A model generated the notes under the pieces. The model did not search any database. It was not told the DNA's origin and was given only the letters and a program-made list of their open reading frames with translations. A stretch of 64,000 bases of DNA from Thiomicrospira sp. XS5 (GTDB lineage: Bacteria > Pseudomonadota > Gammaproteobacteria > Thiomicrospirales > Thiomicrospiraceae): positions 1,612,001 to 1,676,000 of the forward strand of contig NZ_LQBO01000001.1 in assembly GCF_001507555.1 (NCBI RefSeq), read 5' to 3'. Below, in pieces: positions 1 to 64,000 of this stretch (position 1 is its first letter; every line of letters begins with the position of its first letter). The translations under genes and the position numbers were made by a program.

Positions 1-24
1 CCAAGGGCCGGAAACCGTTACAAG

Positions 25-71
25 CCTGAATCCTCAGTAGCTTTACGCTCTAAAGTTCCTGGTGATTCAGG
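25..71 (+). promoter_or_regulatory. Leader stem-loop upstream of pnp
   Basis: An 8-bp inverted repeat, CCTGAATC at 25-32 and GATTCAGG at 64-71, can fold into a long-looped hairpin about 55 bases before the pnp start codon. In enterobacteria the pnp leader hairpin is cut by RNase III and PNPase then represses its own message. A similar role here is inference from position only; the rest of the upstream operon (probably rpsO) lies outside the window. Confidence 0.4.
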
Positions 72-126
72 TTTCACTGGCTGTATAAAAGACTCGATTT
101 GGTCGTCGCCCGATAAGGAAAAATGT

Positions 127-2211
127 ATGGCAAAGTACGTTAAGTCTTTCCAGTATGGAAAGCATGAAGTTCGATTGGAAACCGGTGAAATTGCCCGTCA
201 GGCAGACGGTGCGGTCATGGTCGCCATGGGCGATACTCAAGTATTGGTCACAGCCGTTGGCGCGAAAAGCGCGAAACCGGGGCAGGATTTCTTCCCGCTA
301 ACCGTTCAATACCAAGAAAAAACCTATGCCGCCGGTAAAATTCCGGGTGGCTTTCTGAAGCGTGAAGGACGACCTTCTGAAAAAGAAACCCTGACCTCAC
401 GCTTGATTGACCGTCCGATTCGTCCATTGTTCCCGAAAGGGTTTATGAACGAAGTGCAAATCATCGCGACCGTGGTTTCGTTGGATCCGGAAGTGGGAAC
501 CGAAGTCCCGGCCATGCTGGGGACATCTGCGGCCTTGGCCATTTCCGGTATTCCATTTGATGGTCCAATCGGTGCGGCGGTGGTCGGTTATAAAGACGGC
601 GACTACTTATTAAACCCATCCAGCGACGAATTATTGGACTCCGATTTGGAATTGAGTGTGGCCGGAACCTCCGAAGCCGTATTGATGGTGGAATCCGAAG
701 CGGCTGAGTTGTCCGAAGACGTTATGCTGGGCGCCGTGATGTTCGGTCACGACCAGATGCAAGTCGCCATTGACGCCATCAAAGAAATGAAAGCCGATGT
801 TGCTAAACCACAATGGGATTGGGAACCGGCCGCGGAAAACACCGAATTGAAAGACAAAGTGTTTGATTTGATTCGCGGTGATATCGAAGCGGCTTACAGC
901 ATTGCCGATAAAATGGATCGTTACGCGGCCATTGATGCGGCCAAAGCGAAAGCCTTGGAAGCTTTGGAAGCGACCGAAGAACAGCCGGACGGTTACGACG
1001 GCGGTGACATCGAAAAAATGGTCGGTAAACTGCAGAAAGAAATCGTCCGTGGTCGCATTATTGCCGGTGAACCCCGTATCGACGGACGTGATACGAAAAC
1101 CATTCGTCAAATCGATTGTCAGGTCGGCGTTTTGCCGAAGGTGCATGGCTCCGCCTTGTTCACGCGTGGCGAAACCCAAGCGTTGGTTGTGACGACGTTG
1201 GGTACCGAAAAAGACGCTAAGATTGTCGATGAGCTGACCGGTTCTTATTCCGACCGTTTCATGTTGCACTACAACTTTCCACCGTACTCCGTAGGGGAAT
1301 GTGGTCGTGTCGGTTCGCCGGGGCGTCGTGAAATCGGTCACGGCATGTTGGCGCGTCGTGGTGTTTCGGCTTTGTTGCCGACGTCTGAAGAATTCCCATA
1401 CACCATTCGTGTGGTGTCGGAAATCACCGAATCCAACGGTTCCTCTTCCATGGCCACGGTGTGCGGGACTTCCATGTCATTAATGCACGCCGGTGTGCCA
1501 ATCGCGGCGCCGATTGCCGGTATCGCGATGGGCTTGGTGAAAGAAGAATCCGGTTTCGCGGTCTTGTCCGACATTCTGGGCGATGAAGATCACCTGGGCG
1601 ACATGGACTTTAAAGTGGCCGGTACCGAACAGGGCGTGACCGCTTTGCAGATGGACATCAAGATCACCGGTATCACCCGTGAAATCATGGAAATCGCTTT
1701 AGGTCAGGCCAAAGACGGGCGTTTGCACATTTTGAAAGAAATGGATCAAGCCATCACCGCTTCGAACGTCAGTGTGGCCAGCACGGCACCGCGCTTCTTT
1801 AACATCAAAGTGAAGCCGGAGAAAGTACGTGAGATCATCGGTAAAGGTGGCGCAACCATTCGTTCCATCACCGAAGAAACCGGTGTCACCATCGAAATCG
1901 ACGACGACGGTAACGTGAAAATCGCCGCCGTAGACGATGCATCCGCGGAAGCGGCCAAAGCGCGCATTGCGGAAATCACGGCTGAACCGGAAATCGGTAA
2001 GGTGTACGATGCAAAAGTCGTGAAAATTGTTGATTTCGGGGCCTTTGTCTCCTATATGCCGGGCCGTGAAGGTTTGGTGCATGTGTCACAAATTGCCAAT
2101 GAGCGTGTTGAGGACGTCAATGAATACCTGAAAGAAGGCCAAGAAATTCAGGTACGTTTGATTGACATCGACAAGCAAGGACGCGTTAAACTGTCCATCA
2201 AGGAAGTGTAA
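127..2211 (+). CDS. pnp: Polyribonucleotide nucleotidyltransferase (PNPase)
   Basis: This is the 3'-to-5' phosphorolytic exoribonuclease that degrades mRNA in the cytosol as a trimer, usually within the RNA degradosome. The 694-aa length matches the family. Two RNase PH domains (about residues 1-230 and 320-540) flank the linker helix domain. A KH domain with its GKGG loop near residue 572 follows, then a C-terminal S1 domain (about 620-690). The start at 127 is chosen because AAGGA at 115-119 gives a 7-base spacing; an ATG at 123 is in another frame. A strong terminator follows the stop. Nothing is unusual about the protein. Confidence 0.98.
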
Positions 2212-2246
2212 CTGTCCGTAACGGGTATGGCCGTTATGTTGTATTG

Positions 2247-2274
2247 AAAAAGGCCGCATTTGTCGGCCTTTTTT
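2247..2274 (+). terminator. Rho-independent terminator after pnp
   Basis: AAAAAGGCCG pairs with CGGCCTTTTT around a short loop and runs into a T-tract, 36 bases after the pnp stop codon. Confidence 0.9.
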
Positions 2275-2318
2275 ATTGAAAGAAACGATAGAACTAAAAA
2301 AGCGATTAAGAAGCGACT

Positions 2319-5231
2319 ATGTCAAAGAATCATCCTGCATTTGAATTCATCACTGAACATTTCATCGAGTCGTTGAACATCACCGTTCAACACTTTAAGC
2401 ACAAAGTGACCGGCGCCGAGCATTACCACTTGGCCGCGGACGATCCGCAAAACGTCTTTATGGTCGCTTTACGGACCGTGCCGATGGATTCCACTGGCGT
2501 GGCCCATATTTTGGAACACACGGTTTTGTGCGGCAGTGAAAAGTATCCGGTGCGCGACCCGTTTTTCATGATGATTCGCCGCTCTCTGAACACCTTTATG
2601 AATGCTTTCACTTCCAGTGATTGGACCGCTTACCCGTTTGCGACCGAGAACCGAAAAGACTTTCAGAACCTGTTGGAAGTCTATATGGACGCGGTATTCT
2701 TTCCCAATATCGATCCGTTGGATTTCGCTCAGGAAGGGCACCGTTTAGAGTTTTCGGAGATGGACGATCCAACCTCCGAGTTGACCTATAAAGGCGTGGT
2801 GTTCAATGAAATGAAAGGCGCGATGAGTTCGCCGGTTTCCACGCTTTGGCAAACCTTTTCCGCGGAAATCTATCCGACGTCAACGTATCACTACAACAGC
2901 GGTGGCGACCCGAAAGACATTCCGGAATTGACTTATGAGCAATTGGTGGAATTCCATCGTTATCATTACCATCCGTCCAATTCGGTGTTTTTGACCTATG
3001 GCGACATTCCAGCCGCCGAGCATCAAACCCAGTTTGAAACCTTGGCTTTGCACCGCTTTAACGACCAAGTGGAACGCATTATGGTCGGCAAGGAGAAACG
3101 CTACACTCAGCCGATGCAGTTTGAAAACCGTTATGCTTTGAATGAAGACGATTTGTCGAAGAAAACCCACATTGTGCTCGGCTGGTTATTGGGTGAAAAC
3201 CAGAACCCGATGGATGTTCTGAAAGGGCACTTGCTGTCCGCCGTGCTGCTCGACAACAGTGCATCCCCTTTGCGTCAGGCCTTGGAAGCATCGCACTTGG
3301 CCACCGCGCCGTCGCCGCTATGCGGTTTGGAAGATTCCAATAAGGAAATGGTCTTTGTGGCTGGGGTGCAAGGTTCCGAAGCCGAACATGCCGAGGAAAT
3401 CGAAACGCTGATTTTGGACACGTTGAAACGCATTGTGCGTGACGGTATCGATACGGATCAGGTTGAGGCGATGTTGCATCAACTGGAATTATCACAACGC
3501 GAAATCGGCGGCGATTCTTATCCATACGGCTTACAGTTGATTCTGCAATCTCTGGCAGGCGCCATGCACGAAGGCGATCCGATTGCATTATTGGATACGG
3601 ATGCGGCGTTGCAAACCCTGCGTGAAGAGGTGACTGATCCGAATTTCATTCCGAACCTGATTCAAGAGTGGATTCTGGATAACCCGCACCGTGTGCGCCT
3701 GACCTTGTCACCGGACGACCAGCTTTCCGATGAGCAGGACGCCGCTGAAAAAGCCAAGCTGAAACGCATTCAGGAAGGCTTGAGCGACGCGGACAAACAC
3801 GCGATTGTTGAGCGCTCTCTGGCCTTGAAAGCACGTCAGGAGCAATTCGATGATGCGTCGATTTTGCCGGAGGTGACTAAAGAAGATGTTCCGGCAGAAA
3901 TTAAAGATATTCAACCGGTTAAATCCGATTCTGAAAGTCATTTAACGGCTTACCAGGCCGGGACCAACGGTTTGAGTTACTTGCAGATGATTCTGGACTT
4001 ACCGGATTTCTCGGCGGAAGAACAAGCGGTTTTACCTTTGTTCAATGCTTGTATGACGGAGTTGGGATCCGCCGGACGTGACTATCTGGAAACGCAATCC
4101 TTGCAGGCGGCGGTGACCGGTGGTTTGAGTGCCAAGTCGGCGGTGCGTGCAAATTTATATGACCGCGACGCCTTCCACTGTCATTTCATTTTATCCGGCA
4201 AGGCCTTGAATAAAAACCAACCAGGCCTGGCCGATTTGATGTTAGAAACGTTGGAGCAGGTGCGTTTCGACGAGTTTGACCGTATTCGCGATCTGATCGG
4301 GCAAATTCGTTCGTCAATGGATCACGGCATTACCGGTAACGGGCATGGCTTAGCGATGTCGGCGGCCAACCAAAATGCCTCGCCGGTGGCGAACTGGAAT
4401 TTTAACCGTTCCGGTTTTGCCGGTATTCAGGCGATTAAATCGATTTACAATTCACTGGCATCCGACGGTGAATTGGAACGCATCAGTCAATTGTTTGGCG
4501 GCATCCAGCAAAAGCTGTTGCAGGCGTCGAAACAAGCCCTGGTGATTTCCGACGAAACCGGCTTAGATTCGGCCGTCGGGAGCCTATCGGAATGGCATGG
4601 TCTTTTGTCGAACCGTGTGTCCGGTCAGGGATTACAACTGGCGGCTTCGCATGACAAAATTCGCCAGGCCTGGGTAACCAGTACACAGGTCAACTTCTGC
4701 GCGCAGTCTTACCCGGCGGTTATGGCGGGGCATGAAGACGCGCCGAAACTGTCGATTTTGGGCGCTTGCCTGCGCAACGGTTTCCTGCACTCCGAGATTC
4801 GCGAAAAAGGCGGTGCTTATGGCGGTGGGGCCACTTATAACGCCGAAGCCGGCACCTTTGTGTTCTTTTCTTACCGTGACCCGCGTCTGATGGAAACCTA
4901 TGCGGATTTCGACCGGGCGCTGGATTGGGTCCTCAGCGAAGACGCCACGCAAGCGAAGGTGGATGAAGCGATTCTGAACGTCATCAGCGCCATGGACAAA
5001 CCGGGCTCACCGGCCGGTGAAGCGCGCAAAGCGTTTTACCAGCAGTTGTACGGTCGCACCCATGCGATGCGCAAACAATATCGTGAAGGGGTTTTATCCA
5101 CCACGCTTGACGATATTCGTACGGTCGCGGAACGTTACTTGAAACCGGGTGTCGCTTCGTCGGCGGTGTTGACGCACAGCGGTATGAGCGATACCGTCAA
5201 AGACAATGGGTTTGACATCATTACGCTTTAA
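2319..5231 (+). CDS. M16C zinc metalloprotease, presequence-protease (PreP/Cym1) type
   Basis: A 970-aa inverzincin. The HXXEH zinc motif is intact as His63-Ile-Leu-Glu66-His67, with the distal zinc ligand likely Glu164 in VFNEMKG, at the same spacing as in PreP. The protein has the paired M16 halves joined by the M16C-associated hinge. This group degrades short unstructured peptides inside a closing clamshell chamber. There is no signal peptide, so it is probably cytosolic. The physiological substrate in bacteria is not established. A SIMPL-domain gene follows after 38 bases on the same strand and may be cotranscribed. Two exact copies of the window's CCAGGCCTGG palindrome lie inside this gene. 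Confidence 0.93.
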   Translation: MSKNHPAFEFITEHFIESLNITVQHFKHKVTGAEHYHLAADDPQNVFMVALRTVPMDSTGVAHILEHTVLCGSEKYPVRDPFFMMIRRSLNTFMNAFTSSDWTAYPFATENRKDFQNLLEVYMDAVFFPNIDPLDFAQEGHRLEFSEMDDPTSELTYKGVVFNEMKGAMSSPVSTLWQTFSAEIYPTSTYHYNSGGDPKDIPELTYEQLVEFHRYHYHPSNSVFLTYGDIPAAEHQTQFETLALHRFNDQVERIMVGKEKRYTQPMQFENRYALNEDDLSKKTHIVLGWLLGENQNPMDVLKGHLLSAVLLDNSASPLRQALEASHLATAPSPLCGLEDSNKEMVFVAGVQGSEAEHAEEIETLILDTLKRIVRDGIDTDQVEAMLHQLELSQREIGGDSYPYGLQLILQSLAGAMHEGDPIALLDTDAALQTLREEVTDPNFIPNLIQEWILDNPHRVRLTLSPDDQLSDEQDAAEKAKLKRIQEGLSDADKHAIVERSLALKARQEQFDDASILPEVTKEDVPAEIKDIQPVKSDSESHLTAYQAGTNGLSYLQMILDLPDFSAEEQAVLPLFNACMTELGSAGRDYLETQSLQAAVTGGLSAKSAVRANLYDRDAFHCHFILSGKALNKNQPGLADLMLETLEQVRFDEFDRIRDLIGQIRSSMDHGITGNGHGLAMSAANQNASPVANWNFNRSGFAGIQAIKSIYNSLASDGELERISQLFGGIQQKLLQASKQALVISDETGLDSAVGSLSEWHGLLSNRVSGQGLQLAASHDKIRQAWVTSTQVNFCAQSYPAVMAGHEDAPKLSILGACLRNGFLHSEIREKGGAYGGGATYNAEAGTFVFFSYRDPRLMETYADFDRALDWVLSEDATQAKVDEAILNVISAMDKPGSPAGEARKAFYQQLYGRTHAMRKQYREGVLSTTLDDIRTVAERYLKPGVASSAVLTHSGMSDTVKDNGFDIITL
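4221..4230. repeat. CCAGGCCTGG palindrome, coding copy in the M16C protease
   Basis: Exact copy read in the gene's frame as Pro-Gly-Leu within NQPGLADL. Confidence 0.9.
4664..4673. repeat. CCAGGCCTGG palindrome, second coding copy in the M16C protease
   Basis: Exact copy, 443 bases after the previous one, read as Gln-Ala-Trp in RQAWV. Confidence 0.9.
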
Positions 5232-5269
5232 CATGGATTAATCAGGCCAATAAGCCTAAAGGAGCCGTT

Positions 5270-5989
5270 ATGCAGGTCAGTCAACGAGCCGGTGTTTGGG
5301 CACTGGGTTTTTTCATTTTTCTTGGGCTGTCTTCTTTAGGGCTTATTTTGGGTAAAGCGGCGCTGGATGTGAAGCAGTATGATCGCATTGTGACTGTGAA
5401 AGGCTTGGCCGAACGCGAATACAAGGCGGATATTATCATCTGGCCGATTTCGTTCAGTGTGGCGGAAAATGAGGTTCAGGCACTCTATACCGCCATTGAC
5501 GATAACTCGCAAACCATCAAGCGTTTCCTGGTTAAAAATGGCATTCAAGACAGTGAAATCAGTTTTTCCACGCCCAATATCACCGATAAGTCTGCCCAGA
5601 GTTATGGCAACGGCCCGAAGCCGGAATTTCGCTTTATTGCCCGTCAAACGGTGACGGTGTATTCCAAAAACGTGGATGGCGTGCGTCAAGTGATGGGCGA
5701 ATTATCGGCGCTGGGGAAGAAGGGCATTGTGCTCACCGGCGGGGGGTATGGTGGTCAGACGGAATATATTTTCACGCGCTTGAATGATGTGAAGCCGGAA
5801 ATGATTGAAGAAGCCACTAAGAAAGCCCGTCAGGTGGCGGAAAAATTCGCCGCGGATTCCGACAGCAAACTGGGCAAAATCAAACGTGCCTCTCAAGGGC
5901 AGTTCAGCATTCGGCCACGTGATCGCAATAACCCGCAAATCAAAAAGGTCCGTGTCGTTTCCACGGTGGAATATTATTTGTCAGATTGA
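5270..5989 (+). CDS. SIMPL domain-containing protein (DUF541/YggE family)
   Basis: A 239-aa protein with one N-terminal hydrophobic segment (about residues 9-31) that acts as a membrane anchor or uncleaved signal. The rest is a SIMPL/DUF541 domain carried in the periplasm. YggE-type members are linked to reduced oxidative stress and to oligomeric periplasmic assemblies, but no reaction is known. The start is supported by AAGGAG seven bases before ATG. It follows the M16C protease closely and ends only 22 bases from the convergent DMT transporter. Confidence 0.85.
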   Translation: MQVSQRAGVWALGFFIFLGLSSLGLILGKAALDVKQYDRIVTVKGLAEREYKADIIIWPISFSVAENEVQALYTAIDDNSQTIKRFLVKNGIQDSEISFSTPNITDKSAQSYGNGPKPEFRFIARQTVTVYSKNVDGVRQVMGELSALGKKGIVLTGGGYGGQTEYIFTRLNDVKPEMIEEATKKARQVAEKFAADSDSKLGKIKRASQGQFSIRPRDRNNPQIKKVRVVSTVEYYLSD

Positions 5990-6003
5990 ATGGTTTTGGG
6001 TGT

Positions 6004-6021
6004 GTCCGTTTTTAAACGGAC
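6004..6021. terminator. Short hairpin between convergent genes
   Basis: A perfect 8-bp inverted repeat (GTCCGTTT / AAACGGAC) with a two-base centre sits where the SIMPL gene and the leftward transporter converge; it overlaps the last bases of the transporter gene. It could help end transcription from both sides, but the T-tract is short. Confidence 0.4.
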
Positions 6022-6944
6022 GCGTTCTTCAATGCCGTTTTTCGGTGCTGGTTTCGGCCATGCATCACCAAGCCTAAGCCCCCCAGCATTAACGCCGCCG
6101 CAATCATAAACCGCAAGGTAATCGGTTCGTCAATCAACCAGGTCGCGCCAAAAGCGGCGATGAGCGGCACCAGCAATTGGGTGGCGGAGGCCAGACTGGC
6201 CGAAAGTTTCGGCAGGGCCGTATACCACAGAATATAGCCTAATCCGGTGGTGACACCGCCGGAAATCACCGCAAGCCAGAATCCTTTTGAGGTCATAAAC
6301 ACCTGATCGCCAATAAGCAGCAGACTGAACACACTGGCGACGGCAATCATCGGCAGGGTGCGGTAAAAGTTAAATGCTGTGTCCGACAGGGGTTTCAAGG
6401 ACTTTTGACCGTTCAGCGTATACAAGGCCCAAGTGAAAGCGGAAATCACCACCATGACCAAGCCCCACCAAGATGGCGTGGTGAGCTGCGGGTAAACCAG
6501 ATACAGTAAACCGATCAACGCGGCGGCCGCACCAATCCACTCGGCCAGGTGCAGCTTGTCGCCTTTGAGTAAGGCGTAACCAATCATGGTGAATTGCACC
6601 ACAGCGGCGAGGACCAGCGCGCCGGTGGCGGTGCTAATGGCCACATAACCATACGAAAAGGTCAGAGCATATAGGAACAGAACCACGGCCGCGTACCAGG
6701 AACCGTGATTGGTTTTTGCAGCCGGTTGAGCCGTCGTGGTTTGGCGGCGGCGGTTTGACCAATGCATCAATGTCATTACCACAAACAAAGACAGTGCCGC
6801 CGACCCCAAACGCAAACTGGTGAAACTGACCGGATCAATCAAGTTGTGATCCAAGGCCCAGCGGCAAATGACCGCATTGGCGGCAAACGCGGTGACGGAT
6901 AAAAAGGTCAAAAGAGCGGTTTGCATCATCAGACTGCGGGTCAT
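6012..6944 (-). CDS. EamA/DMT superfamily transporter
   Basis: A 310-aa inner-membrane protein made of two EamA repeats of about five hydrophobic helices each, the usual ten-helix DMT plan. The second repeat begins near residue 160. Family members export amino acids, metabolites or drugs; the substrate cannot be read from the sequence. It stands alone, convergent with the SIMPL gene and downstream of roxA but separated from it by a palindromic terminator-like element. Confidence 0.88.
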   Translation of the reverse strand: MTRSLMMQTALLTFLSVTAFAANAVICRWALDHNLIDPVSFTSLRLGSAALSLFVVMTLMHWSNRRRQTTTAQPAAKTNHGSWYAAVVLFLYALTFSYGYVAISTATGALVLAAVVQFTMIGYALLKGDKLHLAEWIGAAAALIGLLYLVYPQLTTPSWWGLVMVVISAFTWALYTLNGQKSLKPLSDTAFNFYRTLPMIAVASVFSLLLIGDQVFMTSKGFWLAVISGGVTTGLGYILWYTALPKLSASLASATQLLVPLIAAFGATWLIDEPITLRFMIAAALMLGGLGLVMHGRNQHRKTALKNASV

Positions 6945-7070
6945 AATCGGGTTCCAAATAAGAGGACGAAAAAAGAAAAAATATTCTACGCGGCGGTGAA
7001 TAAAAAGAACAGCGTGTTTTCGTAAGGTTTTTACGGTGTTGAATACAAACCGTCGGAATATAGAAAACGA

Positions 7071-7080
7071 CCAGGCCTGG
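7071..7080. repeat. CCAGGCCTGG palindrome after roxA
   Basis: Exact copy 22 bases past the roxA stop. Here the symmetry extends to 24 bp (AAAACGAC on the left, GTCGTTTT on the right) and the leftward transcript would end in a U-run. It is therefore the copy that most resembles a complete intrinsic terminator, with GGCC as the loop. Confidence 0.9.
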
Positions 7081-7102
7081 TCGTTTTTAGGTTATTTGAA
7101 TA

Positions 7103-8260
7103 TTATTCGATAAACACCAGATACTGCAGCTGCCACAAATCAAATAGCAAGGCTTGATTGGCGGCGGTTTGCAAATCGTTTGGCGTCAGTTCGCTTTGAT
7201 TGCATAAAGCGGCGATAAAACTGGCTTCGGCACCTTGTTTGTCCCAAATAGCGCCGTTGATGTAAAGCAAGGTCTCGTTGGCCACTTGAGCGTAAGCGAA
7301 GCGGCATACCGGGTCTTTTTCCATGCCGTCGCATTCGGTCAGAGCGGTACAGAAATCCTCGAATTCCGGGGTTTCTTCTTCGCTCAACGGTTCCGGCAGT
7401 TGGCGTGAGGCTTCCTGATCCAGTTGCGTGGCAAAGCGGCCGAACCAGGTTTGCAGTAAGTCTTTATCTTGCAGGGCGGATGTCAGCAGGGCCTGAGCCT
7501 GTTCCACCGCATTGTCGGTGACTTCACCAGGATTGAGGTTGTCCGACCAGGTCGGGTCTTGGTAGATTGTCTGAAAGGCGGACATTTCCGATAAATGGTC
7601 ACCAAGGCTGTCCCACAGTTCTTGACCTTGGTAGCTGCGGTAACCGATGGAAAACGTCATGCAATCGTCGGTCAAGCCGACGCCGTGGTGACCCCATTTC
7701 GGAGGGAGATACAAGATATCGCCCGGTTGGCAAACGGTGTCGTCTTCCACGTCAAATTTTTTCATCAATCGTAAATCCACCCCTTCGATGTAATTTTCCG
7801 GCGTGCAATTTTGTGACGACAATTGCCAGCGGCGCTCGCCTTGCGCCTGCAATAAAAAGACATCATAGTGGTCGTAATGGGGACCGACGTTGCCGCCAAC
7901 CGTCGCATAACTGACCATGATGTCATCGATTCGCCAGCGAGGAATGAAATTAAATTCATTTAGTAACTGATTGATTTCCGGTATTAAACGATCCATGCCT
8001 TGCACCAGTAATGTCCAATTCTCTTCCGGCAGTTCCTGGTAAACGCTTTCCGGAAAGGGGCCTTTCTTGAGTTCGTAATTGGTGTCACTGTGCTGGATGA
8101 CGATGCGGCTTTCCACTTCGTCTTCCAACGACAATCCGGCCAATTCTTCGGCGGAAATCGGTGGCGTGAACCCCGGTAGGGCATTGCGAATCAGCAGCGG
8201 TTTTTTCTGCCAGTAGTGGCTTAGGAAGTCGGTTTTGCTTAGCGCATTGAAATCAATCAT
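7103..8260 (-). CDS. roxA: Ribosomal protein uL16 3-arginine hydroxylase RoxA (JmjC/cupin, YcfD)
   Basis: A 385-aa 2-oxoglutarate/Fe(II) oxygenase of the ribosomal-oxygenase group that hydroxylates an arginine of ribosomal protein L16. The iron-binding HXD appears as His128-Tyr-Asp130 in GPHYDHYDVF, and the distal His is His191 or His192 in PKWGHHGVG. The N-terminal JmjC core (about 1-210) is followed by the ROX dimerisation and winged-helix region. The protein starts with the family's typical opening leading into WQKKPLLIRNA. The gene is monocistronic between two palindrome copies. Confidence 0.93.
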   Translation of the reverse strand: MIDFNALSKTDFLSHYWQKKPLLIRNALPGFTPPISAEELAGLSLEDEVESRIVIQHSDTNYELKKGPFPESVYQELPEENWTLLVQGMDRLIPEINQLLNEFNFIPRWRIDDIMVSYATVGGNVGPHYDHYDVFLLQAQGERRWQLSSQNCTPENYIEGVDLRLMKKFDVEDDTVCQPGDILYLPPKWGHHGVGLTDDCMTFSIGYRSYQGQELWDSLGDHLSEMSAFQTIYQDPTWSDNLNPGEVTDNAVEQAQALLTSALQDKDLLQTWFGRFATQLDQEASRQLPEPLSEEETPEFEDFCTALTECDGMEKDPVCRFAYAQVANETLLYINGAIWDKQGAEASFIAALCNQSELTPNDLQTAANQALLFDLWQLQYLVFIE

Positions 8261-8376
8261 TGTAATTGGCTCAGTATTCGGTTGGAAAATTAGGGCAATT
8301 ATAACGGTTAAAGCTTGGGCTGACGATGATTCTTGGTGAGGAAGCCACCTTAAGCCTTACACACTATTGAATACGG

Positions 8377-8386
8377 CCAGGCCTGG
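8377..8386. repeat. CCAGGCCTGG palindrome between roxA and purB
   Basis: Exact copy, 116 bases upstream of the roxA start and beyond the purB terminator. It is the only intergenic copy on the right side of this gap not close to a stop codon. Confidence 0.9.
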
Positions 8387-8411
8387 TCAAAATCCGAGAA
8401 GAATTGGACAT

Positions 8412-8439
8412 AAAAAAACCGGCTTGAAAGCCGGTTTTT
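8412..8439 (-). terminator. Rho-independent terminator after purB
   Basis: ACCGGCTT and AAGCCGGT pair with A and T tracts on both sides, 34 bases after the purB stop on the minus strand. It would work in both directions. Confidence 0.9.
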
Positions 8440-8472
8440 AAAGAAAGAACGTTTGGGTTGAAGGATCGCCGT

Positions 8473-9885
<1,413 letters not shown>

Positions 9886-10047
9886 TTAATTTCATAATGC
9901 TTGAAAAATTTGCGCCCATTATAACCGATGTGACACAAAAAATTCTTCCGGATGCGCTTGATGCGGTAGAAAGCCATCGGCCATAATGGTTTGATTCCTG
10001 CTTGAGGCATCTTGACGCTGTGCAAGCGCAACACAAGGGAGAAAAGG

Positions 10048-10476
10048 ATGGTGTTCAAACGAGTGAAAAGCTTCTGTCTGGCGGTACTATTGTTTTCGCC
10101 AGGCCTGGCGGTTTTGCCGACGGCACAGGCGGCTGGGTTCGAGGAAAAGAAAGGGGAAACCCACTTTGAAGGACGTAACCGCGAGTTTCGTTGGGAAAGC
10201 GACCGGGTGCATTACAAATGCAGTTCCGGCAAAAAGGTGACGGTGATTTACATGAACATCCAGCCGCAGGGCCATTTGGCGTTTATTGACTATGACGGCG
10301 TGATGCGGTTGATGCAACCCTATCGGGCCTCGGGCAATAGCGTTAAGTACATGGCGTTGGACGACCATAACAGTTTTCGTTGGCACCGCATTGGCGACCG
10401 AGGGTTTCTGAGTTATTTGCCTTACGGAAAGCATGGTGAACAGCGGTTGGAAAAATTGTGTCAGGTGGATGATTAA
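10048..10476 (+). CDS. Exported protein of unknown function
   Basis: I do not recognise a family. The preferred start at 10048 has an AAGGGAGAAAAGG purine-rich ribosome site before it; a longer frame from 10012 would add 12 polar residues ahead of the signal. From 10048 the product is 142 aa, with a clear Sec signal peptide (two basic residues, a hydrophobic core, then TAQA with cleavage near residue 28). The mature part is small and polar, with two cysteines that could form a disulfide in the periplasm. The next gene starts 3 bases after the stop, so the two are probably cotranscribed. A palindrome copy lies in the signal-peptide codons. Confidence 0.7.
   Translation: MVFKRVKSFCLAVLLFSPGLAVLPTAQAAGFEEKKGETHFEGRNREFRWESDRVHYKCSSGKKVTVIYMNIQPQGHLAFIDYDGVMRLMQPYRASGNSVKYMALDDHNSFRWHRIGDRGFLSYLPYGKHGEQRLEKLCQVDD
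10099..10108. repeat. CCAGGCCTGG palindrome, coding copy in a signal peptide
   Basis: Exact copy encoding Pro-Gly-Leu in the hydrophobic core of the exported protein's signal peptide. Confidence 0.9.
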
Positions 10477-10479
10477 GTC

Positions 10480-10932
10480 ATGAAATCCAAATCGGACTTG
10501 CCAATGAAATGGTCGCCAGTGGTACAGGAGGAGGCTACCGGTTGCGGCATTGCCGCGTCGGCGGCGCTGGCGCGCATTTCCTATGCCGAAGCCAAACGTG
10601 TGGCCGCACAAATGGGCCTTTCCGCTGCGGACAAACGTTTGTGGTCGAGCACCGATTGGGTGGTGCGCTTGCTGGGCGAACTCGGCATCGGCGTTCAATC
10701 GGAACCGACGCCGTTTACGACTTGGCACGATTTGCCGGATTGCGCCTTATTGGCGATTAAATGGCATTTGGAAAAGGGCCAGCCGTTTTGGCATTGGGTG
10801 GTGTTTATCCGTCAGGCGGACGGTCAGGCGTATGTATTGGATTCCAAAGCGGCGTTGAAACAGCATGTGCGGACCGATTTTGGCCGTATGAAACCGAAAT
10901 GGTTTTTGAACGTCGCTTTGGAAGTGATTTAA
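10480..10932 (+). CDS. C39-like papain-fold peptidase homologue
   Basis: A 150-aa protein with the layout of a C39-type cysteine peptidase: Gln16 six residues before Cys22 in the run EEATGCGIAAS, a His105 in FWHWVVF and Asp121 in VLDSK. That gives a plausible Cys-His-Asp triad plus oxyanion-hole Gln. There is no ABC or membrane part and no signal peptide, so it is not a bacteriocin exporter. It could be a stand-alone peptidase or an amide-bond enzyme. It follows the exported protein with a 3-base gap. The triad is seen in sequence; activity is inferred. Confidence 0.65.
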   Translation: MKSKSDLPMKWSPVVQEEATGCGIAASAALARISYAEAKRVAAQMGLSAADKRLWSSTDWVVRLLGELGIGVQSEPTPFTTWHDLPDCALLAIKWHLEKGQPFWHWVVFIRQADGQAYVLDSKAALKQHVRTDFGRMKPKWFLNVALEVI

Positions 10933-10950
10933 GGATGATGGTCAAACTCA

Positions 10951-10960
10951 CCAGGCCTGG
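10951..10960. repeat. CCAGGCCTGG palindrome after the C39-like gene
   Basis: Exact copy 18 bases after the stop, symmetric over 14 bp (CA before, TG after), followed by an A-rich stretch rather than a T-tract on the coding strand. Confidence 0.9.
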
Positions 10961-11150
10961 TGAAAATGGCCAGATATCAGGTTATATAAGAATATATACG
11001 CGAATATAAAAGTGAATATATAAGCATTTGATAATGTTTTATTATGCATGAGTAAGAAAATTTAGGGTTTATCCTGATTGATAATTAGGCTCTAGGTTTT
11101 TATGCTTACGTTCTTATCTCGACGAGAGAGATGATTAAAAAGGATAAAAA

Positions 11151-11924
11151 ATGTTGGATTACTTGAGATACCACTTTAAAAATTTGTGGTTCCGCGACAA
11201 ATCGGAAGACATCGTTTTCATCAATAAATACGCCGTGCAGATGCGCGCCGGCTTGATGTTGATTTTGCCTATTTACATGGTTATTGTCTTGTTTACCACG
11301 GTTTTGGCACCGACTTGGACGGTGTTGCCGAATACCCTGGTGGAAGAGACGTTCGACGTAACGCAGGATTGGCGCACCATTTTTAACGTGCAAGCTTTCC
11401 GCACGCCGTTTGACTACACCATTCCCACCATTGTGTTGTTGTATGGCATGTTTGAAATGATTGTCGGCATGTTTACCCGCACGGCCTATTTATCGCCGAC
11501 CATTCACATCGCCACCTTTTTAACCCGTAATATCCGTCCGAAATGGGAACCGCTGAAACCCAAACGTTTCGCCTGGCTGATTGGTGCCACGCTGATTACC
11601 TTGTGTTTGCTGTTCTTTAACCCGGATACCGCGGCGCGTTTCGTTAACGACTTGTTCGGTTCGCAGATTCTGCCGACCGACCAGAACTGGATGCCGGATT
11701 TCATCCCGCTGTTGGTGGGCATTTGTTTCTTGCTGATGTGGATGGAGGCCGTGTTTGGGTTCTGTCTGGGCTGTAAAATGCACTGGATATTGGCCAAGCT
11801 GGGTATTTTCAAAGAGCATTGCTACGATTGCATGAATGTCGATTTCGACCAGCGCGCCTGGATCGAAGAACGTAAAGCGGCTGAAAAAGCCTTGAAAGAC
11901 GGCGGTTCCAAAGACAAAGATTAA
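11151..11924 (+). CDS. DUF4395-like integral membrane protein
   Basis: A 257-aa inner-membrane protein with about four hydrophobic segments and a polar, charged C-terminus. The motif GFCLGCKMH near residue 205 resembles the conserved cysteine motif of DUF4395, and a second Cys pair lies in EHCYDCMN. No function is established for the family; cysteine placement suggests redox or metal chemistry at the membrane, which is inference. AAGGA lies seven bases before the ATG. The upstream spacer is AT-rich with repeated GAATATA-like units. A palindrome copy follows 30 bases after the stop. Confidence 0.65.
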   Translation: MLDYLRYHFKNLWFRDKSEDIVFINKYAVQMRAGLMLILPIYMVIVLFTTVLAPTWTVLPNTLVEETFDVTQDWRTIFNVQAFRTPFDYTIPTIVLLYGMFEMIVGMFTRTAYLSPTIHIATFLTRNIRPKWEPLKPKRFAWLIGATLITLCLLFFNPDTAARFVNDLFGSQILPTDQNWMPDFIPLLVGICFLLMWMEAVFGFCLGCKMHWILAKLGIFKEHCYDCMNVDFDQRAWIEERKAAEKALKDGGSKDKD

Positions 11925-11954
11925 ACGATTAACCCGTCCTTTTCTTTAAAGTGC

Positions 11955-11964
11955 CCAGGCCTGG
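11955..11964. repeat. CCAGGCCTGG palindrome after the DUF4395-like gene
   Basis: Exact copy 30 bases after the stop and followed by TTATTTTT, consistent with a weak intrinsic terminator on the plus strand. Confidence 0.9.
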
Positions 11965-12049
11965 TTATTTTTGCTTTAAATTCATTTTTCATATTAATAT
12001 GTACGTATTGTGCCTAATTAAATATAAATGAGGAATTTAAAACGCATCA

Positions 12050-12757
12050 ATGGAAGCCTTAACGGAATATGTAAAAAACCAAGTCTGGTTGCTTGAATAC
12101 CCCATTCGGTTTGAAGGGATGGATCTGTTCGGGCGAATGACCCTTATCCGTTTGGAAAATGGCGACCTGCTTATTCATGATCCCTGCAAAATAACCGATG
12201 CCATCCAGCAGCAGATTGATGACATTGGCTCGGTAAAATATATTGTTGCACCGGGCAGTTATCACCATCTATTCGTGACCGATTTTCAAGCGAAGTATCC
12301 GCAAGCGGAAACCTTTTTATGCCCTGGCTTGGAAAGGAAGCGACCGGATATTCCCTTTGACTGGATACTCGGTAATAAACCGGACCCGAGATGGGCGAAT
12401 GAAATCGACCAAGTGGTAGTGAGCGGCACCAAATATATGTGGGAAGTCGTTTTTTTCCATAAACCTTCCAAGACCTTGATTCTTGTTGATTTACTGGAAA
12501 ATATTGGTGACGACTACCGGCATCATACCAATTGGGTTTTGCGATTCTGGTGGAAGTTTGTTTTCGGCATGTGGAACAAGCCTAAACCTGCTCCGGAATA
12601 TCAAATCGGCTGGGGAAATAAAAAAATCGTTCAGACGGCATTGAATAAAATTCTGGACTGGCAGGCGGAAAGGGCGATTATTGCGCATGGCGAAACCATT
12701 GAAGAAGGCGTCAATGAGGTCTTGTCCGAGGCTTGGAAAAAGGTCTTAAAAGCATAA
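12050..12757 (+). CDS. DUF4336 domain-containing protein
   Basis: A 235-aa soluble protein matching the style of DUF4336, a family with a metallo-beta-lactamase-like fold. A conserved GSYHHLF segment lies near residue 69, and further acidic and histidine residues (LVDLLENIGDDYRHH) could bind metal, but the classical HXHXDH motif is absent. The reaction is unknown. The gene is monocistronic, with a palindrome copy on each side. Confidence 0.65.
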   Translation: MEALTEYVKNQVWLLEYPIRFEGMDLFGRMTLIRLENGDLLIHDPCKITDAIQQQIDDIGSVKYIVAPGSYHHLFVTDFQAKYPQAETFLCPGLERKRPDIPFDWILGNKPDPRWANEIDQVVVSGTKYMWEVVFFHKPSKTLILVDLLENIGDDYRHHTNWVLRFWWKFVFGMWNKPKPAPEYQIGWGNKKIVQTALNKILDWQAERAIIAHGETIEEGVNEVLSEAWKKVLKA

Positions 12758-12786
12758 TTTGATTCGCATTCAATTCTGAATAAACA

Positions 12787-12796
12787 CCAGGCCTGG
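12787..12796. repeat. CCAGGCCTGG palindrome after the DUF4336 gene
   Basis: Exact copy 29 bases after the stop; third successive gene in this stretch to carry one in its 3' flank. Confidence 0.9.
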
Positions 12797-12852
12797 GCGA
12801 TTTAGGGAATTCAGTCTATAATCAACGTTTATCCATTTTACGAGGTGATTCG

Positions 12853-13011
12853 GTGCCGGGAATTCTAATTGCATTCAGCCTGTTGTTTATCGCCACGGTC
12901 ACCGCTTGGTATCACCGCAAAGCGGGCATCGTGCTGTTTATCATTTTTCTGGTGGTGGCGCTGGTGGTTTTTCGTCATCATGCGACCGATCATCTCGGTT
13001 TGCACCTTTAA
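12853..13011 (+). CDS. DUF5993-like small membrane protein
   Basis: A 52-aa frame with a GTG start at 12853, preceded by GAGGTG at 12842-12847. It encodes two hydrophobic helices separated by a short basic turn (TAWYHRKAG) and ends in a His-rich tail. Size, two-helix plan and position directly upstream of a dsbB gene match the DUF5993 family, which is typically found beside DsbB homologues. The dsbB-like gene starts 15 bases later and has no strong ribosome site of its own, so translational coupling is likely. A partner role in quinone-linked disulfide formation is inference. Confidence 0.7.
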   Translation: MPGILIAFSLLFIATVTAWYHRKAGIVLFIIFLVVALVVFRHHATDHLGLHL

Positions 13012-13026
13012 AGGCCGTTTTCTTTT

Positions 13027-13590
13027 ATGCCATTTTTCACGCTCCCCAACCTTTTTAAATGGAAAAGCATCGTTGAAATCCTCGGCATTTGCTTGATGAT
13101 TGCCGCGGCGTTTTATTATCAGTTGTTCCTGGACGAATTACCGTGCCCTTTATGTTTGTTGCAACGCATGGGGCTATTGGCCATCGCATTCGGTTTTATG
13201 CTGAACCTGCGATATGGCGCACATCCCGGTCACTATGGATTATCGTTGCTGGCAGCGGTTTTGACCGGGCTCATTGCGTTACGTCAGGTCAGTTTGCACA
13301 TTAATGATTCGGAAGGCTATGGTTCGGCCGTGCTGGGGTTGCATATGTACACTTGGGTGTTTGTCATCGCCGTGGTGGCGGTGATTTATATCGCCATCGT
13401 GATGAGCTATGCTGGCCAATATGCACTGAATCAAGGTGCGGACACGTCTAAAGCCTTTCAACGATTCAGTAGACTGGCCTTTGTGGCATTGAGTGTGATG
13501 CTGTTTGCGGATGTGGCGACGGTTTTGTTGGAGTGCGGTTTGCAGGAATGTCCGGATAATCCGACTCAGTATCGCTGGCTTTCGTCATAA
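13027..13590 (+). CDS. Disulfide bond formation protein B (DsbB family, variant cysteine layout)
   Basis: A 187-aa inner-membrane protein with about five helices. The first redox pair Cys40-Pro-Leu-Cys43 sits after helix 1, as in DsbB, and the QRMG segment for quinone contact follows. The second periplasmic loop (around HINDSEGYGS) has no cysteine. Instead Cys170 and Cys175 lie in the C-terminal tail after helix 5, which this topology places in the periplasm. DsbB reoxidises DsbA and passes electrons to quinone; here the second pair appears relocated. No dsbA is in the window. Confidence 0.85.
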   Translation: MPFFTLPNLFKWKSIVEILGICLMIAAAFYYQLFLDELPCPLCLLQRMGLLAIAFGFMLNLRYGAHPGHYGLSLLAAVLTGLIALRQVSLHINDSEGYGSAVLGLHMYTWVFVIAVVAVIYIAIVMSYAGQYALNQGADTSKAFQRFSRLAFVALSVMLFADVATVLLECGLQECPDNPTQYRWLSS

Positions 13591-13617
13591 ATAACGCACT
13601 GAGCCGAAACGACCGCC

Positions 13618-13965
13618 ATGAAAACTTCCAATGATTTCCTATCGACATTGAATGATGTGTTTGTGTTGTTCGGTGCCATTGAGGCCAAACGAATGTTCGG
13701 CGGTTACGGCTTGTATCATCAGGGGGTGATGTTTGGATTGGTGTCCGGTAACGAATTGTTTTTGAAAACGGACGATGAATCGGCGCAAACGTTTATCGAG
13801 CAAGGGTTACTGCCGTTCGAATATTCACGGGATGGGGGCCGGGTGCAATTATCTTATTATGCGGCGCCGGAGGTTATTTTCGATGACTCGGAAGAGGCCA
13901 AAGAGTGGGCCGAACGGGCTTATGAAGCGGCGTTAAGGTCAAGCTCGGCCACAAGGGGTAAGTGA
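13618..13965 (+). CDS. TfoX/Sxy N-terminal domain protein
   Basis: A 115-aa protein consisting of a TfoX_N domain only (MFGGYGLYHQGVMFGL at about residues 25-40). Full-length TfoX/Sxy is a competence regulator, but single-domain relatives are common and mostly uncharacterised. The last 46 bases overlap the 3' end of the convergent EEP gene on the other strand. The presence of a possible competence-related gene in a window full of a short repeated palindrome is suggestive only. Confidence 0.8.
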   Translation: MKTSNDFLSTLNDVFVLFGAIEAKRMFGGYGLYHQGVMFGLVSGNELFLKTDDESAQTFIEQGLLPFEYSRDGGRVQLSYYAAPEVIFDDSEEAKEWAERAYEAALRSSSATRGK

Positions 13966-14618
13966 TCGGAAGCTTGTCTGGCCAGCGGGCTGCGGTGGGT
14001 GTTTAAACTTTTCAATACGGGCCGAGGGGCGGCCCATATACGATCCAATGACAACATCGGTAATTTCGTTGGCCAGGTTCGTCGAAAAGGCGTGTTTGGG
14101 AAGCGACTATGTAAGGCTCTTAACGGTCGTCCCCATAACCACCATTCATTCAGGTCACCAGCCAGTATGACAACGTCATGAGCATTATCGTTAAAAATCG
14201 TTAATAGACGTTCCACTTGTTCGCGGCGTTCTGACGGCCGTAAGCCAAGGTGGGTCGCGACCAGTTGTAACCGAATACCGCCCAGCAAGAATGAAACATC
14301 CATTGCCTTTCGAGGTTCGCGGCCGGTCACACTGAGATCATGAGACCGAACCTCTTGATAGGGAAGCCGTGTCAGGACGGCATTGCCGTAATCACTGTCG
14401 CCTAACTTCATGGTGTTGCCCGCCAGAGCGGTGCATTGGGTCGCTTGTGCTAAATGGTTCAGCGCGTCAAATTCATGGCCGGGGCAGGATTCCACTTCCT
14501 GCAAGACAATCACATCTGCGTTGATTTCCTGAAGCACCGCCGCGCACCGCTCGACGGATTGCACGCCATCGTGACCGATACAACGGTGTAGGTTCCAGCT
14601 GACTAATTTGATGTTCAT
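13920..14618 (-). CDS. Endonuclease/exonuclease/phosphatase (EEP) family protein
   Basis: A 232-aa EEP-fold hydrolase. Metal-binding and catalytic landmarks are present: SWNLH at the N-terminus, LQEVES near residue 39, AGDLNEW in the middle and SDHLPLV near the end. The gene begins 8 bases after the phospholipase D-VTT gene and is probably cotranscribed with it; an EEP gene beside a cardiolipin-synthase-like gene is also seen in E. coli (ybhP-clsB). The substrate could be a phospholipid head group or nucleic acid. Its 3' end overlaps the TfoX-N gene by 46 bases in antisense. Confidence 0.82.
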   Translation of the reverse strand: MNIKLVSWNLHRCIGHDGVQSVERCAAVLQEINADVIVLQEVESCPGHEFDALNHLAQATQCTALAGNTMKLGDSDYGNAVLTRLPYQEVRSHDLSVTGREPRKAMDVSFLLGGIRLQLVATHLGLRPSERREQVERLLTIFNDNAHDVVILAGDLNEWWLWGRPLRALHSRFPNTPFRRTWPTKLPMLSLDRIWAAPRPVLKSLNTHRSPLARQASDHLPLVAELDLNAAS

Positions 14619-14626
14619 GGTTTTCG

Positions 14627-16810
14627 TTATTGTCCTTGCTCGCGTTTCCGGGATTTATAGCGCAGCCATTTACGCAGTCCAAACATCATCAAAACAATCG
14701 CCACCACCCAAAAGGCCAGCCAAATGAGGTTGCCGCCACTAGGCTCTTTTATTGAGCGTAACACCTTGTCGGTGAACAGCGCAATGGCCGCCATACCGGG
14801 CAAAAAACCAATGAAAGATCCTAATACAAAATCCCGTAATCGAATGTGTGAGGCACCGGCAACCACATTGATCACCGCAAAAGGCGCGATGGGGATGATG
14901 CGCATCGTAATAATCGTTAAAACCCCGCGTTTGGATAACTTCTGGCTGATGCGATGCAAACGGTTTCCCGCGTAATGTTTCAGAAGGGCGTGCCCGGCCC
15001 ATTGACCCACCCAATAGGACAACACCGCGCTGAGCAGGGCACCCGACAAGGCATAGGCAAATCCCAGCGAGGACCCGAAGACCAATATCACGGCCACTAC
15101 CAACAGCGTTAGGGGCACGGCGAGCGTGGCGGCGACAGCAAATATTGGAATCACAAGCCAGGGTGCAAGTGATTGCGATTCCAGTAAGGTGATATAACGC
15201 ATCATCTGGTCGATATTCAGCCAGTCGCTTAACGGCGTCCAGCGCCATACGGCGACCAAAACCAATAACAGCGTCAATAGCAAAGCGACTTTTAGAAAGT
15301 GCCGAGCCGTATGGGGTTTGTCTTTATTCGGCACGAAATGGTTCACAAGATGATCGGGGTGATACGGCTGTTCAGGGTCGATTAGGGCGGATTCGGGCAC
15401 CAGTTGATCGACTTCCGGTGTGACGTTTGTATGCAGCGTCTGTAAGGTACGTTCGCCACCTTGGTGCAATTCAATCACGCGGATCAGAGAGGGATGTTCC
15501 GCTTCACTGTTTTGCAGTGTCGTAGTGTCGATACCCAGGTGTTCACTCATCAAGGTACGCCGGATTTTCTGAATCGCGTAATAAGCCTCTGATTCGATTT
15601 CCGCTTCAATGAAAAGATCGCACTCACTGTCCAGCCCCATCGAACGGTTGCTGAGGTTGGAGGATGCCACCCGAAGCATGTAATCATCAATAATCATACA
15701 CTTGGCATGAACCATTAAAGAGACATCCGTATCGCTTGCGAGTTGCGGATAATACAGCCGCAAACGGTTTGCGTGATCGGCTTCCTGCAGTTTTTTGACC
15801 AGACGGGCACGCAATACATCCATGGTATGCTGCTCAAGCCATCCGCCGGTTTTTTCCGGCATCACGATGATGATTTCGGGCCCGTTTTCAAGCTGTAAAC
15901 TCGCAACGAGCGCTTGTTGAATCGCATTCGATGTCAGGTATTGGTTTTCGATATAAATAAAGTGCTCTGCGGCGGATATACTGTCCAGATAAAGTTGTTT
16001 CACTTCCTGGACCGCGGGGTGTCCACGATATTGCGCCAGTGTTCGTGCTATGCCGACCGGCACATTACGCATCAATGGCGTTATGGAAGCGGGCCAAGGA
16101 TCATGCTCTAAGTCACCGTCTGGCGCGTTTGGCGAATTCGGTTGAGTCGGGACGGCCGGGGCCGTTTGGGTTCCGGTCGCACGCTGCCAGCGTTCACGTG
16201 CCAGCTGCCCTAAAGCTTTGGCCGCATCGCCATCCACCACCATTTGAACATCATGGAAAGGGGGATAAGGCTTGCCGTCTGGGTCTTTTCGTCTGGCATC
16301 GTCAATGGCATGCTCGGGGGTATCCCAGCGCCATTTGCTCAGGTCAAAGCCGCCGGAAAATCCTACGCAATCGTCAACCACCACGACCTTTTGGTGTTGA
16401 GAAGCGCCAACCGGGTGCTGACTGTCTAAATGAAAATGAACACGCGAGTGGGTTTTCTTGTTAAACACGTACAAAGGGCGGCTTTCGCGTTCCAATGTAT
16501 AGATGGATGCAAAGTCCCAAGTCAGCACAAAAACATCGACATGGTGTTCTCGTGCGATGAAATCCAATAATTCGCCCAGTTCAATCGGGTGTTCATGGTC
16601 AGAGTCGTCTCGCACCAGCTTTAATCGGCTGTGTAAATCCCAACCCAGAATGAACACCGAGTCACGCGCCGAAAGAATGGCTTCACGTATCGCGCGAAAA
16701 TAGGCTTCGCCATCAATGGCCACCGCGGCACGGTTCGCATTCACTTTTTGCCAGCAATTTTCGCCAGGGGTGAGGATTGAAGTGCGCCTCTCCCCAATCA
16801 TGTCGTGCAT
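14627..16810 (-). CDS. Phospholipase D family protein fused to a VTT (DedA/TVP38-like) membrane domain
   Basis: A 727-aa two-part protein. The N-terminal part has two HKD motifs, His139-Gln-Lys141 with Asp146 and His368-Ala-Lys370 with Asp375, so it is a catalytically complete PLD/cardiolipin-synthase-type enzyme. After a polar linker near residue 500, the C-terminal 200 residues form a multi-helix VTT domain of the TVP38/TMEM64 type, a family tied to lipid scrambling. The start at 16810 has AAGGA six bases upstream on the minus strand. The fusion suggests phosphatidyl transfer coupled to lipid movement at the inner membrane (inference). Confidence 0.9.
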   Translation of the reverse strand: MHDMIGERRTSILTPGENCWQKVNANRAAVAIDGEAYFRAIREAILSARDSVFILGWDLHSRLKLVRDDSDHEHPIELGELLDFIAREHHVDVFVLTWDFASIYTLERESRPLYVFNKKTHSRVHFHLDSQHPVGASQHQKVVVVDDCVGFSGGFDLSKWRWDTPEHAIDDARRKDPDGKPYPPFHDVQMVVDGDAAKALGQLARERWQRATGTQTAPAVPTQPNSPNAPDGDLEHDPWPASITPLMRNVPVGIARTLAQYRGHPAVQEVKQLYLDSISAAEHFIYIENQYLTSNAIQQALVASLQLENGPEIIIVMPEKTGGWLEQHTMDVLRARLVKKLQEADHANRLRLYYPQLASDTDVSLMVHAKCMIIDDYMLRVASSNLSNRSMGLDSECDLFIEAEIESEAYYAIQKIRRTLMSEHLGIDTTTLQNSEAEHPSLIRVIELHQGGERTLQTLHTNVTPEVDQLVPESALIDPEQPYHPDHLVNHFVPNKDKPHTARHFLKVALLLTLLLVLVAVWRWTPLSDWLNIDQMMRYITLLESQSLAPWLVIPIFAVAATLAVPLTLLVVAVILVFGSSLGFAYALSGALLSAVLSYWVGQWAGHALLKHYAGNRLHRISQKLSKRGVLTIITMRIIPIAPFAVINVVAGASHIRLRDFVLGSFIGFLPGMAAIALFTDKVLRSIKEPSGGNLIWLAFWVVAIVLMMFGLRKWLRYKSRKREQGQ

Positions 16811-16965
16811 AGAATATCCTTAAAAACCTGATGAATGGTTCTGATGAATCATGGGCTGATTGAAACAGGATAACCGCCCAAGGTCAGAAAGCCAATCGGG
16901 AATGACCGGATTACTGGATTCAGGGTTATGAGACGACCAATGAATGGAGCTTGTTTCGGGGAAGC

Positions 16966-17040
16966 CTAGAGTGACACCGGTTGGCGACGTTCGTCGCTTT
17001 CCGGTTGGGGATATTCCAGTGGCGTGCCGGCGAAAATGCT
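16966..17040 (-). pseudogene. Remnant of a DJ-1/PfpI gene 3' end
   Basis: On the minus strand, immediately past fghA, a frame ends with LEYPQPESDERRQPVSL and a TAG stop. The intact DJ-1 gene at 19436-20068 ends MEYPYPESNERRINLSS. The nucleotides also align around GCTTTCCGG and GGATATTCCA. The rest of the gene is missing, and fghA ends 17 bases upstream. The most economical reading is a truncated paralogue left when fghA-frmA was joined here. Confidence 0.6.
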
Positions 17041-17056
17041 GGCCGAGGGGGAGGCG

Positions 17057-17902
17057 TTATTTTTGCGAAAGGGCCTTAGCGTGGTAGGCGATATGCTCAC
17101 CAATGAAGGTGGCGATAAAGTGATAACTGTGGTCGTAGCCATCCTGCATTCTGAGTTGCAGGTTAATGCCGTTATCGTCACAGGCTTTTTGCAACGCTTC
17201 GGGCTGTAACTGACCTTCGGTTAAAAATTCATCCGCCGTACCCTGATCAACCAAAATGTGTTCACAAGATGCGCCGTTTTCAATCAATTTAACCGCATCA
17301 TAAGACGCCCAATCACGTTGATTTTCTTTACCTAAGTAGGCTGTAAAACAACCTTGTCCCCAGCCGCATTGTGTTGGGTGACAAATGGGCGAAAAGGCCG
17401 AGACCGATCGAAAAGCCCCTGGGTTTTTTAATGCACAAATTAAGGCACCGTGCCCACCCATGGAATGACCACTAATGGACTTGACGCCAGCCATCACCGG
17501 AAAATTCTGCTCAATCAAATCGGGCAGCTCGGTGGTGACGTAATCATACATTTGATAATGCTTCGCCCAAGGTTCTTGCGTGGCATTCACGTAAAAACCG
17601 GCGCCTTTTCCTAAGTCATAGCGATCGGGTTCATCCGCCACATCATCACCGCGAGGGCTGGTGTCCGGCATCACCAAGGCAATGCCGTTTTCGGCGGCAT
17701 AGCGTTGTGCACCTGCTTTAACACGCACATTGTCGTCTGTGCAGGTTAAACCGGATAACCAGTACAAAGCCGGAACGGCTTGCGTTTCCGCTTGTGGCGG
17801 CAAATAAACCGAAAAGGTCATCTCGCATTGGCAGCTATCCGAGAAATGCGTGTAGCGGTTGAGAAAACCGCCAAATTCTTTAATGCTTTCTATTTGTTTC
17901 AT
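17057..17902 (-). CDS. fghA: S-formylglutathione hydrolase
   Basis: A 281-aa cytosolic esterase-fold hydrolase that splits S-formylglutathione into formate and glutathione, the second step of formaldehyde detoxification. The nucleophile Ser147 is in GHSMGGHG, with Asp near 225 (LVDQGTAD) and His in DGYDHSYHF completing the triad. It lies 57 bases downstream of frmA and is very likely in the same operon. Just past its stop is a DJ-1 gene remnant. Confidence 0.95.
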   Translation of the reverse strand: MKQIESIKEFGGFLNRYTHFSDSCQCEMTFSVYLPPQAETQAVPALYWLSGLTCTDDNVRVKAGAQRYAAENGIALVMPDTSPRGDDVADEPDRYDLGKGAGFYVNATQEPWAKHYQMYDYVTTELPDLIEQNFPVMAGVKSISGHSMGGHGALICALKNPGAFRSVSAFSPICHPTQCGWGQGCFTAYLGKENQRDWASYDAVKLIENGASCEHILVDQGTADEFLTEGQLQPEALQKACDDNGINLQLRMQDGYDHSYHFIATFIGEHIAYHAKALSQK

Positions 17903-17959
17903 GTTTCATTCATTCCATTATCTATCTCATTATTTTAAAAAAGATCATAATCCGCGTTT

Positions 17960-19069
17960 TTAAAAAATAATGACTGAGCGAATACTTTCGCCGCTGTGCA
18001 TTAAATCAAATGCTTTATTAATGTCTTCCAAGCCCATTGTGTGGGTCACGAAAGCATCCAGCTCGATTTCACCGTCCATATAACGTTCCACATAACCGGG
18101 TAATTCACTGCGGCCTTTCACGCCACCAAACGCGCTTCCTTTCCAGGTACGACCGACGACCAAGTTAAACGGACGAGTCGAAACTTCCTGACCGGCGCCT
18201 GCCACACCAATAACGGTGGAAACCCCCCAGCCCATGCGAGTGCATTCCAGTGCATCGCGCATCACCTCGACATTACCGATACATTCAAAGGAGTAATCGA
18301 CGCCGCCGTTCGTAATCTCGGCGATGTACTCGCTGACTTTGCCATCCACGCTTCTTGGGTTCACAAAATCCGTCGCGCCGAGTGCTTTGGCCATTTCCCA
18401 TTTGCTTGGGTTCAGGTCCACCGCAATAATCCGTGAAGCCTTCGCCATAACCGCGCCTTGAATACAAGACAGCCCGATTCCGCCTAAACCGAATACGGCC
18501 ACCGTCGAACCGGCTTCCACTTTAGCGGTATTGAGTACCGCGCCAATTCCCGTGGTGACGCCGCAACCGAGTAAACAGACCTTATCCAACGGCGCTTCTT
18601 TATTGATTTTAGCCAATGCGATTTCCGGAACCACCGTGTATTCAGCAAAAGTGGAACAGCCCATGTAATGGTAAATTGGCTTACCATTTTTGGAAAAACG
18701 GCGTGTTCCATCCGGCATATAGCCTGTCCAAACCGTTCCGGCAATGGATTGGCATAAATTGCTTTTCGTAGAGTTGCAGTATTCGCATTCTCCGCATTCG
18801 GGAATATACAACGGAATGACATGGTCGCCAGGTTTCAAATCTTTAACACCGGGGCCGCATTCGACCACTTCGCAGCCGCCTTCGTGTCCTAAAATGGCTG
18901 GAAAAACACCTTCAGGGTCATCACCAGACAAGGTGAACGCATCCGTATGGCAAACGCCTGATGCAACTACCTTTAATAGGACTTCACCCTCTCTTGGGCC
19001 TTCTACTTCAACTTCTTCAATTTCTAAAGGTTTTTTGGGTTCCCAAGCGACAGCTGCTTTACATTTCAT
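17960..19069 (-). CDS. frmA: S-(hydroxymethyl)glutathione dehydrogenase / class III alcohol dehydrogenase
   Basis: A 369-aa zinc enzyme that oxidises S-hydroxymethylglutathione with NAD. Catalytic zinc ligands are Cys40 (SGVCHTD), His62 (GHEGGCEV) and a Cys near 169 (LLGCGVTTG). The structural zinc site is Cys92, Cys95, Cys98 and Cys106. The nucleotide-binding GLGGIG lies near 195. It heads the frmA-fghA pair; no frmR is next to it, but a CsoR/FrmR-like operator candidate lies upstream at 19232. Confidence 0.96.
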
Positions 19070-19435
19070 CTGTTTAAGTCCCTATTTTTTTGGTCATTGA
19101 ATATACAGTGGGAGGGGAGCTAAGGCAGGAATAAATGAATGAATAAAAACGACTATCGTTTTTATCGTAGGACAAAAAACCGCCAATGGCTCGCCATGGC
19201 GTGTATTTTCAATCATACCCTAAAAAAATCCATACCCCTGAGGGAGTACTCATTATGGGGACTTTCCGTCTTTGAACTGTACGTGGTAGCCTGCCTTAAA
19301 CACGTTTCAAAAAGCCCTAATGGCCCGGCTTTTGAATATCGCATATTTGTTGAAAAATAAGGATGAGAACCGGATTAGGGAGGCGGGTCAGCTGAATGAA
19401 ATAAGCATTCAGCGTTTATTTTCGGCCTAATCCTA
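19070..19435. other. 366-bp intergenic region between frmA and the DJ-1 gene
   Basis: This should hold the leftward frmA promoter. The dyad ATACCCCTGA-GGGAGTACT at 19232-19250 resembles the C-tract/G-tract operators bound by CsoR/FrmR-family repressors, but no such gene is in the window. A 73-codon plus-strand frame at 19139-19360 has no family resemblance and only a weak ribosome site, so I do not call it a gene. Confidence 0.4.
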
Positions 19436-20068
19436 TCAGGAGGAGAGATTGATTCGGCGCTCGTTGCTTTCCGGATAAGGATATTCCATATGGCGAGCCG
19501 ACGCGCGGGCAACGTCTTCACCAAACTGCATGGCGACCTTCTGCAAGGCCATGTCAATGCCGGCGGAAATGCCAGCTGAGGTGATGATGTGACCGTGCTT
19601 GACCACATGCGACTGCTTATCGACCGTGACGTTCGGGAAAAGCGATTGCATCCAATCCAACGAGCGCCAATGGGTGGTTGCGCTCAAACCATCCAACAAA
19701 CCGGCATTCCCGAGCACCAACGCCCCCGTACAGACCGAAGCCAGGGTTTCAACCGACGCGGCCGCATCACGCACAAACGTCAGTAAGGTTTTGTTGTGCA
19801 TTTCCTGGCGTGTGCCCATGCCGCCCGGCACCACCAGAATATCCAACGGCGGGGCTTGTTCGAACGTACAGTCGGGGATGACTTTCATTCCGCCGGTGGT
19901 GGTCACCGGGTCGGGCGATTGCGCAATCAGATGAAGCTCAAATGGGGAAACGTCCTCAAAGCGTCGGTCTTCATCCACACGCGTGACGGAAAATACTTCA
20001 AACGGCCCGCAAAAATCGAGCACTTCGACGTCATCAAAAATAACGATGCCAACGCGTTTACGTTTCAT
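19436..20068 (-). CDS. DJ-1/PfpI family protein (isocyanide hydratase/GlxA-like GATase1 domain)
   Basis: A 210-aa single-domain class I glutamine amidotransferase-like protein. The nucleophile-elbow Cys113 is in ASVCTGALVLG and the N-terminal FDDVEVLDFCGPFEVF segment supplies the conserved Asp/Glu. It resembles the isocyanide hydratase and GlxA N-domain branch and has no AraC DNA-binding part. Members hydrate isonitriles or act on glyoxals; proximity to formaldehyde detoxification genes fits reactive-carbonyl defence, but this is inference. Confidence 0.85.
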   Translation of the reverse strand: MKRKRVGIVIFDDVEVLDFCGPFEVFSVTRVDEDRRFEDVSPFELHLIAQSPDPVTTTGGMKVIPDCTFEQAPPLDILVVPGGMGTRQEMHNKTLLTFVRDAAASVETLASVCTGALVLGNAGLLDGLSATTHWRSLDWMQSLFPNVTVDKQSHVVKHGHIITSAGISAGIDMALQKVAMQFGEDVARASARHMEYPYPESNERRINLSS

Positions 20069-20164
20069 AGACGTTTTTCCTTATATGGATGCAATACGGA
20101 TGAAGATGGACGAATTCATCATACTTTCAGAGCTTCAGTGCTTATTGTGTCATGGTTTGATTTT

Positions 20165-21517
20165 TTAGCGTATGTCCAGTTGCGGCAAAATCTGTATCAA
20201 GGCCTCATAAATGTCAGGCTCAATGGCAGAACCACACTCGCTTTTGAGTATCGACAGCGCTTTGTCCACTGACATCGCATCCCGATAGGGGCGGGCGGCG
20301 GTGAGTGCATCAAAAATATCCGCTACGGTAATCAGTTTGGTTTCAAATAAAATGTCTTCACGCTTTAGGCCATAAGGATAGCCTTTTCCATTGAGTTTTT
20401 CATGGTGTGCGCCGCAAATTTTGGCAATTCGGTTAAACGGCTTGATGCGTTGCAAAATTTGCTCGGAATACAGTGGATGCAGTTGAATTTGTTTAAATTC
20501 TTCATTTGTCAGTTTGCCGGGTTTATCCAGGATATGGTTGCTCACCCCCAGTTTACCAATATCATGAAGTAAGGCACAGCGGTTGAGTTCTCTCTGCTGT
20601 TCAAACGAAAATTCAAAGCACTGGCTCAGCTTGACGGTGTAATCGGCCACCCGAGAACTGTGATCGTGCGTGAAAGGGCTTTTGGCATCGACAATCATGG
20701 CAAACGCATAGGTGATATCATCAATTTTTTGTTGTGTCAGCGGAATCTTTTCAGCTTCCGGTTCAAGCCCACGAATATCGTTTTCGAGGTCTGTTTTCGT
20801 TAAGGTTTTCCAAAAGGCTTCATGTGTTTCCAGGCTTAATAAGGCCTCGACCAACTCCGGGTTAAACCATGACCCTTTTCGTGAACGCACTTCATTCAAG
20901 GCCGCAAGCTGACCACCGGTTTGAAAAAATACATCGGTCACTTGCGCGATGAGCGCGATTTGTGCGTTGATTGGGATTTGGTCACGGGCCAGACCATAAG
21001 GCTTTCCGTTGCCGTTCCAGTGTTCATCCAAATAACGAATACCATCGGCAATTTCGTTATTAAACCCGAGGCGTTTTGCGATATCCGCACCTCGCTCACA
21101 GCGCGTTGCAAAGAGTTCCGTGCTTTGCGCTTCGCCGTGACGCGCAATGTTAATCAAATGTTTCGTTTTGGCGACCAAGTTTCCGCCGACCGCGGTATGC
21201 TTCAGAACAAAGTCAAGCATCTGCTTGTAGCTGTCATTATCGACCAACTTAAAATCTTTTTTGGCTTGTCGTTCGTCGCTGCCGTAAAGCTCGTACAGCC
21301 GAGCGGCATTACTGCTGCATCCGGCATCTTTCAATAGAAGGGTGTAGTACAAATTCCAAATGTGTTTGGATTCCAGGCCGATGAGTTTTCCAAGGTGCAT
21401 TCCAATCCAGCAACAGCGAACACTGTGCCCAGCCGGTTGGCCTTCGGTTAAGTCCAAGGCATAACTCAAGGCACTGATGACTTGCGAAAGGCTTAAATTT
21501 TGCATTTTATCGACCAT
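20165..21517 (-). CDS. HD-GYP cyclic-di-GMP phosphodiesterase with a degenerate N-terminal HD half
   Basis: A 450-aa cytosolic protein with two related HD halves. The C-terminal half is intact: His318-Asp319 in LLHDIGKLG and HHEKLNGKGYP at 371-381 give the HD-GYP signature for c-di-GMP hydrolysis. In the N-terminal half the HD dyad is replaced by KDAG at 63-66, although the GYP-side segment EHWNGNGKPYG at 165-175 is recognisable. The N-half is therefore probably structural or sensory. No receiver or membrane domain is present. Confidence 0.9.
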   Translation of the reverse strand: MVDKMQNLSLSQVISALSYALDLTEGQPAGHSVRCCWIGMHLGKLIGLESKHIWNLYYTLLLKDAGCSSNAARLYELYGSDERQAKKDFKLVDNDSYKQMLDFVLKHTAVGGNLVAKTKHLINIARHGEAQSTELFATRCERGADIAKRLGFNNEIADGIRYLDEHWNGNGKPYGLARDQIPINAQIALIAQVTDVFFQTGGQLAALNEVRSRKGSWFNPELVEALLSLETHEAFWKTLTKTDLENDIRGLEPEAEKIPLTQQKIDDITYAFAMIVDAKSPFTHDHSSRVADYTVKLSQCFEFSFEQQRELNRCALLHDIGKLGVSNHILDKPGKLTNEEFKQIQLHPLYSEQILQRIKPFNRIAKICGAHHEKLNGKGYPYGLKREDILFETKLITVADIFDALTAARPYRDAMSVDKALSILKSECGSAIEPDIYEALIQILPQLDIR

Positions 21518-21714
21518 AGCGTGAAAGGTTCCGTTTTAAAATGATGACGGCGGAGCCATGCTTCCTTAATCAACACCTTAACGGAATTTTTGACGTAAGA
21601 ACATTAAAAAATGTCATTCATCCGAAAAGATTACGGGCGAAACTGAATGGCAATATCGAAAAGGGGGTGGTTTCGGTTTGGCTACCATGCCCAAGCTTTA
21701 ACCCATCAATTTGG

Positions 21715-21724
21715 CCAGGCCTGG
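21715..21724. repeat. CCAGGCCTGG palindrome after the beta-lactamase
   Basis: Exact copy 13 bases past the bla stop on the minus strand, with flanks TTTTGA and CCAAAT in that direction. Confidence 0.9.
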
Positions 21725-21737
21725 TCAAAAGGGTTCC

Positions 21738-22532
21738 TTAAGAGCCGATAAGACCTTTAGCGCTCAGAACCTCCAAAGTCAATTTTTGGCGTAATGGCAA
21801 TTGCGCTTTATCGTCGAGTCTCATATTCATCGCAAACAGCCAAGTGTCCTGCGCGGTTTTGACATAGCCGATATACCAACCCACATTCGGTTGAACGCGC
21901 GCCGCCCAACCGGTTTTTGCCCATAGGGAATAAGCGGGCGTTTTCTTCATGAGCATGATTGTTTGCAAGGTGTCATAAGCCTTCTCATTAAAAGGAAGCT
22001 GATGACGGACGAGTTTTTTTAGAAAATCCACCTGTTCGAATGCACTGATTTCAAGTGAGCCTTCATCCAGCCAAAAGGTCGTGACATCAAATTCATTCTG
22101 CAAATGACCGTAATCGGTTTGTTTGATATAACGTTTGTAAGCGTCGATTCCAACCTTACGGGCGATTTGCTGATAACACCACACGCAGGAAACCTTAAAC
22201 GCGCTGTCCAAGGTTTGGTCGTGGTTCCACTGGGCCACGCTGTAATGGTGACCGTCCCATTTGAATACCGTGCGATCATTTTGAACCACACCGTCCTGAA
22301 CGGCAATCAGCGTATTCAGTACCTTAAAGGTTGAGGCAGGTGAAAACAGTTGCTTCGCTCTTGCGTCATTATGGACAAAGGTTTGCCCGGTTTTCAGGGA
22401 TTCAATGACCATCGTGCCCTCAACATTTTCTTGGGCGAAAAGTTTGGCGATTACCGAATCGTCGGCATTTGCAACAATGGGAATCAGCGCGGTAAGCAGG
22501 GCAAAAATGTGATGGCGTGTGGTTTTATACAT
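21738..22532 (-). CDS. Class D (OXA-type) beta-lactamase
   Basis: A 264-aa secreted serine beta-lactamase with a Sec signal peptide (about residues 1-23). Active-site motifs are Ser67-Thr-Phe-Lys70, Ser115-Cys-Val117, Trp154 in FWLDEGSLEIS and Lys206-Thr-Gly208. The usual YGN motif reads Tyr141-Gly-His143. It hydrolyses beta-lactams in the periplasm; spectrum cannot be predicted. Two cysteines (116, 119) lie beside SXV. A truncated copy of this gene's 5' end is found 5 kb away at 27820-27886, so the family has been copied within this island. Confidence 0.93.
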   Translation of the reverse strand: MYKTTRHHIFALLTALIPIVANADDSVIAKLFAQENVEGTMVIESLKTGQTFVHNDARAKQLFSPASTFKVLNTLIAVQDGVVQNDRTVFKWDGHHYSVAQWNHDQTLDSAFKVSCVWCYQQIARKVGIDAYKRYIKQTDYGHLQNEFDVTTFWLDEGSLEISAFEQVDFLKKLVRHQLPFNEKAYDTLQTIMLMKKTPAYSLWAKTGWAARVQPNVGWYIGYVKTAQDTWLFAMNMRLDDKAQLPLRQKLTLEVLSAKGLIGS

Positions 22533-22606
22533 GGTGCGTTATATCTTTTTAATAGGGTCGGTAGGAGGTAATAAATTGGCTTTCAAGCCACAAAGCCTGT
22601 AACCAT

Positions 22607-22807
22607 TTATTGCGCGCTGACTTCTTCGCGTTCCCGCTCATATTGGTCGTAAGGTTTATTTGCGGCTTTCATGCAAGCATCGTATTGTGACGGCGGCTTT
22701 TTGTAACAACTGTTACGGTTATTGTGCTGAATATTGTCGTAAACGGCCTGATGGCTGCATCCGGCTAATATAAAGAGGTTTGTTAAAATCAGTAAGTTTC
22801 TCACCAT
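22607..22807 (-). CDS. Small lipoprotein of unknown function
   Basis: A 66-aa protein with a short type II signal and lipobox (ILAGC, lipidated Cys17). The mature part is polar, with two further cysteines (Cys34 and Cys45) that may pair, and a Tyr/Glu-rich tail (YDQYERERE). It would be anchored in the envelope. No function is known. It precedes the beta-lactamase by 74 bases on the same strand and may share its transcript. Confidence 0.6.
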   Translation of the reverse strand: MVRNLLILTNLFILAGCSHQAVYDNIQHNNRNSCYKKPPSQYDACMKAANKPYDQYEREREEVSAQ

Positions 22808-22927
22808 GCATTCCCTTAGAATGGTTTGCGATTGAATGGATTTAAATGATACGAAATTTTGGTTAAGATTTCGCGGTAAATCATCCAGTCATGACATTGT
22901 AATGGATTTTGATGGAGTGCTTGGGAA

Positions 22928-23491
22928 ATGAATGTTTTGGTGGTTGGGGCAACGGGTGCGACGGGGCGGTTATTGGTGAGCCAATTGCTCAACCGCGGGT
23001 GTCATGTCAAAGCGGTGGTGCGTTCTGCGGAACGCCTACCGGAAACGGTTCGAGCGCATGCGCATTTGACGCTCATCGAAGCCGACATCTTAGCGCTGCC
23101 GGAAACTGAACTCACCGGGCTCGTAAAGGATTGCAACGCCGTGGCTTCTTGCTTAGGGCACAACCTCAACTGGAAAGGCCTTTTCGGCGAACCGCGCCGT
23201 TTGGTGACCGACGCCGTGCAACGTTTGTGCGATGCCATTCAAACCAACCATAAAACCGAACCCACCCGGTTTGTTTTGATGAACACCTCCGGGAACCGGA
23301 ACCGTGATTTGGATGAACCCATTTCGTTTGCGGAAACGCTAATTGTCGGGTTGATTCGCCTTTTATTGCCGCCGCATTCGGATAACGAACACGCCGCCGA
23401 TTACCTGCGAACCCAGGTCGGGCAGAATCATCAGGCCATTGAATGGGCCGCAGTACGGCCGGATTCCTTAGTGGATAGCTCTGAGTGTTAA
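22928..23491 (+). CDS. NAD(P)-binding atypical SDR (NmrA/YwnB-like), apparently 3'-truncated
   Basis: A 187-aa protein with an intact Rossmann motif GATGATGR at residues 7-14. It contains the conserved AAVRPDSLVD segment, but the family normally continues for about 40-60 residues after that point. Here it stops at DSSEC. The stop codon is shared in antisense with the end of the convergent peroxiredoxin gene, which has a paralogue elsewhere in the window. The simplest reading is that a duplication or recombination event cut off the 3' end. It may be non-functional. Confidence 0.7.
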   Translation: MNVLVVGATGATGRLLVSQLLNRGCHVKAVVRSAERLPETVRAHAHLTLIEADILALPETELTGLVKDCNAVASCLGHNLNWKGLFGEPRRLVTDAVQRLCDAIQTNHKTEPTRFVLMNTSGNRNRDLDEPISFAETLIVGLIRLLLPPHSDNEHAADYLRTQVGQNHQAIEWAAVRPDSLVDSSEC

Positions 23492-24054
23492 AAATTATTT
23501 TCTTTTAGCCAAGCAATTACATTGGCGGCGTTTTCGGTTGGCGGAAATACCGGATAGAAAACTTTCTGTATAACGCCGTTTTTAATCACAAGCGTGAGTC
23601 GTTTTATTAAGCACAACGACTCGTATTGAAAAGTCGGTAACGTCAATGCATGCGTTAATTCAAAATCACTGTCATTCAATAACGCAAAAGGTAAATGAAG
23701 ACGCTCTACCGCTTCTTTTTGGTCGGCCAGGGGCTGGGCGCTCAGGCCATACACTTTCGCCCCCAAATCCGTCAGTTCGGAGTGAAGGTTGCGAAAAGCG
23801 CACGATTGCGGCGTACAACCTCTTGCGCCGGGAATGTCGTTCCAACCAACCATTGGAGGGCCTCCCGGACGTCCGATTAAAGGGTAGATGTAAACCACGA
23901 CGGTATCCTTTTCAAGCCCAAGGTTGACGTGAGTTCCTGAAGTGCTTTCCAGTGATATGGAAGGCATTGTCAAGCCATCTAAATGCGCACAGGCACCATC
24001 GTCTTCAGGGATGGGTAAGTTATCGGGTAACGTTAAAAGATTCTTTTTGTCCAT
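23488..24054 (-). CDS. PrxQ/BCP-like peroxiredoxin, copy 1
   Basis: A 188-aa thioredoxin-fold peroxidase. The motif GCTPQSCAF supplies peroxidatic Cys80 and a likely resolving Cys85, the same five-residue spacing as PrxQ/BCP. It reduces hydroperoxides using thioredoxin-type donors. It is close to copy 2 at 28962-29528 in protein and DNA. It converges on the truncated SDR gene with a 4-base overlap. Its upstream sequence differs from that of copy 2, so the duplication did not carry the leader. Confidence 0.88.
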   Translation of the reverse strand: MDKKNLLTLPDNLPIPEDDGACAHLDGLTMPSISLESTSGTHVNLGLEKDTVVVYIYPLIGRPGGPPMVGWNDIPGARGCTPQSCAFRNLHSELTDLGAKVYGLSAQPLADQKEAVERLHLPFALLNDSDFELTHALTLPTFQYESLCLIKRLTLVIKNGVIQKVFYPVFPPTENAANVIAWLKENNF

Positions 24055-24355
24055 TTGGTGTTTCCATTCAATAGACCAATGACTTACCGGGGGTTAACCG
24101 TTTTAAACAAAACGGTGACGTGAGGGTAAGGTGATGTTTTTCAATAAAGTAACACCCAAAGTGGACAAAATCAATTGAATCAATCTCTTGGGCTAGAGGG
24201 CATGCGTCATACTAAATCGATTTTAAAAAAAACGGGTCTCGGTTGGGGTGGAAGGTGTCCGTGAATCCGTTTATGATTTTACCTAAATTTTGAATTCATC
24301 CGACTCAAAAGTAAGCAATGACATATTTTTTGGAATTGAACGAAATAGGTGACAC
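24055..24355. other. 301-bp divergent intergenic region
   Basis: The region between copy 1 of the peroxiredoxin and the DUF6622-like gene must hold both divergent promoters. A perfect 8-bp hairpin, ACCGTTTT at 24097-24104 and AAAACGGT at 24109-24116 with an AAAC loop, lies close to the peroxiredoxin 5' end. No coding sequence is evident. Confidence 0.5.
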
Positions 24356-24850
24356 ATGGAAACGATTATCCAAACGCTAACCCATACGCCTTGGTGGGTG
24401 TATCTTCTATTTGCTTTGATATTTTACAAAGGCGTGCGCTCGCTCAAGCCCCGTGCGGTGCCGTTGAAAAAGCTCATTATTGTGCCGTTAGTTGTTTCGG
24501 CGATTTCATTGGATACCCTCTTTACGCAAATTAACCTGAACGGGTTTAATGTATTAATACTGTCGGCCAGCGCTGTCTTTGGCTTAATAGGTGGATATTT
24601 AATGACCGTCCGCGCGAATATCGAAGTGGATAGAGAACACCTGGTTTACAAAATGCCCGGCGGAATCACCACGTTACTGTTGATTTTCGGGGTGTTTTTT
24701 ACCAAATATTACATCGGGTATGAAAAAGCCGTTGACCCCACCCTGATGCAGCAAGACGGCTTTGAAACCTTTGTGATTATCGCCAGTATGCTGTTTGCGG
24801 GCTTGTTTATCGGTAAACTGCTGGGCTATGCTTACCACTACCGCAAATAA
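24356..24850 (+). CDS. DUF6622-like integral membrane protein
   Basis: A 164-aa protein with about five hydrophobic helices, starting with the HTPWWVYLLF opening seen in DUF6622-type proteins. A basic cytosolic turn (RSLKPRAVPLKK) follows the first helix. No function is established and no catalytic motif is visible. It is plus-strand within an otherwise mostly leftward island. A palindrome copy lies 32 bases after its stop. Confidence 0.55.
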   Translation: METIIQTLTHTPWWVYLLFALIFYKGVRSLKPRAVPLKKLIIVPLVVSAISLDTLFTQINLNGFNVLILSASAVFGLIGGYLMTVRANIEVDREHLVYKMPGGITTLLLIFGVFFTKYYIGYEKAVDPTLMQQDGFETFVIIASMLFAGLFIGKLLGYAYHYRK

Positions 24851-24882
24851 GATATTGGTTGACTCAGCCAAGCGACAAATGA

Positions 24883-24892
24883 CCAGGCCTGG
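24883..24892. repeat. CCAGGCCTGG palindrome after the DUF6622-like gene
   Basis: Exact copy 32 bases after the stop, in a GC-rich flank (GA before, CCGCC after), so no T-tract is present. Confidence 0.9.
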
Positions 24893-24948
24893 CCGCCGGT
24901 TGGCTTAAGTCCGACAGGCGGCTAGCTATTATTGAATGGAGAATATGG

Positions 24949-25254
24949 ATGATCAAAACCCATGAAGACTTACACCAGTTGGTGTCGACGGAAATTGAAC
25001 GTTATTTAGCCGAACACCCGGAGGCTTCCATCACCTTTGAAGTGGCTGAAAACAACTCCTGTAGTATGAAAAACACCCAGAATGACCATAAGTTCGTGTT
25101 TTTGTTCGCCCGCTTCGGCGATGAATATAAAGTGGGCTTTGCCCTATACAAAGGCTATGACCCCAATCCTTGCTGGATTGACGATATTGAACATGAGGGC
25201 TTTGACCAAAATTTTATGCAAATCCTCATCAAGGAACACTTAATCGGAGAGTGA
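24949..25254 (+). CDS. Hypothetical protein, 101 aa
   Basis: No family recognised. The product is small, acidic and soluble, with a predicted helix at the start (EDLHQLVSTEIERYL) and mixed strand segments after it. GGAG lies shortly before the ATG, and codon choice resembles neighbouring genes, which supports translation. Confidence 0.5.
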   Translation: MIKTHEDLHQLVSTEIERYLAEHPEASITFEVAENNSCSMKNTQNDHKFVFLFARFGDEYKVGFALYKGYDPNPCWIDDIEHEGFDQNFMQILIKEHLIGE

Positions 25255-25444
25255 ATCCAACAAAATCGGGTCAAAACGCCCTGTGTTGTATAGGGATTTG
25301 GCCCGGTTTCCCCGCCACCAATTGCATATCCGAATGCAAAAACACGCCTTTTGCACGCTCTATCTGTAACACTTTATCTTAAGAGAGCTTTGCACGGGAT
25401 GGATACACGGCTAAAAATGGCTAAAACCTTCCTGAATGTCGTTG

Positions 25445-25480
25445 AAAAACTCGTTAATAGCCAGCTATTAGCGTCGTTTT
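25445..25480. promoter_or_regulatory. 36-bp imperfect dyad upstream of the ParA gene
   Basis: The core TAATAGC-CA-GCTATTA (25455-25470) is a perfect 7-bp inverted repeat. Further pairs occur at CG/CG and AAAA/TTTT at the outer edges, so 13 of 18 positions match across the centre. It could be an operator or a centromere-like (parS-type) site for the adjacent ParA system. This is inference from position. Confidence 0.35.
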
Positions 25481-25556
25481 CCGCCTAATTCAAAAAAATT
25501 TTATCTCATTTTTTTCACGCGTCCCACCCGAGCAAAGCTCTCCTTAACAATAATCA

Positions 25557-25566
25557 CCAGGCCTGG
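25557..25566. repeat. CCAGGCCTGG palindrome upstream of the ParA gene
   Basis: Exact copy 119 bases before the preferred start codon, followed by GCATTTTTAAAC. Confidence 0.9.
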
Positions 25567-25685
25567 GCATTTTTAAACTTATGGCAATGCCCAAATTATG
25601 GCGGATACCACCCCGGTTTTAACGGCACAAAGTGCCTTTTGGGTGCGGGGGCTTTAAGGATGAATTTGAAAGGGCAACACAACGC

Positions 25686-26321
25686 ATGACATCGGCACGG
25701 ATTTTAGCGGTGGCCAATCAGAAGGGCGGCACCGGCAAAACCACTTTAAGCATGAATCTGGCCGCAGGCCTGGTCAAACACGGCCGTGTGCTGTTGATTG
25801 ATGCCGACCCGCAAGGTTCGGCCACCCAGTGGTGCCGTTTGTCGACCGAAGACAAACCGTTTCCGGTTTCCGTGATCGCCGTGGCCGGCCATTTGGTCAA
25901 CGAAGTGGAACGCTTTGCAAAAGATTACGATTTTATTGTCATTGATTGCCCGCCAACACTGGAAACCGGTGTCATGCAAGCCGCCCTGAAGGTGTCACAA
26001 ACGTTGCTGATTCCCGTGTTGCCGTCGCCGGTGGATTTATGGGCCAGCCTTCGCATTGCCGAAGCCATCGAACAAGCCAAAATGCGCAATCGGCCATTAC
26101 AGCCCTATATCGTCATCAATCAGTTGGAACCTCGCAGTGCTTTGTCCACCGCCATGAAAGAAGCCTTGCAAGAGTTTGATATTCCCGCCCTGAAAAGCGG
26201 CCTGCGTCGTCGCGCCGTTTATCGCAATGCGGCGGTCGATGGGCTGAGTGTCTATTGCATGGGCAAGCGTGGCGAAATGGCCGCCAATGAAATCGACGAC
26301 ATTATTCAGGAGGTTTTATGA
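25686..26321 (+). CDS. Orphan ParA/MinD-family ATPase
   Basis: A 211-aa protein made only of the ATPase domain, without the helix-turn-helix of plasmid type Ia ParA. The deviant Walker A is Lys13-GGTGK18-TT with its signature lysine, the A' motif is LIDADPQGSA (Asp39, Asp41), and Asp87 in VIDCPP is Walker B. Such ATPases form gradients on the nucleoid and position cargo such as plasmids, carboxysomes or chemoreceptor clusters. The gene overlaps the next small gene by 4 bases (ATGA), a sign of a two-component unit. No parB, carboxysome or chemotaxis gene is close. A start at 25632 would add 18 residues ahead of the usual N-terminus. Confidence 0.88.
   Translation: MTSARILAVANQKGGTGKTTLSMNLAAGLVKHGRVLLIDADPQGSATQWCRLSTEDKPFPVSVIAVAGHLVNEVERFAKDYDFIVIDCPPTLETGVMQAALKVSQTLLIPVLPSPVDLWASLRIAEAIEQAKMRNRPLQPYIVINQLEPRSALSTAMKEALQEFDIPALKSGLRRRAVYRNAAVDGLSVYCMGKRGEMAANEIDDIIQEVL
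25764..25773. repeat. One-mismatch palindrome (GCAGGCCTGG) in the ParA gene
   Basis: Nine of ten bases match; it encodes Ala-Gly-Leu in NLAAGLV. Confidence 0.6.
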
Positions 26322-26515
26322 CCACAAAAACCAATACCACCGCGTCCAAGTTAACCAACAGTCTGCGTCGTGCCAAAAACACGCAGGAAAAACCCGCCAG
26401 CAAAACAACCGCAACCCAATCGCGTCAGAAACCACCTGCCAAGCCAGCCGTCAAACAAGAAGAATCAAACGAAACGGTGAAACCCATGGGCTCGAAACGC
26501 GTTTGGCCGGACTGA
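26318..26515 (+). CDS. Small disordered partner of the ParA ATPase, McdB-like
   Basis: A 65-aa, strongly basic, low-complexity protein (Lys, Thr, Ala, Gln, Pro rich) with no predicted fold. It ends in KRVWPD with its only Trp at position 63. Its ATG overlaps the TGA of the ParA gene, so the two are translationally coupled. McdB proteins that stimulate the carboxysome-positioning ATPase McdA are small, disordered and keep a C-terminal Trp; this protein shares those traits. Function as an adaptor between ParA and an unknown cargo is inference. Confidence 0.7.
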   Translation: MTTKTNTTASKLTNSLRRAKNTQEKPASKTTATQSRQKPPAKPAVKQEESNETVKPMGSKRVWPD

Positions 26516-26562
26516 CCCGATATTCAACCGGGTTAAATTCGGTTCATTCATCAAGCGTAACA

Positions 26563-26985
26563 TTAAGCGTTGGTGTTGCCTTGTTCCCGCAACAAATCTC
26601 GAATCTCCGTCAACAATTTTTCCTCTGCGGAAGGCACCGGCGGTGCAGCCGGTTTGTTTTCTTCGACTTTCTCGGCTTCCTCTTTCTCCTGAGCCATGCG
26701 CTCCTGCAACCGGTTGATGCTCCGTACCAAGAAAAAGACCACCAACGCAATTAACACAAAGTTAATGATGGCTTGGATAAAGTTGCCGTAGGTGATGGTC
26801 GCCGCGCCGACTTGGAAGGCCAACGCCGTGAAGTCCACTCCGCCCAACGCAATACCAATCAAGGGCATAACAATGTCATCCACCAATGACTTTACAATGG
26901 CGGTGAAGGCCGCCCCAATAATGACCGCGACAGCCAAATCAAGCACATTTCCTCGATTAATGAACGTACGGAATTCTTTGATCAT
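26563..26985 (-). CDS. mscL: Large-conductance mechanosensitive channel MscL
   Basis: A 140-aa inner-membrane channel that opens under high membrane tension to release solutes. The N-terminal amphipathic helix FRTFINRGNVLDLAVAVIIG leads into TM1, and TM2 spans about 70-95. The charged C-terminal bundle contains the family's typical ending (EIRDLLREQ). It is convergent with the ParA pair. Just upstream lies the attC-like element at 27047. Confidence 0.97.
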   Translation of the reverse strand: MIKEFRTFINRGNVLDLAVAVIIGAAFTAIVKSLVDDIVMPLIGIALGGVDFTALAFQVGAATITYGNFIQAIINFVLIALVVFFLVRSINRLQERMAQEKEEAEKVEENKPAAPPVPSAEEKLLTEIRDLLREQGNTNA

Positions 26986-27046
26986 GTTTTGTTCTCTTTT
27001 ACCTTTGTGTTTTCAATGAAGTGAGTGCGGCGTTATTTTTTCGGCC

Positions 27047-27106
27047 CGCTAACACCAAACTCAGCGAGCGAGTCTTGGTGCAGCTCGCTTGAGTGCCTTG
27101 TTAACC
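27047..27106 (-). other. attC-like integron recombination site candidate
   Basis: Read on the minus strand: GGTTAAC, 5-base spacer, ACTCAAGCGAGC, a 12-13-base loop, GCTCGCTGAGT, 5-base spacer, GTTAGCG. The two inner boxes pair perfectly except for one extra A in the first, the kind of extrahelical base that orients attC folding. Outer boxes keep AAC/GTT but mismatch the consensus elsewhere. The 60-bp size fits a minimal attC. It lies about 100 bases downstream of the kinase gene, as expected for a cassette read leftward. Confidence 0.5.
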
Positions 27107-27208
27107 TTGGTCTTAGGGTACTTTTATCTAAATTGGATTGCAAACAATGTGGCGGTAAATTTGGATGAGTGAGGTGTTCAAACCGGTTCGATTGAATGGG
27201 GTTAGTAG

Positions 27209-27703
27209 TTATGTATTGAGGACAATGTCGATGTTGAAGCCTTCATCCTCCGTTGGAGCCTGAAAGTAACGGTTGACCTGGTGAAACACCGTTTCGGTAT
27301 CAAATTGGGCGCGTTCCGGTGATTCCAGTCGGCGTTTTTCCAGCCGCTGTAAGCACAGCGAATCGTCGGTTTGCAGATAAATTAATTTATGGGGAATCTG
27401 ACTTTCGTCGAATAGCTCTTTAAACCAAGCCCGTTGTTTTGGGGTGTTGCCCGGAAAATCCATCACCACCGAAACGCCGGAATGCAACAGGCTTTGAACA
27501 TGGCTTTTTAGCAAGGGTTTCAAGCGTGCCGAATACAGGATGTAATCGTCAAAGTTTTGAATTTCATCAGGATAAAGAGCTACCAACCAATCATCTTCAG
27601 ACAGCAAAATCGCTTTGAGTTCGTTCGCCAGTTGTTTGGCGTAAGTCGATTTCCCCGCGCCCATTTTGCCGCTGAAAAAAAACAAGGTGCCTGTTTTATT
27701 CAT
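27209..27703 (-). CDS. P-loop kinase (AAA_33/zeta-toxin-like NTPase)
   Basis: A 164-aa protein with P-loop Gly12-Lys-Met-Gly-Ala-Gly-Lys18-Ser19 and a later Arg-rich lid (RLEKRRLESPER). It is likely a small-molecule or nucleotide kinase of the AAA_33 group; no antitoxin-like gene is attached. The start at 27703 has AAAGGA six bases upstream; an upstream extension to 27817 is unlikely. Its leader and start region are a 40-bp near copy of those of peroxiredoxin copy 2, so leader and gene were shuffled as a unit. Confidence 0.75.
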   Translation of the reverse strand: MNKTGTLFFFSGKMGAGKSTYAKQLANELKAILLSEDDWLVALYPDEIQNFDDYILYSARLKPLLKSHVQSLLHSGVSVVMDFPGNTPKQRAWFKELFDESQIPHKLIYLQTDDSLCLQRLEKRRLESPERAQFDTETVFHQVNRYFQAPTEDEGFNIDIVLNT

Positions 27704-27737
27704 TGCATATCCTTTGCAAATGGAGCATTCAATCAAA
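27698..27737. repeat. 40-bp duplicated leader, copy A
   Basis: Spans the kinase start codon and ribosome site. It matches 29523-29562 at 38 of 40 positions, and each copy is followed shortly by a CCAGGCCTGG palindrome. Confidence 0.85.
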
Positions 27738-27749
27738 TGAACAATATTA

Positions 27750-27759
27750 CCAGGCCTGG
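27750..27759. repeat. CCAGGCCTGG palindrome upstream of the kinase
   Basis: Exact copy 46 bases before the kinase start, followed by TCGTTTTTACC. Confidence 0.9.
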
Positions 27760-27819
27760 TCGTTTTTACCGAAAGGTATTGAAGCAATTTCGAGTAATCA
27801 ATCGAGTCGGATCTCATTG

Positions 27820-27886
27820 ATTTTCACAACCACGGGAATCAGCGTGGTAGACAAAGCAAAAATGTCATGACGAATGTTTTATACAT
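27820..27886 (-). pseudogene. 5' remnant of a class D beta-lactamase gene
   Basis: The minus strand from ATG at 27886 reads MYKTFVMTFLLCLPR and stops. It aligns with the start of the intact gene at 22532 (MYKTTRHHIF) once a one-base deletion is allowed. Shared nucleotide runs include ATGTATAAAAC, ACATTTTTGC and CGCTGATTCCC. Similarity also extends into the leader (TATACATGGT). The copy ends after about 70 bases at the kinase leader. The remnant begins shortly after an attC-like site. Confidence 0.7.
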
Positions 27887-27940
27887 GGTATATCTGTATC
27901 TTCTAAAAATGGGCCGAGTGGTGATGAATGATATTCATCA

Positions 27941-28012
27941 ATCTAACGTTGGGAGTAATTGAAATTTTAAACGCAGGTAAAGCGTTGTCCTAAAATGCCT
28001 AAGAGGTTATTT
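27941..28012 (-). other. Second attC-like site candidate, after the ABM gene
   Basis: On the minus strand it begins at the ABM stop codon with AAATAAC and ends with GTTAGAT, a perfect GTTRRRY box. Between them ATTTTA...AACGC pairs with GCGTT-TAAAAT around a seven-base loop, with a four-base bulge on one arm. The left box is poor (5 of 7 pair). Size 72 bp. The next sequence is a beta-lactamase gene start, which is how a following cassette would begin. Confidence 0.4.
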
Positions 28013-28319
28013 ATGTTTCGTTGTAAATGTCATAATGCCGTTTGATATGTTTGGTTATCCGGCCCCAATAAGCGTTTTTGACTCTTGCCTGGTGAGATTC
28101 GAAGGCGGCTTTATTGGTAAACTCTTCGTATACATCAAAGCGATTTGGGTTCTTTGTGTTTTGGTTGACCTCAAATACCAAACAGCCCGGTTCATTGCGT
28201 GTTAAGCGTTTGTGATTTTCGAGCTCTTTTTGAATGATCGTTAAATCGTCATCCGGAACCAGAATAAATCCTTTGAGTATCACTTTAGGCATAGGCGGTT
28301 TTGTCGCATTTGGGTTCAT
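28011..28319 (-). CDS. Antibiotic biosynthesis monooxygenase (ABM) domain protein
   Basis: A 102-aa ferredoxin-like-fold protein of the ABM/YgiN group, with the conserved EPGCLVFEVNQ and YEEFTNKAAFESHQ segments at about 44-78. Such proteins are small cofactor-free oxygenases or quinol-active enzymes. The ATG overlaps the stop of the histidine phosphatase by 4 bases, so the genes are coupled. A later Met (residue 10) is an alternative start. An attC-like site begins at its stop codon. Confidence 0.78.
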   Translation of the reverse strand: MNPNATKPPMPKVILKGFILVPDDDLTIIQKELENHKRLTRNEPGCLVFEVNQNTKNPNRFDVYEEFTNKAAFESHQARVKNAYWGRITKHIKRHYDIYNET

Positions 28320-28912
28320 CGGAAGTCGTCAGTTTGTTGAATGGTCGGGCCTGTTCTATATTCATATACACCAAATTGCCAATGCTTGGCGCCCGGGTTT
28401 TTAGGGCCTGACCAACCGGTTCTTCTTAATTCGTTGGCTAACATTTGGTTGTAAACACCATGGCCTACAAATAAAACATGGTCGTATTTTTGTGCCAGTT
28501 CGGTCAGCCGTTTAATCGCTTCGGCAGATCGTAGTTTGGTTTCCTTGAGGGATTTGGAATGTCTGGCATAGCCAAAAAACCAAAGTGTTCTAAAGGTAAT
28601 GGTCCAGAGTTTAGGCGATAATTTTAATGTGCGCCAATTTGCAATTGGTAAATCCGCTTCATTAAATAGGGCATCGGATAAGACGATTTTCTCCGCATTC
28701 AATGCTTTTGCGGACTCAATGGATCTTGGCAAGGCACTGCACACAATCACATCGCATATGTTGGCTTGTTTGAGCGTTTCCTTCGGCGGTTGTGAAGACG
28801 GACATAACCCAGATCCATTATATACACTTACCCATTCACCAAATTCAGAGGCACTGATTTTTTCAAGTGAAGGCGTTTTCGGCTTGCCGTGTCTAATCAA
28901 TGTTATTTTCAT
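28316..28912 (-). CDS. Histidine phosphatase superfamily protein
   Basis: A 198-aa phosphoglycerate-mutase-like phosphatase. The phospho-accepting His8 is in LIRHGKP, a second arginine is in SALPRSIESA, and the second catalytic His is in FVGHGVYN. The substrate is unknown. It starts 49 bases after the peroxiredoxin copy 2 stop and overlaps the ABM gene by 4 bases, forming a two-gene unit. Confidence 0.83.
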   Translation of the reverse strand: MKITLIRHGKPKTPSLEKISASEFGEWVSVYNGSGLCPSSQPPKETLKQANICDVIVCSALPRSIESAKALNAEKIVLSDALFNEADLPIANWRTLKLSPKLWTITFRTLWFFGYARHSKSLKETKLRSAEAIKRLTELAQKYDHVLFVGHGVYNQMLANELRRTGWSGPKNPGAKHWQFGVYEYRTGPTIQQTDDFR

Positions 28913-28960
28913 TTTTCAGAAGTGAATCGAAGGTCGATTACTTTGCTGTCGATCATGATG

Positions 28961-28967
28961 GTTAGGC
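28961..28967 (-). other. GCCTAAC motif at the peroxiredoxin copy 2 stop
   Basis: GCCTAAC (RYYYAAC consensus) contains the TAA stop and continues CCAT. The same 10 bases, GCCTAACCAT, occur after the VOC gene. Only 49 bases separate it from the next gene and no GTTRRRY partner is seen, so a complete attC is absent. Confidence 0.35.
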
Positions 28968-29528
28968 ATGCTGGTTCCTCAGCCAGTTGAGAACATCCGT
29001 TGCATTTTCATTGGGTGGAAACACTGGATAAAAGACCTTTTGTATGACGCCGTTTTTAATCACAAGCGTGAGCCGTTTTATTAAGCGCAGTGACTCGTAT
29101 TGAAAAGTGGGTAACATCAATGCCTGCGTTAATTCAAAGTGACTGTCATTCAATAACTCAAATGGTAAGTGAAGACGCTCTACTGCCTCTTTTTGATCGG
29201 TTAAGGGCTGAGCGCTAACGCCATACACTTTCGCCCCCAAATCCGTCAGTTCTGAGTGAAAATCGCGAAAAGCGCATGATTGCGGCGTGCAACCTCTTGC
29301 GCCGGGAATGTCGTTCCAACCAACCATTGGAGGAGCATCCGGACGTCCAATCAAGGGGTAGAAATAAACCACGATGGTATCCTTTTCAAGTCCAAGATTA
29401 ACATGAGAAGCTGAAGTGCTTTCCAATGTTACGGAAGGCATTGTCAAACCTTCTAAATGCGCACAGGCACCATCGTCTTCAGGGATGGGTAAGTTATCGG
29501 GTAACGTTAAAAGATTCTTTTCATTCAT
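28962..29528 (-). CDS. PrxQ/BCP-like peroxiredoxin, copy 2
   Basis: A 188-aa paralogue of the protein at 23488-24054, with the same GCTPQSC motif (Cys80, Cys85) and identical length. Differences are scattered conservative substitutions. The start at 29528 is supported by AAAGGA six bases away; a longer frame to 29561 would translate the duplicated leader. The stop codon lies within GCCTAAC, the form taken by the left end of an attC site, but no complete site follows. Confidence 0.88.
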   Translation of the reverse strand: MNEKNLLTLPDNLPIPEDDGACAHLEGLTMPSVTLESTSASHVNLGLEKDTIVVYFYPLIGRPDAPPMVGWNDIPGARGCTPQSCAFRDFHSELTDLGAKVYGVSAQPLTDQKEAVERLHLPFELLNDSHFELTQALMLPTFQYESLRLIKRLTLVIKNGVIQKVFYPVFPPNENATDVLNWLRNQHA

Positions 29529-29562
29529 TGCATATCCTTTGCAAATGGGGCATTCAAACAAA
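29523..29562. repeat. 40-bp duplicated leader, copy B
   Basis: Covers the start codon and ribosome site of peroxiredoxin copy 2; partner of 27698-27737. Confidence 0.85.
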
Positions 29563-29586
29563 CACCCAATTCATTCCCAAATATCA

Positions 29587-29596
29587 CCAGGCCTGG
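29587..29596. repeat. CCAGGCCTGG palindrome upstream of peroxiredoxin copy 2
   Basis: Exact copy, symmetric over 14 bp (CA before, TG after), 58 bases before the start codon and within the 3' flank of the VOC gene. Confidence 0.9.
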
Positions 29597-29705
29597 TGGT
29601 TTTATTGAGGCGAGATGAAAGCTATCTCGCGTAACGCTGAGAGTTTCCGGGTGAAATAGCTACTTACATCAAAATAAAATCAAAGGGTTGCACCTTTTTT
29701 CAATG

Positions 29706-29712
29706 GTTAGGC
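29706..29712 (-). other. GCCTAAC motif after the VOC gene
   Basis: GCCTAAC starts two bases after the TGA stop on the minus strand. A GTTACGC box about 75 bases further differs from the expected partner GTTAGGC by one base, but the arms between them pair poorly. It is a weak attC candidate. Confidence 0.3.
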
Positions 29713-29714
29713 GT

Positions 29715-30125
29715 TCATTCATGAAGCCATGGCGCATAACTCAGTCCCACCAATACACCCTCGGGGCTTATAAACCTTGCAACTGTCTGTCCCCACGGTT
29801 CAGTACGGGTTTCGTGGACGAATTCCTGTCCATTCTCTTTCATTTCCTGCACGGCCGCCTCGACAGCAACAGCATCCGCTAACTCAAATTCAATCGTGGC
29901 CGTTGGTTCAGGAACATTTTTTGGCCATTCATCCTGCCCAAAACAAGACTGGGCGGCCATTGAAAGTGGCCATACACCAAAATGGTTCGCGCCTGGAAAT
30001 TTATCCATGAAACGATAGTCGTCCATACTTTCCAGCGGTAAGCCTAACGCGTCTTGATACAGAGAGGCGCTTGCCGCTGGATCTTTGGTGATCGAAGCGA
30101 ATCCGGCAATGCATTTTATTTCCAT
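29715..30125 (-). CDS. VOC (glyoxalase/dioxygenase fold) family protein
   Basis: A 136-aa vicinal-oxygen-chelate domain with two beta-alpha-beta-beta-beta halves: SLYQDALGLPLESMDDYRF in the first and FVHETRTEPWGQTVARFISPEG in the second. It may be a metal-dependent lyase, dioxygenase or resistance protein; the substrate is unknown. The start at 30125 is chosen because a perfect GGAGG lies six bases upstream; the 12-residue upstream extension overlaps it. Confidence 0.8.
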   Translation of the reverse strand: MEIKCIAGFASITKDPAASASLYQDALGLPLESMDDYRFMDKFPGANHFGVWPLSMAAQSCFGQDEWPKNVPEPTATIEFELADAVAVEAAVQEMKENGQEFVHETRTEPWGQTVARFISPEGVLVGLSYAPWLHE

Positions 30126-30201
30126 TCGTTCCTCCAAGATTATCGTTTCGTTTTTATACAATCATACTACCGAAAGCTGTTTCAAAAATTAAGTAAAAAT
30201 T

Positions 30202-31449
30202 CTAGTTTTCATTGTAAGGCGAATGCGCCCAGCAATCCGCTGCATAGTCGTCAATCATGTGTTTTTCTTCTTCGATAAATCTGGCCAGGCCTGCCGGGAA
30301 TGGGTTTTGGGTGAGCCAGTGGGTGGAGCGCATTTTGACGGGAATGAAACCGCGGGCGATTTTGTGTTCGCCGCCGGCACCGGGTTCGAATTTTTGAATG
30401 TTATTTTCAATCGCGTAGTCGATGCCTTGGTAAAAACAAGTTTCGAAATGCAGGTGTTTGACTTCTTCAATGCAGCCCCAGTGGCGGCCGTAAAGCGTGG
30501 TGTCGGAGCGGAACATTAGGGCTCCGGCAATGCAGCGGCCGTCCAAATCGGCCAGCACCAGTAGAATTTGCTCGGGTATGGCTTGAGCAATGGCTTTAAA
30601 AAAGTTGAGGTTGAGTGTGGGGGTGCTCCATTTGTCGATAAAGGTTTTCTGGTAGAAATAACTGAAGTTGTCCCAATCGTCTTCGGTGGCGGTGTGGCCG
30701 TTGAGTTGACGAAATTGGAGGCCGCTTTCGGCCACGGCTTTGCGTTCCTGGCGGATGTTCTTGCGCTTTTTCTTTTTGAGTTGGGCGAGAAAGTCGTCGA
30801 AGGTTTGATAATCCTGATTGAACCAATGGAACTGGCAGTCGTGACGGAAGTATTCATTATCTCGTTTGTAATCCCGTTTATGCGATTCCAGCCAGGCCTG
30901 CTGTTCCGGGCTGGCGAACAACCAGTGAACGCCGCTCATATTGAGTTCTTCGGCCAAGGCCAATGCGCTGTCAAATAACTGTGTTTGCAGTTGTTCGGCG
31001 TCGAATAATCCATGGCCGATGCTTTCAGGCTGCGAGTGAATCAGAAAACGCTGTCCTTGCGCGGGGGTGTAAGGCACGGCGGAGACGAGTTTGGGGTAAT
31101 ACGGCAGGCCGACGTGATTCCACGCTTGTTCCCAGGCCTGGTCAAAAACGAATTCACCGTAATTATTGTGTTTTTCATACAACGGCAGGGCGGCCACGAT
31201 ACGGTCGCCGTCCGGGCTTTCATGGGTGAGCGTGAGATGATGCGGCAACCAGCCGAAATGTTCACCCACACAGCCGTGCGCTTCCAAAGCCGATAAAAAA
31301 CCGTGTTTGAGAAAGGGATTGTTGTCTTGCACTAAGGCATCCCATTGTGCAGCTTGCTCGGCGGAAAATTCGGTCAGACTGTTATGAACATCCAGACGCA
31401 GCTTGGCGGTTTCTGCGGAATGAGACAGGGTTTTTGGCTTTGTATTCAT
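30202..31449 (-). CDS. FemAB-like GNAT-fold protein (PF04339/DUF482)
   Basis: A 415-aa cytosolic protein of the peptidogalycan-biosynthesis/recognition group, with the typical NPFLKHGFLSALE opening and the HWGCIEEVKHLHFETCFYQG and FEPGAGGEHKIARGF motifs in the second half. It belongs to the acyl-transferase fold; members are conserved in proteobacteria but have no proven reaction. It contains one exact and two one-mismatch palindrome copies, an unusual density for a gene. Confidence 0.85.
   Translation of the reverse strand: MNTKPKTLSHSAETAKLRLDVHNSLTEFSAEQAAQWDALVQDNNPFLKHGFLSALEAHGCVGEHFGWLPHHLTLTHESPDGDRIVAALPLYEKHNNYGEFVFDQAWEQAWNHVGLPYYPKLVSAVPYTPAQGQRFLIHSQPESIGHGLFDAEQLQTQLFDSALALAEELNMSGVHWLFASPEQQAWLESHKRDYKRDNEYFRHDCQFHWFNQDYQTFDDFLAQLKKKKRKNIRQERKAVAESGLQFRQLNGHTATEDDWDNFSYFYQKTFIDKWSTPTLNLNFFKAIAQAIPEQILLVLADLDGRCIAGALMFRSDTTLYGRHWGCIEEVKHLHFETCFYQGIDYAIENNIQKFEPGAGGEHKIARGFIPVKMRSTHWLTQNPFPAGLARFIEEEKHMIDDYAADCWAHSPYNEN
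30285..30294. repeat. One-mismatch palindrome (CCAGGCCTGC) in the FemAB-like gene
   Basis: Nine of ten bases match, near the 3' end of the gene. Confidence 0.6.
30892..30901. repeat. One-mismatch palindrome (CCAGGCCTGC) in the FemAB-like gene, second copy
   Basis: Nine of ten bases match, mid-gene, encoding Gln-Ala-Trp in EQQAWLE. Confidence 0.6.
31132..31141. repeat. CCAGGCCTGG palindrome, coding copy in the FemAB-like gene
   Basis: Exact copy encoding Gln-Ala-Trp in FDQAWEQ. Confidence 0.9.
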
Positions 31450-31544
31450 ACCGTTTCACTCGATAGTTTGAATGCATTTTAGCATTGAAGCGGGGCGGTG
31501 AAATTTGAAATTCCGATAGGATGCGGGCAATTTGAGTTTAGGCG

Positions 31545-31574
31545 TTCAGATATTCACTTGGGCTGTGATAAAAT
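31545..31574 (+). promoter_or_regulatory. Candidate sigma70 promoter of acnB
   Basis: TTCAGA at 31545-31550 and TAAAAT at 31569-31574 with an 18-base spacer, 40 bases before the acnB start. The -35 box matches only 4 of 6. Confidence 0.4.
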
Positions 31575-31613
31575 ACGCGTAATCAAAAATATATAAAGCA
31601 CTGGAGAGAGAGT

Positions 31614-34187
31614 ATGTTAGAAGCCTATCGTCAACATGTGGCCGATCGCGAAGCGGAAGGTATCCCACCGTTACCGATGGATGCGGAGCAAACGGCGCAA
31701 CTGGTTGAACTGATTAAAAACCCACCGGCGGGTGAAACGGATTTTGTGTTGGATTTGTTTGTTAACCGTGTGCCGCCGGGCGTTGACGAGGCGTCTTACG
31801 TGAAAGCCAGCTTCTTGGCGGACGTGGCGGCGGGCAAAGTGTCTGTCGATTTGATTTCGCCGGTGAAAGCGACTTTCTTGTTGGGCACCATGCTGGGTGG
31901 TTACAACGTTCAGCCGTTGATCGGTTTGCTGGACAGCGAGAACGCCGAAGTGGCCGAAGAAGCGGTGAAAGCACTTTCCAAAACGCTATTGGTGTATGAA
32001 GCCTATCACGACGTGGTGGAAAAATCGAAAACCAACGATTACGCCATGCAAGTATTGAAGTCCTGGGCGGAAGCCGAGTGGTTCCTGGATAAGCCTAAGA
32101 TGCCGGAACAAATCACTGTGACCGTCTTTAAAGTGGAAGGCGAAACCAATACCGATGACTTGTCGCCAGCGACAGCGGCTTGGTCACGTCCGGACATTCC
32201 ATTGCACGCCAAGGAAATGTTGAAAGCGCGTATGGACGATGTGGACGGCACCATTGCCGAATTGGAAGCCAAAGGGCACCCGGTCGCGTATGTGGGCGAC
32301 GTGGTCGGCACCGGTTCGTCGCGTAAATCGGCGATGAACTCGGTGATGTGGTTCTTCGGGAATGACATTCCTTACGTGCCGAACAAACGCCAAGGCGGCG
32401 TGGTGTTGGGCGGCAAAATCGCACCGATTTTCTTCAACACGGCGGAAGACTCCGGTTCTTTGCCGATTGAATGTGAAGTAGACAATTTGAACATGGGTGA
32501 CGTCATTACGATTCACCCATACGACGGCAAAATCACCAACGAAGCGGGCGATGTGGTTTCCACTTTTGAATTGGCGCCGGACACCATGCCGGACGAAGTG
32601 CGTGCCGGTGGGCGTGTGCCGCTGATCATCGGCCGTGGTTTGACCGATAAGTCGCGTGAAGCGCTGGGCATGGAACCATCGGACGTCTTTATCCGCCCGA
32701 CGGATAAATCCCAAGCCGAACACGGTTATACGTTGGCGCAGAAAATGGTCGGTAAAGCCTGTGGTATCGAAGGTGTGCGTCCGGGCATGTATTGCGAACC
32801 ACGTATGACCACGGTCGGGTCACAGGATACCACCGGTGCCATGACGCGTGACGAAATGAAAGAATTGGCCTGTTTGGGCTTCTCGGCGGATTTGGTGATG
32901 CAGTCCTTCTGTCACACCGCCGCGTATCCGAAGCCGGTGGATGTGAAATTACAGCATTCCTTGCCGGATTTCATGACCAGCCGTGGCGGTGTGGTTTTGC
33001 GTCCGGGTGACGGGGTGATTCACTCCTGGCTGAACCGTTTGTTGTTGCCGGATACTGTCGGTACCGGCGGCGATTCGCACACCCGTTTCCCAATCGGGAT
33101 TTCCTTCCCGGCGGGGTCAGGCCTGGTGGCTTTTGCGGCCACCTTGGGGGTGATGCCGCTGAACATGCCGGAATCGGTTCTGGTGCGTTTTAAGGGCGAC
33201 ATGCAGCCGGGCATCACCTTGCGTGACTTGGTGAACGCCATTCCGTACCAAGCGATTCAGGACGGTTTGCTGACGGTTGAGAAGAAAGGTAAGAAAAACA
33301 TCTTTAACGGTCGTGTTTTGGAAATCGAAGGCTTGGAGCACTTGAAAGTGGAACAAGCGTTTGAGTTGTCCGACGCCTCGGCCGAGCGTTCTGCCAACGG
33401 TTGTGTGGTGAAACTGGGCGAAGATCCGATTATCGAATATTTGAAATCGAATATGGCGTTGATCGACTGGATGGTCGAAAACGGTTATCAGGATGCTAAG
33501 ACCTTGTTGCGTCGTCGTGACGAAATGCAGGCGTGGATTGATAACCCTGAATTGATGGAAGCGGATGCCGATGCGGATTACGCGGCGGTGATCGAAATCG
33601 ATTTGGAAAACATCAAAGAGCCGATTGTGGCGTGCCCGAACGATCCGGACGACGTGAAACTGATGTCTGACGTTGAAAACTCGAAAATCGACGAAGTGTT
33701 CATTGGTTCTTGTATGACCAATATTGGTCACTACCGCGCCGCCGGTAAAGTACTGGAACAAATGGGCAATGTACCGACCCGTTTGTGGATTGCACCGCCA
33801 ACGAAGATGGATGAGCGTCAGTTGATTGAAGAAGGGTATTACAGCATTTACGGCCGCGTGGGCGCACGTACCGAAATGCCGGGCTGTTCTTTATGTATGG
33901 GGAACCAGGCGCGTGTTGCCGACGGCGCGACGGTCTTCTCGACTTCAACCCGTAACTTCCCGAACCGTTTGGGGAACGGCGCGAACGTTTACCTGGGGTC
34001 GGCGGAGCTGGCGGCGGTGTGTTCGGTGTTGGGTCGCATTCCGACGGTGGCCGAGTATATGGATGCCGTGGCGATGCTGGATACCATGTCGGATGATGTT
34101 TACCGTTATCTGCAGTTCGACGAAATGGCCGACTACAAAGTGGAAGAGCCGAAGAAACTGTCGGACATCGGTGTGGCCGTCGCGTAA
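31614..34187 (+). CDS. acnB: Aconitate hydratase B
   Basis: The 857-aa TCA-cycle enzyme converting citrate to isocitrate, with the AcnB-type order: N-terminal HEAT-like domain, then the swivel, then the three Fe-S domains. Cluster cysteines are in [10 protein letters not shown] (about 700) and GCSLCMG (about 757 and 760). The substrate loop [10 protein letters not shown] is near 484. GGAGAG lies eight bases before the start. The apo-form can bind mRNA in other bacteria. A strong terminator follows. Confidence 0.97.
33117..33126. repeat. One-mismatch palindrome (TCAGGCCTGG) in acnB
   Basis: Nine of ten bases match; encodes Ser-Gly-Leu in AGSGLVAF. Confidence 0.6.
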
Positions 34188-34205
34188 GCGTCAGTCATTC
34201 CCCCA

Positions 34206-34235
34206 TAAAAAACCGCCGTTAAGGCGGTTTTTTTA
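34206..34235 (+). terminator. Rho-independent terminator after acnB
   Basis: AACCGCC and GGCGGTT pair around GTTAA with A and T tracts, 19 bases after the stop. Confidence 0.92.
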
Positions 34236-34278
34236 TGTCTGTCGTTTGGGTTTTGAGGTGGTTGCCTGTATTTTTTGG

Positions 34279-34288
34279 CCAGGCCTGG
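34279..34288. repeat. CCAGGCCTGG palindrome after the GGDEF gene
   Basis: Exact copy 16 bases past the stop of the leftward GGDEF gene; that transcript would continue CCAAAAAA, while T-rich sequence precedes it on the plus strand. Confidence 0.9.
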
Positions 34289-34304
34289 TCGATTTTGAGT
34301 TGAA

Positions 34305-35885
34305 TTAACCGACGGTAACGCGGTTACGCCCCTTTTCTTTGGAACGGTACAACAAACCATCCCCGCGGTGCATCAGGCTTTCTGCCGTGTCTTTGGGTTT
34401 TAATTCCGTGACTCCAAAGCTGGAGGTGACCTTCAAGCCTTGAATATCCAAGTTTTCCAGCGTTTTACGCAGGCGCTCCGCCACTTTTTCAGCATCTTCT
34501 AAATAGGTTTCTGTCAGGAGGATGACAAATTCTTCACCGCCCCAGCGAGCGAAAACATCCTTGCTGGTGAGGCCGTCTTCCACAGTCCGGGCAATGGTGG
34601 TTAGCACTTTGTCGCCCATCAGGTGGCCATGATTGTCGTTAATTTGTTTGAAATGGTCAATATCGAAGAACACCAGACTCAGCGGTTTTTGTTTGGATTG
34701 ACTGCGTTTCATCTGCTCATTTAAAGCGCGCTTAAAGACATTACGATTTGGCAGTTTGGTCAAGCTGTCGGTGCGTGCCATTTTGTGCAACAAGCGTTTT
34801 TGGCGAATTTGGTTGCGCAGGTAGAAGAACGTCAACAAGCTGATAATGAACAGCAAGCTTTCGTTTACCACATTGATTTTCATAAAGTTTTCGGTCACGA
34901 TGCGCAAACCGGGTTCATTAATGTAATTGACGATGTAACCGACGGCTTGGTCTTCGGTATTTTTCAGCGGGAAAAAACTGACCAAATAATAGGTTTGGTT
35001 AATATTGGTCACCAAATGACAAACATTGCATTCGTCGAGTATGCCCTCAAAATCATCGTGCAGTTTTTCGTTGATGGCGTGAATGCGCTTTTGAGAAATA
35101 CTGTTTGGACGCTTTTCGTGGTAGTGGACACTTTTGTCCACCACATAGTTTGCGGAGATTTCCGACGGCGCATAGTTACTTTGCTCGCTTTCGAACACCT
35201 TGTGTTTGATCAGATCTTTTTTCAACAGCAAATCGTGCGCTTCGTTGTGGTCGTGAGTAATGAGGTGGTAAATGGCGTCGATGGAGAAGGAAATCTCCAC
35301 GCTGCCGACCAACTCGCCTTGGTAATGCAATGGATAGACATGGCGGAAGCCGTTGAAAATGCGGCCTTCTTCAAATCCGAACACTGGTTTTTGGGTTTTG
35401 TGTACCTGGTCGATGCTGTAGCGGACGTTCGACAAGTCGTCGCCGAATAGAGCCGGGCGGTGGAAGCGCAAAAAGCTGGTGTTATCCGGGAGATGGAAAT
35501 GCAGTTGTCGAATGTATTCGGCCTTGAGTAAGCGGTACAAGGGTTCCAGTCGATCGTAAATGGCTTGCCGTGTCTCGTTACGAACCGCTTCGTCGCCATG
35601 ATACGCTTGGGCCATTAAGCGGAGAATATCGGGCTGATTGATGGCCGAGGTAAAAATAACATCGGCATTAATTCGTAACGCTTTTTGGCTGGAATTGAAG
35701 CTGTTGATTTCCTGCTGGCTGGCATAGTGAATCAGGTGTTGTTTTTGGGTGCTGTAATTGGTGTAGGTAATCCAGATGCTACCGATGCTGAGCAGAACAA
35801 ATACCGCAATGGAAACGAGGAGCGCCAATCGCTTTGGAGGGAGATTTTTCCAGCGTCGGAAAGTTCTTTTGGCAGGTGTCGACAT
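34305..35885 (-). CDS. Membrane GGDEF diguanylate cyclase with a CXXCH motif in its sensor domain
   Basis: A 526-aa protein: TM1 (about 18-40), a long periplasmic sensor (about 41-335), TM2 (about 340-356) and a C-terminal GGDEF domain with active-site GGEEF at 449-453. The inhibitory RXXD site is absent at the usual place. The sensor contains Cys286-Asn-Val-Cys289-His290, a c-type haem attachment motif. A haem-linked sensor for redox or gas signals is a reasonable inference; a chance motif or disulfide pair is the alternative. It would make c-di-GMP from GTP. Confidence 0.88.
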   Translation of the reverse strand: MSTPAKRTFRRWKNLPPKRLALLVSIAVFVLLSIGSIWITYTNYSTQKQHLIHYASQQEINSFNSSQKALRINADVIFTSAINQPDILRLMAQAYHGDEAVRNETRQAIYDRLEPLYRLLKAEYIRQLHFHLPDNTSFLRFHRPALFGDDLSNVRYSIDQVHKTQKPVFGFEEGRIFNGFRHVYPLHYQGELVGSVEISFSIDAIYHLITHDHNEAHDLLLKKDLIKHKVFESEQSNYAPSEISANYVVDKSVHYHEKRPNSISQKRIHAINEKLHDDFEGILDECNVCHLVTNINQTYYLVSFFPLKNTEDQAVGYIVNYINEPGLRIVTENFMKINVVNESLLFIISLLTFFYLRNQIRQKRLLHKMARTDSLTKLPNRNVFKRALNEQMKRSQSKQKPLSLVFFDIDHFKQINDNHGHLMGDKVLTTIARTVEDGLTSKDVFARWGGEEFVILLTETYLEDAEKVAERLRKTLENLDIQGLKVTSSFGVTELKPKDTAESLMHRGDGLLYRSKEKGRNRVTVG

Positions 35886-36016
35886 GGTAATAAAATAATT
35901 GAATGCAGTTGGCCTAAATATTCATTATACCATTTCTGTTAAATAACACTAAAAGCCGTGGGTTTTTGTGTTGCCAAAATGGCCAGGCCAGGCGAATAAC
36001 GGTTTCGTTAAAACGC

Positions 36017-36026
36017 CTAGGCCTGG
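36017..36026. repeat. One-mismatch palindrome (CTAGGCCTGG) after the S49 protease gene
   Basis: Nine of ten bases match, 20 bases past the S49 stop. A second decayed form (CCAGGCCAGG) lies 33 bases further left at 35983. Confidence 0.6.
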
Positions 36027-36046
36027 TGGAGAAGAGAGGTTGCGCT

Positions 36047-36985
36047 TCAGCGCAGGGTGGTGAGGTACATCGATAATTGGCTGGCGGTTTTGGCGCTGAT
36101 GTCGCCCAGCAATTGTTCCATGAAGCCTTTTTCGGTTTCGTAGTAACGGGTGTTGGTCTGTTTGATGACTTCACGTTCCACGTAACCCATGTCGCCCAAA
36201 CCGTCAATCAAGCCGTTTTCAACCGCTTCGTCACCCAGCCAGACCAAGCCGGTAAAGGTGTTTTTATTTTCTTTCAAACGCTCGCCACGGCCTTTACGGA
36301 CGGCTTCGATGAACTGTTCGTGGGTACGATCCAGAATGCGTTTCTGGAAGAACTCACGGCCTTCTTTATCCACGGGGCCGAATGGGTTTAAGAAGGTTTT
36401 ATGTTCTCCGGCATGCATGGAGCGGTTTTCCACGCCGATTTTATCCATCAGACCCGTGAAGCCGAAGCTGTCCATGCGCACACCGATGGAGCCGACCAGC
36501 GAGCCTTTGTTGGCGTAAATTTTATCGGCGGCCACGGCAATGTAATAACAGCCGGAGGCACAGGCGTCTTCCACCACCACGTACACCGGTTTTTGGTAGA
36601 GGTGTTTCAAACGGGTGATTTCATCATTAATCAGTGCCGATTGCACCGGGCTGCCGCCGGGAGAATTGGCCTGGATAATGACGGCTTCGGAGTTGGGGTT
36701 TTTAAAGGCTTTGTCCAATAATGGGTTGAGTTTTTCCGCACTGGTGTAAGTGCCCGGCATGATCGCGCCTTCCAGTTTCACAACCGCAACATGCTTGTCG
36801 TTCCCCAGCATTTCTTTTTCGGATGGAATCTGGCTGGTGAGCATGACCAGTGTAACGACAATGTAAGTAATGACCGCCAGTTTCAGCAGGTTGGTCCAGC
36901 GGCGGCTCCAGCGTTCCTGTTTGATGAATTTTTCCGCCGCTCCGGCCAATCGGTTCAAACCATCGTTTTGATTCGGATTCTCCAT
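36047..36985 (-). CDS. S49 family serine peptidase (SppA/SohB-like)
   Basis: A 312-aa membrane protease with one helix (about 33-50) and a periplasmic or cytoplasmic-face S49 domain. The nucleophile Ser144 is in DACASGCYYIA and the general-base Lys196 in GEHKTFLNPF, the Ser/Lys dyad of single-domain SppA. These enzymes degrade signal peptides and help membrane protein quality control. The start at 36985 is chosen over 37060 because of an AAGG site and the absence of conserved residues in the 25-residue extension. Confidence 0.88.
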   Translation of the reverse strand: MENPNQNDGLNRLAGAAEKFIKQERWSRRWTNLLKLAVITYIVVTLVMLTSQIPSEKEMLGNDKHVAVVKLEGAIMPGTYTSAEKLNPLLDKAFKNPNSEAVIIQANSPGGSPVQSALINDEITRLKHLYQKPVYVVVEDACASGCYYIAVAADKIYANKGSLVGSIGVRMDSFGFTGLMDKIGVENRSMHAGEHKTFLNPFGPVDKEGREFFQKRILDRTHEQFIEAVRKGRGERLKENKNTFTGLVWLGDEAVENGLIDGLGDMGYVEREVIKQTNTRYYETEKGFMEQLLGDISAKTASQLSMYLTTLR

Positions 36986-37128
36986 TGACAATACCTTATA
37001 ATGTGTCGAAATCGTTTCTCGAAAGGCACGTGTTTTGGCCGTTTCGTGCAGCGATTTCATAAATTATTTGAATATGACAGCCGACGCCAAGCCGGGCTGA
37101 TCGAACAAGAAGCCTCATTCTAACCGAA

Positions 37129-38985
37129 ATGACAAAACAAGTAGATACTCAATTCGACATTGACGCCTTTTTGAAAAACCTGACCGAACGGCCGGGCGTG
37201 TACATGATGAAAGACGCCGAGGATCAGATTATATACGTCGGGAAGGCCAAGAACCTGAAACGGCGGGTATCAAGTTATTTCAAAAAACGCCACGACGCCA
37301 TCAAGACCGAGGCGATGGTGGCGCAAGTCGCGTTGATTGAGGTGACGGTCACGGACACCGAGTCCGAAGCGCTGATTCTGGAAAATACTTTAATCAAACG
37401 CCATAAGCCGCGTTACAACATCCTGTTCCGCGACGATAAATCCTATCCGTACATTTTTGTGTCGACCGGCAAGAAATTTCCATCTTTGAGTTATCATCGC
37501 GGCGCTAAACGCCGGGTGGGGCGTTATTTCGGGCCTTTCCCGAATGCCTCGGCGGTGCATCAGACCTTGCACGCCATCCAGAAAATTTTTCCGGTGCGCC
37601 AGTGTGCGGAAAGTGTGTTCAACCACCGTTCGCGGCCGTGTCTGCAATATCAAATTAAACGCTGTTCCGGCCCCTGCGTGGACGGTTTGGTCACCAAAGA
37701 AGAATACGACGAAGACGTGGCCAACACCATTGCGTTTTTGGAAGGCAAAAGCTTTGAGGTGATCGAAAACCTGGGGCATAAAATGCAGGCGGCGTCCGAT
37801 GCGTTCGAGTTTGAAGCGGCGGCGGTCTATCGTGACAAAATCTCCGCGTTGCGTGCCATTCAAAGCCAGCATTTGATTAATCAGCCCGGCTCCAAGGATA
37901 CGGACGTGGTCGCGATGGCCGAAGAAGCCAATCAAGTGTGCGTGTCGATTATGATGTATCGCGGCGGCAACTTGTGGGGCAGTCAGAATTATTTCCCGAA
38001 AACCGGCGGGCAAGACGTGAACGCCGACGAAGTGATTACCGCCTTTATCAGTCAGCATTACAGCGACTTGCCGGTGCCGCAGTTGTTACTGGTGTCGGAA
38101 GCCTTGGAAGATAAAACCGCGTTGGAAAGCTGGATGTCGCAACGACGCCAAGAAGGGAAGGCGAGTGGTAAGGTGAAAATCCGCCAGTCGAAATCACAAA
38201 CCGAAAAAGGTCTGATGAAGCTGGCGATGACCAATGCTACGTCCGGTTTGAAGCAGCAATTGACGCAGAAAGCTTCGCAAGCCGAGCGGGTAAAAGCCTT
38301 ACAGGAAGTGTTGGCCTTGCCGGTGCCACCGAATCATATGGAGTGTTTCGACATCAGTCATACTCAAGGCAATCAAACCGTCGCCAGTTGCGTGGTGTTC
38401 AGCGAAGGCGTCCCAAACAGCAGCGCTTACCGCAAGTTCAATATCGAAGGCATTCAGCCGGGCGATGACTACGCCGCCATGCATCAGGCGCTGACACGCC
38501 GTTACAGTCGAGTGAAAAAAGAAAGCTTGCCGATGGCGGATTTAATTGTCATCGACGGCGGGAAAGGCCAGCTCAATAAAGCCATTGAGGTGTTCAAAGC
38601 TTTGGAGTTGGATAATGTATCGCTTGTATCGGTGGCCAAAGGAGAAGGGCGTAAGGCAGGCCTGGAGATTTTGTACACGCCGTTTAATGAAGAAGGCATT
38701 GACCTCGAAGCCGACGACATCGCTTTGCATTTAATCAATTACATTCGTGACGAAGCCCACCGTTTCGCCATCACCAGCCATCGCAGCCGCCGTCAAAAAG
38801 CACAAACCCATTCCCGTCTGGAAGATATCCCTGGGGTTGGCGCCAAAACGCGCCATAAATTGTTGACTCATTTTGGCGGTTTGGGGGAAGTGAAAAACGC
38901 GGCCGTGGCCGAGTTGCAAAAAGTGCCCGGCATCAGTCAGAAGATCGCCCAGACCATTTACGATTTCTTCCACGGTGAAATCTGA
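37129..38985 (+). CDS. uvrC: Excinuclease ABC subunit C
   Basis: The 618-aa nuclease that makes both cuts in UvrABC nucleotide excision repair. It has the N-terminal GIY-YIG domain (GVYMMKDAEDQIIYVGKAK), a UVR helix pair (about 205-240), the RNase H-like 5' cutting domain with FDISHTQG and VIDGGKGQ, and a C-terminal tandem helix-hairpin-helix. It is followed by pgsA as in E. coli. A weak hairpin lies between them. Confidence 0.97.
   Translation: MTKQVDTQFDIDAFLKNLTERPGVYMMKDAEDQIIYVGKAKNLKRRVSSYFKKRHDAIKTEAMVAQVALIEVTVTDTESEALILENTLIKRHKPRYNILFRDDKSYPYIFVSTGKKFPSLSYHRGAKRRVGRYFGPFPNASAVHQTLHAIQKIFPVRQCAESVFNHRSRPCLQYQIKRCSGPCVDGLVTKEEYDEDVANTIAFLEGKSFEVIENLGHKMQAASDAFEFEAAAVYRDKISALRAIQSQHLINQPGSKDTDVVAMAEEANQVCVSIMMYRGGNLWGSQNYFPKTGGQDVNADEVITAFISQHYSDLPVPQLLLVSEALEDKTALESWMSQRRQEGKASGKVKIRQSKSQTEKGLMKLAMTNATSGLKQQLTQKASQAERVKALQEVLALPVPPNHMECFDISHTQGNQTVASCVVFSEGVPNSSAYRKFNIEGIQPGDDYAAMHQALTRRYSRVKKESLPMADLIVIDGGKGQLNKAIEVFKALELDNVSLVSVAKGEGRKAGLEILYTPFNEEGIDLEADDIALHLINYIRDEAHRFAITSHRSRRQKAQTHSRLEDIPGVGAKTRHKLLTHFGGLGEVKNAAVAELQKVPGISQKIAQTIYDFFHGEI
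38656..38665. repeat. One-mismatch palindrome (GCAGGCCTGG) in uvrC
   Basis: Nine of ten bases match; encodes Ala-Gly-Leu in KAGLEI. Confidence 0.6.
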
Positions 38986-39124
38986 GCGGGAAAGCGCACG
39001 GAATTCATTCGCCCCATTTATGACACCAATCAATTTAGGGGTATGAACTTTTTACGAAACCCCACTATTTATTGCCATACTCACGCGGGTCTATGGTAAT
39101 ATTTTTTGGATTTTGACCGATAAA

Positions 39125-39146
39125 CCGTCCGTCGGGCGGCCTTTTT
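39125..39146 (+). terminator. Possible weak terminator between uvrC and pgsA
   Basis: CCGTCC and GGGCGG pair (one G-T) around GTC and a CCTTTTT run follows, 32 bases before the pgsA start. Partial read-through would keep the operon linked. Confidence 0.4.
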
Positions 39147-39177
39147 ACCAGCTGAAATAAAAAAGATTTAGAGTTTT

Positions 39178-39765
39178 ATGTCCCTGCAATCCTTACCTAT
39201 GATGATGACGTGGTCACGCGTACTGCTGATTCCCGTTTTCCTGATTTGTTACTACGCACCGATTGAGGATGCGCGTTTCTGGGCCGGGTTGGCCTTTATG
39301 ATCGCCGCCATTACCGACTGGTTCGACGGATTCCTGGCACGTAAACTTAATGTCAGCAGCAAACTGGGCGCCTTTCTCGACCCGGTGGCGGACAAGTTGA
39401 TTGTCGCTGCCGCCTTGATTGTGGTGGCCGTGGAATATCAAAACATCTGGGTGACCTTGTCGGCCATTGTGATTATGATGCGTGAAGTCAGTATTTCCGC
39501 TTTACGGGAATGGATGGCGGAAAATAATGCCCGTGAAGTGGTGGCTGTGTCCAATTTGGGTAAAGTCAAAACCGCCTCGCAATTGGCGGCCTTGACCTGG
39601 TTGCTGTATGGCGGCGAACTTTGGGGTGTGGATTGGGGCACCTTGGGCTTCCCAATGTTGTACTTCGCTGCGATTCTGACGATTATTACCTGGTATCAAT
39701 ACGGCCGTGCCGCCTTGCCGGTGATTTTGGACACATCATCCGAGGACGCAAAAGGTTCACACTAA
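39178..39765 (+). CDS. pgsA: CDP-diacylglycerol-glycerol-3-phosphate 3-phosphatidyltransferase
   Basis: A 195-aa inner-membrane enzyme making phosphatidylglycerophosphate. The CDP-alcohol phosphotransferase motif is complete: Asp47, Asp50-Gly51, Ala54-Arg55, Gly64, Asp68 and Asp72. About five or six helices follow the usual plan. The order uvrC-pgsA-tRNA(Gly,Cys,Leu) is the same as in E. coli. Confidence 0.97.
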   Translation: MSLQSLPMMMTWSRVLLIPVFLICYYAPIEDARFWAGLAFMIAAITDWFDGFLARKLNVSSKLGAFLDPVADKLIVAAALIVVAVEYQNIWVTLSAIVIMMREVSISALREWMAENNAREVVAVSNLGKVKTASQLAALTWLLYGGELWGVDWGTLGFPMLYFAAILTIITWYQYGRAALPVILDTSSEDAKGSH

Positions 39766-39787
39766 TCAATAACTTGCGTTTTGATTT

Positions 39788-39838
39788 TGAAAACCCGAAT
39801 ACTGGACGGTTCATTTTCCGTCACAGATTCGGGTTTTT
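39788..39838 (+). terminator. Terminator after pgsA
   Basis: AAACCCGAAT pairs with ATTCGGGTTT over a long loop that contains a smaller GACGG/CCGTC hairpin, then a T-tract; 22 bases after the stop. Confidence 0.8.
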
Positions 39839-39851
39839 TCGTTAAAAAAGC

Positions 39852-39879
39852 TTGTAATTTTTCCGTCTCGCCCTATAAT
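39852..39879 (+). promoter_or_regulatory. Promoter of the Gly-Cys-Leu tRNA operon
   Basis: TTGTAA at 39852-39857 and a perfect TATAAT at 39874-39879, 16-base spacer, 17 bases before the tRNA-Gly. Confidence 0.7.
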
Positions 39880-39896
39880 ACGCCTTCATTACGAAT

Positions 39897-39971
39897 GCGG
39901 GAATAGCTCAGCGGTAGAGCACAACCTTGCCAAGGTTGGGGTCGCGAGTTCGATCCTCGTTTCCCGCTCCA
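39897..39971 (+). tRNA. tRNA-Gly (GCC)
   Basis: Cloverleaf with acceptor GCGGGAA/TTCCCGC, anticodon stem CAACC/GGTTG holding loop TTGCCAA (anticodon GCC), T arm GTTCGATCC, and an encoded CCA. Confidence 0.96.
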
Positions 39972-39974
39972 AAT

Positions 39975-40048
39975 GGCGGAATGGCAGAGTGGCTATGCAG
40001 CGGATTGCAAATCCGTGGACCTCGGTTCGACTCCGGGTTCCGCCTCCA
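39975..40048 (+). tRNA. tRNA-Cys (GCA)
   Basis: Acceptor GGCGGAA/TTCCGCC, anticodon stem GGATT-GCA-AATCC region giving anticodon GCA, T arm GTTCGACTC, encoded CCA. Starts 3 bases after tRNA-Gly. Confidence 0.95.
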
Positions 40049-40086
40049 TTTTTCGGTTCTTCGTAATCCTCATTATTTTCTTGCCC

Positions 40087-40173
40087 GCCCAGGTGGCGAA
40101 ATTGGTAGACGCAAGGGACTTAAAATCCCTCGGTGGCAACACCGTGCCGGTTCGATTCCGGCCCTGGGCACCA
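40087..40173 (+). tRNA. tRNA-Leu (TAA)
   Basis: A class II tRNA with long variable arm (CGGTGGCAACACCG). Acceptor GCCCAGG/CCTGGGC, anticodon stem GGGA/TCCC with anticodon TAA, encoded CCA. Third member of the conserved Gly-Cys-Leu operon. Confidence 0.96.
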
Positions 40174-40307
40174 TTTACAAAGCTTTACTTTCCTTCGCTT
40201 TATTTTTTCAGTATTTATCCATACATTCTTCGGCATTTGCCTTTGACGGAACCCCGTGGGTCAAGTAAGATTCCCTTCTTTAATTGTTTCAGGTTCGACC
40301 TTACGCT

Positions 40308-41000
40308 ATGAGCAAAATAATCGATTTAAAAGGCTCAATCCTTTCCTTAACCGTTCTAAATCTTTTTTCCGATCAAATTGATGAAACCAAGCAAGCGATT
40401 GCGGCGAAAATCGGCCAGGCGCCGGATTTTTTTGTGGGGATTCCGATTGTATTGGAACCGCAAATTGAATTGAAAGACCCGACCTTTTTGGCGTTGTTGG
40501 TGGAGTATTTAACCCAGCAGCAGATGATTCCAATCGGGATTCGTACCGAAGACGAGAGTATTAAAGAACAGGCGGAGTATGCAGGCCTGGCGATTTTCCC
40601 GAAAGAGAAGCCGAAAGCGGCCCGCGCAAGCAAACCCAAGGCAGCGGCGGAAGAAGCCGGTTTGAAAACCGCGATGATGGTGAACGGCGCGGTGCGTTCC
40701 GGCCAGCAGATTTATGCGAAGGACCGTGACTTGATTGTCATGGGGCCGATTAATCCGGGGGCGGAAGTGGTGGCGGACGGCCATGTGCACGTGTTCGGTA
40801 AGGTGATGGGCAAAGTGTTTGCCGGTTCGTCGGGCGATACGTCGGCGCGGATTTTTGCCAAACAGTTGAACCCGGAACTGGTGTGTATTGCGGGGATGTA
40901 TCAATTGTCGGAAGACATTGACGAAGCCTATAAATCCGGTTTTGTGGAGATTCGTCTTCAGGATGGGAAATTGGTGTTTAATACTGATATTCTGGCGTAA
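40308..41000 (+). CDS. minC: Septum site-determining protein MinC
   Basis: A 230-aa FtsZ inhibitor that MinD recruits to the membrane away from midcell. The N-terminal FtsZ-inhibiting domain covers about 1-100, followed by a basic Lys/Ala linker (about 103-117) and the C-terminal beta-helix (VMGPINPGAEVVADGHVHVFG) that binds MinD. The start at 40308 matches the family opening; a frame from 40284 adds 8 unlikely residues. First gene of minCDE. Confidence 0.95.
   Translation: MSKIIDLKGSILSLTVLNLFSDQIDETKQAIAAKIGQAPDFFVGIPIVLEPQIELKDPTFLALLVEYLTQQQMIPIGIRTEDESIKEQAEYAGLAIFPKEKPKAARASKPKAAAEEAGLKTAMMVNGAVRSGQQIYAKDRDLIVMGPINPGAEVVADGHVHVFGKVMGKVFAGSSGDTSARIFAKQLNPELVCIAGMYQLSEDIDEAYKSGFVEIRLQDGKLVFNTDILA
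40581..40590. repeat. One-mismatch palindrome (GCAGGCCTGG) in minC
   Basis: Nine of ten bases match; encodes Ala-Gly-Leu in YAGLAI. Confidence 0.6.
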
Positions 41001-41034
41001 TCGTGACGGTTTGCAAACTTTTGTCACGAGTAAA

Positions 41035-41063
41035 TTTACGCAACCCATCAAGTCCGTTATAAT
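41035..41063 (+). promoter_or_regulatory. Candidate promoter for minDE
   Basis: TTTACG at 41035-41040 and a perfect TATAAT at 41058-41063 with a 17-base spacer, in the 129-base gap between minC and minD. It suggests minDE can be transcribed apart from minC. Confidence 0.55.
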
Positions 41064-41129
41064 TTTGAGAATTTGTTTTTATTCGCCGGTCGTTTCGACG
41101 GGCGATTTTCATTTCAAGGAGAAGCTTAG

Positions 41130-41942
41130 GTGTCACGTGTAATCGTTGTAACCTCTGGTAAAGGTGGCGTGGGCAAAACCACGACCAGTGCGAGTATTTC
41201 AGCCGGCCTGGCGTTAAAGGGCTATAAAGTCGCGGTCATTGACTTTGATGTGGGGCTGCGTAATCTGGATTTGATTATGGGCTGCGAACGCCGCGTGGTG
41301 TACGATTTCGTTAATGTGGTGCAAGGCGAAGCTTCTTTGAAACAAGCATTGATTCGCGATAAGCGCATCAATAACCTGTACATTCTGGCGGCGTCTCAAA
41401 CCCGCGATAAGGATGCGTTGACACAGGAAGGCGTGGAAAAAGTCATTGAAGACCTGAAGGAAGACGGTTTCGATTTCATTATTTGTGACTCTCCGGCCGG
41501 TATCGAAAAAGGCGCGCAATTGGCGTTGTACTTTGCGGATGAAGCCATTGTGGTCACCAACCCGGAAGTGTCTTCCGTGCGCGACTCCGACCGTATTTTG
41601 GGCATTTTGCAAGCCAAGTCGCGTCGTGCGGAGAACGGGGATGAGGCTATTGTTGAACACTTGGTGTTGACGCGCTACAACCCGGAACGAGTGGAAACCG
41701 GCGAAATGCTGTCGGTTGAAGACGTGACGGATTTGTTGAATGTTCGTTTGTTGGGTGTGATCCCGGAGTCACAACAGGTTTTGAATGCCTCCAACTCCGG
41801 TGAACCGGTGATTCTGACCAAAGATTCCGATGCGGCGTTGGCGTATGAAGATGTGGTGGATCGCTTCTTGGGCGAAGAGAAAGAACACCGTTTCTTAACG
41901 GCTGAAAAGAAAGGCCTTTTCAAGAAAATTTTCGGGAAGTAA
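41130..41942 (+). CDS. minD: Septum site-determining protein MinD
   Basis: A 270-aa membrane-cycling ATPase that carries MinC and oscillates with MinE. Deviant Walker A is SGKGGVGKTT (Lys11, Lys16). The C-terminal amphipathic membrane-targeting helix GLFKKIFGK is present. The start codon is GTG at 41130, fixed by AAGGAG at 41117-41122. minE follows 3 bases after the stop. Confidence 0.97.
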   Translation: MSRVIVVTSGKGGVGKTTTSASISAGLALKGYKVAVIDFDVGLRNLDLIMGCERRVVYDFVNVVQGEASLKQALIRDKRINNLYILAASQTRDKDALTQEGVEKVIEDLKEDGFDFIICDSPAGIEKGAQLALYFADEAIVVTNPEVSSVRDSDRILGILQAKSRRAENGDEAIVEHLVLTRYNPERVETGEMLSVEDVTDLLNVRLLGVIPESQQVLNASNSGEPVILTKDSDAALAYEDVVDRFLGEEKEHRFLTAEKKGLFKKIFGK

Positions 41943-41945
41943 GCT

Positions 41946-42200
41946 ATGGCGTTACTAGACTATTTACTTGGACAGAAAAAGAAGAAATCGGCAAATGTCG
42001 CAAAAGACCGTTTGCAGATTTTGTTGGCGCACGAGCGCTCTGAACGTAAAGCACCGGATTATTTACCGAAAATGCGTGAAGAGATTCTGGAAGTGATTGC
42101 CAAGTACGTGAACATCGACCAGGATCAACTACAGATTTCGGTGGATGAAGCGAACGGCTTTGAAGTGCTGGAATTGAATTTGGTGTTGCCGGATAAGTAA
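41946..42200 (+). CDS. minE: Cell division topological specificity factor MinE
   Basis: An 84-aa MinD-ATPase activator. The N-terminal membrane and anti-MinCD segment includes KDRLQILLAHER at about 21-32, and the C-terminal topological specificity domain (about 40-84) includes EEILEVIAKYVNID. Length and position in minCDE are typical. Confidence 0.97.
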   Translation: MALLDYLLGQKKKKSANVAKDRLQILLAHERSERKAPDYLPKMREEILEVIAKYVNIDQDQLQISVDEANGFEVLELNLVLPDK

Positions 42201-42227
42201 GATTTACTTTTTAAAGAGTAACCTATT

Positions 42228-42263
42228 AAAAAAGCCGCTGGGATAACCCTCAGCGGCTTTTTT
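42228..42263 (+). terminator. Rho-independent terminator after minE
   Basis: AAAAAAGCCGCTG pairs with CAGCGGCTTTTTT around a 10-base loop, 27 bases after the stop. Confidence 0.92.
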
Positions 42264-42299
42264 ATTTTGGAGCCTTTGGTTTTTAAACACCCAAAACCA

Positions 42300-42309
42300 C
42301 CAGGCCTGG
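42300..42309. repeat. CCAGGCCTGG palindrome after the DUF3817 gene
   Basis: Exact copy 20 bases past the DUF3817 stop; on the minus strand it is flanked by AAAATCA and TGGTTTT, a terminator-like arrangement. Confidence 0.9.
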
Positions 42310-42329
42310 TGATTTTGGTTACTTCCGGT

Positions 42330-42626
42330 TTAGGCTTGCGTGACCGCCTTTTTCAAACGGTAATCGGCATAGAAGGCGCCCAGCGGAATCAAGGCCGCGA
42401 CAAAGACCAAAGCGCCCAGTCCTGGTCGAATTAGCTTTTTCGCCACTGCGGACAACATGGTCAGGGTGAGAGAGATAAACAAAACGCCGTGCGTCGGCCC
42501 AAGCACTTTGACCGCGTAAGGCCAATCGAATTGGTATTTAATGGGAACGGCGACAAAGACCAGTAGTAATAACGCGATCCCGTCCAGTAGGGCCAGCCAG
42601 TAGAGCAGTTTTATGTGGGAATTCAT
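42330..42626 (-). CDS. DUF3817 family integral membrane protein
   Basis: A 98-aa protein with about three helices and the conserved GPTHGVLFISL segment near residue 43 that marks DUF3817. No function is known. A Fur-box-like sequence lies about 130 bases upstream, so iron-responsive expression is possible. Confidence 0.8.
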   Translation of the reverse strand: MNSHIKLLYWLALLDGIALLLLVFVAVPIKYQFDWPYAVKVLGPTHGVLFISLTLTMLSAVAKKLIRPGLGALVFVAALIPLGAFYADYRLKKAVTQA

Positions 42627-42756
42627 GTGTTTTTTCCTCTTAAAATTCGGTACGAATTAGTGTGCCGATATTGTTTACTATTTTGGTAAGGCGTTTTGTA
42701 TTTCTCAACGCGCTTAATTTATTTTAAATATAGGCTTTATTTATACGGCTATAAAT

Positions 42757-42775
42757 GTAAATGACAATCGTTATG
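42757..42775. promoter_or_regulatory. Fur-box-like site upstream of the DUF3817 gene
   Basis: The core ATGACAATCGTTAT matches 12 of 14 central positions of the 19-bp Fur consensus (ATGATAATCATTAT). It lies in the AT-rich region 5' of the leftward DUF3817 gene. Confidence 0.45.
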
Positions 42776-42869
42776 ATGTCATATTTAAGTTTGATTAAGG
42801 CTTGAGAAAAGCTTGAAAGCCGTCTGCTGCGAGCGGAGCCGGCGGCCTGCGCCGGTTTTGAAAAACGAC

Positions 42870-43484
42870 TTATCGTCCAAGATATTGAATTTTGACCAGC
42901 GCACCAAAAATAGGGTGGTCAAAATAATGCAGTTCGCCGGATTTGATTTTGCGTGACTCTTTTAACTGAAAACGCCAGAAATCGGGTAAATCCACTTCTT
43001 CCAAATTCTCGTTGGCGGCGAATTCGTCGCGAATGCGCAGTGGAATTTTGCGTTCCAATTCCAGGTCTAAACGCACATGGGCGTAACGGGATTTATAGAA
43101 CACCATTGTGCCGAGCAGTTTGGATTGATAGCTTTTTTCCGGCAGGGCTTCGATCAGAACCGGCTTGGTTTGATCTTCCGGCTTGCCTTCCAGTACCCAG
43201 CTGGTGTGATAGAGAATGTGGTAGCCTTTTTTCGGCGTCATTTTGTTGGCTTCGCTTTGCAACATGAAGCGGTTGGCCGGAAGGGTGGTGAGGTTGACGG
43301 CTCCGTCGGTGTTGATTAAATCCGGTTCGTGCCAGTATTCCTCGGTCCAGCCGCGTAAGGCCAGGGTTTCAAAAACAATCAATTCCACCTGATATTTCGG
43401 CAAGCCTTCCGCTTGGGCTTTGGTGGCGAAGCCCAAGCTGAGAAGGCAAATCGTGATGAGGCTGAAAAACAATCGTGTGTGCAT
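42870..43484 (-). CDS. csiV: CsiV family periplasmic protein
   Basis: A 204-aa exported protein with a Sec signal peptide (about 1-25, ending in AQA). The mature part opens with YQVELIVFE, typical of the CsiV/PF10972 family, described as peptidoglycan-binding. The ATG directly abuts the mfd stop codon, so it is expressed from the mfd transcript. A csiV-like gene beside mfd is also seen in other gammaproteobacteria. Confidence 0.82.
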   Translation of the reverse strand: MHTRLFFSLITICLLSLGFATKAQAEGLPKYQVELIVFETLALRGWTEEYWHEPDLINTDGAVNLTTLPANRFMLQSEANKMTPKKGYHILYHTSWVLEGKPEDQTKPVLIEALPEKSYQSKLLGTMVFYKSRYAHVRLDLELERKIPLRIRDEFAANENLEEVDLPDFWRFQLKESRKIKSGELHYFDHPIFGALVKIQYLGR

Positions 43485-46400
43485 TTAGGTGTCCTTATTT
43501 GCGATGGTTGCCACGATCAGTTCAATGGCGTCGATTCGTTGTTTCATGTCAGGCATTGTATCGAAATATTTTAATTCCGTTTGCCCTTTTAGTTGATAGT
43601 TCTTCGGGTGATTTTGAATCAATTTAATCAATTCCACCGGGTTGATGTTCGGGCTGTCGCCGAATTGGATGCGAATCATCGATTCGGACGCTTCGAGTTT
43701 TTTCAGGTTCAGCGGTTCGATCAACAGTTTGACGCGGGTGGCTTCGAACAGGTTTTTGACCTGCGGCGGCAAAAGCCCGAAACGGTCAATCATTTCCACT
43801 TCCAATTCTTGCAAGTTGGCGTTGCTGTCGGCACTGGCGATGCGTTTGTAGAACACTAAACGAGTGTGGATGTCCGGCAGGTAGTCTTCCGGAATCAAGG
43901 CCGGTAAACCAAGTTCGATTTCTGCGCCGGTGTGGAGCTTGGCTTCCAACTCGGGTTGTTTGCCGGATTTTAACGATTTAACGGCGCGCTCCAACAATTC
44001 GGAGTAAAGGCCGAAACCGATTTCCTGAATCTGGCCGGATTGACCGTCACCGAGCAGTTCGCCCGCGCCACGGATTTCCAAGTCGTGGCTGGCAAGCATG
44101 AACCCGGCACCGAGAGTGTCGTGTTTGGCGATGGCGGTGAGGCGTTTTTCCGCATCGGCGGTCATCAGGCTTTTCCCGGCGGTGAACATATAGGCGTAAG
44201 CTTTGTGGTGTGAACGCCCGACACGGCCGCGTAACTGATGCAATTGCGCCAGACCGAATTTGTCGGCGCGGTGAATCAAAATGGTGTTGGCGGTCGGGAT
44301 GTCGATACCGGTTTCGATGATGGTGGTGCAGACCAGGATGTTGAAACGGCGGTGATAAAAATTCTGCATCACCTGTTCCAGCTCACGCTCGTGCATTTGA
44401 CCGTGGGCGACGTCGACCTTGGCTTCCGGCAGGAGTTCGCGCATGTCTTCGGCCATTTGCTCGATGCGGTCGACGTTGTTGTAAAGCAAATAAATTTGCC
44501 CGCCACGGCGGATTTCCCGCAGACAGGCTTCTTTGACCACGTCCGGGTTCCATTCCTGCACGAAAGTTTGCACCGCTAGGCGTTTGGCCGGCGGCGTGGC
44601 GATAATCGATAAGTCACGTAGGTCATTCATCGCCATGTTAAGGGTTCTTGGAATCGGTGTGGCGGTCATGGTGAGCACGTCCACCTCGGTGCGCAGTTTC
44701 TTGAGCTGTTCTTTTTGGCGCACGCCGAAACGGTGTTCCTCGTCGATGATGATCAGGCCGAGGTTGTCGAATTTCATGTCGCCCTGAATCAGCTTATGGG
44801 TGCCGATAACGATATCGACCTGTTTGTTTTGAACCGCTTCGAGAATCTGTTTGGTTTCCTTGGCGGTTTGGAAACGGGATAAGCCTTCAATGCGCACCGG
44901 CCAGTCGGCAAAACGGTTTTTAAAGTTTTCCATGTGTTGCTGTGCCAGCAGGGTGGTCGGCACCAAGACCGCAACCTGTTTGCCGGCGTAAGCCGCAATG
45001 AAGGCGGCGCGCATGGCCACTTCGGTTTTGCCGAAGCCGACGTCGCCGCAAATGAGGCGGTCCATCGGTTTGCTGGCTTGCATGTCATGCACCACCGCAT
45101 CAATGGCGGCCTCCTGATCGGGCGTTTCTTCGAACGGGAAGCTGGCGCTGAAACGGGCGTAAGCTTCTTCGTCGGTTTCGAAAGAATGACCAGGCCTGGC
45201 TTCGCGCTGGGCGTAGATGTCGAGCAGTTCGGCGGCGACGTCGCGGACTTTTTCGGCGGCTTTGCGCTTGGCTTTGTCCCATTTGTCGGAGCCGAGTTTG
45301 TGTAAGGGTGCGGTTTCGGCGCTGGCGCCGGTGTAACGGCTGATGAGGTGCAGCGAGGTGACGGGCACGTATAACTTGGCGTCCCCGGCGTATTCGATCA
45401 TCAGGAATTCGTGTTCTTCGCCTTGGATGGTCATGGTTTCCAGACCCAGGTAGCGGCCGACCCCGTGGTCGAAATGGACTATCGGGCTGCCGACGTCCAG
45501 TTCGATGAGGTTGGAAATGGCGGTGTCGAATTCGGAGTGTTTGCGCTTACGGCGTCGTTTCTGAATGACGGTTTGACCGAAAATTTGCGCTTCGGAAATC
45601 AGGCAGAAATCCGGTGTGAAGATGGATTCCTCCAACGGTCCGACCACGATTTGATGCGGTAAATCGTTGTGTTTGAAGGCATTCCAATCATCAACGGTTT
45701 TCGGAACTTTTCCTTTAAATTCAGTGTGTTTTCCGAGCAGTGTTAACAGCGTTTCTCGGCGTCCGGTGGATTCGGCGCAATACAGAATGCGGCCGCCGTA
45801 TTCGCTGTGGTACTGATCCAGAAACGCGTTGAGTTTGGCCATTGGGTATTCGCTGTTGGCCTGGACGTTTAAATCCGGTGTCGGCAGCGTTTTGAAGTCC
45901 ACCTGGCTTTTGCCGGACGCAATGCGTTCCATTTGAATGCGGTGGTGGTTTTTCAGGGCGCTGAAAATTTCGTTTTCAGTTTGAATCAATTCTTCCGGCG
46001 GCAACACCGGGTAGTCCGGGTTGTGCTGGGCGATTTGATAGCGCTCGCGGTAATCGCGCCAGTTTTGTTCAATGGCGTCCTGAATGGCCGGTTGACTGAA
46101 GAACAGACTGTTTTCGGGAATGTAGTCAAACAGTGTGGCGGTTTCGGGGTGAAATAATGACAGGTAATATTCCAGGCCATCAACAGTCTGGCCGTTATGA
46201 ACCGCTTTGTACAACAGGCTGTTGCGGGATTCGTCGCCGAAAGTTTGCCGGAAGGATTGCTTGAATAGGGTGATGCCGTCCGGGTTGAGGTCGTATTCTT
46301 TGGCGGGCAGGAGTTCGATTTGCTCAATCTGTTCGGTGCTGAGCTGGGTTTCCGGGTCGAAGCAGCGGATGGTTTCGACTTCGTCGTCGAACAGGTCCAA

Positions 46401-46958
46401 CCGGAAAGGCGTGCGGCTGCCCATCGGGAAGAGGTCGATAATCGAGCCGCGCACCGCAAATTCGCCGTGTTCCATCACCTGACTGACGCGTTGATAACCG
46501 CCGGATTCCAAACGCTGGGTAAAGGGTTCGGTGTCGAGGGTGTCGCCACACTTTAAGATAAAGGTGTATTGTTCAATGAAGCTGTGGGGAACCACTTTCT
46601 GCAACAGGGTGCTGACCGGCAGAATCAAAATGCCTTTTTGGGTTTGCGGCAGTTGATAGAGCGTGCGCAGGCGTTGCGAGATGATGTCCTGGTGCGGTGA
46701 AAACTGATCGTAGGGCAGGGTTTCCCATTCCGGAAAGTTCAGAATCGAAAGGTCGCCTTCGGAAAAGAAGTTCAGCGCGTCTTCGTATTTATTGGCTTCG
46801 CTCATGTCCTGAGTCAGCAAAACCACCAGGCCTGGGTGATTTCGGGCTTTTTCCATAATGGCGAGGGCATCTTCGGCGGAGGTGTTGAGCGACCAGTGGG
46901 AGACTTGGCCTTTAAGCGGAACCTGTTCGGCTTCCAGCAAGGAATAGGTTTTGGACAT
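43485..46958 (-). CDS. mfd: Transcription-repair coupling factor
   Basis: The 1157-aa DNA translocase that removes stalled RNA polymerase and recruits UvrA. It has the UvrB-homology module (about 1-340), the RNA polymerase-interacting CarD-like domain (near 480-545, LDVGSPIVHFDHGVGRY), RecG-type helicase motifs with Walker A GDVGFGKTE (about 638) and DEEH (about 738), and the C-terminal TRCF domain. All expected parts are present. Two exact palindrome copies lie within the gene. Confidence 0.97.
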   Translation of the reverse strand: MSKTYSLLEAEQVPLKGQVSHWSLNTSAEDALAIMEKARNHPGLVVLLTQDMSEANKYEDALNFFSEGDLSILNFPEWETLPYDQFSPHQDIISQRLRTLYQLPQTQKGILILPVSTLLQKVVPHSFIEQYTFILKCGDTLDTEPFTQRLESGGYQRVSQVMEHGEFAVRGSIIDLFPMGSRTPFRLDLFDDEVETIRCFDPETQLSTEQIEQIELLPAKEYDLNPDGITLFKQSFRQTFGDESRNSLLYKAVHNGQTVDGLEYYLSLFHPETATLFDYIPENSLFFSQPAIQDAIEQNWRDYRERYQIAQHNPDYPVLPPEELIQTENEIFSALKNHHRIQMERIASGKSQVDFKTLPTPDLNVQANSEYPMAKLNAFLDQYHSEYGGRILYCAESTGRRETLLTLLGKHTEFKGKVPKTVDDWNAFKHNDLPHQIVVGPLEESIFTPDFCLISEAQIFGQTVIQKRRRKRKHSEFDTAISNLIELDVGSPIVHFDHGVGRYLGLETMTIQGEEHEFLMIEYAGDAKLYVPVTSLHLISRYTGASAETAPLHKLGSDKWDKAKRKAAEKVRDVAAELLDIYAQREARPGHSFETDEEAYARFSASFPFEETPDQEAAIDAVVHDMQASKPMDRLICGDVGFGKTEVAMRAAFIAAYAGKQVAVLVPTTLLAQQHMENFKNRFADWPVRIEGLSRFQTAKETKQILEAVQNKQVDIVIGTHKLIQGDMKFDNLGLIIIDEEHRFGVRQKEQLKKLRTEVDVLTMTATPIPRTLNMAMNDLRDLSIIATPPAKRLAVQTFVQEWNPDVVKEACLREIRRGGQIYLLYNNVDRIEQMAEDMRELLPEAKVDVAHGQMHERELEQVMQNFYHRRFNILVCTTIIETGIDIPTANTILIHRADKFGLAQLHQLRGRVGRSHHKAYAYMFTAGKSLMTADAEKRLTAIAKHDTLGAGFMLASHDLEIRGAGELLGDGQSGQIQEIGFGLYSELLERAVKSLKSGKQPELEAKLHTGAEIELGLPALIPEDYLPDIHTRLVFYKRIASADSNANLQELEVEMIDRFGLLPPQVKNLFEATRVKLLIEPLNLKKLEASESMIRIQFGDSPNINPVELIKLIQNHPKNYQLKGQTELKYFDTMPDMKQRIDAIELIVATIANKDT
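45190..45199. repeat. CCAGGCCTGG palindrome, coding copy in mfd
   Basis: Exact copy encoding Ala-Arg-Pro-Gly in REARPGHS. Confidence 0.9.
46826..46835. repeat. CCAGGCCTGG palindrome, second coding copy in mfd
   Basis: Exact copy near the 5' end, encoding Pro-Gly-Leu in NHPGLVV. Confidence 0.9.
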
Positions 46959-47121
46959 GCGAATTTCTGCGGTTTCTTGTATGGGTCGGGTTGAAATGAC
47001 GGTATTTTATCAAAATATTGCTTTCAACTGGCGTTTTCAGGCAGCATAATAGCCGCCATCTGTTCGTATAAATACATCGTGTAGAACGATACCAAATCGC
47101 ATCGGGAAAAGGGTTGAATCA

Positions 47122-48348
47122 ATGGTGAAGGGTCGCTGGGCTTACAACTGGGTACAAATTTTAGCGCATCATTACGGGAAAAGTGCTGTGGTGTTCGGTG
47201 CCTTGTGGTTGTTGGCGCTGGGCGGGCTATTTCAGTCCTTAGCGTTATTCGAGCAGATGAATTTTGTGTGGGTTGGGTTGGCGTTGGCGCTGATGGGCGC
47301 GGTCGCGGTTAAGGTGATGGATTCGGTGAAGGCCGGTGTGCTGCTGTTTGGCTTAAGTTTGGCGGTGTTGGGCGCCGTATTGGGGTTGTTAGGCTGGTTT
47401 GGCTTGGCGTTGAATGAAGCGTCTGTGCTGGGCATGGTGGTGGTGTTGGCGTTGATGATGAGCAACCTGGTGCATGTGATGGCGGCTTTGTTGCGGGAAA
47501 TGGCACGGGGTGGGTTTCAGCATGATGCCTTGGCCGAAGCCTTGAATATGAATGCGGCGCCGATTTTGTTATCCAACCTGACAACGGGGTTGGGATTTGG
47601 TGTGGCCGCTTTTTACGACCCACGTTTAATGGATGCGGCCTGGATTGTGGTGTTGGGCGCCGCCGTAAGTTACGCCATGTTGATGACGGCGCTGCCGCTG
47701 ATTTTGTTGCGTTGGTTTTTGGAATTCCGCGTCGGACATTATGAAGATCGCCATGGTTTTATTGGTTTGGCGGAAAAATTTCAGGCGTATCCACGGTGGG
47801 TGACGCTCATGCTGTGGCTGTCCGCTTTACTGGTGGTGATGAGCCTGGTTTACTTAGGCCGTAAGCTGGATAACCTGAGCGCGGTGGGCGTGATGTTAGC
47901 CACGAGTTTTGTGGTGTTATTAGTATTTTGGCATGACCTTAAAATAACTTTAATGACCCTATTAAGCAGTGTTTTGTCGGTTATTTTGGTTTTGACTGCG
48001 TATTTTTCCGTGCAAAATCTGCAAGCGATATCGGCCGTCATTTTGATTGTGCCGCTCGGAATCGTATTGGATGATGCCATTCATTACTTTGCGCGTTACT
48101 TGAAGTCAAAGCGGGGGTATTTTAACGATGTGGAGTCGTGTCACCGGTTTGCACTGGCCAGCGTAGGACGGCCGATTTGGGCCACTACGCAGATTTTGAT
48201 CGCCGGATTATTGGTGTTGAGTTTCAGCGAAAATACACTGGTGCAACAGGCGAGTTTGATTACACTTTTGGCGGTTTTATTAGCCTCGTATATTGTGTTG
48301 GTTTGGCTGCCGGCGCTGGGGTTAAAAAAGGCCAAAAACAACCGCTAA
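47122..48348 (+). CDS. RND/MMPL-like permease lacking the periplasmic porter loops
   Basis: A 408-aa inner-membrane protein with about 12 helices in two six-helix repeats. The second repeat keeps the RND TM4 feature IVPLGIVLDDAIHYFARYL and the TM5-TM6 pattern GRPIWATTQILIAGLLVLSFS; the first repeat mirrors it (SNLTTGLGFGVAAFYD). The large loops that normally follow helices 1 and 7 are missing, so drug- or lipid-binding porter domains are absent. Two acidic residues (LDDAIH) could carry protons. The substrate is unknown. Confidence 0.75.
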   Translation: MVKGRWAYNWVQILAHHYGKSAVVFGALWLLALGGLFQSLALFEQMNFVWVGLALALMGAVAVKVMDSVKAGVLLFGLSLAVLGAVLGLLGWFGLALNEASVLGMVVVLALMMSNLVHVMAALLREMARGGFQHDALAEALNMNAAPILLSNLTTGLGFGVAAFYDPRLMDAAWIVVLGAAVSYAMLMTALPLILLRWFLEFRVGHYEDRHGFIGLAEKFQAYPRWVTLMLWLSALLVVMSLVYLGRKLDNLSAVGVMLATSFVVLLVFWHDLKITLMTLLSSVLSVILVLTAYFSVQNLQAISAVILIVPLGIVLDDAIHYFARYLKSKRGYFNDVESCHRFALASVGRPIWATTQILIAGLLVLSFSENTLVQQASLITLLAVLLASYIVLVWLPALGLKKAKNNR

Positions 48349-48651
48349 TAAAATTTATTCCACAAAATCAGTAAAACTTATTATTCAATATACGAAAAAT
48401 TTATTTTTAATTTGAATATTAATGCTTCATTATTTCCGGTCAAGAAGTCTGTGGTAACTCAAAAACAGCACGGATAGGGCGTCTTGGTCGAAACAGTCGC
48501 CACTTTCCGGCTCGGATTTCTCAAATAAAAATCAGATAAGCGCTTGATGTTGCAGCGGGATTCAGAGTTTTCGGGATCTGAAGCCTAAAACCTTATTCTT
48601 GTTTGACGGTTAAGTGCAATTTCTAGAGATACGAATGAAAAGGAACGAAAA
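48349..48651. other. 303-bp region upstream of sqr
   Basis: The first 100 bases are AT-rich and the last 50 carry the sqr ribosome site (AAAGGAACGAAAA before ATG). TTGACG at 48603 could be a -35 box, but no good -10 sits at the right distance. No gene or strong dyad is seen. A sulfide-responsive control region is plausible but not shown. Confidence 0.35.
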
Positions 48652-49959
48652 ATGGCAACAATTGTTGTAGTAGGGTCAAGCACCGGTGGTCTACCGATGG
48701 CTTACGATGTTCGTAAGCACCTAGGCAAAGAACACACCATCAAAGTCGTAAACGCAATCGACGAGTTTAACTTCGTCCCATCCAACCCTTGGGTGGCGGT
48801 CGGCTGGCGTAAACCGGAAGACATCTCTTTCAAGCTAGAGCCGCATTTGACGCGTAAAGGCATCGAGTTCTACCACCAGACTGTGACGAAGCTGGATGCT
48901 CCGAACAACAAAATCACTTTGGATGACGGTAACGAAATGGACTACGATTACCTGATTCTGGCCACGGGTCCGGCACTGGCCTTTGAAGAAATCGAGGGCT
49001 TTGGACCTAAGAGTCACGGCGGGAATACAGTTTCCGTTTGTACAACGCCGCACGCGACTGAAGCGTTTGAGCAGTGGGAAGAGTTCTGCGAGAACCCTGG
49101 CCCAATCGTTGTGGGTGCCGTTCAAGGTGCATCCTGTTATGGTCCGGCTTACGAGTTTGCGATGATCATGGAAACCGATTTGCGTAAGCGTAAGATTCGT
49201 AGCCAGGTACCAATGACGTTTGTGACGTCTGAGCCTTACATCGGTCACTTGGGGCTAGGTGGTGTTGGTGATTCCAAAGGGTTGATGGAAACCGAAATGC
49301 GTAACCGTCACATCAACTGGATCTGCAACGCTAAAGTCACCAAAATCGAAGACGGCAAAATGTATGTCGACGAGCACAATAACAAGGGTGACGTTATTGA
49401 CCAGCACGAGTTGCCATTTAAATATTCCATGATGTTGCCGGCGTTTAAAGGGTCTAAATTCTTGCAAGAATTGGCTGAGCCAGAAAACATGGGTGGGCCT
49501 TTGGTTAACCCACGTGGTTTCGTGAAAGTGGACAGCTTCAGCCGCAACCCAACTTATCACAACATTTATGCGTTGGGTGTGGGGATTGCGATTCCACCCG
49601 TTGAAAAAACGCCGGTTCCGGTGGGTACGCCAAAAACCGGTTTGATGATTGAGTCGATGGTGACCGCGATCTGCCACAACATTGAAGCAAACCTGGAAGG
49701 GAAAGAGCCGGATTCCGAACCAACTTGGAACACTGTGTGTCTAGCCGACATGGGGGATACCGGTGCGGCGTTTGTGGCCTTGCCACAGATTCCACCACGT
49801 AACCTGACTTGGGCGAAGCGTGGTAAGTGGGTTCACTTGGCAAAAATCGCATTTGAAAAATACTTCATCCGTAATATGAAAGCCGGTAATTCCGAGCCGA
49901 TTTACCAGAAGTACATTATGAAAATGTTGGGGATCAACCGTTTGAAATCCGACAAATAA
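48652..49959 (+). CDS. sqr: Sulfide:quinone oxidoreductase
   Basis: A 435-aa FAD enzyme that oxidises sulfide to polysulfide or sulfur and passes electrons to quinone on the membrane. The N-terminal FAD motif is VVVGSSTGG (5-13). The three redox cysteines match the type I enzyme layout: Cys130 (VSVCTTPHA), Cys162 (GASCYGPAYEF, exactly 32 residues later) and Cys363 (VCLADMGDTG). An amphipathic C-terminal helix for membrane attachment follows. Codon choice and a strong terminator fit high expression. This is the best indicator of sulfur oxidation in the window. Confidence 0.95.
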   Translation: MATIVVVGSSTGGLPMAYDVRKHLGKEHTIKVVNAIDEFNFVPSNPWVAVGWRKPEDISFKLEPHLTRKGIEFYHQTVTKLDAPNNKITLDDGNEMDYDYLILATGPALAFEEIEGFGPKSHGGNTVSVCTTPHATEAFEQWEEFCENPGPIVVGAVQGASCYGPAYEFAMIMETDLRKRKIRSQVPMTFVTSEPYIGHLGLGGVGDSKGLMETEMRNRHINWICNAKVTKIEDGKMYVDEHNNKGDVIDQHELPFKYSMMLPAFKGSKFLQELAEPENMGGPLVNPRGFVKVDSFSRNPTYHNIYALGVGIAIPPVEKTPVPVGTPKTGLMIESMVTAICHNIEANLEGKEPDSEPTWNTVCLADMGDTGAAFVALPQIPPRNLTWAKRGKWVHLAKIAFEKYFIRNMKAGNSEPIYQKYIMKMLGINRLKSDK

Positions 49960-49979
49960 GACGTTCTTCGTCTTTCAGT

Positions 49980-50009
49980 AAAAACGCCCTCCTTGTGAGG
50001 GCGTTTTTG
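49980..50009 (+). terminator. Rho-independent terminator after sqr
   Basis: AAAACGCCCTC pairs perfectly with GAGGGCGTTTT around CTTGT, 21 bases after the stop. Confidence 0.95.
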
Positions 50010-50083
50010 TTTGTGGCATTCAGTGAAAAGGCTTAACGCTTAAAGTCATCATTGCCGCAAGGCTTTGCTTTATAATAAGCGCC

Positions 50084-50710
50084 ATGAATTTAGCCGCCAC
50101 CCTTCATTATCTGGACCTGCTGGGCACCGTCGTGTTTGCCATGACCGGTCTGCTGGCCGCCAGCCGGAAACAGCTCGATTTATTCGGCGCCATTGTCATT
50201 GCCATGGTGACGGCCGTCGGTGGCGGCACTTTGCGTGATTTGATTCTCGATCAACCGGTTTTCTGGTTGTCGGAAAATATCTATATCTATGTGGTGGTGA
50301 TTTCCACCTTGTTCCTGTTTTTCTACGCGCGCTTTCGCAGTTTGCCGACACGCTTGTTGTTGTTTTTGGATGCGTTGGGGTTGGCGGTGTTCAGCGTTAT
50401 TGGGGCGCAGAAAGCGATGGCTTTAGGGTTGTCCGACCCGATCGTGATTATGACCGGCGTCATGACCGGTGTGGTCGGCGGCGTGATTCGGGATGTTTTG
50501 ATGGGCGAAGTGCCGTTAATTTTCCGTAAGGAAATTTATGCGACGGCTTCTTTTGTTGGTATCAGTTTGTTGTTGCTACTGGAAGGTTGGGGTGTGTCGG
50601 CTGACGTGTCGGTCATTGTGTCGATCTTAGTGATTTTCATCTTGCGGGCTTGGGCCGTGCAATTCAATATTGGATTGCCGGTGTTTCAGCCCGTGAATAC
50701 GCAGGATTAA
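50084..50710 (+). CDS. Trimeric intracellular cation (TRIC) channel family protein (YicG/UPF0126)
   Basis: A 208-aa protein with about seven helices arranged as two repeats. Each repeat carries the family motif: AVGGGTLRDLIL near residue 45 and VVGGVIRDVLMGE near 131. Prokaryotic TRIC homologues form trimeric cation channels. The next gene, lolC, starts 15 bases later and may be cotranscribed. Confidence 0.87.
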   Translation: MNLAATLHYLDLLGTVVFAMTGLLAASRKQLDLFGAIVIAMVTAVGGGTLRDLILDQPVFWLSENIYIYVVVISTLFLFFYARFRSLPTRLLLFLDALGLAVFSVIGAQKAMALGLSDPIVIMTGVMTGVVGGVIRDVLMGEVPLIFRKEIYATASFVGISLLLLLEGWGVSADVSVIVSILVIFILRAWAVQFNIGLPVFQPVNTQD

Positions 50711-50725
50711 AGTAAGAGTTTTTCT

Positions 50726-51976
50726 ATGTTCAAACTGCCTTTTGAGTTGTTGTTGGGAATGCGTTACACCCGGGCTAAAAAACGGAATGGGTTCATTTCG
50801 TTTATTTCGCTGTCCTCGATTATCGGGATTGCCTTGGGTGTGACGGCCTTGGTGACGGTGATGTCGATTATGAATGGGTTTCAGCAAGAATTGCGCGACC
50901 GTATTTTAGACATGACGGCGCACATGACCTTGTCCGAGCGCGGCGAACGGTTACACCATTGGCAGGACTTATACGGCATTGTGAAAACCTTGCCGCATGT
51001 AAAAGGGGCCGCGCCGAATGCCATGGGGCAAGGTATGTTGACGGCGGGGGATCGTGTTAAAGGTGTTTTGGTAAGAGGTATTTTGCCGCAGTATGAAGGC
51101 CAGGTGGCGGACGTACAATCCAAAATGATTTACGGTCAAATGGACGATTTGAAATCCCGCGATTACAACATTATTCTCGGCACGGAGTTGGCAAATGGCC
51201 TTGGGGTGTCAGTGGGTGACAAGGTCACCCTGGTCGCGCCGCAAGCGTCAATTTCGCCGATGGGAATTATGCCGCGCTTAAAGCGGTTTACCGTGTCCGG
51301 TCTGTTTGAAGTGGGGATGCACGAATACGACAGTGCGTTGGCGCTGGTGCATATGAATGATGCTCAGCGAGTGTTTAAGTTGGGTGATGCCGTCTCGGCT
51401 TTGCAGTTACGATTGGACGACTTGTTTGCGGTTCGCACGGTGCGCAATGAAATTGCCGATGACATTGATCAGGTGCTGTACATCCGCGACTGGACACAGC
51501 AACATGCCAATTTCTTTAAAGCCATTGAAATGGAAAAGCGCATGATGTTCATTGTATTGGCGTTGATTATTATGGTGGCGGCATTCAATATTGTGTCGAC
51601 CATGGTCATGGTGGTGACCGACAAGCAGAAAGACATTGCCGTGTTGCGCACCATTGGCGCGAGTCCGGCCAGTATTCAAACCATTTTCATGGTGCAGGGC
51701 TTAATCATCGGGATTGTCGGGGCCTTGATGGGGATTGTTGGTGGGGTGACCATTTCCTTGAATATCGACGTCATCGTCCCGTTCATTGAAAACCTGTTCG
51801 GCTTTAAGTTCTTCCCGGCGGATATCTATTACATCAGTAAAATCCCGTCTGACCTGCATTGGGAGGATGTTTGGGTGGTGTCAGGCCTGGCATTTATTTT
51901 GACTTTATTGGCGACGATTTACCCGGCCCGACGCGCGGCCAAAACTCAACCGGCGGAGGCTTTGCGTTATGAGTAA
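50726..51976 (+). CDS. lolC: Lipoprotein-releasing ABC permease LolC/LolE (LolF-type)
   Basis: A 416-aa inner-membrane permease that extracts lipoproteins for LolA. One helix near the N-terminus (SSIIGIALGVTALVTVMSI), a large periplasmic domain (about 45-260), and three C-terminal helices (MacB/FtsX-like) ending with the ARRAAKTQPAEALRYE coupling tail. Only one permease gene accompanies lolD, so it probably forms a homodimer as in LolF systems. It overlaps lolD by 8 bases. Confidence 0.93.
   Translation: MFKLPFELLLGMRYTRAKKRNGFISFISLSSIIGIALGVTALVTVMSIMNGFQQELRDRILDMTAHMTLSERGERLHHWQDLYGIVKTLPHVKGAAPNAMGQGMLTAGDRVKGVLVRGILPQYEGQVADVQSKMIYGQMDDLKSRDYNIILGTELANGLGVSVGDKVTLVAPQASISPMGIMPRLKRFTVSGLFEVGMHEYDSALALVHMNDAQRVFKLGDAVSALQLRLDDLFAVRTVRNEIADDIDQVLYIRDWTQQHANFFKAIEMEKRMMFIVLALIIMVAAFNIVSTMVMVVTDKQKDIAVLRTIGASPASIQTIFMVQGLIIGIVGALMGIVGGVTISLNIDVIVPFIENLFGFKFFPADIYYISKIPSDLHWEDVWVVSGLAFILTLLATIYPARRAAKTQPAEALRYE
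51881..51890. repeat. One-mismatch palindrome (TCAGGCCTGG) in lolC
   Basis: Nine of ten bases match; encodes Ser-Gly-Leu in VVSGLAF. Confidence 0.6.
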
Positions 51977-52670
51977 TGTTATTCTTCATGCCACGAATCT
52001 GGAAAAAGAATACCGTGACGGCAAACTGGTGACGCCGGTCATCAAAGGTTTGGACTTTGAGCTCAAAACCAATGAAAAGGTGGCGATTGTCGGCAGTTCC
52101 GGTTCCGGTAAAAGTACTTTGCTGCATTTGTTGGCCGGATTGGATACACCGACCGGCGGTGAAGTGGGACTGATGGGGCAGGTTTTTTCCCGCCTCAGCG
52201 AAGTCAAACGCGGTCGACTTCGAAATGAATACATGGGGTTTGTGTACCAATTTCACTTTTTATTACCGGAGCTTAGCGCGTTGGAAAACACCATGTTGCC
52301 GTTGCGGGTGGCCCGAAAACCGGCGCACCAAGCACAGCAAGAAGCGGAAGCTTTGCTGGAACGCGTTGGCTTGGCGCATCGTATGGCGCATAAACCAGCC
52401 GAATTGTCGGGCGGGGAGCGTCAGCGGGTTGCGATAGCTCGGGCCTTGATTACCCGCCCGGCCTGTGTGTTGGCCGATGAACCGACCGGTAACCTGGATG
52501 AAACGTCGGCACAACAGGTGTTTGACTTGATGTTGGAGTTGAATCAAGAACTTGATACGGCACTGTTGGTGGTGACGCACGACTTGAAACTGGCCGCGAA
52601 AATGGATCGGCAATATCAGTTGTCGGAAGGCCATTTTGTGACGCCTGATCGCGTGGTGACGCCCGCCTGA
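51969..52670 (+). CDS. lolD: Lipoprotein-releasing ABC ATPase LolD
   Basis: A 233-aa ATPase with Walker A GSSGSGKST, signature LSGGERQRVAIARAL and Walker B VLADEPTGNLD. It powers lipoprotein release through LolC. The start overlaps lolC by 8 bases, and the ABC-F gene starts one base after its stop, so all three are one operon. Confidence 0.96.
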   Translation: MSNVILHATNLEKEYRDGKLVTPVIKGLDFELKTNEKVAIVGSSGSGKSTLLHLLAGLDTPTGGEVGLMGQVFSRLSEVKRGRLRNEYMGFVYQFHFLLPELSALENTMLPLRVARKPAHQAQQEAEALLERVGLAHRMAHKPAELSGGERQRVAIARALITRPACVLADEPTGNLDETSAQQVFDLMLELNQELDTALLVVTHDLKLAAKMDRQYQLSEGHFVTPDRVVTPA

Positions 52671-52671
52671 T

Positions 52672-54633
52672 ATGCTCAGTATTCAATCCGTTACCTTGAT
52701 GGCCGGGGCAAAAGTCCTGTTAGAAAATGCGTCTCTGGTGATTCATCCGGGGCAAAAAATCGGTTTAATCGGTGCCAATGGGGCCGGGAAATCCACGCTG
52801 CTCAAAGCTATTTTGAATGAAGTGCCGCTGGATACTGGCACCATTGCGATGCCCGAGGCCTGGCAGGTAGGGTATGTGGAGCAAGAGCAAACGCACCTGT
52901 ACATGAAAGCGCTGGATTATGTGATGTTTGGCGATACTCTGTATGCTCAAGCACGCAACAAAATCCAGCAGGCGGAGCGTGACAACCAACACGAGCGACT
53001 GGTGGCGGCTTACGATGAGTTAGATCATATCGACGGTTACGATGTGCCGATGAAAGCCCAGCAATTGATGTATGGTTTGGGATTTAAGGAGGCGGATTTC
53101 GATAAACCGCTGGAAGCCTTTTCCGGTGGTTGGCAAGTGCGTTTAAAGTTAGGCCGGGCTTTGATGCAGCGCGCGGATTTACTTTTACTGGACGAACCGA
53201 CCAACCATTTGGATATTGAAGCGGTTTCCTGGTTGGTGCAGTGGTTGAAATCCTTTCAAGGGGCAGTCATCGTCATTTCCCATGACCGCCATTTCTTAGA
53301 CGAGGTGGTGCAGGGCATTGCGCAACTCGATCAAGGGCGTATTCACTATTTTACCGGCAATTTCGCCGCCTTCGAACGCCAGCGTAACGAGCAGTTGATG
53401 CAGCAACAGGCGTTGCACGACAAGCAGAAACAGCAGATGCAGCATTTGAAATCGTTTATCGAACGCTTCAAAGCCAAGGCGTCCAAAGCCAAGCAGGCGC
53501 AAAGTCGTGTCAAAGCCATGGAGCGTATGGAGCAAGTGGCCGCGGTTCAAGCGACGAACCCGTTTCAATTTCAATTGGCGGAACCGGATCACCTTCCCGA
53601 CCCGATGCTGAATGTTGAAGAATTGAGTTTTGGCTATGGCGATGAACCGATTCTGCAAGAGGCTTCGTTGGTGTTGCGCGCCGGTGACCGCATTGGTTTG
53701 GTTGGGGTGAACGGCTCCGGAAAATCGACGTTGTTGAAACTGTTGATTCGAGAGTTGCAACCGAAAAGCGGGGTGGTCAAGCACAGTAAAGGCCTGAAAA
53801 TCGGCTATTTCGCACAGCATCAATTGGAAGCCTTGAACCCAAATCAAACGCCTTTGGCACATATGCTGGCGCTTGGCAAGGAAATGATGACGAACATTAC
53901 CGATCAAGAAGCACGGGATTTTCTCGGGCGATTCGGTTTTGGGCATGATAAAGCTCTGTCGCCGGTCAAGCCGTTTTCCGGTGGCGAAAAGGCGCGTTTA
54001 TCCTTGGCGTTGATGGTGTATCAAAAACCGAACCTAGTGATTTTGGATGAACCGACCAACCATTTGGATATGGAAACCCGTGACGCGCTGGAAATGGCGT
54101 TGCAAGCGTTTTCCGGGGCTTTGATTCTGGTGACGCACGATCAGCATTTGCTATCGAGTATTGTCGACCAGTTTTGGTGGGTGCATGACTCTCGGGTGGA
54201 GCGTTATGCCGGGGATTTGGAAAGTTACTTGCAACAGCGGTTAAAACGCCTGAAAGAAAAGCAGGCCAGTATCAAAGCCGAGAAAGCCGCCAATTCGGCC
54301 AGGCCTGGCGATTCTTCGGATGACAATGGGGCCGTTAATAAAAAAGCTCAGCGCCAGGAAAACGCCCAATTCCGTAAGCGTCTTAAAGAGGCGACGCGTG
54401 CGCAAACTAAGCGGTTGGCCCAAGTGGAAAAGGCGTTATCAAAAGCGCAGGATGAATTGACGAAAATTCACACGACGATGGAAGATGCCGGTTTATATGA
54501 GGCGAGCCGTTCCGAAGAATTGACCGCATTGCTCAAAGAGGAAGCGCGTTTAACCGCTGACATCGAAACGCTGGAAGAAGAGTGGTTGCTGTTGGAAGCG
54601 GAAATCGAAGAAATCACCGAAACGTTTGAATAG
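52672..54633 (+). CDS. ABC-F family ATPase (YheS-like)
   Basis: A 653-aa soluble protein with two ABC domains, no membrane part. Walker A sites are GANGAGKST and GVNGSGKST; Walker B sites LLLDEPTNHLD and VILDEPTNHLD. The inter-domain arm is near 235-290, and a long C-terminal coiled coil (about 535-650) ends the protein. ABC-F proteins act on ribosomes to relieve stalls. The lolCD-ABC-F operon link is noted but the functional reason is unclear. A palindrome copy lies at the start of the coiled coil. Confidence 0.93.
   Translation: MLSIQSVTLMAGAKVLLENASLVIHPGQKIGLIGANGAGKSTLLKAILNEVPLDTGTIAMPEAWQVGYVEQEQTHLYMKALDYVMFGDTLYAQARNKIQQAERDNQHERLVAAYDELDHIDGYDVPMKAQQLMYGLGFKEADFDKPLEAFSGGWQVRLKLGRALMQRADLLLLDEPTNHLDIEAVSWLVQWLKSFQGAVIVISHDRHFLDEVVQGIAQLDQGRIHYFTGNFAAFERQRNEQLMQQQALHDKQKQQMQHLKSFIERFKAKASKAKQAQSRVKAMERMEQVAAVQATNPFQFQLAEPDHLPDPMLNVEELSFGYGDEPILQEASLVLRAGDRIGLVGVNGSGKSTLLKLLIRELQPKSGVVKHSKGLKIGYFAQHQLEALNPNQTPLAHMLALGKEMMTNITDQEARDFLGRFGFGHDKALSPVKPFSGGEKARLSLALMVYQKPNLVILDEPTNHLDMETRDALEMALQAFSGALILVTHDQHLLSSIVDQFWWVHDSRVERYAGDLESYLQQRLKRLKEKQASIKAEKAANSARPGDSSDDNGAVNKKAQRQENAQFRKRLKEATRAQTKRLAQVEKALSKAQDELTKIHTTMEDAGLYEASRSEELTALLKEEARLTADIETLEEEWLLLEAEIEEITETFE
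54299..54308. repeat. CCAGGCCTGG palindrome, coding copy in the ABC-F gene
   Basis: Exact copy encoding Ala-Arg-Pro-Gly in the variable linker NSARPGDSS, a place tolerant of sequence change. Confidence 0.9.
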
Positions 54634-54660
54634 TTGGGTGAAAGGTTTGTTAGTTTCAAT

Positions 54661-54688
54661 AAAAAAGGCTGCCATGGGCAGCCTTTTA
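54661..54688. terminator. Bidirectional terminator between the ABC-F and DUF2892 genes
   Basis: AAAAGGCTGCC and GGCAGCCTTTT pair around AT(G), with A and T tracts, 27 bases after the ABC-F stop and 18 past the DUF2892 stop. Confidence 0.88.
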
Positions 54689-54706
54689 CTTGGTGCGGTT
54701 CGGTGT

Positions 54707-54916
54707 TTAACAGTTGCGGAATGCGCAGCCGTGCTTTAGACCAAACTTACGCAGGATGTACACCATTGGACAGAATCCGGTCAAGCCGGAGATCAGCAAG
54801 TTGATGCCGATGAAACCGGTCAGCAGTAACCAAGCCGGTGTGAAAGCGTACGCTAGAATGGAGGACAATAACACCATTGTCCCAACCACTAGCATCATGA
54901 ATTTTTCAATAACCAT
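54707..54916 (-). CDS. DUF2892 family membrane protein
   Basis: A 69-aa protein with two hydrophobic helices and the typical FIGINLLISGLTGFCPM segment at about 35-51. DUF2892 is also found fused to rhodanese domains (YgaP), which suggests sulfur-related chemistry, consistent with a sulfur oxidiser but not proven. Two further cysteines lie in the tail (HGCAFRNC). Confidence 0.85.
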   Translation of the reverse strand: MVIEKFMMLVVGTMVLLSSILAYAFTPAWLLLTGFIGINLLISGLTGFCPMVYILRKFGLKHGCAFRNC

Positions 54917-55167
54917 CGTTGTTAGCCTCTTGTAAATATCTTTATATAATTAAGCGTTAATAGATATATTTTTCATATAACCCAATATGTTAATTTTATC
55001 ACAGTCGCGCTCTTTGGTGAAAGAGGGGATTAAATTTCCAGCTATGTCTTTCATTAATTTAATAAAATCGGTATAATTCCGCGTTTATTTTAGTTAGAGA
55101 ATAAACCGCCGAACGGGATGTTGTAATTCTGTTCACGAACTGGATTTTAATTTTTGAGATTAAACAC

Positions 55168-56478
55168 ATGCAAGTAACAGTAGAAAAGCCGGATACAGGC
55201 CTTGAACACAAAATTAACGTCACGCTGCCAGCGGGTGATTTAGACAGTAAAGTTGAAAAACGTTTGGCCCAAATGCGTCGTACCGTGAAAATGGACGGTT
55301 TCCGCCCTGGAAAAGTCCCTATGAGCATTGTGAAAAAGCGTTATGGTGGTCAGGTTCGTCAGGAAATGATGGGCGAAACGGTTCAGCAGTCTTTCTATGA
55401 AGCGATTGCAAACGAATCATTGAATGTTGCCGGTTATCCGCAATTTCAAGAGTTGGATGAAAAAGACGGCAACATCATCTATTCGGCGACTTTCGAAGTT
55501 TTCCCGGAAATCAAACTGCCTAAGTTCTCAAGCTTGACCGTGGAAACCGTTAAGTCTGAAGTCACGGATAAAGACGTTGAGAACATGATGACCAAGCTGC
55601 GTGAACAAAAAATGGCTTGGAAACCTGCCAGTGCGGCTAAAAAAGCCCGTAAAGGCGAGCAAGTGATTATCGATTTCGTCGGTAAGAAGGACGGCGTTGA
55701 GTTTGAAGGTGGTAAAGCCGAAAACGTACCTTTAGAAATTGGTTCCGGTCGTATGATCCCTGGTTTTGAAGACGGAATTATCGGCATGAAAAAGGGAGAG
55801 GAAAAAACCATTGAGGTGACTTTCCCAGAAGACTATCAGTCAGAGGAATTGAAAGGCCAGACTGTTACATTCGACATTACCGTCCATTCCGTACAAAAGA
55901 AAGTTTTGCCTGAGATCGACGAAGAATTCGTTAAGTCATTCGGCATCGAAGAAGGGACTGAAGAAGCGTTGGTGAACGAAATTCGTTCCAATATGGAAAA
56001 AGAATTGCAACGTGCCGTTGAGAATCAAAACCGCACCGCTGTTTTGGATGCGCTGTCTGACAAAGTAGACGTTACTTTGCCACAAGCCCTAATTGATCAA
56101 GAGGCGTCGGCCTTGATGCAGCGTCAGGTGGAACAATTCCAGCAGCAAGGTTTGAAAGCCGAAGACATCGGTTTGACGTTGGAAACCTTCAAGCCGGATG
56201 CGGAAAAACGCGTCAAAATCGGTTTGGTTTTAGGTGAAGTCATCAAAGAAAACAAAATCGAAGCGACGGAAGACGCGAGAAAAGCGTTTATCGAAGATCA
56301 AGCATCGGCTTATGAGGACCCGCAAGAAGTCATCGACTGGTATGCGAAAAACCCTCAAGCTCAAAAAGAAATTGATGCGATTTTGGTTGAAAGAGAGATT
56401 GCGAGCACTATCTTGAAAGAAGCCAAAACCAAAGAAGTTTCGAAATCGTTTGAAGAGATCGTTAGCCCAGCCGCTTAA
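55168..56478 (+). CDS. tig: Trigger factor
   Basis: The 436-aa ribosome-bound chaperone. The N-terminal ribosome-binding domain has GFRPGKVPMSIVKKRYG (about 44-60), the FKBP-type prolyl isomerase domain lies at about 150-245 (IDFVGKKDGVEFEGG), and a helical C-terminal chaperone domain follows. It heads tig-clpP-clpX-lon; a large hairpin separates it from clpP. Confidence 0.97.
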   Translation: MQVTVEKPDTGLEHKINVTLPAGDLDSKVEKRLAQMRRTVKMDGFRPGKVPMSIVKKRYGGQVRQEMMGETVQQSFYEAIANESLNVAGYPQFQELDEKDGNIIYSATFEVFPEIKLPKFSSLTVETVKSEVTDKDVENMMTKLREQKMAWKPASAAKKARKGEQVIIDFVGKKDGVEFEGGKAENVPLEIGSGRMIPGFEDGIIGMKKGEEKTIEVTFPEDYQSEELKGQTVTFDITVHSVQKKVLPEIDEEFVKSFGIEEGTEEALVNEIRSNMEKELQRAVENQNRTAVLDALSDKVDVTLPQALIDQEASALMQRQVEQFQQQGLKAEDIGLTLETFKPDAEKRVKIGLVLGEVIKENKIEATEDARKAFIEDQASAYEDPQEVIDWYAKNPQAQKEIDAILVEREIASTILKEAKTKEVSKSFEEIVSPAA

Positions 56479-56496
56479 ACGATTTCTAACGCCCTT

Positions 56497-56553
56497 AAAA
56501 AACTTAACCGCTGTTACAAAATAATGTCATTTTGTAACAAGGTTAAGTTTTTT
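56497..56553 (+). terminator. Large two-part hairpin between tig and clpP
   Basis: An outer 13-bp stem (56497-56509 with 56541-56553) and an inner perfect 10-bp stem (GTTACAAAAT at 56513-56522 with ATTTTGTAAC at 56529-56538), separated by a 3/2 internal loop and capped by six bases. The right arm ends in a T-tract. It is a terminator or attenuator lowering read-through into clpP. Confidence 0.85.
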
Positions 56554-56676
56554 TTTGCCTGATAAAAGGCTAAGATAGAACCATCTATATCGTAAATTTT
56601 CGATGAAACAATCGAAACTTCGAGCCTGTTTTTAGGCTGTCGAAGAAAAATTAAATAAAAATAAAGGTTTATTTGA

Positions 56677-57279
56677 ATGCATTCAACACCGATCCAAGAC
56701 GCTTTGATTCCAATGGTCATCGAACAAACGAGCCGCGGAGAACGTTCGTTTGATATTTACTCCCGTCTACTGAAAGAGCGCGTTATCTTTTTGGTTGGGC
56801 AGGTCGAAGACCAAATGGCGAATTTGATTGTCGCGCAGTTATTGTTTTTGGAATCTGAAAATCCGGATAAAGACATTCATTTATACATTAATTCGCCGGG
56901 TGGCAGTGTGACGGCCGGCATGGCCATTTACGATACGATGCGGTTCATCAAACCGGATGTTAGCACCATGTGTATTGGTCAAGCCGCGAGTATGGGATCG
57001 TTTTTGCTTTCCGCCGGGGCGGAAGGCAAACGTTTTGCCTTGCCGAATTCACGCGTCATGATTCACCAGCCATTGGGTGGCTTCCAAGGCCAGGCTTCGG
57101 ATATCGAAATCCATGCGAAAGAAATTATGCAAATTAAAGGGCGTTTAAATCAGGCTTTGGCCGACCATACCGGTCAGCCGTTGGATGTGATTGAACGTGA
57201 TACAGACCGTGACAACTTTATGAGTGCGCAAGAAGCGTGCGATTACGGTTTGGTTGACCAAGTACTAACACGTCGTTAA
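56677..57279 (+). CDS. clpP: ATP-dependent Clp protease proteolytic subunit
   Basis: A 200-aa serine peptidase forming the double heptamer chamber. Catalytic triad Ser105 (GQAASMGS), His130 (MIHQPLGG) and Asp179 matches E. coli spacing. A short N-terminal propeptide is expected. clpX follows after 20 bases. Confidence 0.98.
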
Positions 57280-57299
57280 TAGAAAGAAAAGGCAGTCGG

Positions 57300-58550
57300 A
57301 TGAGTGAAAAAACGTTGTATTGTTCATTTTGCGGTAAAGCGCAGGATGAAGTGAAAAAATTGATTGCAGGCCCTTCTGTTTATATTTGTGACGAATGTGT
57401 TGAGCTGTGCAATGACATTTTAAAAGAAGAGTTTGGCGAAGAGGAATTGAGTACGTTTGAACTCGACAACCTGCCAACGCCCCATGAAATCAGTCAGATT
57501 TTGAACGATTATGTGATCGGGCAGGATCATGCTAAAAAAGTGCTGTCGGTAGCGGTGTATAACCACTATAAGCGCTTGCAGAACGGTTACCAAAAAGACG
57601 ATGTTGAATTAAACAAAAGTAATATCCTGCTGATCGGACCAACCGGTTCCGGTAAAACCTTGCTGGCGCAGACCTTAGCCCGCTTGTTGGATGTGCCGTT
57701 TGCCATCGCCGATGCCACGACCTTGACCGAAGCCGGTTACGTGGGGGAAGATGTCGAAAGTATCGTTCTCAAGCTGTTGCAGCGTTGCGATAACGATGCG
57801 GAAAAAGCGGAAAGAGGCATTATCTACATTGATGAAATCGACAAGATTACTCGTAAGTCGGAAAACCCGTCGATTACCCGAGATGTTTCCGGTGAAGGGG
57901 TGCAGCAGGCACTGCTGAAATTGATCGAGGGGACGGTCGCCAACATTCCGCCGCAAGGTGGGCGTAAGCATCCAAACCAAGATATGATTCAAGTGGACAC
58001 CTCAAAGATTCTGTTTATTGTCGGCGGCGCCTTTGAAGGGTTGGATAAGCTGATCGAACAGCGTACGGATAAAAATACCGGTATCGGTTTCTCGGCTGAA
58101 GTGAAATCGCAAGATTCCAAAGCATCTTTGTCGGAGCGCTTCCAGGGCATTGAACCGGAAGATTTGGTGAAATTTGGTTTGATTCCGGAATTTGTCGGCC
58201 GTTTGCCGGTGGTTGCCGCGCTGGAAGAGTTGGATGAGAAGGCCTTGATCCAGATTTTGACGGAACCGAAAAATGCCTTAATCAAGCAGTATCAAAAAAT
58301 GTTTGAGCTGGAAGGCGTGGAACTGCAGTTCCGTAAGGATGCGTTAATGGAAATTGCCAAAATGGCGATTGAGCGTAAAACCGGCGCACGTGGCTTAAGA
58401 TCGATTTTGGAAAAAACTTTGCTTGATACGATGTACGATTTGCCGAGCATGCAGAATGTTGAAAAGGTCGTGATTAATAAAGCCGTGATCAAGGGCACTA
58501 AAAAGCCGATGTTGATGTATCAAGAGTCGGACGAAAAAGTCTCAGGCTGA
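57300..58550 (+). CDS. clpX: ATP-dependent Clp protease ATP-binding subunit ClpX
   Basis: A 416-aa AAA+ unfoldase that feeds ClpP. The N-terminal zinc-binding domain has Cys8, Cys11, Cys30 and Cys33. Walker A is GPTGSGKTL and Walker B is [10 protein letters not shown]. The [11 protein letters not shown] sensor-2 region is intact. It lies between clpP and lon as in many gammaproteobacteria. Confidence 0.98.
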
Positions 58551-58609
58551 GCCAACGTCAGGGCTTGATCGCGTGGGATAACAACGATAATAAAAGATTG
58601 GAACGCATT

Positions 58610-61057
58610 ATGGACATAGACCAAATAGAATTCAAAACCAACGTGTTTGTTTTAGCTTTACGGGATGTGGTGGTTTTTCCTGGCATGGTGGTGCCGTTGT
58701 TTGTCGGGCGCCCTAAGTCAATGAATGCCCTGAATGCGGCCATGAAGGAAGATAAGCAGATTTTCCTGATTACCCAGCAGAATGCCACTGAAGAAACGCC
58801 CACCATTGATAACCTTTACCGTATCGGGGTGATGGCCAATATTCTGCAGCTGTTGAAATTGCCGGACGGTACATTGAAAGTGTTGGTGGAAGGGGTCAAG
58901 CGCTTTGAGTTATTGGAGTTGAATAACGAAGAGTCGTTTTTGACCGGTGATATTCAGCAGGTTCCATCCGATGAAACGCTGGATAACGACGGTGTGGTGT
59001 TGGTGCGTACCATTCAAGAGCGCTTTCAGGATTACGCCGATCTGAAGAAAAAAATTCCATCCGAAGTTCAGAAAAGTATTCAAAAAACGACCGAGCCGAA
59101 TCGCCTGGTGGATACCATTTCCGCGAATTTAAAACTCGGCATTGAAGAAAAACAGCAGCTATTGGAAATCCTGTCCATTAACGACCGTTTGGAGCACATC
59201 CTCAGCACCATCGAAACTGAAATCGATTTGTTGGAGTCGGAACAGCGCATTAATTCGCGCGTGAAGAAAAAGATGGACCAAACGCAGCGTAATTTCTATT
59301 TGAATACCAAGCTGCAAGCCATTCACGAAGAGCTAGGCGAAGCCTCGGAAGATGGCGTCAGCGAAATGACCAAGCTGAAAGAGCAGATTGATGCCGCTGG
59401 GATGACGCCGGACGCTTTGAAAGTGGCGGAAGAAGAGCTGAAAAAGTTGAAAATGATGTCCCCGCAATCACCGGAAGCGAATGTTGTGCGTACCTATATT
59501 GAATGGCTGGTGGCCATTCCATGGAAAAAACGTACACGAGTTTCCAAAGACTTGAATAAGGCGCAAACCATTCTAGACAAACAGCATTACGGTTTGGAAA
59601 AGGTTAAAGAACGCATCATTGAATATTTGGCGGTGCAAAAGCGCGTCAAGAAAATCAAAGGACCGATTTTGTGCCTAGTTGGGCCGCCAGGTGTGGGGAA
59701 AACCTCGCTGGCGCGTTCCATTGCCGAGGCCACCAACCGCCACTATGTGCGTATGTCGTTGGGTGGCGTGCGAGACGAGGCTGAAATTCGCGGCCACCGT
59801 AAAACCTATTTGGGTGCCATGCCGGGGCGTGTGATTCAGAAAATGAAAACCGCCGGGACGCGTAATCCGCTGTTTTTATTGGATGAGATTGACAAAATGG
59901 CGCGCGACCAGCGTGGCGACCCAGCCAGTGCGTTATTGGAGGTACTGGACCCCGAGCAGAACAAAGCGTTTAACGACCACTATTTGGAAGTTGATTACGA
60001 CTTGTCTGACGTGATGTTCGTCGCCACCTCCAATTCCATGGATATTCCGGAACCCTTGTTGGATCGAATGGAAATCATTGATCTGGCCGGTTATACCGAA
60101 AACGAAAAGTTGAACATTGCGTCTCAGCATTTGCTGCCGCGAGAAATGAAAGACCACGGCCTGAAAGCAGACGAAATTAAAGTGCCGCAGGAATCGATAC
60201 TGAAAATTATCCAAACGTATACGCGGGAAGCCGGTGTGCGTTTACTGGATCAGAAGCTGGCCAAAATTTGCCGTAAGTCCGTTAAGGAAATCGTGACTGG
60301 CGAAGCAGAAGCGCCAATTCAAGTTATGCCGGACGATTTGGAAAAATACTTGGGTGTGGCCAAATATCGATTTGGTCTGGCCGAGGAAAAAAACCAGGTG
60401 GGTCAAGTGGCCGGCTTGGCGTGGACGCGTGTTGGTGGCGACTTGTTGCGCATTGAAGCCACAGCCATGCCAGGTAAAGGTAAAAATACCTCGACCGGGC
60501 AGCTGGGGAGCGTGATGCAAGAGTCGACCCAGACCGCGATGAGCGTGATTCGGAGTCGCAGTAAAGAGCTGGGCCTGGAAGACGATTTCTATGAAAAACA
60601 GGACATTCACTTGCACTTTCCAGAAGGGGCGATCAAGAAAGATGGCCCGAGCGCCGGGATTGCGATTTGTACTGCCATTGCGTCCGTATTGACGCAAATT
60701 CCAGTGCGTTCCGATGTGGCCATGACCGGCGAGATTACCTTGCGTGGTGAAGTGCTGCCGATCGGTGGTTTGAAGGAAAAACTTCTGGCGGCGGCGAGAG
60801 GGGGCATTAAAACCGTTTTGATTCCTTATGAAAACGTTCGCGACCTGTCGGAAATTACGGATGAAGTGAAAGCCGGTTTGGATATTCATCCCGTGCAATG
60901 GATTGATGAAGTCTTTAAAATCGCTTTGGAATCGATGCCGATGGAGAGCGATGAAGCCTTGGCCGAGATTAGCATGAAAGGTGCCGAAATGGACAAAATC
61001 ATCGCGGATAAGGAAACTTCTAAGCAAATTTTGAAAAAAGATCAAAAAAGGCATTAA
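58610..61057 (+). CDS. lon: Lon protease
   Basis: An 815-aa ATP-dependent protease. The N-terminal LON substrate domain (about 10-200) is followed by a coiled coil, the AAA+ module with GPPGVGKTS (about 355) and LLDEIDKM, and the protease domain with Ser in DGPSAGI and Lys in LPIGGLKEK. The start at 58610 is chosen over 58565 because it gives the usual N-terminus. Confidence 0.97.
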
Positions 61058-61084
61058 TTTTGTAAACTTTTCCTTTTAACAGGC

Positions 61085-61114
61085 TTGACAGTAAATGTTG
61101 AACGCTGATATAAC
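61085..61114 (+). promoter_or_regulatory. Sigma70 promoter of hup
   Basis: Perfect TTGACA at 61085-61090 and TATAAC at 61109-61114 with an 18-base spacer, 60 bases before the HU start codon. Confidence 0.8.
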
Positions 61115-61173
61115 TACCACAAGCCTTAATTTGGGTGGAAAGAATACTTAATACTTATGGAGAAACTCACATC

Positions 61174-61446
61174 ATGAATAAGACCGAATTAGTTAGTGCG
61201 ATCGCTGAAGAAGCAGGTTTAACCAAAGCAGATGCCGCTAAAGCGCTAGAAGCAACTGTCTCGACTGTCACAAAAGCTTTGAGCTCTGGTGATTCTGTTG
61301 CCATCATCGGATTTGGTACTTTTAAAGTTGGTGAGCGTTCAGCACGTACTGGTCGTAACCCTCAAACAGGTGCAGAAATGCAAATCCCTGCGGCAAAAGT
61401 TCCTAAGTTCTCAGCTGGTAAAGCACTTAAGGACGCTGTTAACTAA
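61174..61446 (+). CDS. hup: DNA-binding protein HU (beta type)
   Basis: A 90-aa nucleoid protein of the HU/IHF family with the DNA-intercalating arm ([19 protein letters not shown]) and a typical [12 protein letters not shown] start. It bends and compacts DNA as a dimer. GGAGA lies before the ATG; a 13-residue extension to 61135 is unlikely. Codon use is markedly biased, as expected for high expression. It follows lon, as in E. coli hupB. Confidence 0.97.
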
Positions 61447-61473
61447 GACCGAAATCGTCTTAATAGCTGTCAC

Positions 61474-61527
61474 AACCCCTCAAATTTAATCAAATCAATA
61501 GGTTAAATTATGAGGGGTTTTTTTATG
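61474..61527 (+). terminator. Terminator after hup
   Basis: AACCCCTCA pairs with TGAGGGGTT, continued inside by AATTTAA/TTAAATT, then seven T residues; 27 bases after the stop. Confidence 0.9.
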
Positions 61528-61559
61528 TCAGAAATTTGTAAAAAAAGCGTCCAAATTGT

Positions 61560-61587
61560 TTGACAACGTCGCTTAAGTACTTATAAT
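61560..61587 (+). promoter_or_regulatory. Promoter of the Val-Asp tRNA cluster
   Basis: TTGACA at 61560-61565 and TATAAT at 61582-61587 with a 16-base spacer; both boxes are perfect. Confidence 0.85.
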
Positions 61588-61658
61588 ACGCCCATCAGTT
61601 AAGGCAAGCTCAGACAGCGTCTGAAACGGCCTTAAGCGCAAAAGAATAAATCAGAGTT

Positions 61659-61734
61659 GGGTGATTAGCTCAGTTGGGAGAGCATCGCCCTTACAAGGCG
61701 AGGGTCACTGGTTCGAGCCCAGTATCACCCACCA
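61659..61734 (+). tRNA. tRNA-Val (TAC), copy 1
   Basis: Acceptor GGGTGAT/ATCACCC, anticodon stem CGCCC-TTACAAG-GGCG region with anticodon TAC, T loop GTTCGAGCC, encoded CCA. Confidence 0.96.
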
Positions 61735-61749
61735 GTTTTGATTCGATTC

Positions 61750-61826
61750 GGAGTGGTAGTTCAGTTGGTTAGAATACCTGCCTGTCACGCAGGGGGTCGC
61801 GGGTTCGAGTCCCGTCCACTCCGCCA
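61750..61826 (+). tRNA. tRNA-Asp (GTC), copy 1
   Basis: Acceptor GGAGTGG/CCACTCC, anticodon loop CTGTCAC (anticodon GTC), T loop GTTCGAGTC, encoded CCA. Confidence 0.96.
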
Positions 61827-61862
61827 TTTATTTTGCACTGATTCGAATTGTTTTTACGATTC

Positions 61863-61938
61863 GGGTGATTAGCTCAGTTGGGAGAGCATCGCCCTTACAA
61901 GGCGAGGGTCACTGGTTCGAGCCCAGTATCACCCACCA
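61863..61938 (+). tRNA. tRNA-Val (TAC), copy 2
   Basis: Sequence identical to copy 1 across the mature tRNA, as far as read by eye; encoded CCA. Confidence 0.96.
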
Positions 61939-61975
61939 TTATTATTTCGATGATTATTCAATCATCACCCTGTTC

Positions 61976-62052
61976 GGAGTGGTAGTTCAGCCGGTTAGAA
62001 TACCTGCCTGTCACGCAGGGGGTCGCGGGTTCGAATCCCGTCCACTCCGCCA
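61976..62052 (+). tRNA. tRNA-Asp (GTC), copy 2
   Basis: Differs from copy 1 in the D loop (CCGG for TTGG) and in the T loop (GAATC for GAGTC). Together with copy 2 of tRNA-Val it looks like a tandem duplication of the Val-Asp unit. Confidence 0.96.
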
Positions 62053-62162
62053 TTTATCTTTCTCGATCTTATTTTTCAGTCTCTTTTATCATCTTTGATG
62101 ATTGTTTCGGCTATCTGTTGAATCCCGTTTTTGTGGGTTGGTATTTCTTTGAATTTCAGATA

Positions 62163-62190
62163 TAAAAAAAGCCCCTTTCGGAGCTTTATA
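62163..62190 (-). terminator. Terminator after fabI
   Basis: On the minus strand AAAGCTCC pairs with GGGGCTTT around GAAA (one G-T), followed by a long T-tract, 36 bases after the stop and past a palindrome copy. Confidence 0.85.
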
Positions 62191-62198
62191 TGAAATGA

Positions 62199-62208
62199 CC
62201 AGGCCTGG
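62199..62208. repeat. CCAGGCCTGG palindrome after fabI
   Basis: Exact copy 17 bases past the fabI stop and ahead of a conventional terminator, so here it is not needed for termination. Confidence 0.9.
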
Positions 62209-62225
62209 CCATTTTCGTGATGGTA

Positions 62226-63002
62226 TCAGTTGCTGGCTGTGGTGTTGTAACCGCCATCCACGTAAGTGATTTCACCAGTGATGCCCGATGCCAGGTCTGA
62301 GCATAGGAAGGCGGCGGTGTTACCGACTTCTTCGATGCTGACGTTACGACGCAGTGGCGTGGCGGCCGCGGCTTTATCCAGCATGCTGCGGAAGTCTTTG
62401 ATACCGGAAGCGGCTAGGGTGCGAATCGGGCCGGCCGATACCGCATTGACGCGGATACCGTCTTGTCCCAAATCGGCGGCCAGGTAACGTACCGTTGCTT
62501 CCAAAGAGGCTTTGGCGATGCCCATGACGTTATAGTTTGGAACGGCTCTTTCCGCCCCCAGGTAGGAGACGGTGAGGACTGAACCGTTGTTTTTATTCAG
62601 CATGTCATAGCCGGCTTTGGTCAAAGCTGTCAGGCTGTAAGCAGAGATGTCGTGCGCCACGGAAAAACCGGAGCGGGTTGAGGCGTCAATCATGCGGCCT
62701 TCCAATTCCTCACGCGGTGCGAAAGCAACCGAGTGAACCAGAATGTCCAAACCGTCCCATTGTTTGCCCAGTTCGGCAAAGACGTTGTCGATTTGTTCGT
62801 CGGAGGTGACGTCCAAAGGGAGAACGATGCTGCTGCCCAGTTCTTCGGCGACTTTTTCAACGCGACCTTTCAGTTTTTCGGTTTGATAGGTCAGGGCGAT
62901 TTCCGCACCTTGTTCGTGCATTTGTTTGGCGATACCGTATGCGATGGATTTGTTATTCGCGACCCCGACGATCAGGGCTTTTTTTCCCGCAAGAAATCCC
63001 AT
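62226..63002 (-). CDS. fabI: Enoyl-[acyl-carrier-protein] reductase FabI
   Basis: A 258-aa SDR enzyme doing the last step of fatty-acid elongation with NADH. The glycine-rich motif is [11 protein letters not shown] (13-23), and the active-site Tyr147, Tyr157 and Lys164 have the FabI Tyr-X6-Lys spacing. AAAGGAG lies before the ATG. It is the target of triclosan and isoniazid-type inhibitors in other species. Confidence 0.97.
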
Positions 63003-63180
63003 TTTGACTCCTTTGTTCTACTAGGTTGTTTCCGAAAAATGTACAAAAATAATTTGGGTCATTATAACGTTAAAATCGGGCTATAATGATCTTCTTTTTA
63101 TTTGAAAAACCATTCGTAATTTTGATAACCTAGTCGGAATGTCGAGTCGATTCAAATCTCTCTTATAAAGCGGATGAAGC

Positions 63181-64000
63181 GTGGTTGGTAACTTCTTAAA
63201 AATCAGTGTGATTTTATCGGTAATCATGTTTTTTTCCGGCTGTGACGGCAGCCGATGGAACAGCCCTTATGAACTGTCGCAAGTGGAAGAGCCGGTGCTG
63301 TTTTCGGCTTTTTCATCCCGCCCGAAACATCTTGATCCGGTGATTTCCTATAATGCCAACGAATGGTCGATTATCAGCCAGGTCTATGAGCCGCCGCTGC
63401 AATACCATTATTTAAAACGCCCTTATACTCTTGAGCCGTTGACCCTGACGGAAATGCCGACAGTGACCTTTTTAAATCAGGCCGGAGAAGTGGTGTCCGA
63501 GGGATCCGGCGAGGTTGCCTTTTCGGAATATCGGCTGCAACTGAAACCCAACATCTATTTCCAACCCCATCCGGCCTTTGTCAAAGATGCGCAGGGGCAA
63601 CCGGCATTGGTGCCGCTTACCAACGAGCAGTTGGAAGGTATCCGAACCTTGGAAGACTTTACCGAAACCGATACCCGTCCTTTGACCGCGGACGATTATG
63701 CTTATGCCATCAAGCGTATGGCGGTGACCAGCAACCATTCGCCGATTTTGGGCACCATGAAGCCGCTGATTGTCGGCATGGCATCGTTTTCGAAAGCGGT
63801 GTCGGCGCAACCGGTGACGGTACCCGAACTCAGACAAAAGGATTTGCCCGGCGTGCAGGTGGTGTCGGACCGCGAATTGCGCATCCGCATTCATGGGGTT
63901 TATCCGCAATTTCCGTATTGGTTGAGCATGAATTTCTTCGCGCCGATTCCTTGGGAAGCGGAGGTGTTTTATGATCAGCCAGGCCTGGCGGAAAAGAATA
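63181..64000 (+). CDS. Oligopeptide-type ABC transporter substrate-binding lipoprotein (SBP_bac_5), partial
   Basis: An open frame from a GTG at 63181 (a stop lies two codons upstream, GGA at 63172) that runs off the window end, at least 273 codons. The N-terminus is a lipoprotein signal with lipobox FSGC, so the protein is tethered to the outer face of a membrane. The mature part shows the family 5 opening (RPKHLDPVISYNANEWSI, then QVYEPPLQYHY) and a later DDYAYAIKRM segment, as in peptide-binding proteins. Longer inserts than usual occur between these. The ligand is unknown; permease genes would lie beyond the window. Confidence 0.85.
   Translation, partial: MVGNFLKISVILSVIMFFSGCDGSRWNSPYELSQVEEPVLFSAFSSRPKHLDPVISYNANEWSIISQVYEPPLQYHYLKRPYTLEPLTLTEMPTVTFLNQAGEVVSEGSGEVAFSEYRLQLKPNIYFQPHPAFVKDAQGQPALVPLTNEQLEGIRTLEDFTETDTRPLTADDYAYAIKRMAVTSNHSPILGTMKPLIVGMASFSKAVSAQPVTVPELRQKDLPGVQVVSDRELRIRIHGVYPQFPYWLSMNFFAPIPWEAEVFYDQPGLAEKN
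63979..63988. repeat. CCAGGCCTGG palindrome, coding copy in the substrate-binding protein
   Basis: Exact copy encoding Pro-Gly-Leu in DQPGLAEK at the window edge. Confidence 0.9.

Follow-up and report, generated by a model that had tools for sequence, protein, structure and literature searches.

The window, a stretch of 64,000 nt, carries 21 exact copies of the palindrome CCAGGCCTGG, located both inside genes and between them (Table 1). It belongs to a genome that we take, together with its genus, to be Hydrogenovibrio; the host is described as a sulfur-oxidising marine bacterium. All 21 copies reported in the sequence-only reading of this DNA were confirmed at their coordinates. Its estimate of at least 8 one-mismatch copies was correct but low, as 12 are present. 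The 100 dinucleotide-preserving shuffles of the window gave a mean of 0.01 copies and a maximum of 1.

Table 1. Positions and surroundings of the CCAGGCCTGG copies in the window.
Coordinates	Placement	Remarks
4221..4230	inside ORF 2319..5231 + (weak pitrilysin-type peptidase match)	phase CCA GGC CTG G (PGL)
4664..4673	inside ORF 2319..5231 +, like the preceding copy	
7071..7080	intergenic, 27 bp beyond gene 3' end	AT boxes on both sides (gaaaacga..tcgttttt); hairpin-capable by inspection
8377..8386	intergenic, 91 bp beyond 3' end of purB (8473..9870 -)	
10099..10108	inside predicted gene 10048..10476 +	gene call unsure because ORF 10087..10728 - overlaps on the opposite strand
10951..10960	intergenic, 23 bp beyond gene 3' end	
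11955..11964	intergenic, 35 bp beyond gene 3' end	
12787..12796	intergenic, ~35 bp beyond stop of ORF 12050..12757 +	ORF in the ORF list, missed by the gene caller
21715..21724	intergenic, 18 bp beyond gene 3' end	
24883..24892	intergenic, 37 bp beyond gene 3' end	
25557..25566	intergenic	
27750..27759	intergenic per gene caller	within longer listed ORF 27209..27817 -
29587..29596	intergenic	
31132..31141	inside gene 30202..31449 -	
34279..34288	between convergent acnB (31614..34187 +) and GGDEF gene (34305..35885 -)	
42300..42309	between convergent predicted genes	box on both sides (aaaacca..tgatttt)
45190..45199	inside ORF 43485..46958 -	ORF presumably Mfd, transcription-repair coupling factor
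46826..46835	inside ORF 43485..46958 -	second copy in this ORF
54299..54308	inside ABC-F ATPase gene 52672..54633 +	
62199..62208	between tRNA-Val/Asp cluster and convergent gene	22 bp beyond that gene's 3' end
63979..63988	no gene called	close to window edge

A total of 677 copies were found in the 2.63-Mb genome (257 per Mb), while the control word, CCAGGCCTGG read backwards, has 0. In a 544-kb sample composed of the window and 24 stretches of 20 kb, 135 copies are present vs 1.4 expected from a third-order Markov model, and the mean count of the 6300 equally composed words is 0.70, so the abundance put forward in the sequence-only reading holds against both. The four words of this composition that come next (62 to 21 copies) overlap the motif in shifted register, and 11 copies is the most that any other of the 1024 palindromic 10-mers attains. 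One-off variants are enriched as well (85 vs 26.9 expected), chiefly at the first base (GC.. 16 times, TC.. 9 times). Density over the four sampled chromosome zones ranges from 21.5 to 32.8 per 100 kb, with no clustering by zone among them, and the spacing is evener than random (CV 0.82, p 0.0095). Over-representation of a short word by orders of magnitude, genome-wide, is one of the features of DNA uptake sequences.

Coding share and gene positions were obtained with our own crude gene caller. On this basis 67 of the 135 sampled sites lie in genes, against a coding share of 83.5% (p about 1e-19). The intergenic sites are found at a median of 35 bp beyond a 3' gene end; for 43 of 59 the distance is no more than 60 bp. 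They are over-represented in convergent and under-represented in divergent regions. Contiguous pairing of the flanks at intergenic sites reaches a mean of 2.64 vs 0.77 in shuffles (maximum 1.42), and the hairpin arms are extended by at least 5 bp at 19 of 67 such sites; additional arm pairing is absent from the in-gene sites (0.58 vs 0.51). The terminator core suggested in the sequence-only reading holds at most as a secondary use of some sites between genes, where the arms extend beyond chance, but not within them. Both a depletion within genes, with sites in and between genes and confined to no single region, and inverted pairs or hairpins close to the 3' ends of genes are known features of uptake sequences. 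The in-gene motif encodes peptides such as PGL(V/A) and QAW, which would be tolerant ones.

The palindrome had been described as two back-to-back CCWGG sites. This is literally so (CCAGG plus CCTGG), yet conservation reaches beyond the palindrome to AT-rich boxes lying 3-8 bp outside CCAGGCCTGG, giving the long form AAA.C..CCAGGCCTGG..G.TTT. The conserved stretch is about 24 bp, with one faint additional signal about 14 bp out (0.32 bits). At least one AT box is present at 55 of the 67 in-gene sites vs 10% per side at random positions; on the coding strand it is located upstream at 46 of 67, downstream at 30, and on both sides at 21. The palindromic forms resemble a half-site, CCTGG plus an AT box, present in two copies that overlap.

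Counts of the core CAGGCCTG are bimodal among 62 genomes of the family, 32 with 236-1173 copies and 30 with 0-74. Four congeners with 0-1 copies of the palindrome (G010, G001, G004 and G008) possess related non-palindromic words with the right side fixed. The word is CCCAACCTGGYAGATTTT in G010 and G001 and CCCAGCCTGGYAGATTTT in G004, with 314-376 copies each, or about 128-157 per Mb; the G008 dialect is known from 78 kb of sequence. These densities, and the 257 per Mb of the palindrome, are below the values for Neisseria or Haemophilus. The words CCCAACCTGGYAGATTTT, CCCAGCCTGGYAGATTTT and CCACCCCTGGCGATTTT are asymmetric, and asymmetric words are distributed on both strands (forward/reverse 182/149 in G010, 195/181 in G001, and 178/136, a mild excess, in G004). 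Neighbouring words within 80 bp form 8 pairs in G010, all inverted (0.7 expected), which fold as hairpins; inverted pairs number 3 in G004 (0.4 expected) and 1 in G001 (0.3 expected). The dialect set comprises CCAGGCCTGG, probably the ancestral one, CCCAACCTGG-YAGATTTT, CCCAGCCTGG-YAGATTTT, CCACCCCTGG-CGATTTT, ACAGGCCTG and ACCGGCCGGT. Derived dialects group as clades in the tree, and related dialects that follow the phylogeny are a further feature of uptake sequences. No iterated word was detected in the samples of eight tree genomes.

Conservation of the sites was assessed in the regions compared between genomes. From G004 to G010 a word is present at 7 of 7 orthologous sites (chance 0.06, 74.5% identity), and the words at shared sites are one base apart. 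Of the 8 aligned G004 partners whose word is readable, 7 share the A-to-G dialect base, and at three orthologous in-gene sites this base alters the protein (N to S at two of them, T to A at the third). Same-dialect pairs share 8 of 8 sites (G005/G006, 78.7% identity), 10 of 10 (G010/G001, 89.2%) and 16 of 17 (G000/G002, 92.7%). Background identity of 9- or 10-mers is 9% for G010/G004, 17.5% for G005/G006, 40% for G010/G001 and 58% for G000/G002, and the sharing in the last pair is weak evidence because 58% of all its 10-mers are identical. Few mappable sites of G000 coincide with those of distant congeners at about 72% identity, namely 1/6 each in G010, G001 and G004, 3/8 in G009, and 2/5 each in G005 and G006. 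Absence of the word from close relatives at orthologous sites had been named earlier as refuting; close relatives do carry it there, though distant congeners share few mappable sites.

We consider that CCAGGCCTGG with its AT-rich boxes is probably a DNA uptake sequence, that is, a 'self' tag, of this Hydrogenovibrio, at a probability of roughly three in four. The sequence-only reading offered several roles (uptake signal, HIP1-like or methylase site, terminator core, nucleoid-protein site) and chose none; uptake is the best supported of them, and termination appears as a secondary use at some intergenic sites. In this model a DNA receptor at the cell surface, which is probably a minor pilin of type IV, would prefer double-stranded DNA bearing the motif, the pilus would draw this DNA in, ComEC would move one strand to the cytoplasm, and recombination would swap out resident alleles. 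Since tagged alleles would be taken up oftener than untagged ones, the tag would build up across the genome by biased transformation, a model named molecular drive. Selection would retain it mostly where harm is small, just beyond gene ends and in tolerant in-gene peptides, and some copies past gene ends look like terminator hairpins too. The dialects would arise when receptor preference shifts and the set of sites follows.

The wider claim is put forward a little less firmly. Thiomicrospiraceae would likely represent a third, independently evolved family with sequence-specific DNA uptake and at least six dialects. Some of these would be palindromic uptake sequences, readable from either end, of which we know no earlier case. 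At least four dialects would belong to the genus taken as Hydrogenovibrio (one from the 78-kb sample only), where a one-base word change, written into orthologous sites and altering amino acids, could act as a species mating barrier. Decades of work on sequence-specific DNA uptake have dealt with two unrelated, mostly host-associated families, so that its origin and purpose are argued from two cases. If true, the third case would come from free-living sulfur-oxidising autotrophs, with several dialects in one family and with lineages in which no word was detected. It would permit comparative tests of the origin of specificity, of whole-genome word switching and of dialect limits on gene exchange. 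G010 and G004, one base apart in their word, already offer a natural experiment of this kind. A further benefit would be a practical route to transform organisms used in studies of carbon fixation and vent ecology.

Carriers of an uptake sequence would be expected to have competence machinery, namely ComEC and a type IV pilus with its secretin. ComEC was found in 31 of the 32 motif-rich genomes, but its presence is no sufficient predictor of the motif, as 25 of the 30 others have it too and samples of 40-47 kb from several of these showed no iterated word. The ComP_DUS receptor model PF16732 was matched over the cut-off in 0 of 62 genomes and below it in 1, and GspH/FimT matched in 3 of 62 only, the own genome not among them. 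The PilQ cut-off was passed in 0 of 62, with weaker matches in 57, and the prepilin motif PF07963 is present in 61 of 62. The own genome has an MSHA-type pilus; of two secretins examined there, the first is of MSHA type, with MshL over cut-off, and the second passes none. The sequence-only reading knew of no described role for the word in this lineage, and the literature matches listed likewise contain neither a role nor transformation or uptake data for Thiomicrospiraceae.

Neisseriaceae and Pasteurellaceae are named as the only known families with such uptake specificity in an excerpt of PMC12616744 (2025). The same excerpt describes the USS of Pasteurellaceae as a core followed by an AT-rich tract downstream, with a receptor that is only predicted; a ComP-type receptor is therefore not defining for all uptake sequences. 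Like the DUS of Neisseriaceae, as excerpted from PMC3630211, the motif has many copies, tree-following dialects, inverted pairs at terminators, and sites in and between genes; overlapping dyad pairs of DUS are described there for S. muelleri. Unlike DUS, its word is unrelated, the bacterial class is different, no ComP homologue passes the cut-off, its commonest dialect is palindromic with AT boxes on both sides, and its role in uptake is a predicted one. The crowding of intergenic sites past 3' gene ends, some as hairpins or inverted pairs, has been reported for Haemophilus and Neisseria as well. With USS the motif shares the AT-rich tract beside the core (PMC12616744), an in-gene orientation bias of the box, and a gene depletion of similar size, 67/135 at 83.5% coding compared with 47-70% in genes at 84-89% coding in an excerpt of PMC2346458. 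It differs in its unrelated core, in its lower density, in the asymmetry of USS, and in its AT boxes, a single strong one 3-8 bp away from the core where USS has two at helical spacing.

The motif might instead be bound by a chromosomal protein (a nucleoid-associated, replication or segregation factor) that requires sites by the hundred and has drifted in specificity between species. This is unlikely, though sites occur in all four sampled zones and are kept at orthologous places in near relatives, and the dialects demand a trans-acting recogniser with changeable preference. The four zones display no clustering, and loss of the sites in several lineages, as the samples of eight tree genomes without the word would imply, is hardly to be expected of a housekeeping factor. 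Moreover, a Chi- or KOPS-like signal, which would be an asymmetric word with replication-strand bias, is unlikely too: the palindrome has no strand orientation, and both strands carry the asymmetric words.

Clearly less probable is a HIP1-like origin, in which an orphan DNA methyltransferase and mismatch repair create and keep the word and other methylases of relatives yield alternate words. HIP1, as excerpted from PMC4390886, is likewise a GC-rich palindrome iterated at high frequency; some cyanobacteria have alternate words, each with its own methylase, and the one-off variants of HIP1 concentrate at the first base. However, HIPs track methylases and reach 1000-2000 per Mb (PMC4390886) vs 257 here, and the T-tails and 3'-end bias of the motif set it apart. 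The C5-cytosine methylase PF00145 was matched neither in the own genome nor in any of 9 genomes of the motif-rich genus g6, and matched in 11 of 32 motif-rich genomes vs 13 of 30 others. Such a methylase acting on CCWGG or GGCC, one of the roles suggested earlier, is thus not required. HIP1-type words and their alternates would all be palindromes, whereas CCCAACCTGGYAGATTTT, CCCAGCCTGGYAGATTTT and CCACCCCTGGCGATTTT are not, and a palindrome-specific methylase leaves the one-sided T-run of the asymmetric words in the four congeners unexplained.

That the motif is merely a favoured transcription terminator core is more improbable still. It would account for the position of the intergenic sites past 3' gene ends and in convergent regions, their extended arms and flank pairing, and the hairpins formed by the inverted pairs of G010. 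But half of the sites are in genes, without extra arm pairing and yet with the AT box kept, and orthologous conservation extends to some in-gene sites; terminators need a stem and not one word, and a concerted word switch would be unexpected of them. A dispersed mobile repeat of REP or MITE type is hardly credible despite the high copy number, as only about 24 bp are conserved apart from the weak outer signal, and what separates orthologous copies is single substitutions rather than an element present in one genome and missing from the other.

All 21 exact copies of the palindrome CCAGGCCTGG counted by the sequence-only reading in the window are present, against a mean of 0.01 in shuffled sequences. 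A total of 677 copies were found in the whole source genome (2.63 Mb). In 544 kb of this genome 135 copies were observed, spaced more evenly than random, versus 1.4 expected from a Markov model and a mean of 0.70 copies per word for words of equal composition. Counts of the core CAGGCCTG are bimodal in the family, with 236-1173 copies in 32 of the 62 genomes (the motif-rich genomes) and 0-74 in the other 30. Genera g1 and g3 each include both classes, and ACAGGCCTGT has 113-224 copies in four g3 genomes and 23-46 in four others. Outside the family, 15 genomes of the same class contain 0-35 copies of CCAGGCCTGG, with 0-13 for the backward control. The iterated word is a real and strong feature, apparently undescribed so far. 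With most subscription papers outside the scope of the search, no paper was found for 'DNA uptake sequence' together with Thiomicrospira, and no uptake word or other iterated word from Thiomicrospira, Hydrogenovibrio or Thiomicrorhabdus was described among the matches listed. The palindrome is also absent from the passages of PMC5217627 and PMC6501319 that match a few terms.

The consensus of 114 sites in the source genome, after two of 116 were dropped from the alignment, is AAA.C..CCAGGCCTGG..G.TTT. The AT-rich boxes flanking the palindrome reach 0.4-1.07 bits per position once the sites are oriented, whereas 20 null alignments never exceed 0.24, and beyond about 8 bp from the palindrome a single weak signal exceeds the null, 14 bp out (0.32 bits). 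A mobile repeat was rejected on the basis of this short conserved stretch and of the comparison of orthologous sites. In G005 and G006 (18 core sites each) A-runs replace the T-runs of the boxes, so AT-richness may outweigh exact base identity. Boxes stand on both sides of 44 of the 67 intergenic sites, and at least one side has a box at 55 of the 67 in-gene sites, where upstream boxes, relative to the coding strand, outnumber downstream ones (46/67 versus 30/67).

Predicted genes contain 67 of the 135 sites, versus a coding share of 83.5% (p about 1e-19); these fractions are approximate, since the gene caller is crude, using codon usage only on joined adjacent 20-kb stretches and missing, for example, one ORF listed in the table. 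For the USS uptake sequences of Pasteurellaceae, part of PMC2346458 gives 47-70% in genes at 84-89% coding. Among intergenic sites facing a 3' gene end, the median distance to it is 35 bp, and 43 of 59 are no more than 60 bp away. Of 66 intergenic sites, 25 fall in convergent gaps, which make up 18% of the intergenic length, and 7 in divergent gaps, which make up 24%. Hairpin arms are longer than in shuffles at intergenic sites only, where 19 of 67 gain at least 5 bp (one of 68 sites, at an edge, was dropped). A role as terminator only, which these positions and arms would suit, is rejected because in-gene sites without hairpin arms still have boxes and conservation. Neighbouring sites can also form inverted pairs: G010 has eight pairs at most 80 bp apart, versus 0.7 expected, G004 has three and G001 one, and all of them are inverted. 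Inverted pairs at terminators are likewise known for the DUS uptake sequences of Neisseriaceae (in passages of PMC3630211) and for USS (in passages of PMC5217627).

Four congeners (G010, G001, G004 and G008) in which the palindrome occurs 0-1 times bear words of their own, which are cCCCAACCTGGYAGATTTT in G010 and G001 and acCCCAGCCTGGYAGATTTT in G004. Genome-wide, CCCARCCTGGYAG occurs 331, 376 and 314 times in G010, G001 and G004, and 0-1 times in the remaining 59 genomes. From G008, CCACCCCTGG was found in eight copies in 78 kb, versus 0.1 expected, and CCCCTGGCGATTTT in five. The word of G047 is ACCGGCCGGT, with CCGGCCGG found 19 times in 46 kb; CCAGGCCTGC is frequent in G070 and G015, and the word of G043 may be ACAGGCCGG (six copies in 38 kb). 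Since the asymmetric words all have CCTGG plus GATTTT in common, the palindrome resembles a pair of half-sites that overlap. Such a word is present in all 11 available genomes of the window's genus, seven by core count, three by the asymmetric pattern and G008 by sample.

An Mfd tree of 30 genomes was labelled with words from samples of 20 kb upward. Each derived word found in several genomes (CCCAACCTGG, ACAGGCCTG and SCAGGCCTGS) corresponds to one clade. All word labels together require 8 changes, with a minimum of 6 and a mean of 15.5 after shuffling, and none of 200 shuffles was as low; the label of no word found requires 4. The palindrome occupies several clades (5 changes), and each of the four genera that bear a word includes it; it is therefore probably the ancestral word.

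The words are retained or rewritten at orthologous positions. Between G004 and G010 (74.5% identity), all seven G004 sites aligned to a G010 site, versus 0.06 expected, and 7 of 11 in the reverse direction. The partners of these 11 G010 sites in G004 are seven G004 words, one G010 word, one decayed, one unreadable and one unaligned, so that G replaces the A of G010 in seven of the eight readable partners; 9% of other 9-mers are identical between the two genomes. Of four further comparisons of this pair, kept outside the main count, three were non-colinear and one was colinear in part, with 3 of 4 mappable sites shared. Among pairs with the same word, common mappable sites number 8 of 8 in G005/G006 (78.7% identity, background 17.5%), 10 of 10 in G010/G001 (89.2%, background 40%) and 16 of 17 in G000/G002 (92.7%, background 58%), the last being weak evidence. 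From G001 to G004, 6 of 10 sites are common. From G009, 3 of 4 are common with G010 (chance 0.38), two of the three only in gaps between aligned blocks, and 2 of 3 with G005 (chance 0.25), both only in such gaps. Over the deeper split, from the source genome G000 to G010, G001, G004, G009, G005 and G006, the common sites are 1/6, 1/6, 1/6, 3/8, 2/5 and 2/5 (chance 0.13-0.28), including for each of the last three genomes one match found only inside gaps between aligned blocks. Because so few mappable sites coincide at this depth, site turnover is real. One orthologous site carries the palindrome in G000 and G009, CCAACCTGG in G010 and G001, and CCAGCCTGG in G004. Three in-gene sites that are orthologous differ in protein sequence through the dialect base, from G010 to G004 (NAPNLVDFR to NDPSLADFR, PPNLVEIQ to NPSLVEIQ, and TPTWQKF to TPAWQKF). 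PNL(A/V)(D/E) is encoded by 7 of 15 in-gene sites of G010, and PSL(A/V)(D/E) by 5 of 8 of G004.

C5 methylation is rejected as the required cause, as the source genome has no C5 methylase match; such a methylase is present in 11 of the 32 motif-rich versus 13 of the 30 other genomes. A Chi or segregation signal is unlikely for a palindromic word with dialects on both strands. A methylase-linked palindrome resembling the cyanobacterial HIP1 would accord with the finding that one-off variants are enriched, chiefly at their first base, as described for HIP1 in part of PMC4390886, but is less likely in view of the asymmetric dialects, the density and the lack of the C5 class in the source genome. 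It is possible that a chromosomal binding protein recognises the sites. Very probably the word serves for DNA uptake, a function that we infer, and comes in several dialects; this would add a third family to the Neisseriaceae and Pasteurellaceae, which PMC12616744 (2025) gives as the only ones known to have such sequences. A trans-acting recogniser favouring DNA that carries the word would be required, because the word is kept in genes although its switching alters amino acids, rewritten in concert, and undetected in some lineages. Biased uptake followed by recombination would be enough alone to produce its pattern, a process reportedly modelled as molecular drive by Maughan and colleagues, and the palindrome could be readable from either end.

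ComEC was found in 31 of the 32 motif-rich genomes, the exception being 82% complete, and in 25 of the 30 others; several genomes have ComEC with the word undetected. Prepilins (PF07963) are present in 61 of 62 genomes, and by eye their counts show no visible tracking of the word. The ComP_DUS and GspH models gave no usable receptor over the 62 genomes, and the PilQ model had no match over the cut-off in any of them. Of the two pilus operons of the source genome listed in the table, the MSHA-type one could be the pilus that takes up DNA.

No iterated word was seen in samples of 40-47 kb from G012, G045, G049, G051, G069, G018 (only a CRISPR-like array) and G016 (repeats only), and no clear word in 6-40 kb from G011, G014, G017, G038, G059 and G061, although a rarer word could escape samples of these sizes. 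A candidate word in the 40-47 kb sample of G050 disappeared after clustered copies were damped and was left uncounted. G069, G039 and G040 (99%, 99% and 84% complete), all in the low class with 39, 67 and 35 copies of CAGGCCTG, belong to the six genomes in which ComEC had no match. Poly-G words seen in G058, G064 and G065 were set aside. In loci L233, L234, L235, L028 and L040, which come from G064, G065 and Thiomicrorhabdus MAGs, a poly-G word is dispersed, mostly GGGGGGAGAAA followed by AT-rich sequence, with 11 copies of GGGGAGAAA across these loci; it could be another dialect or an unrelated tract.

Positions of features in the window and in sampled loci
Sequence	Position	Feature	Details
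The window	43485..46958	ORF, presumably Mfd	1157 aa; closest relatives in Thiomicrorhabdus, Hydrogenovibrio, Thiomicrospira
	12050..12757	ORF missed by the gene caller	
L097 (source genome)	1205-11130	MSHA-type pilus operon	MshL over cut-off
L090 (source genome)	8962-19925	Tad-like pilus operon	Proteins under every cut-off
L131 (G018)	9902-15745	CRISPR-like array	Repeat ~28 bp, period ~60
L151 (G041)	100001-120000	CRISPR-like repeat GTGGATTGAAAC	38 copies in 20 kb
L012 (Gammaproteobacterium NAT125)	e.g. 5438-5513, 16944-17082, 21964-22034	Close inverted pairs of GTCGGGTTA	12 copies in 23 kb; looks like a REP-type hairpin element
L101 (G010)	from ~8.8 kb	Large repeats, probably repeat proteins	Period ~318 bp, ~18 copies
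L147 (G009)	~9.6-10.9 kb	Large repeats, probably repeat proteins	Period ~306 bp, ~18 copies
The window	61659-62052	tRNA cluster Val-Asp-Val-Asp	Apparently a duplicated pair
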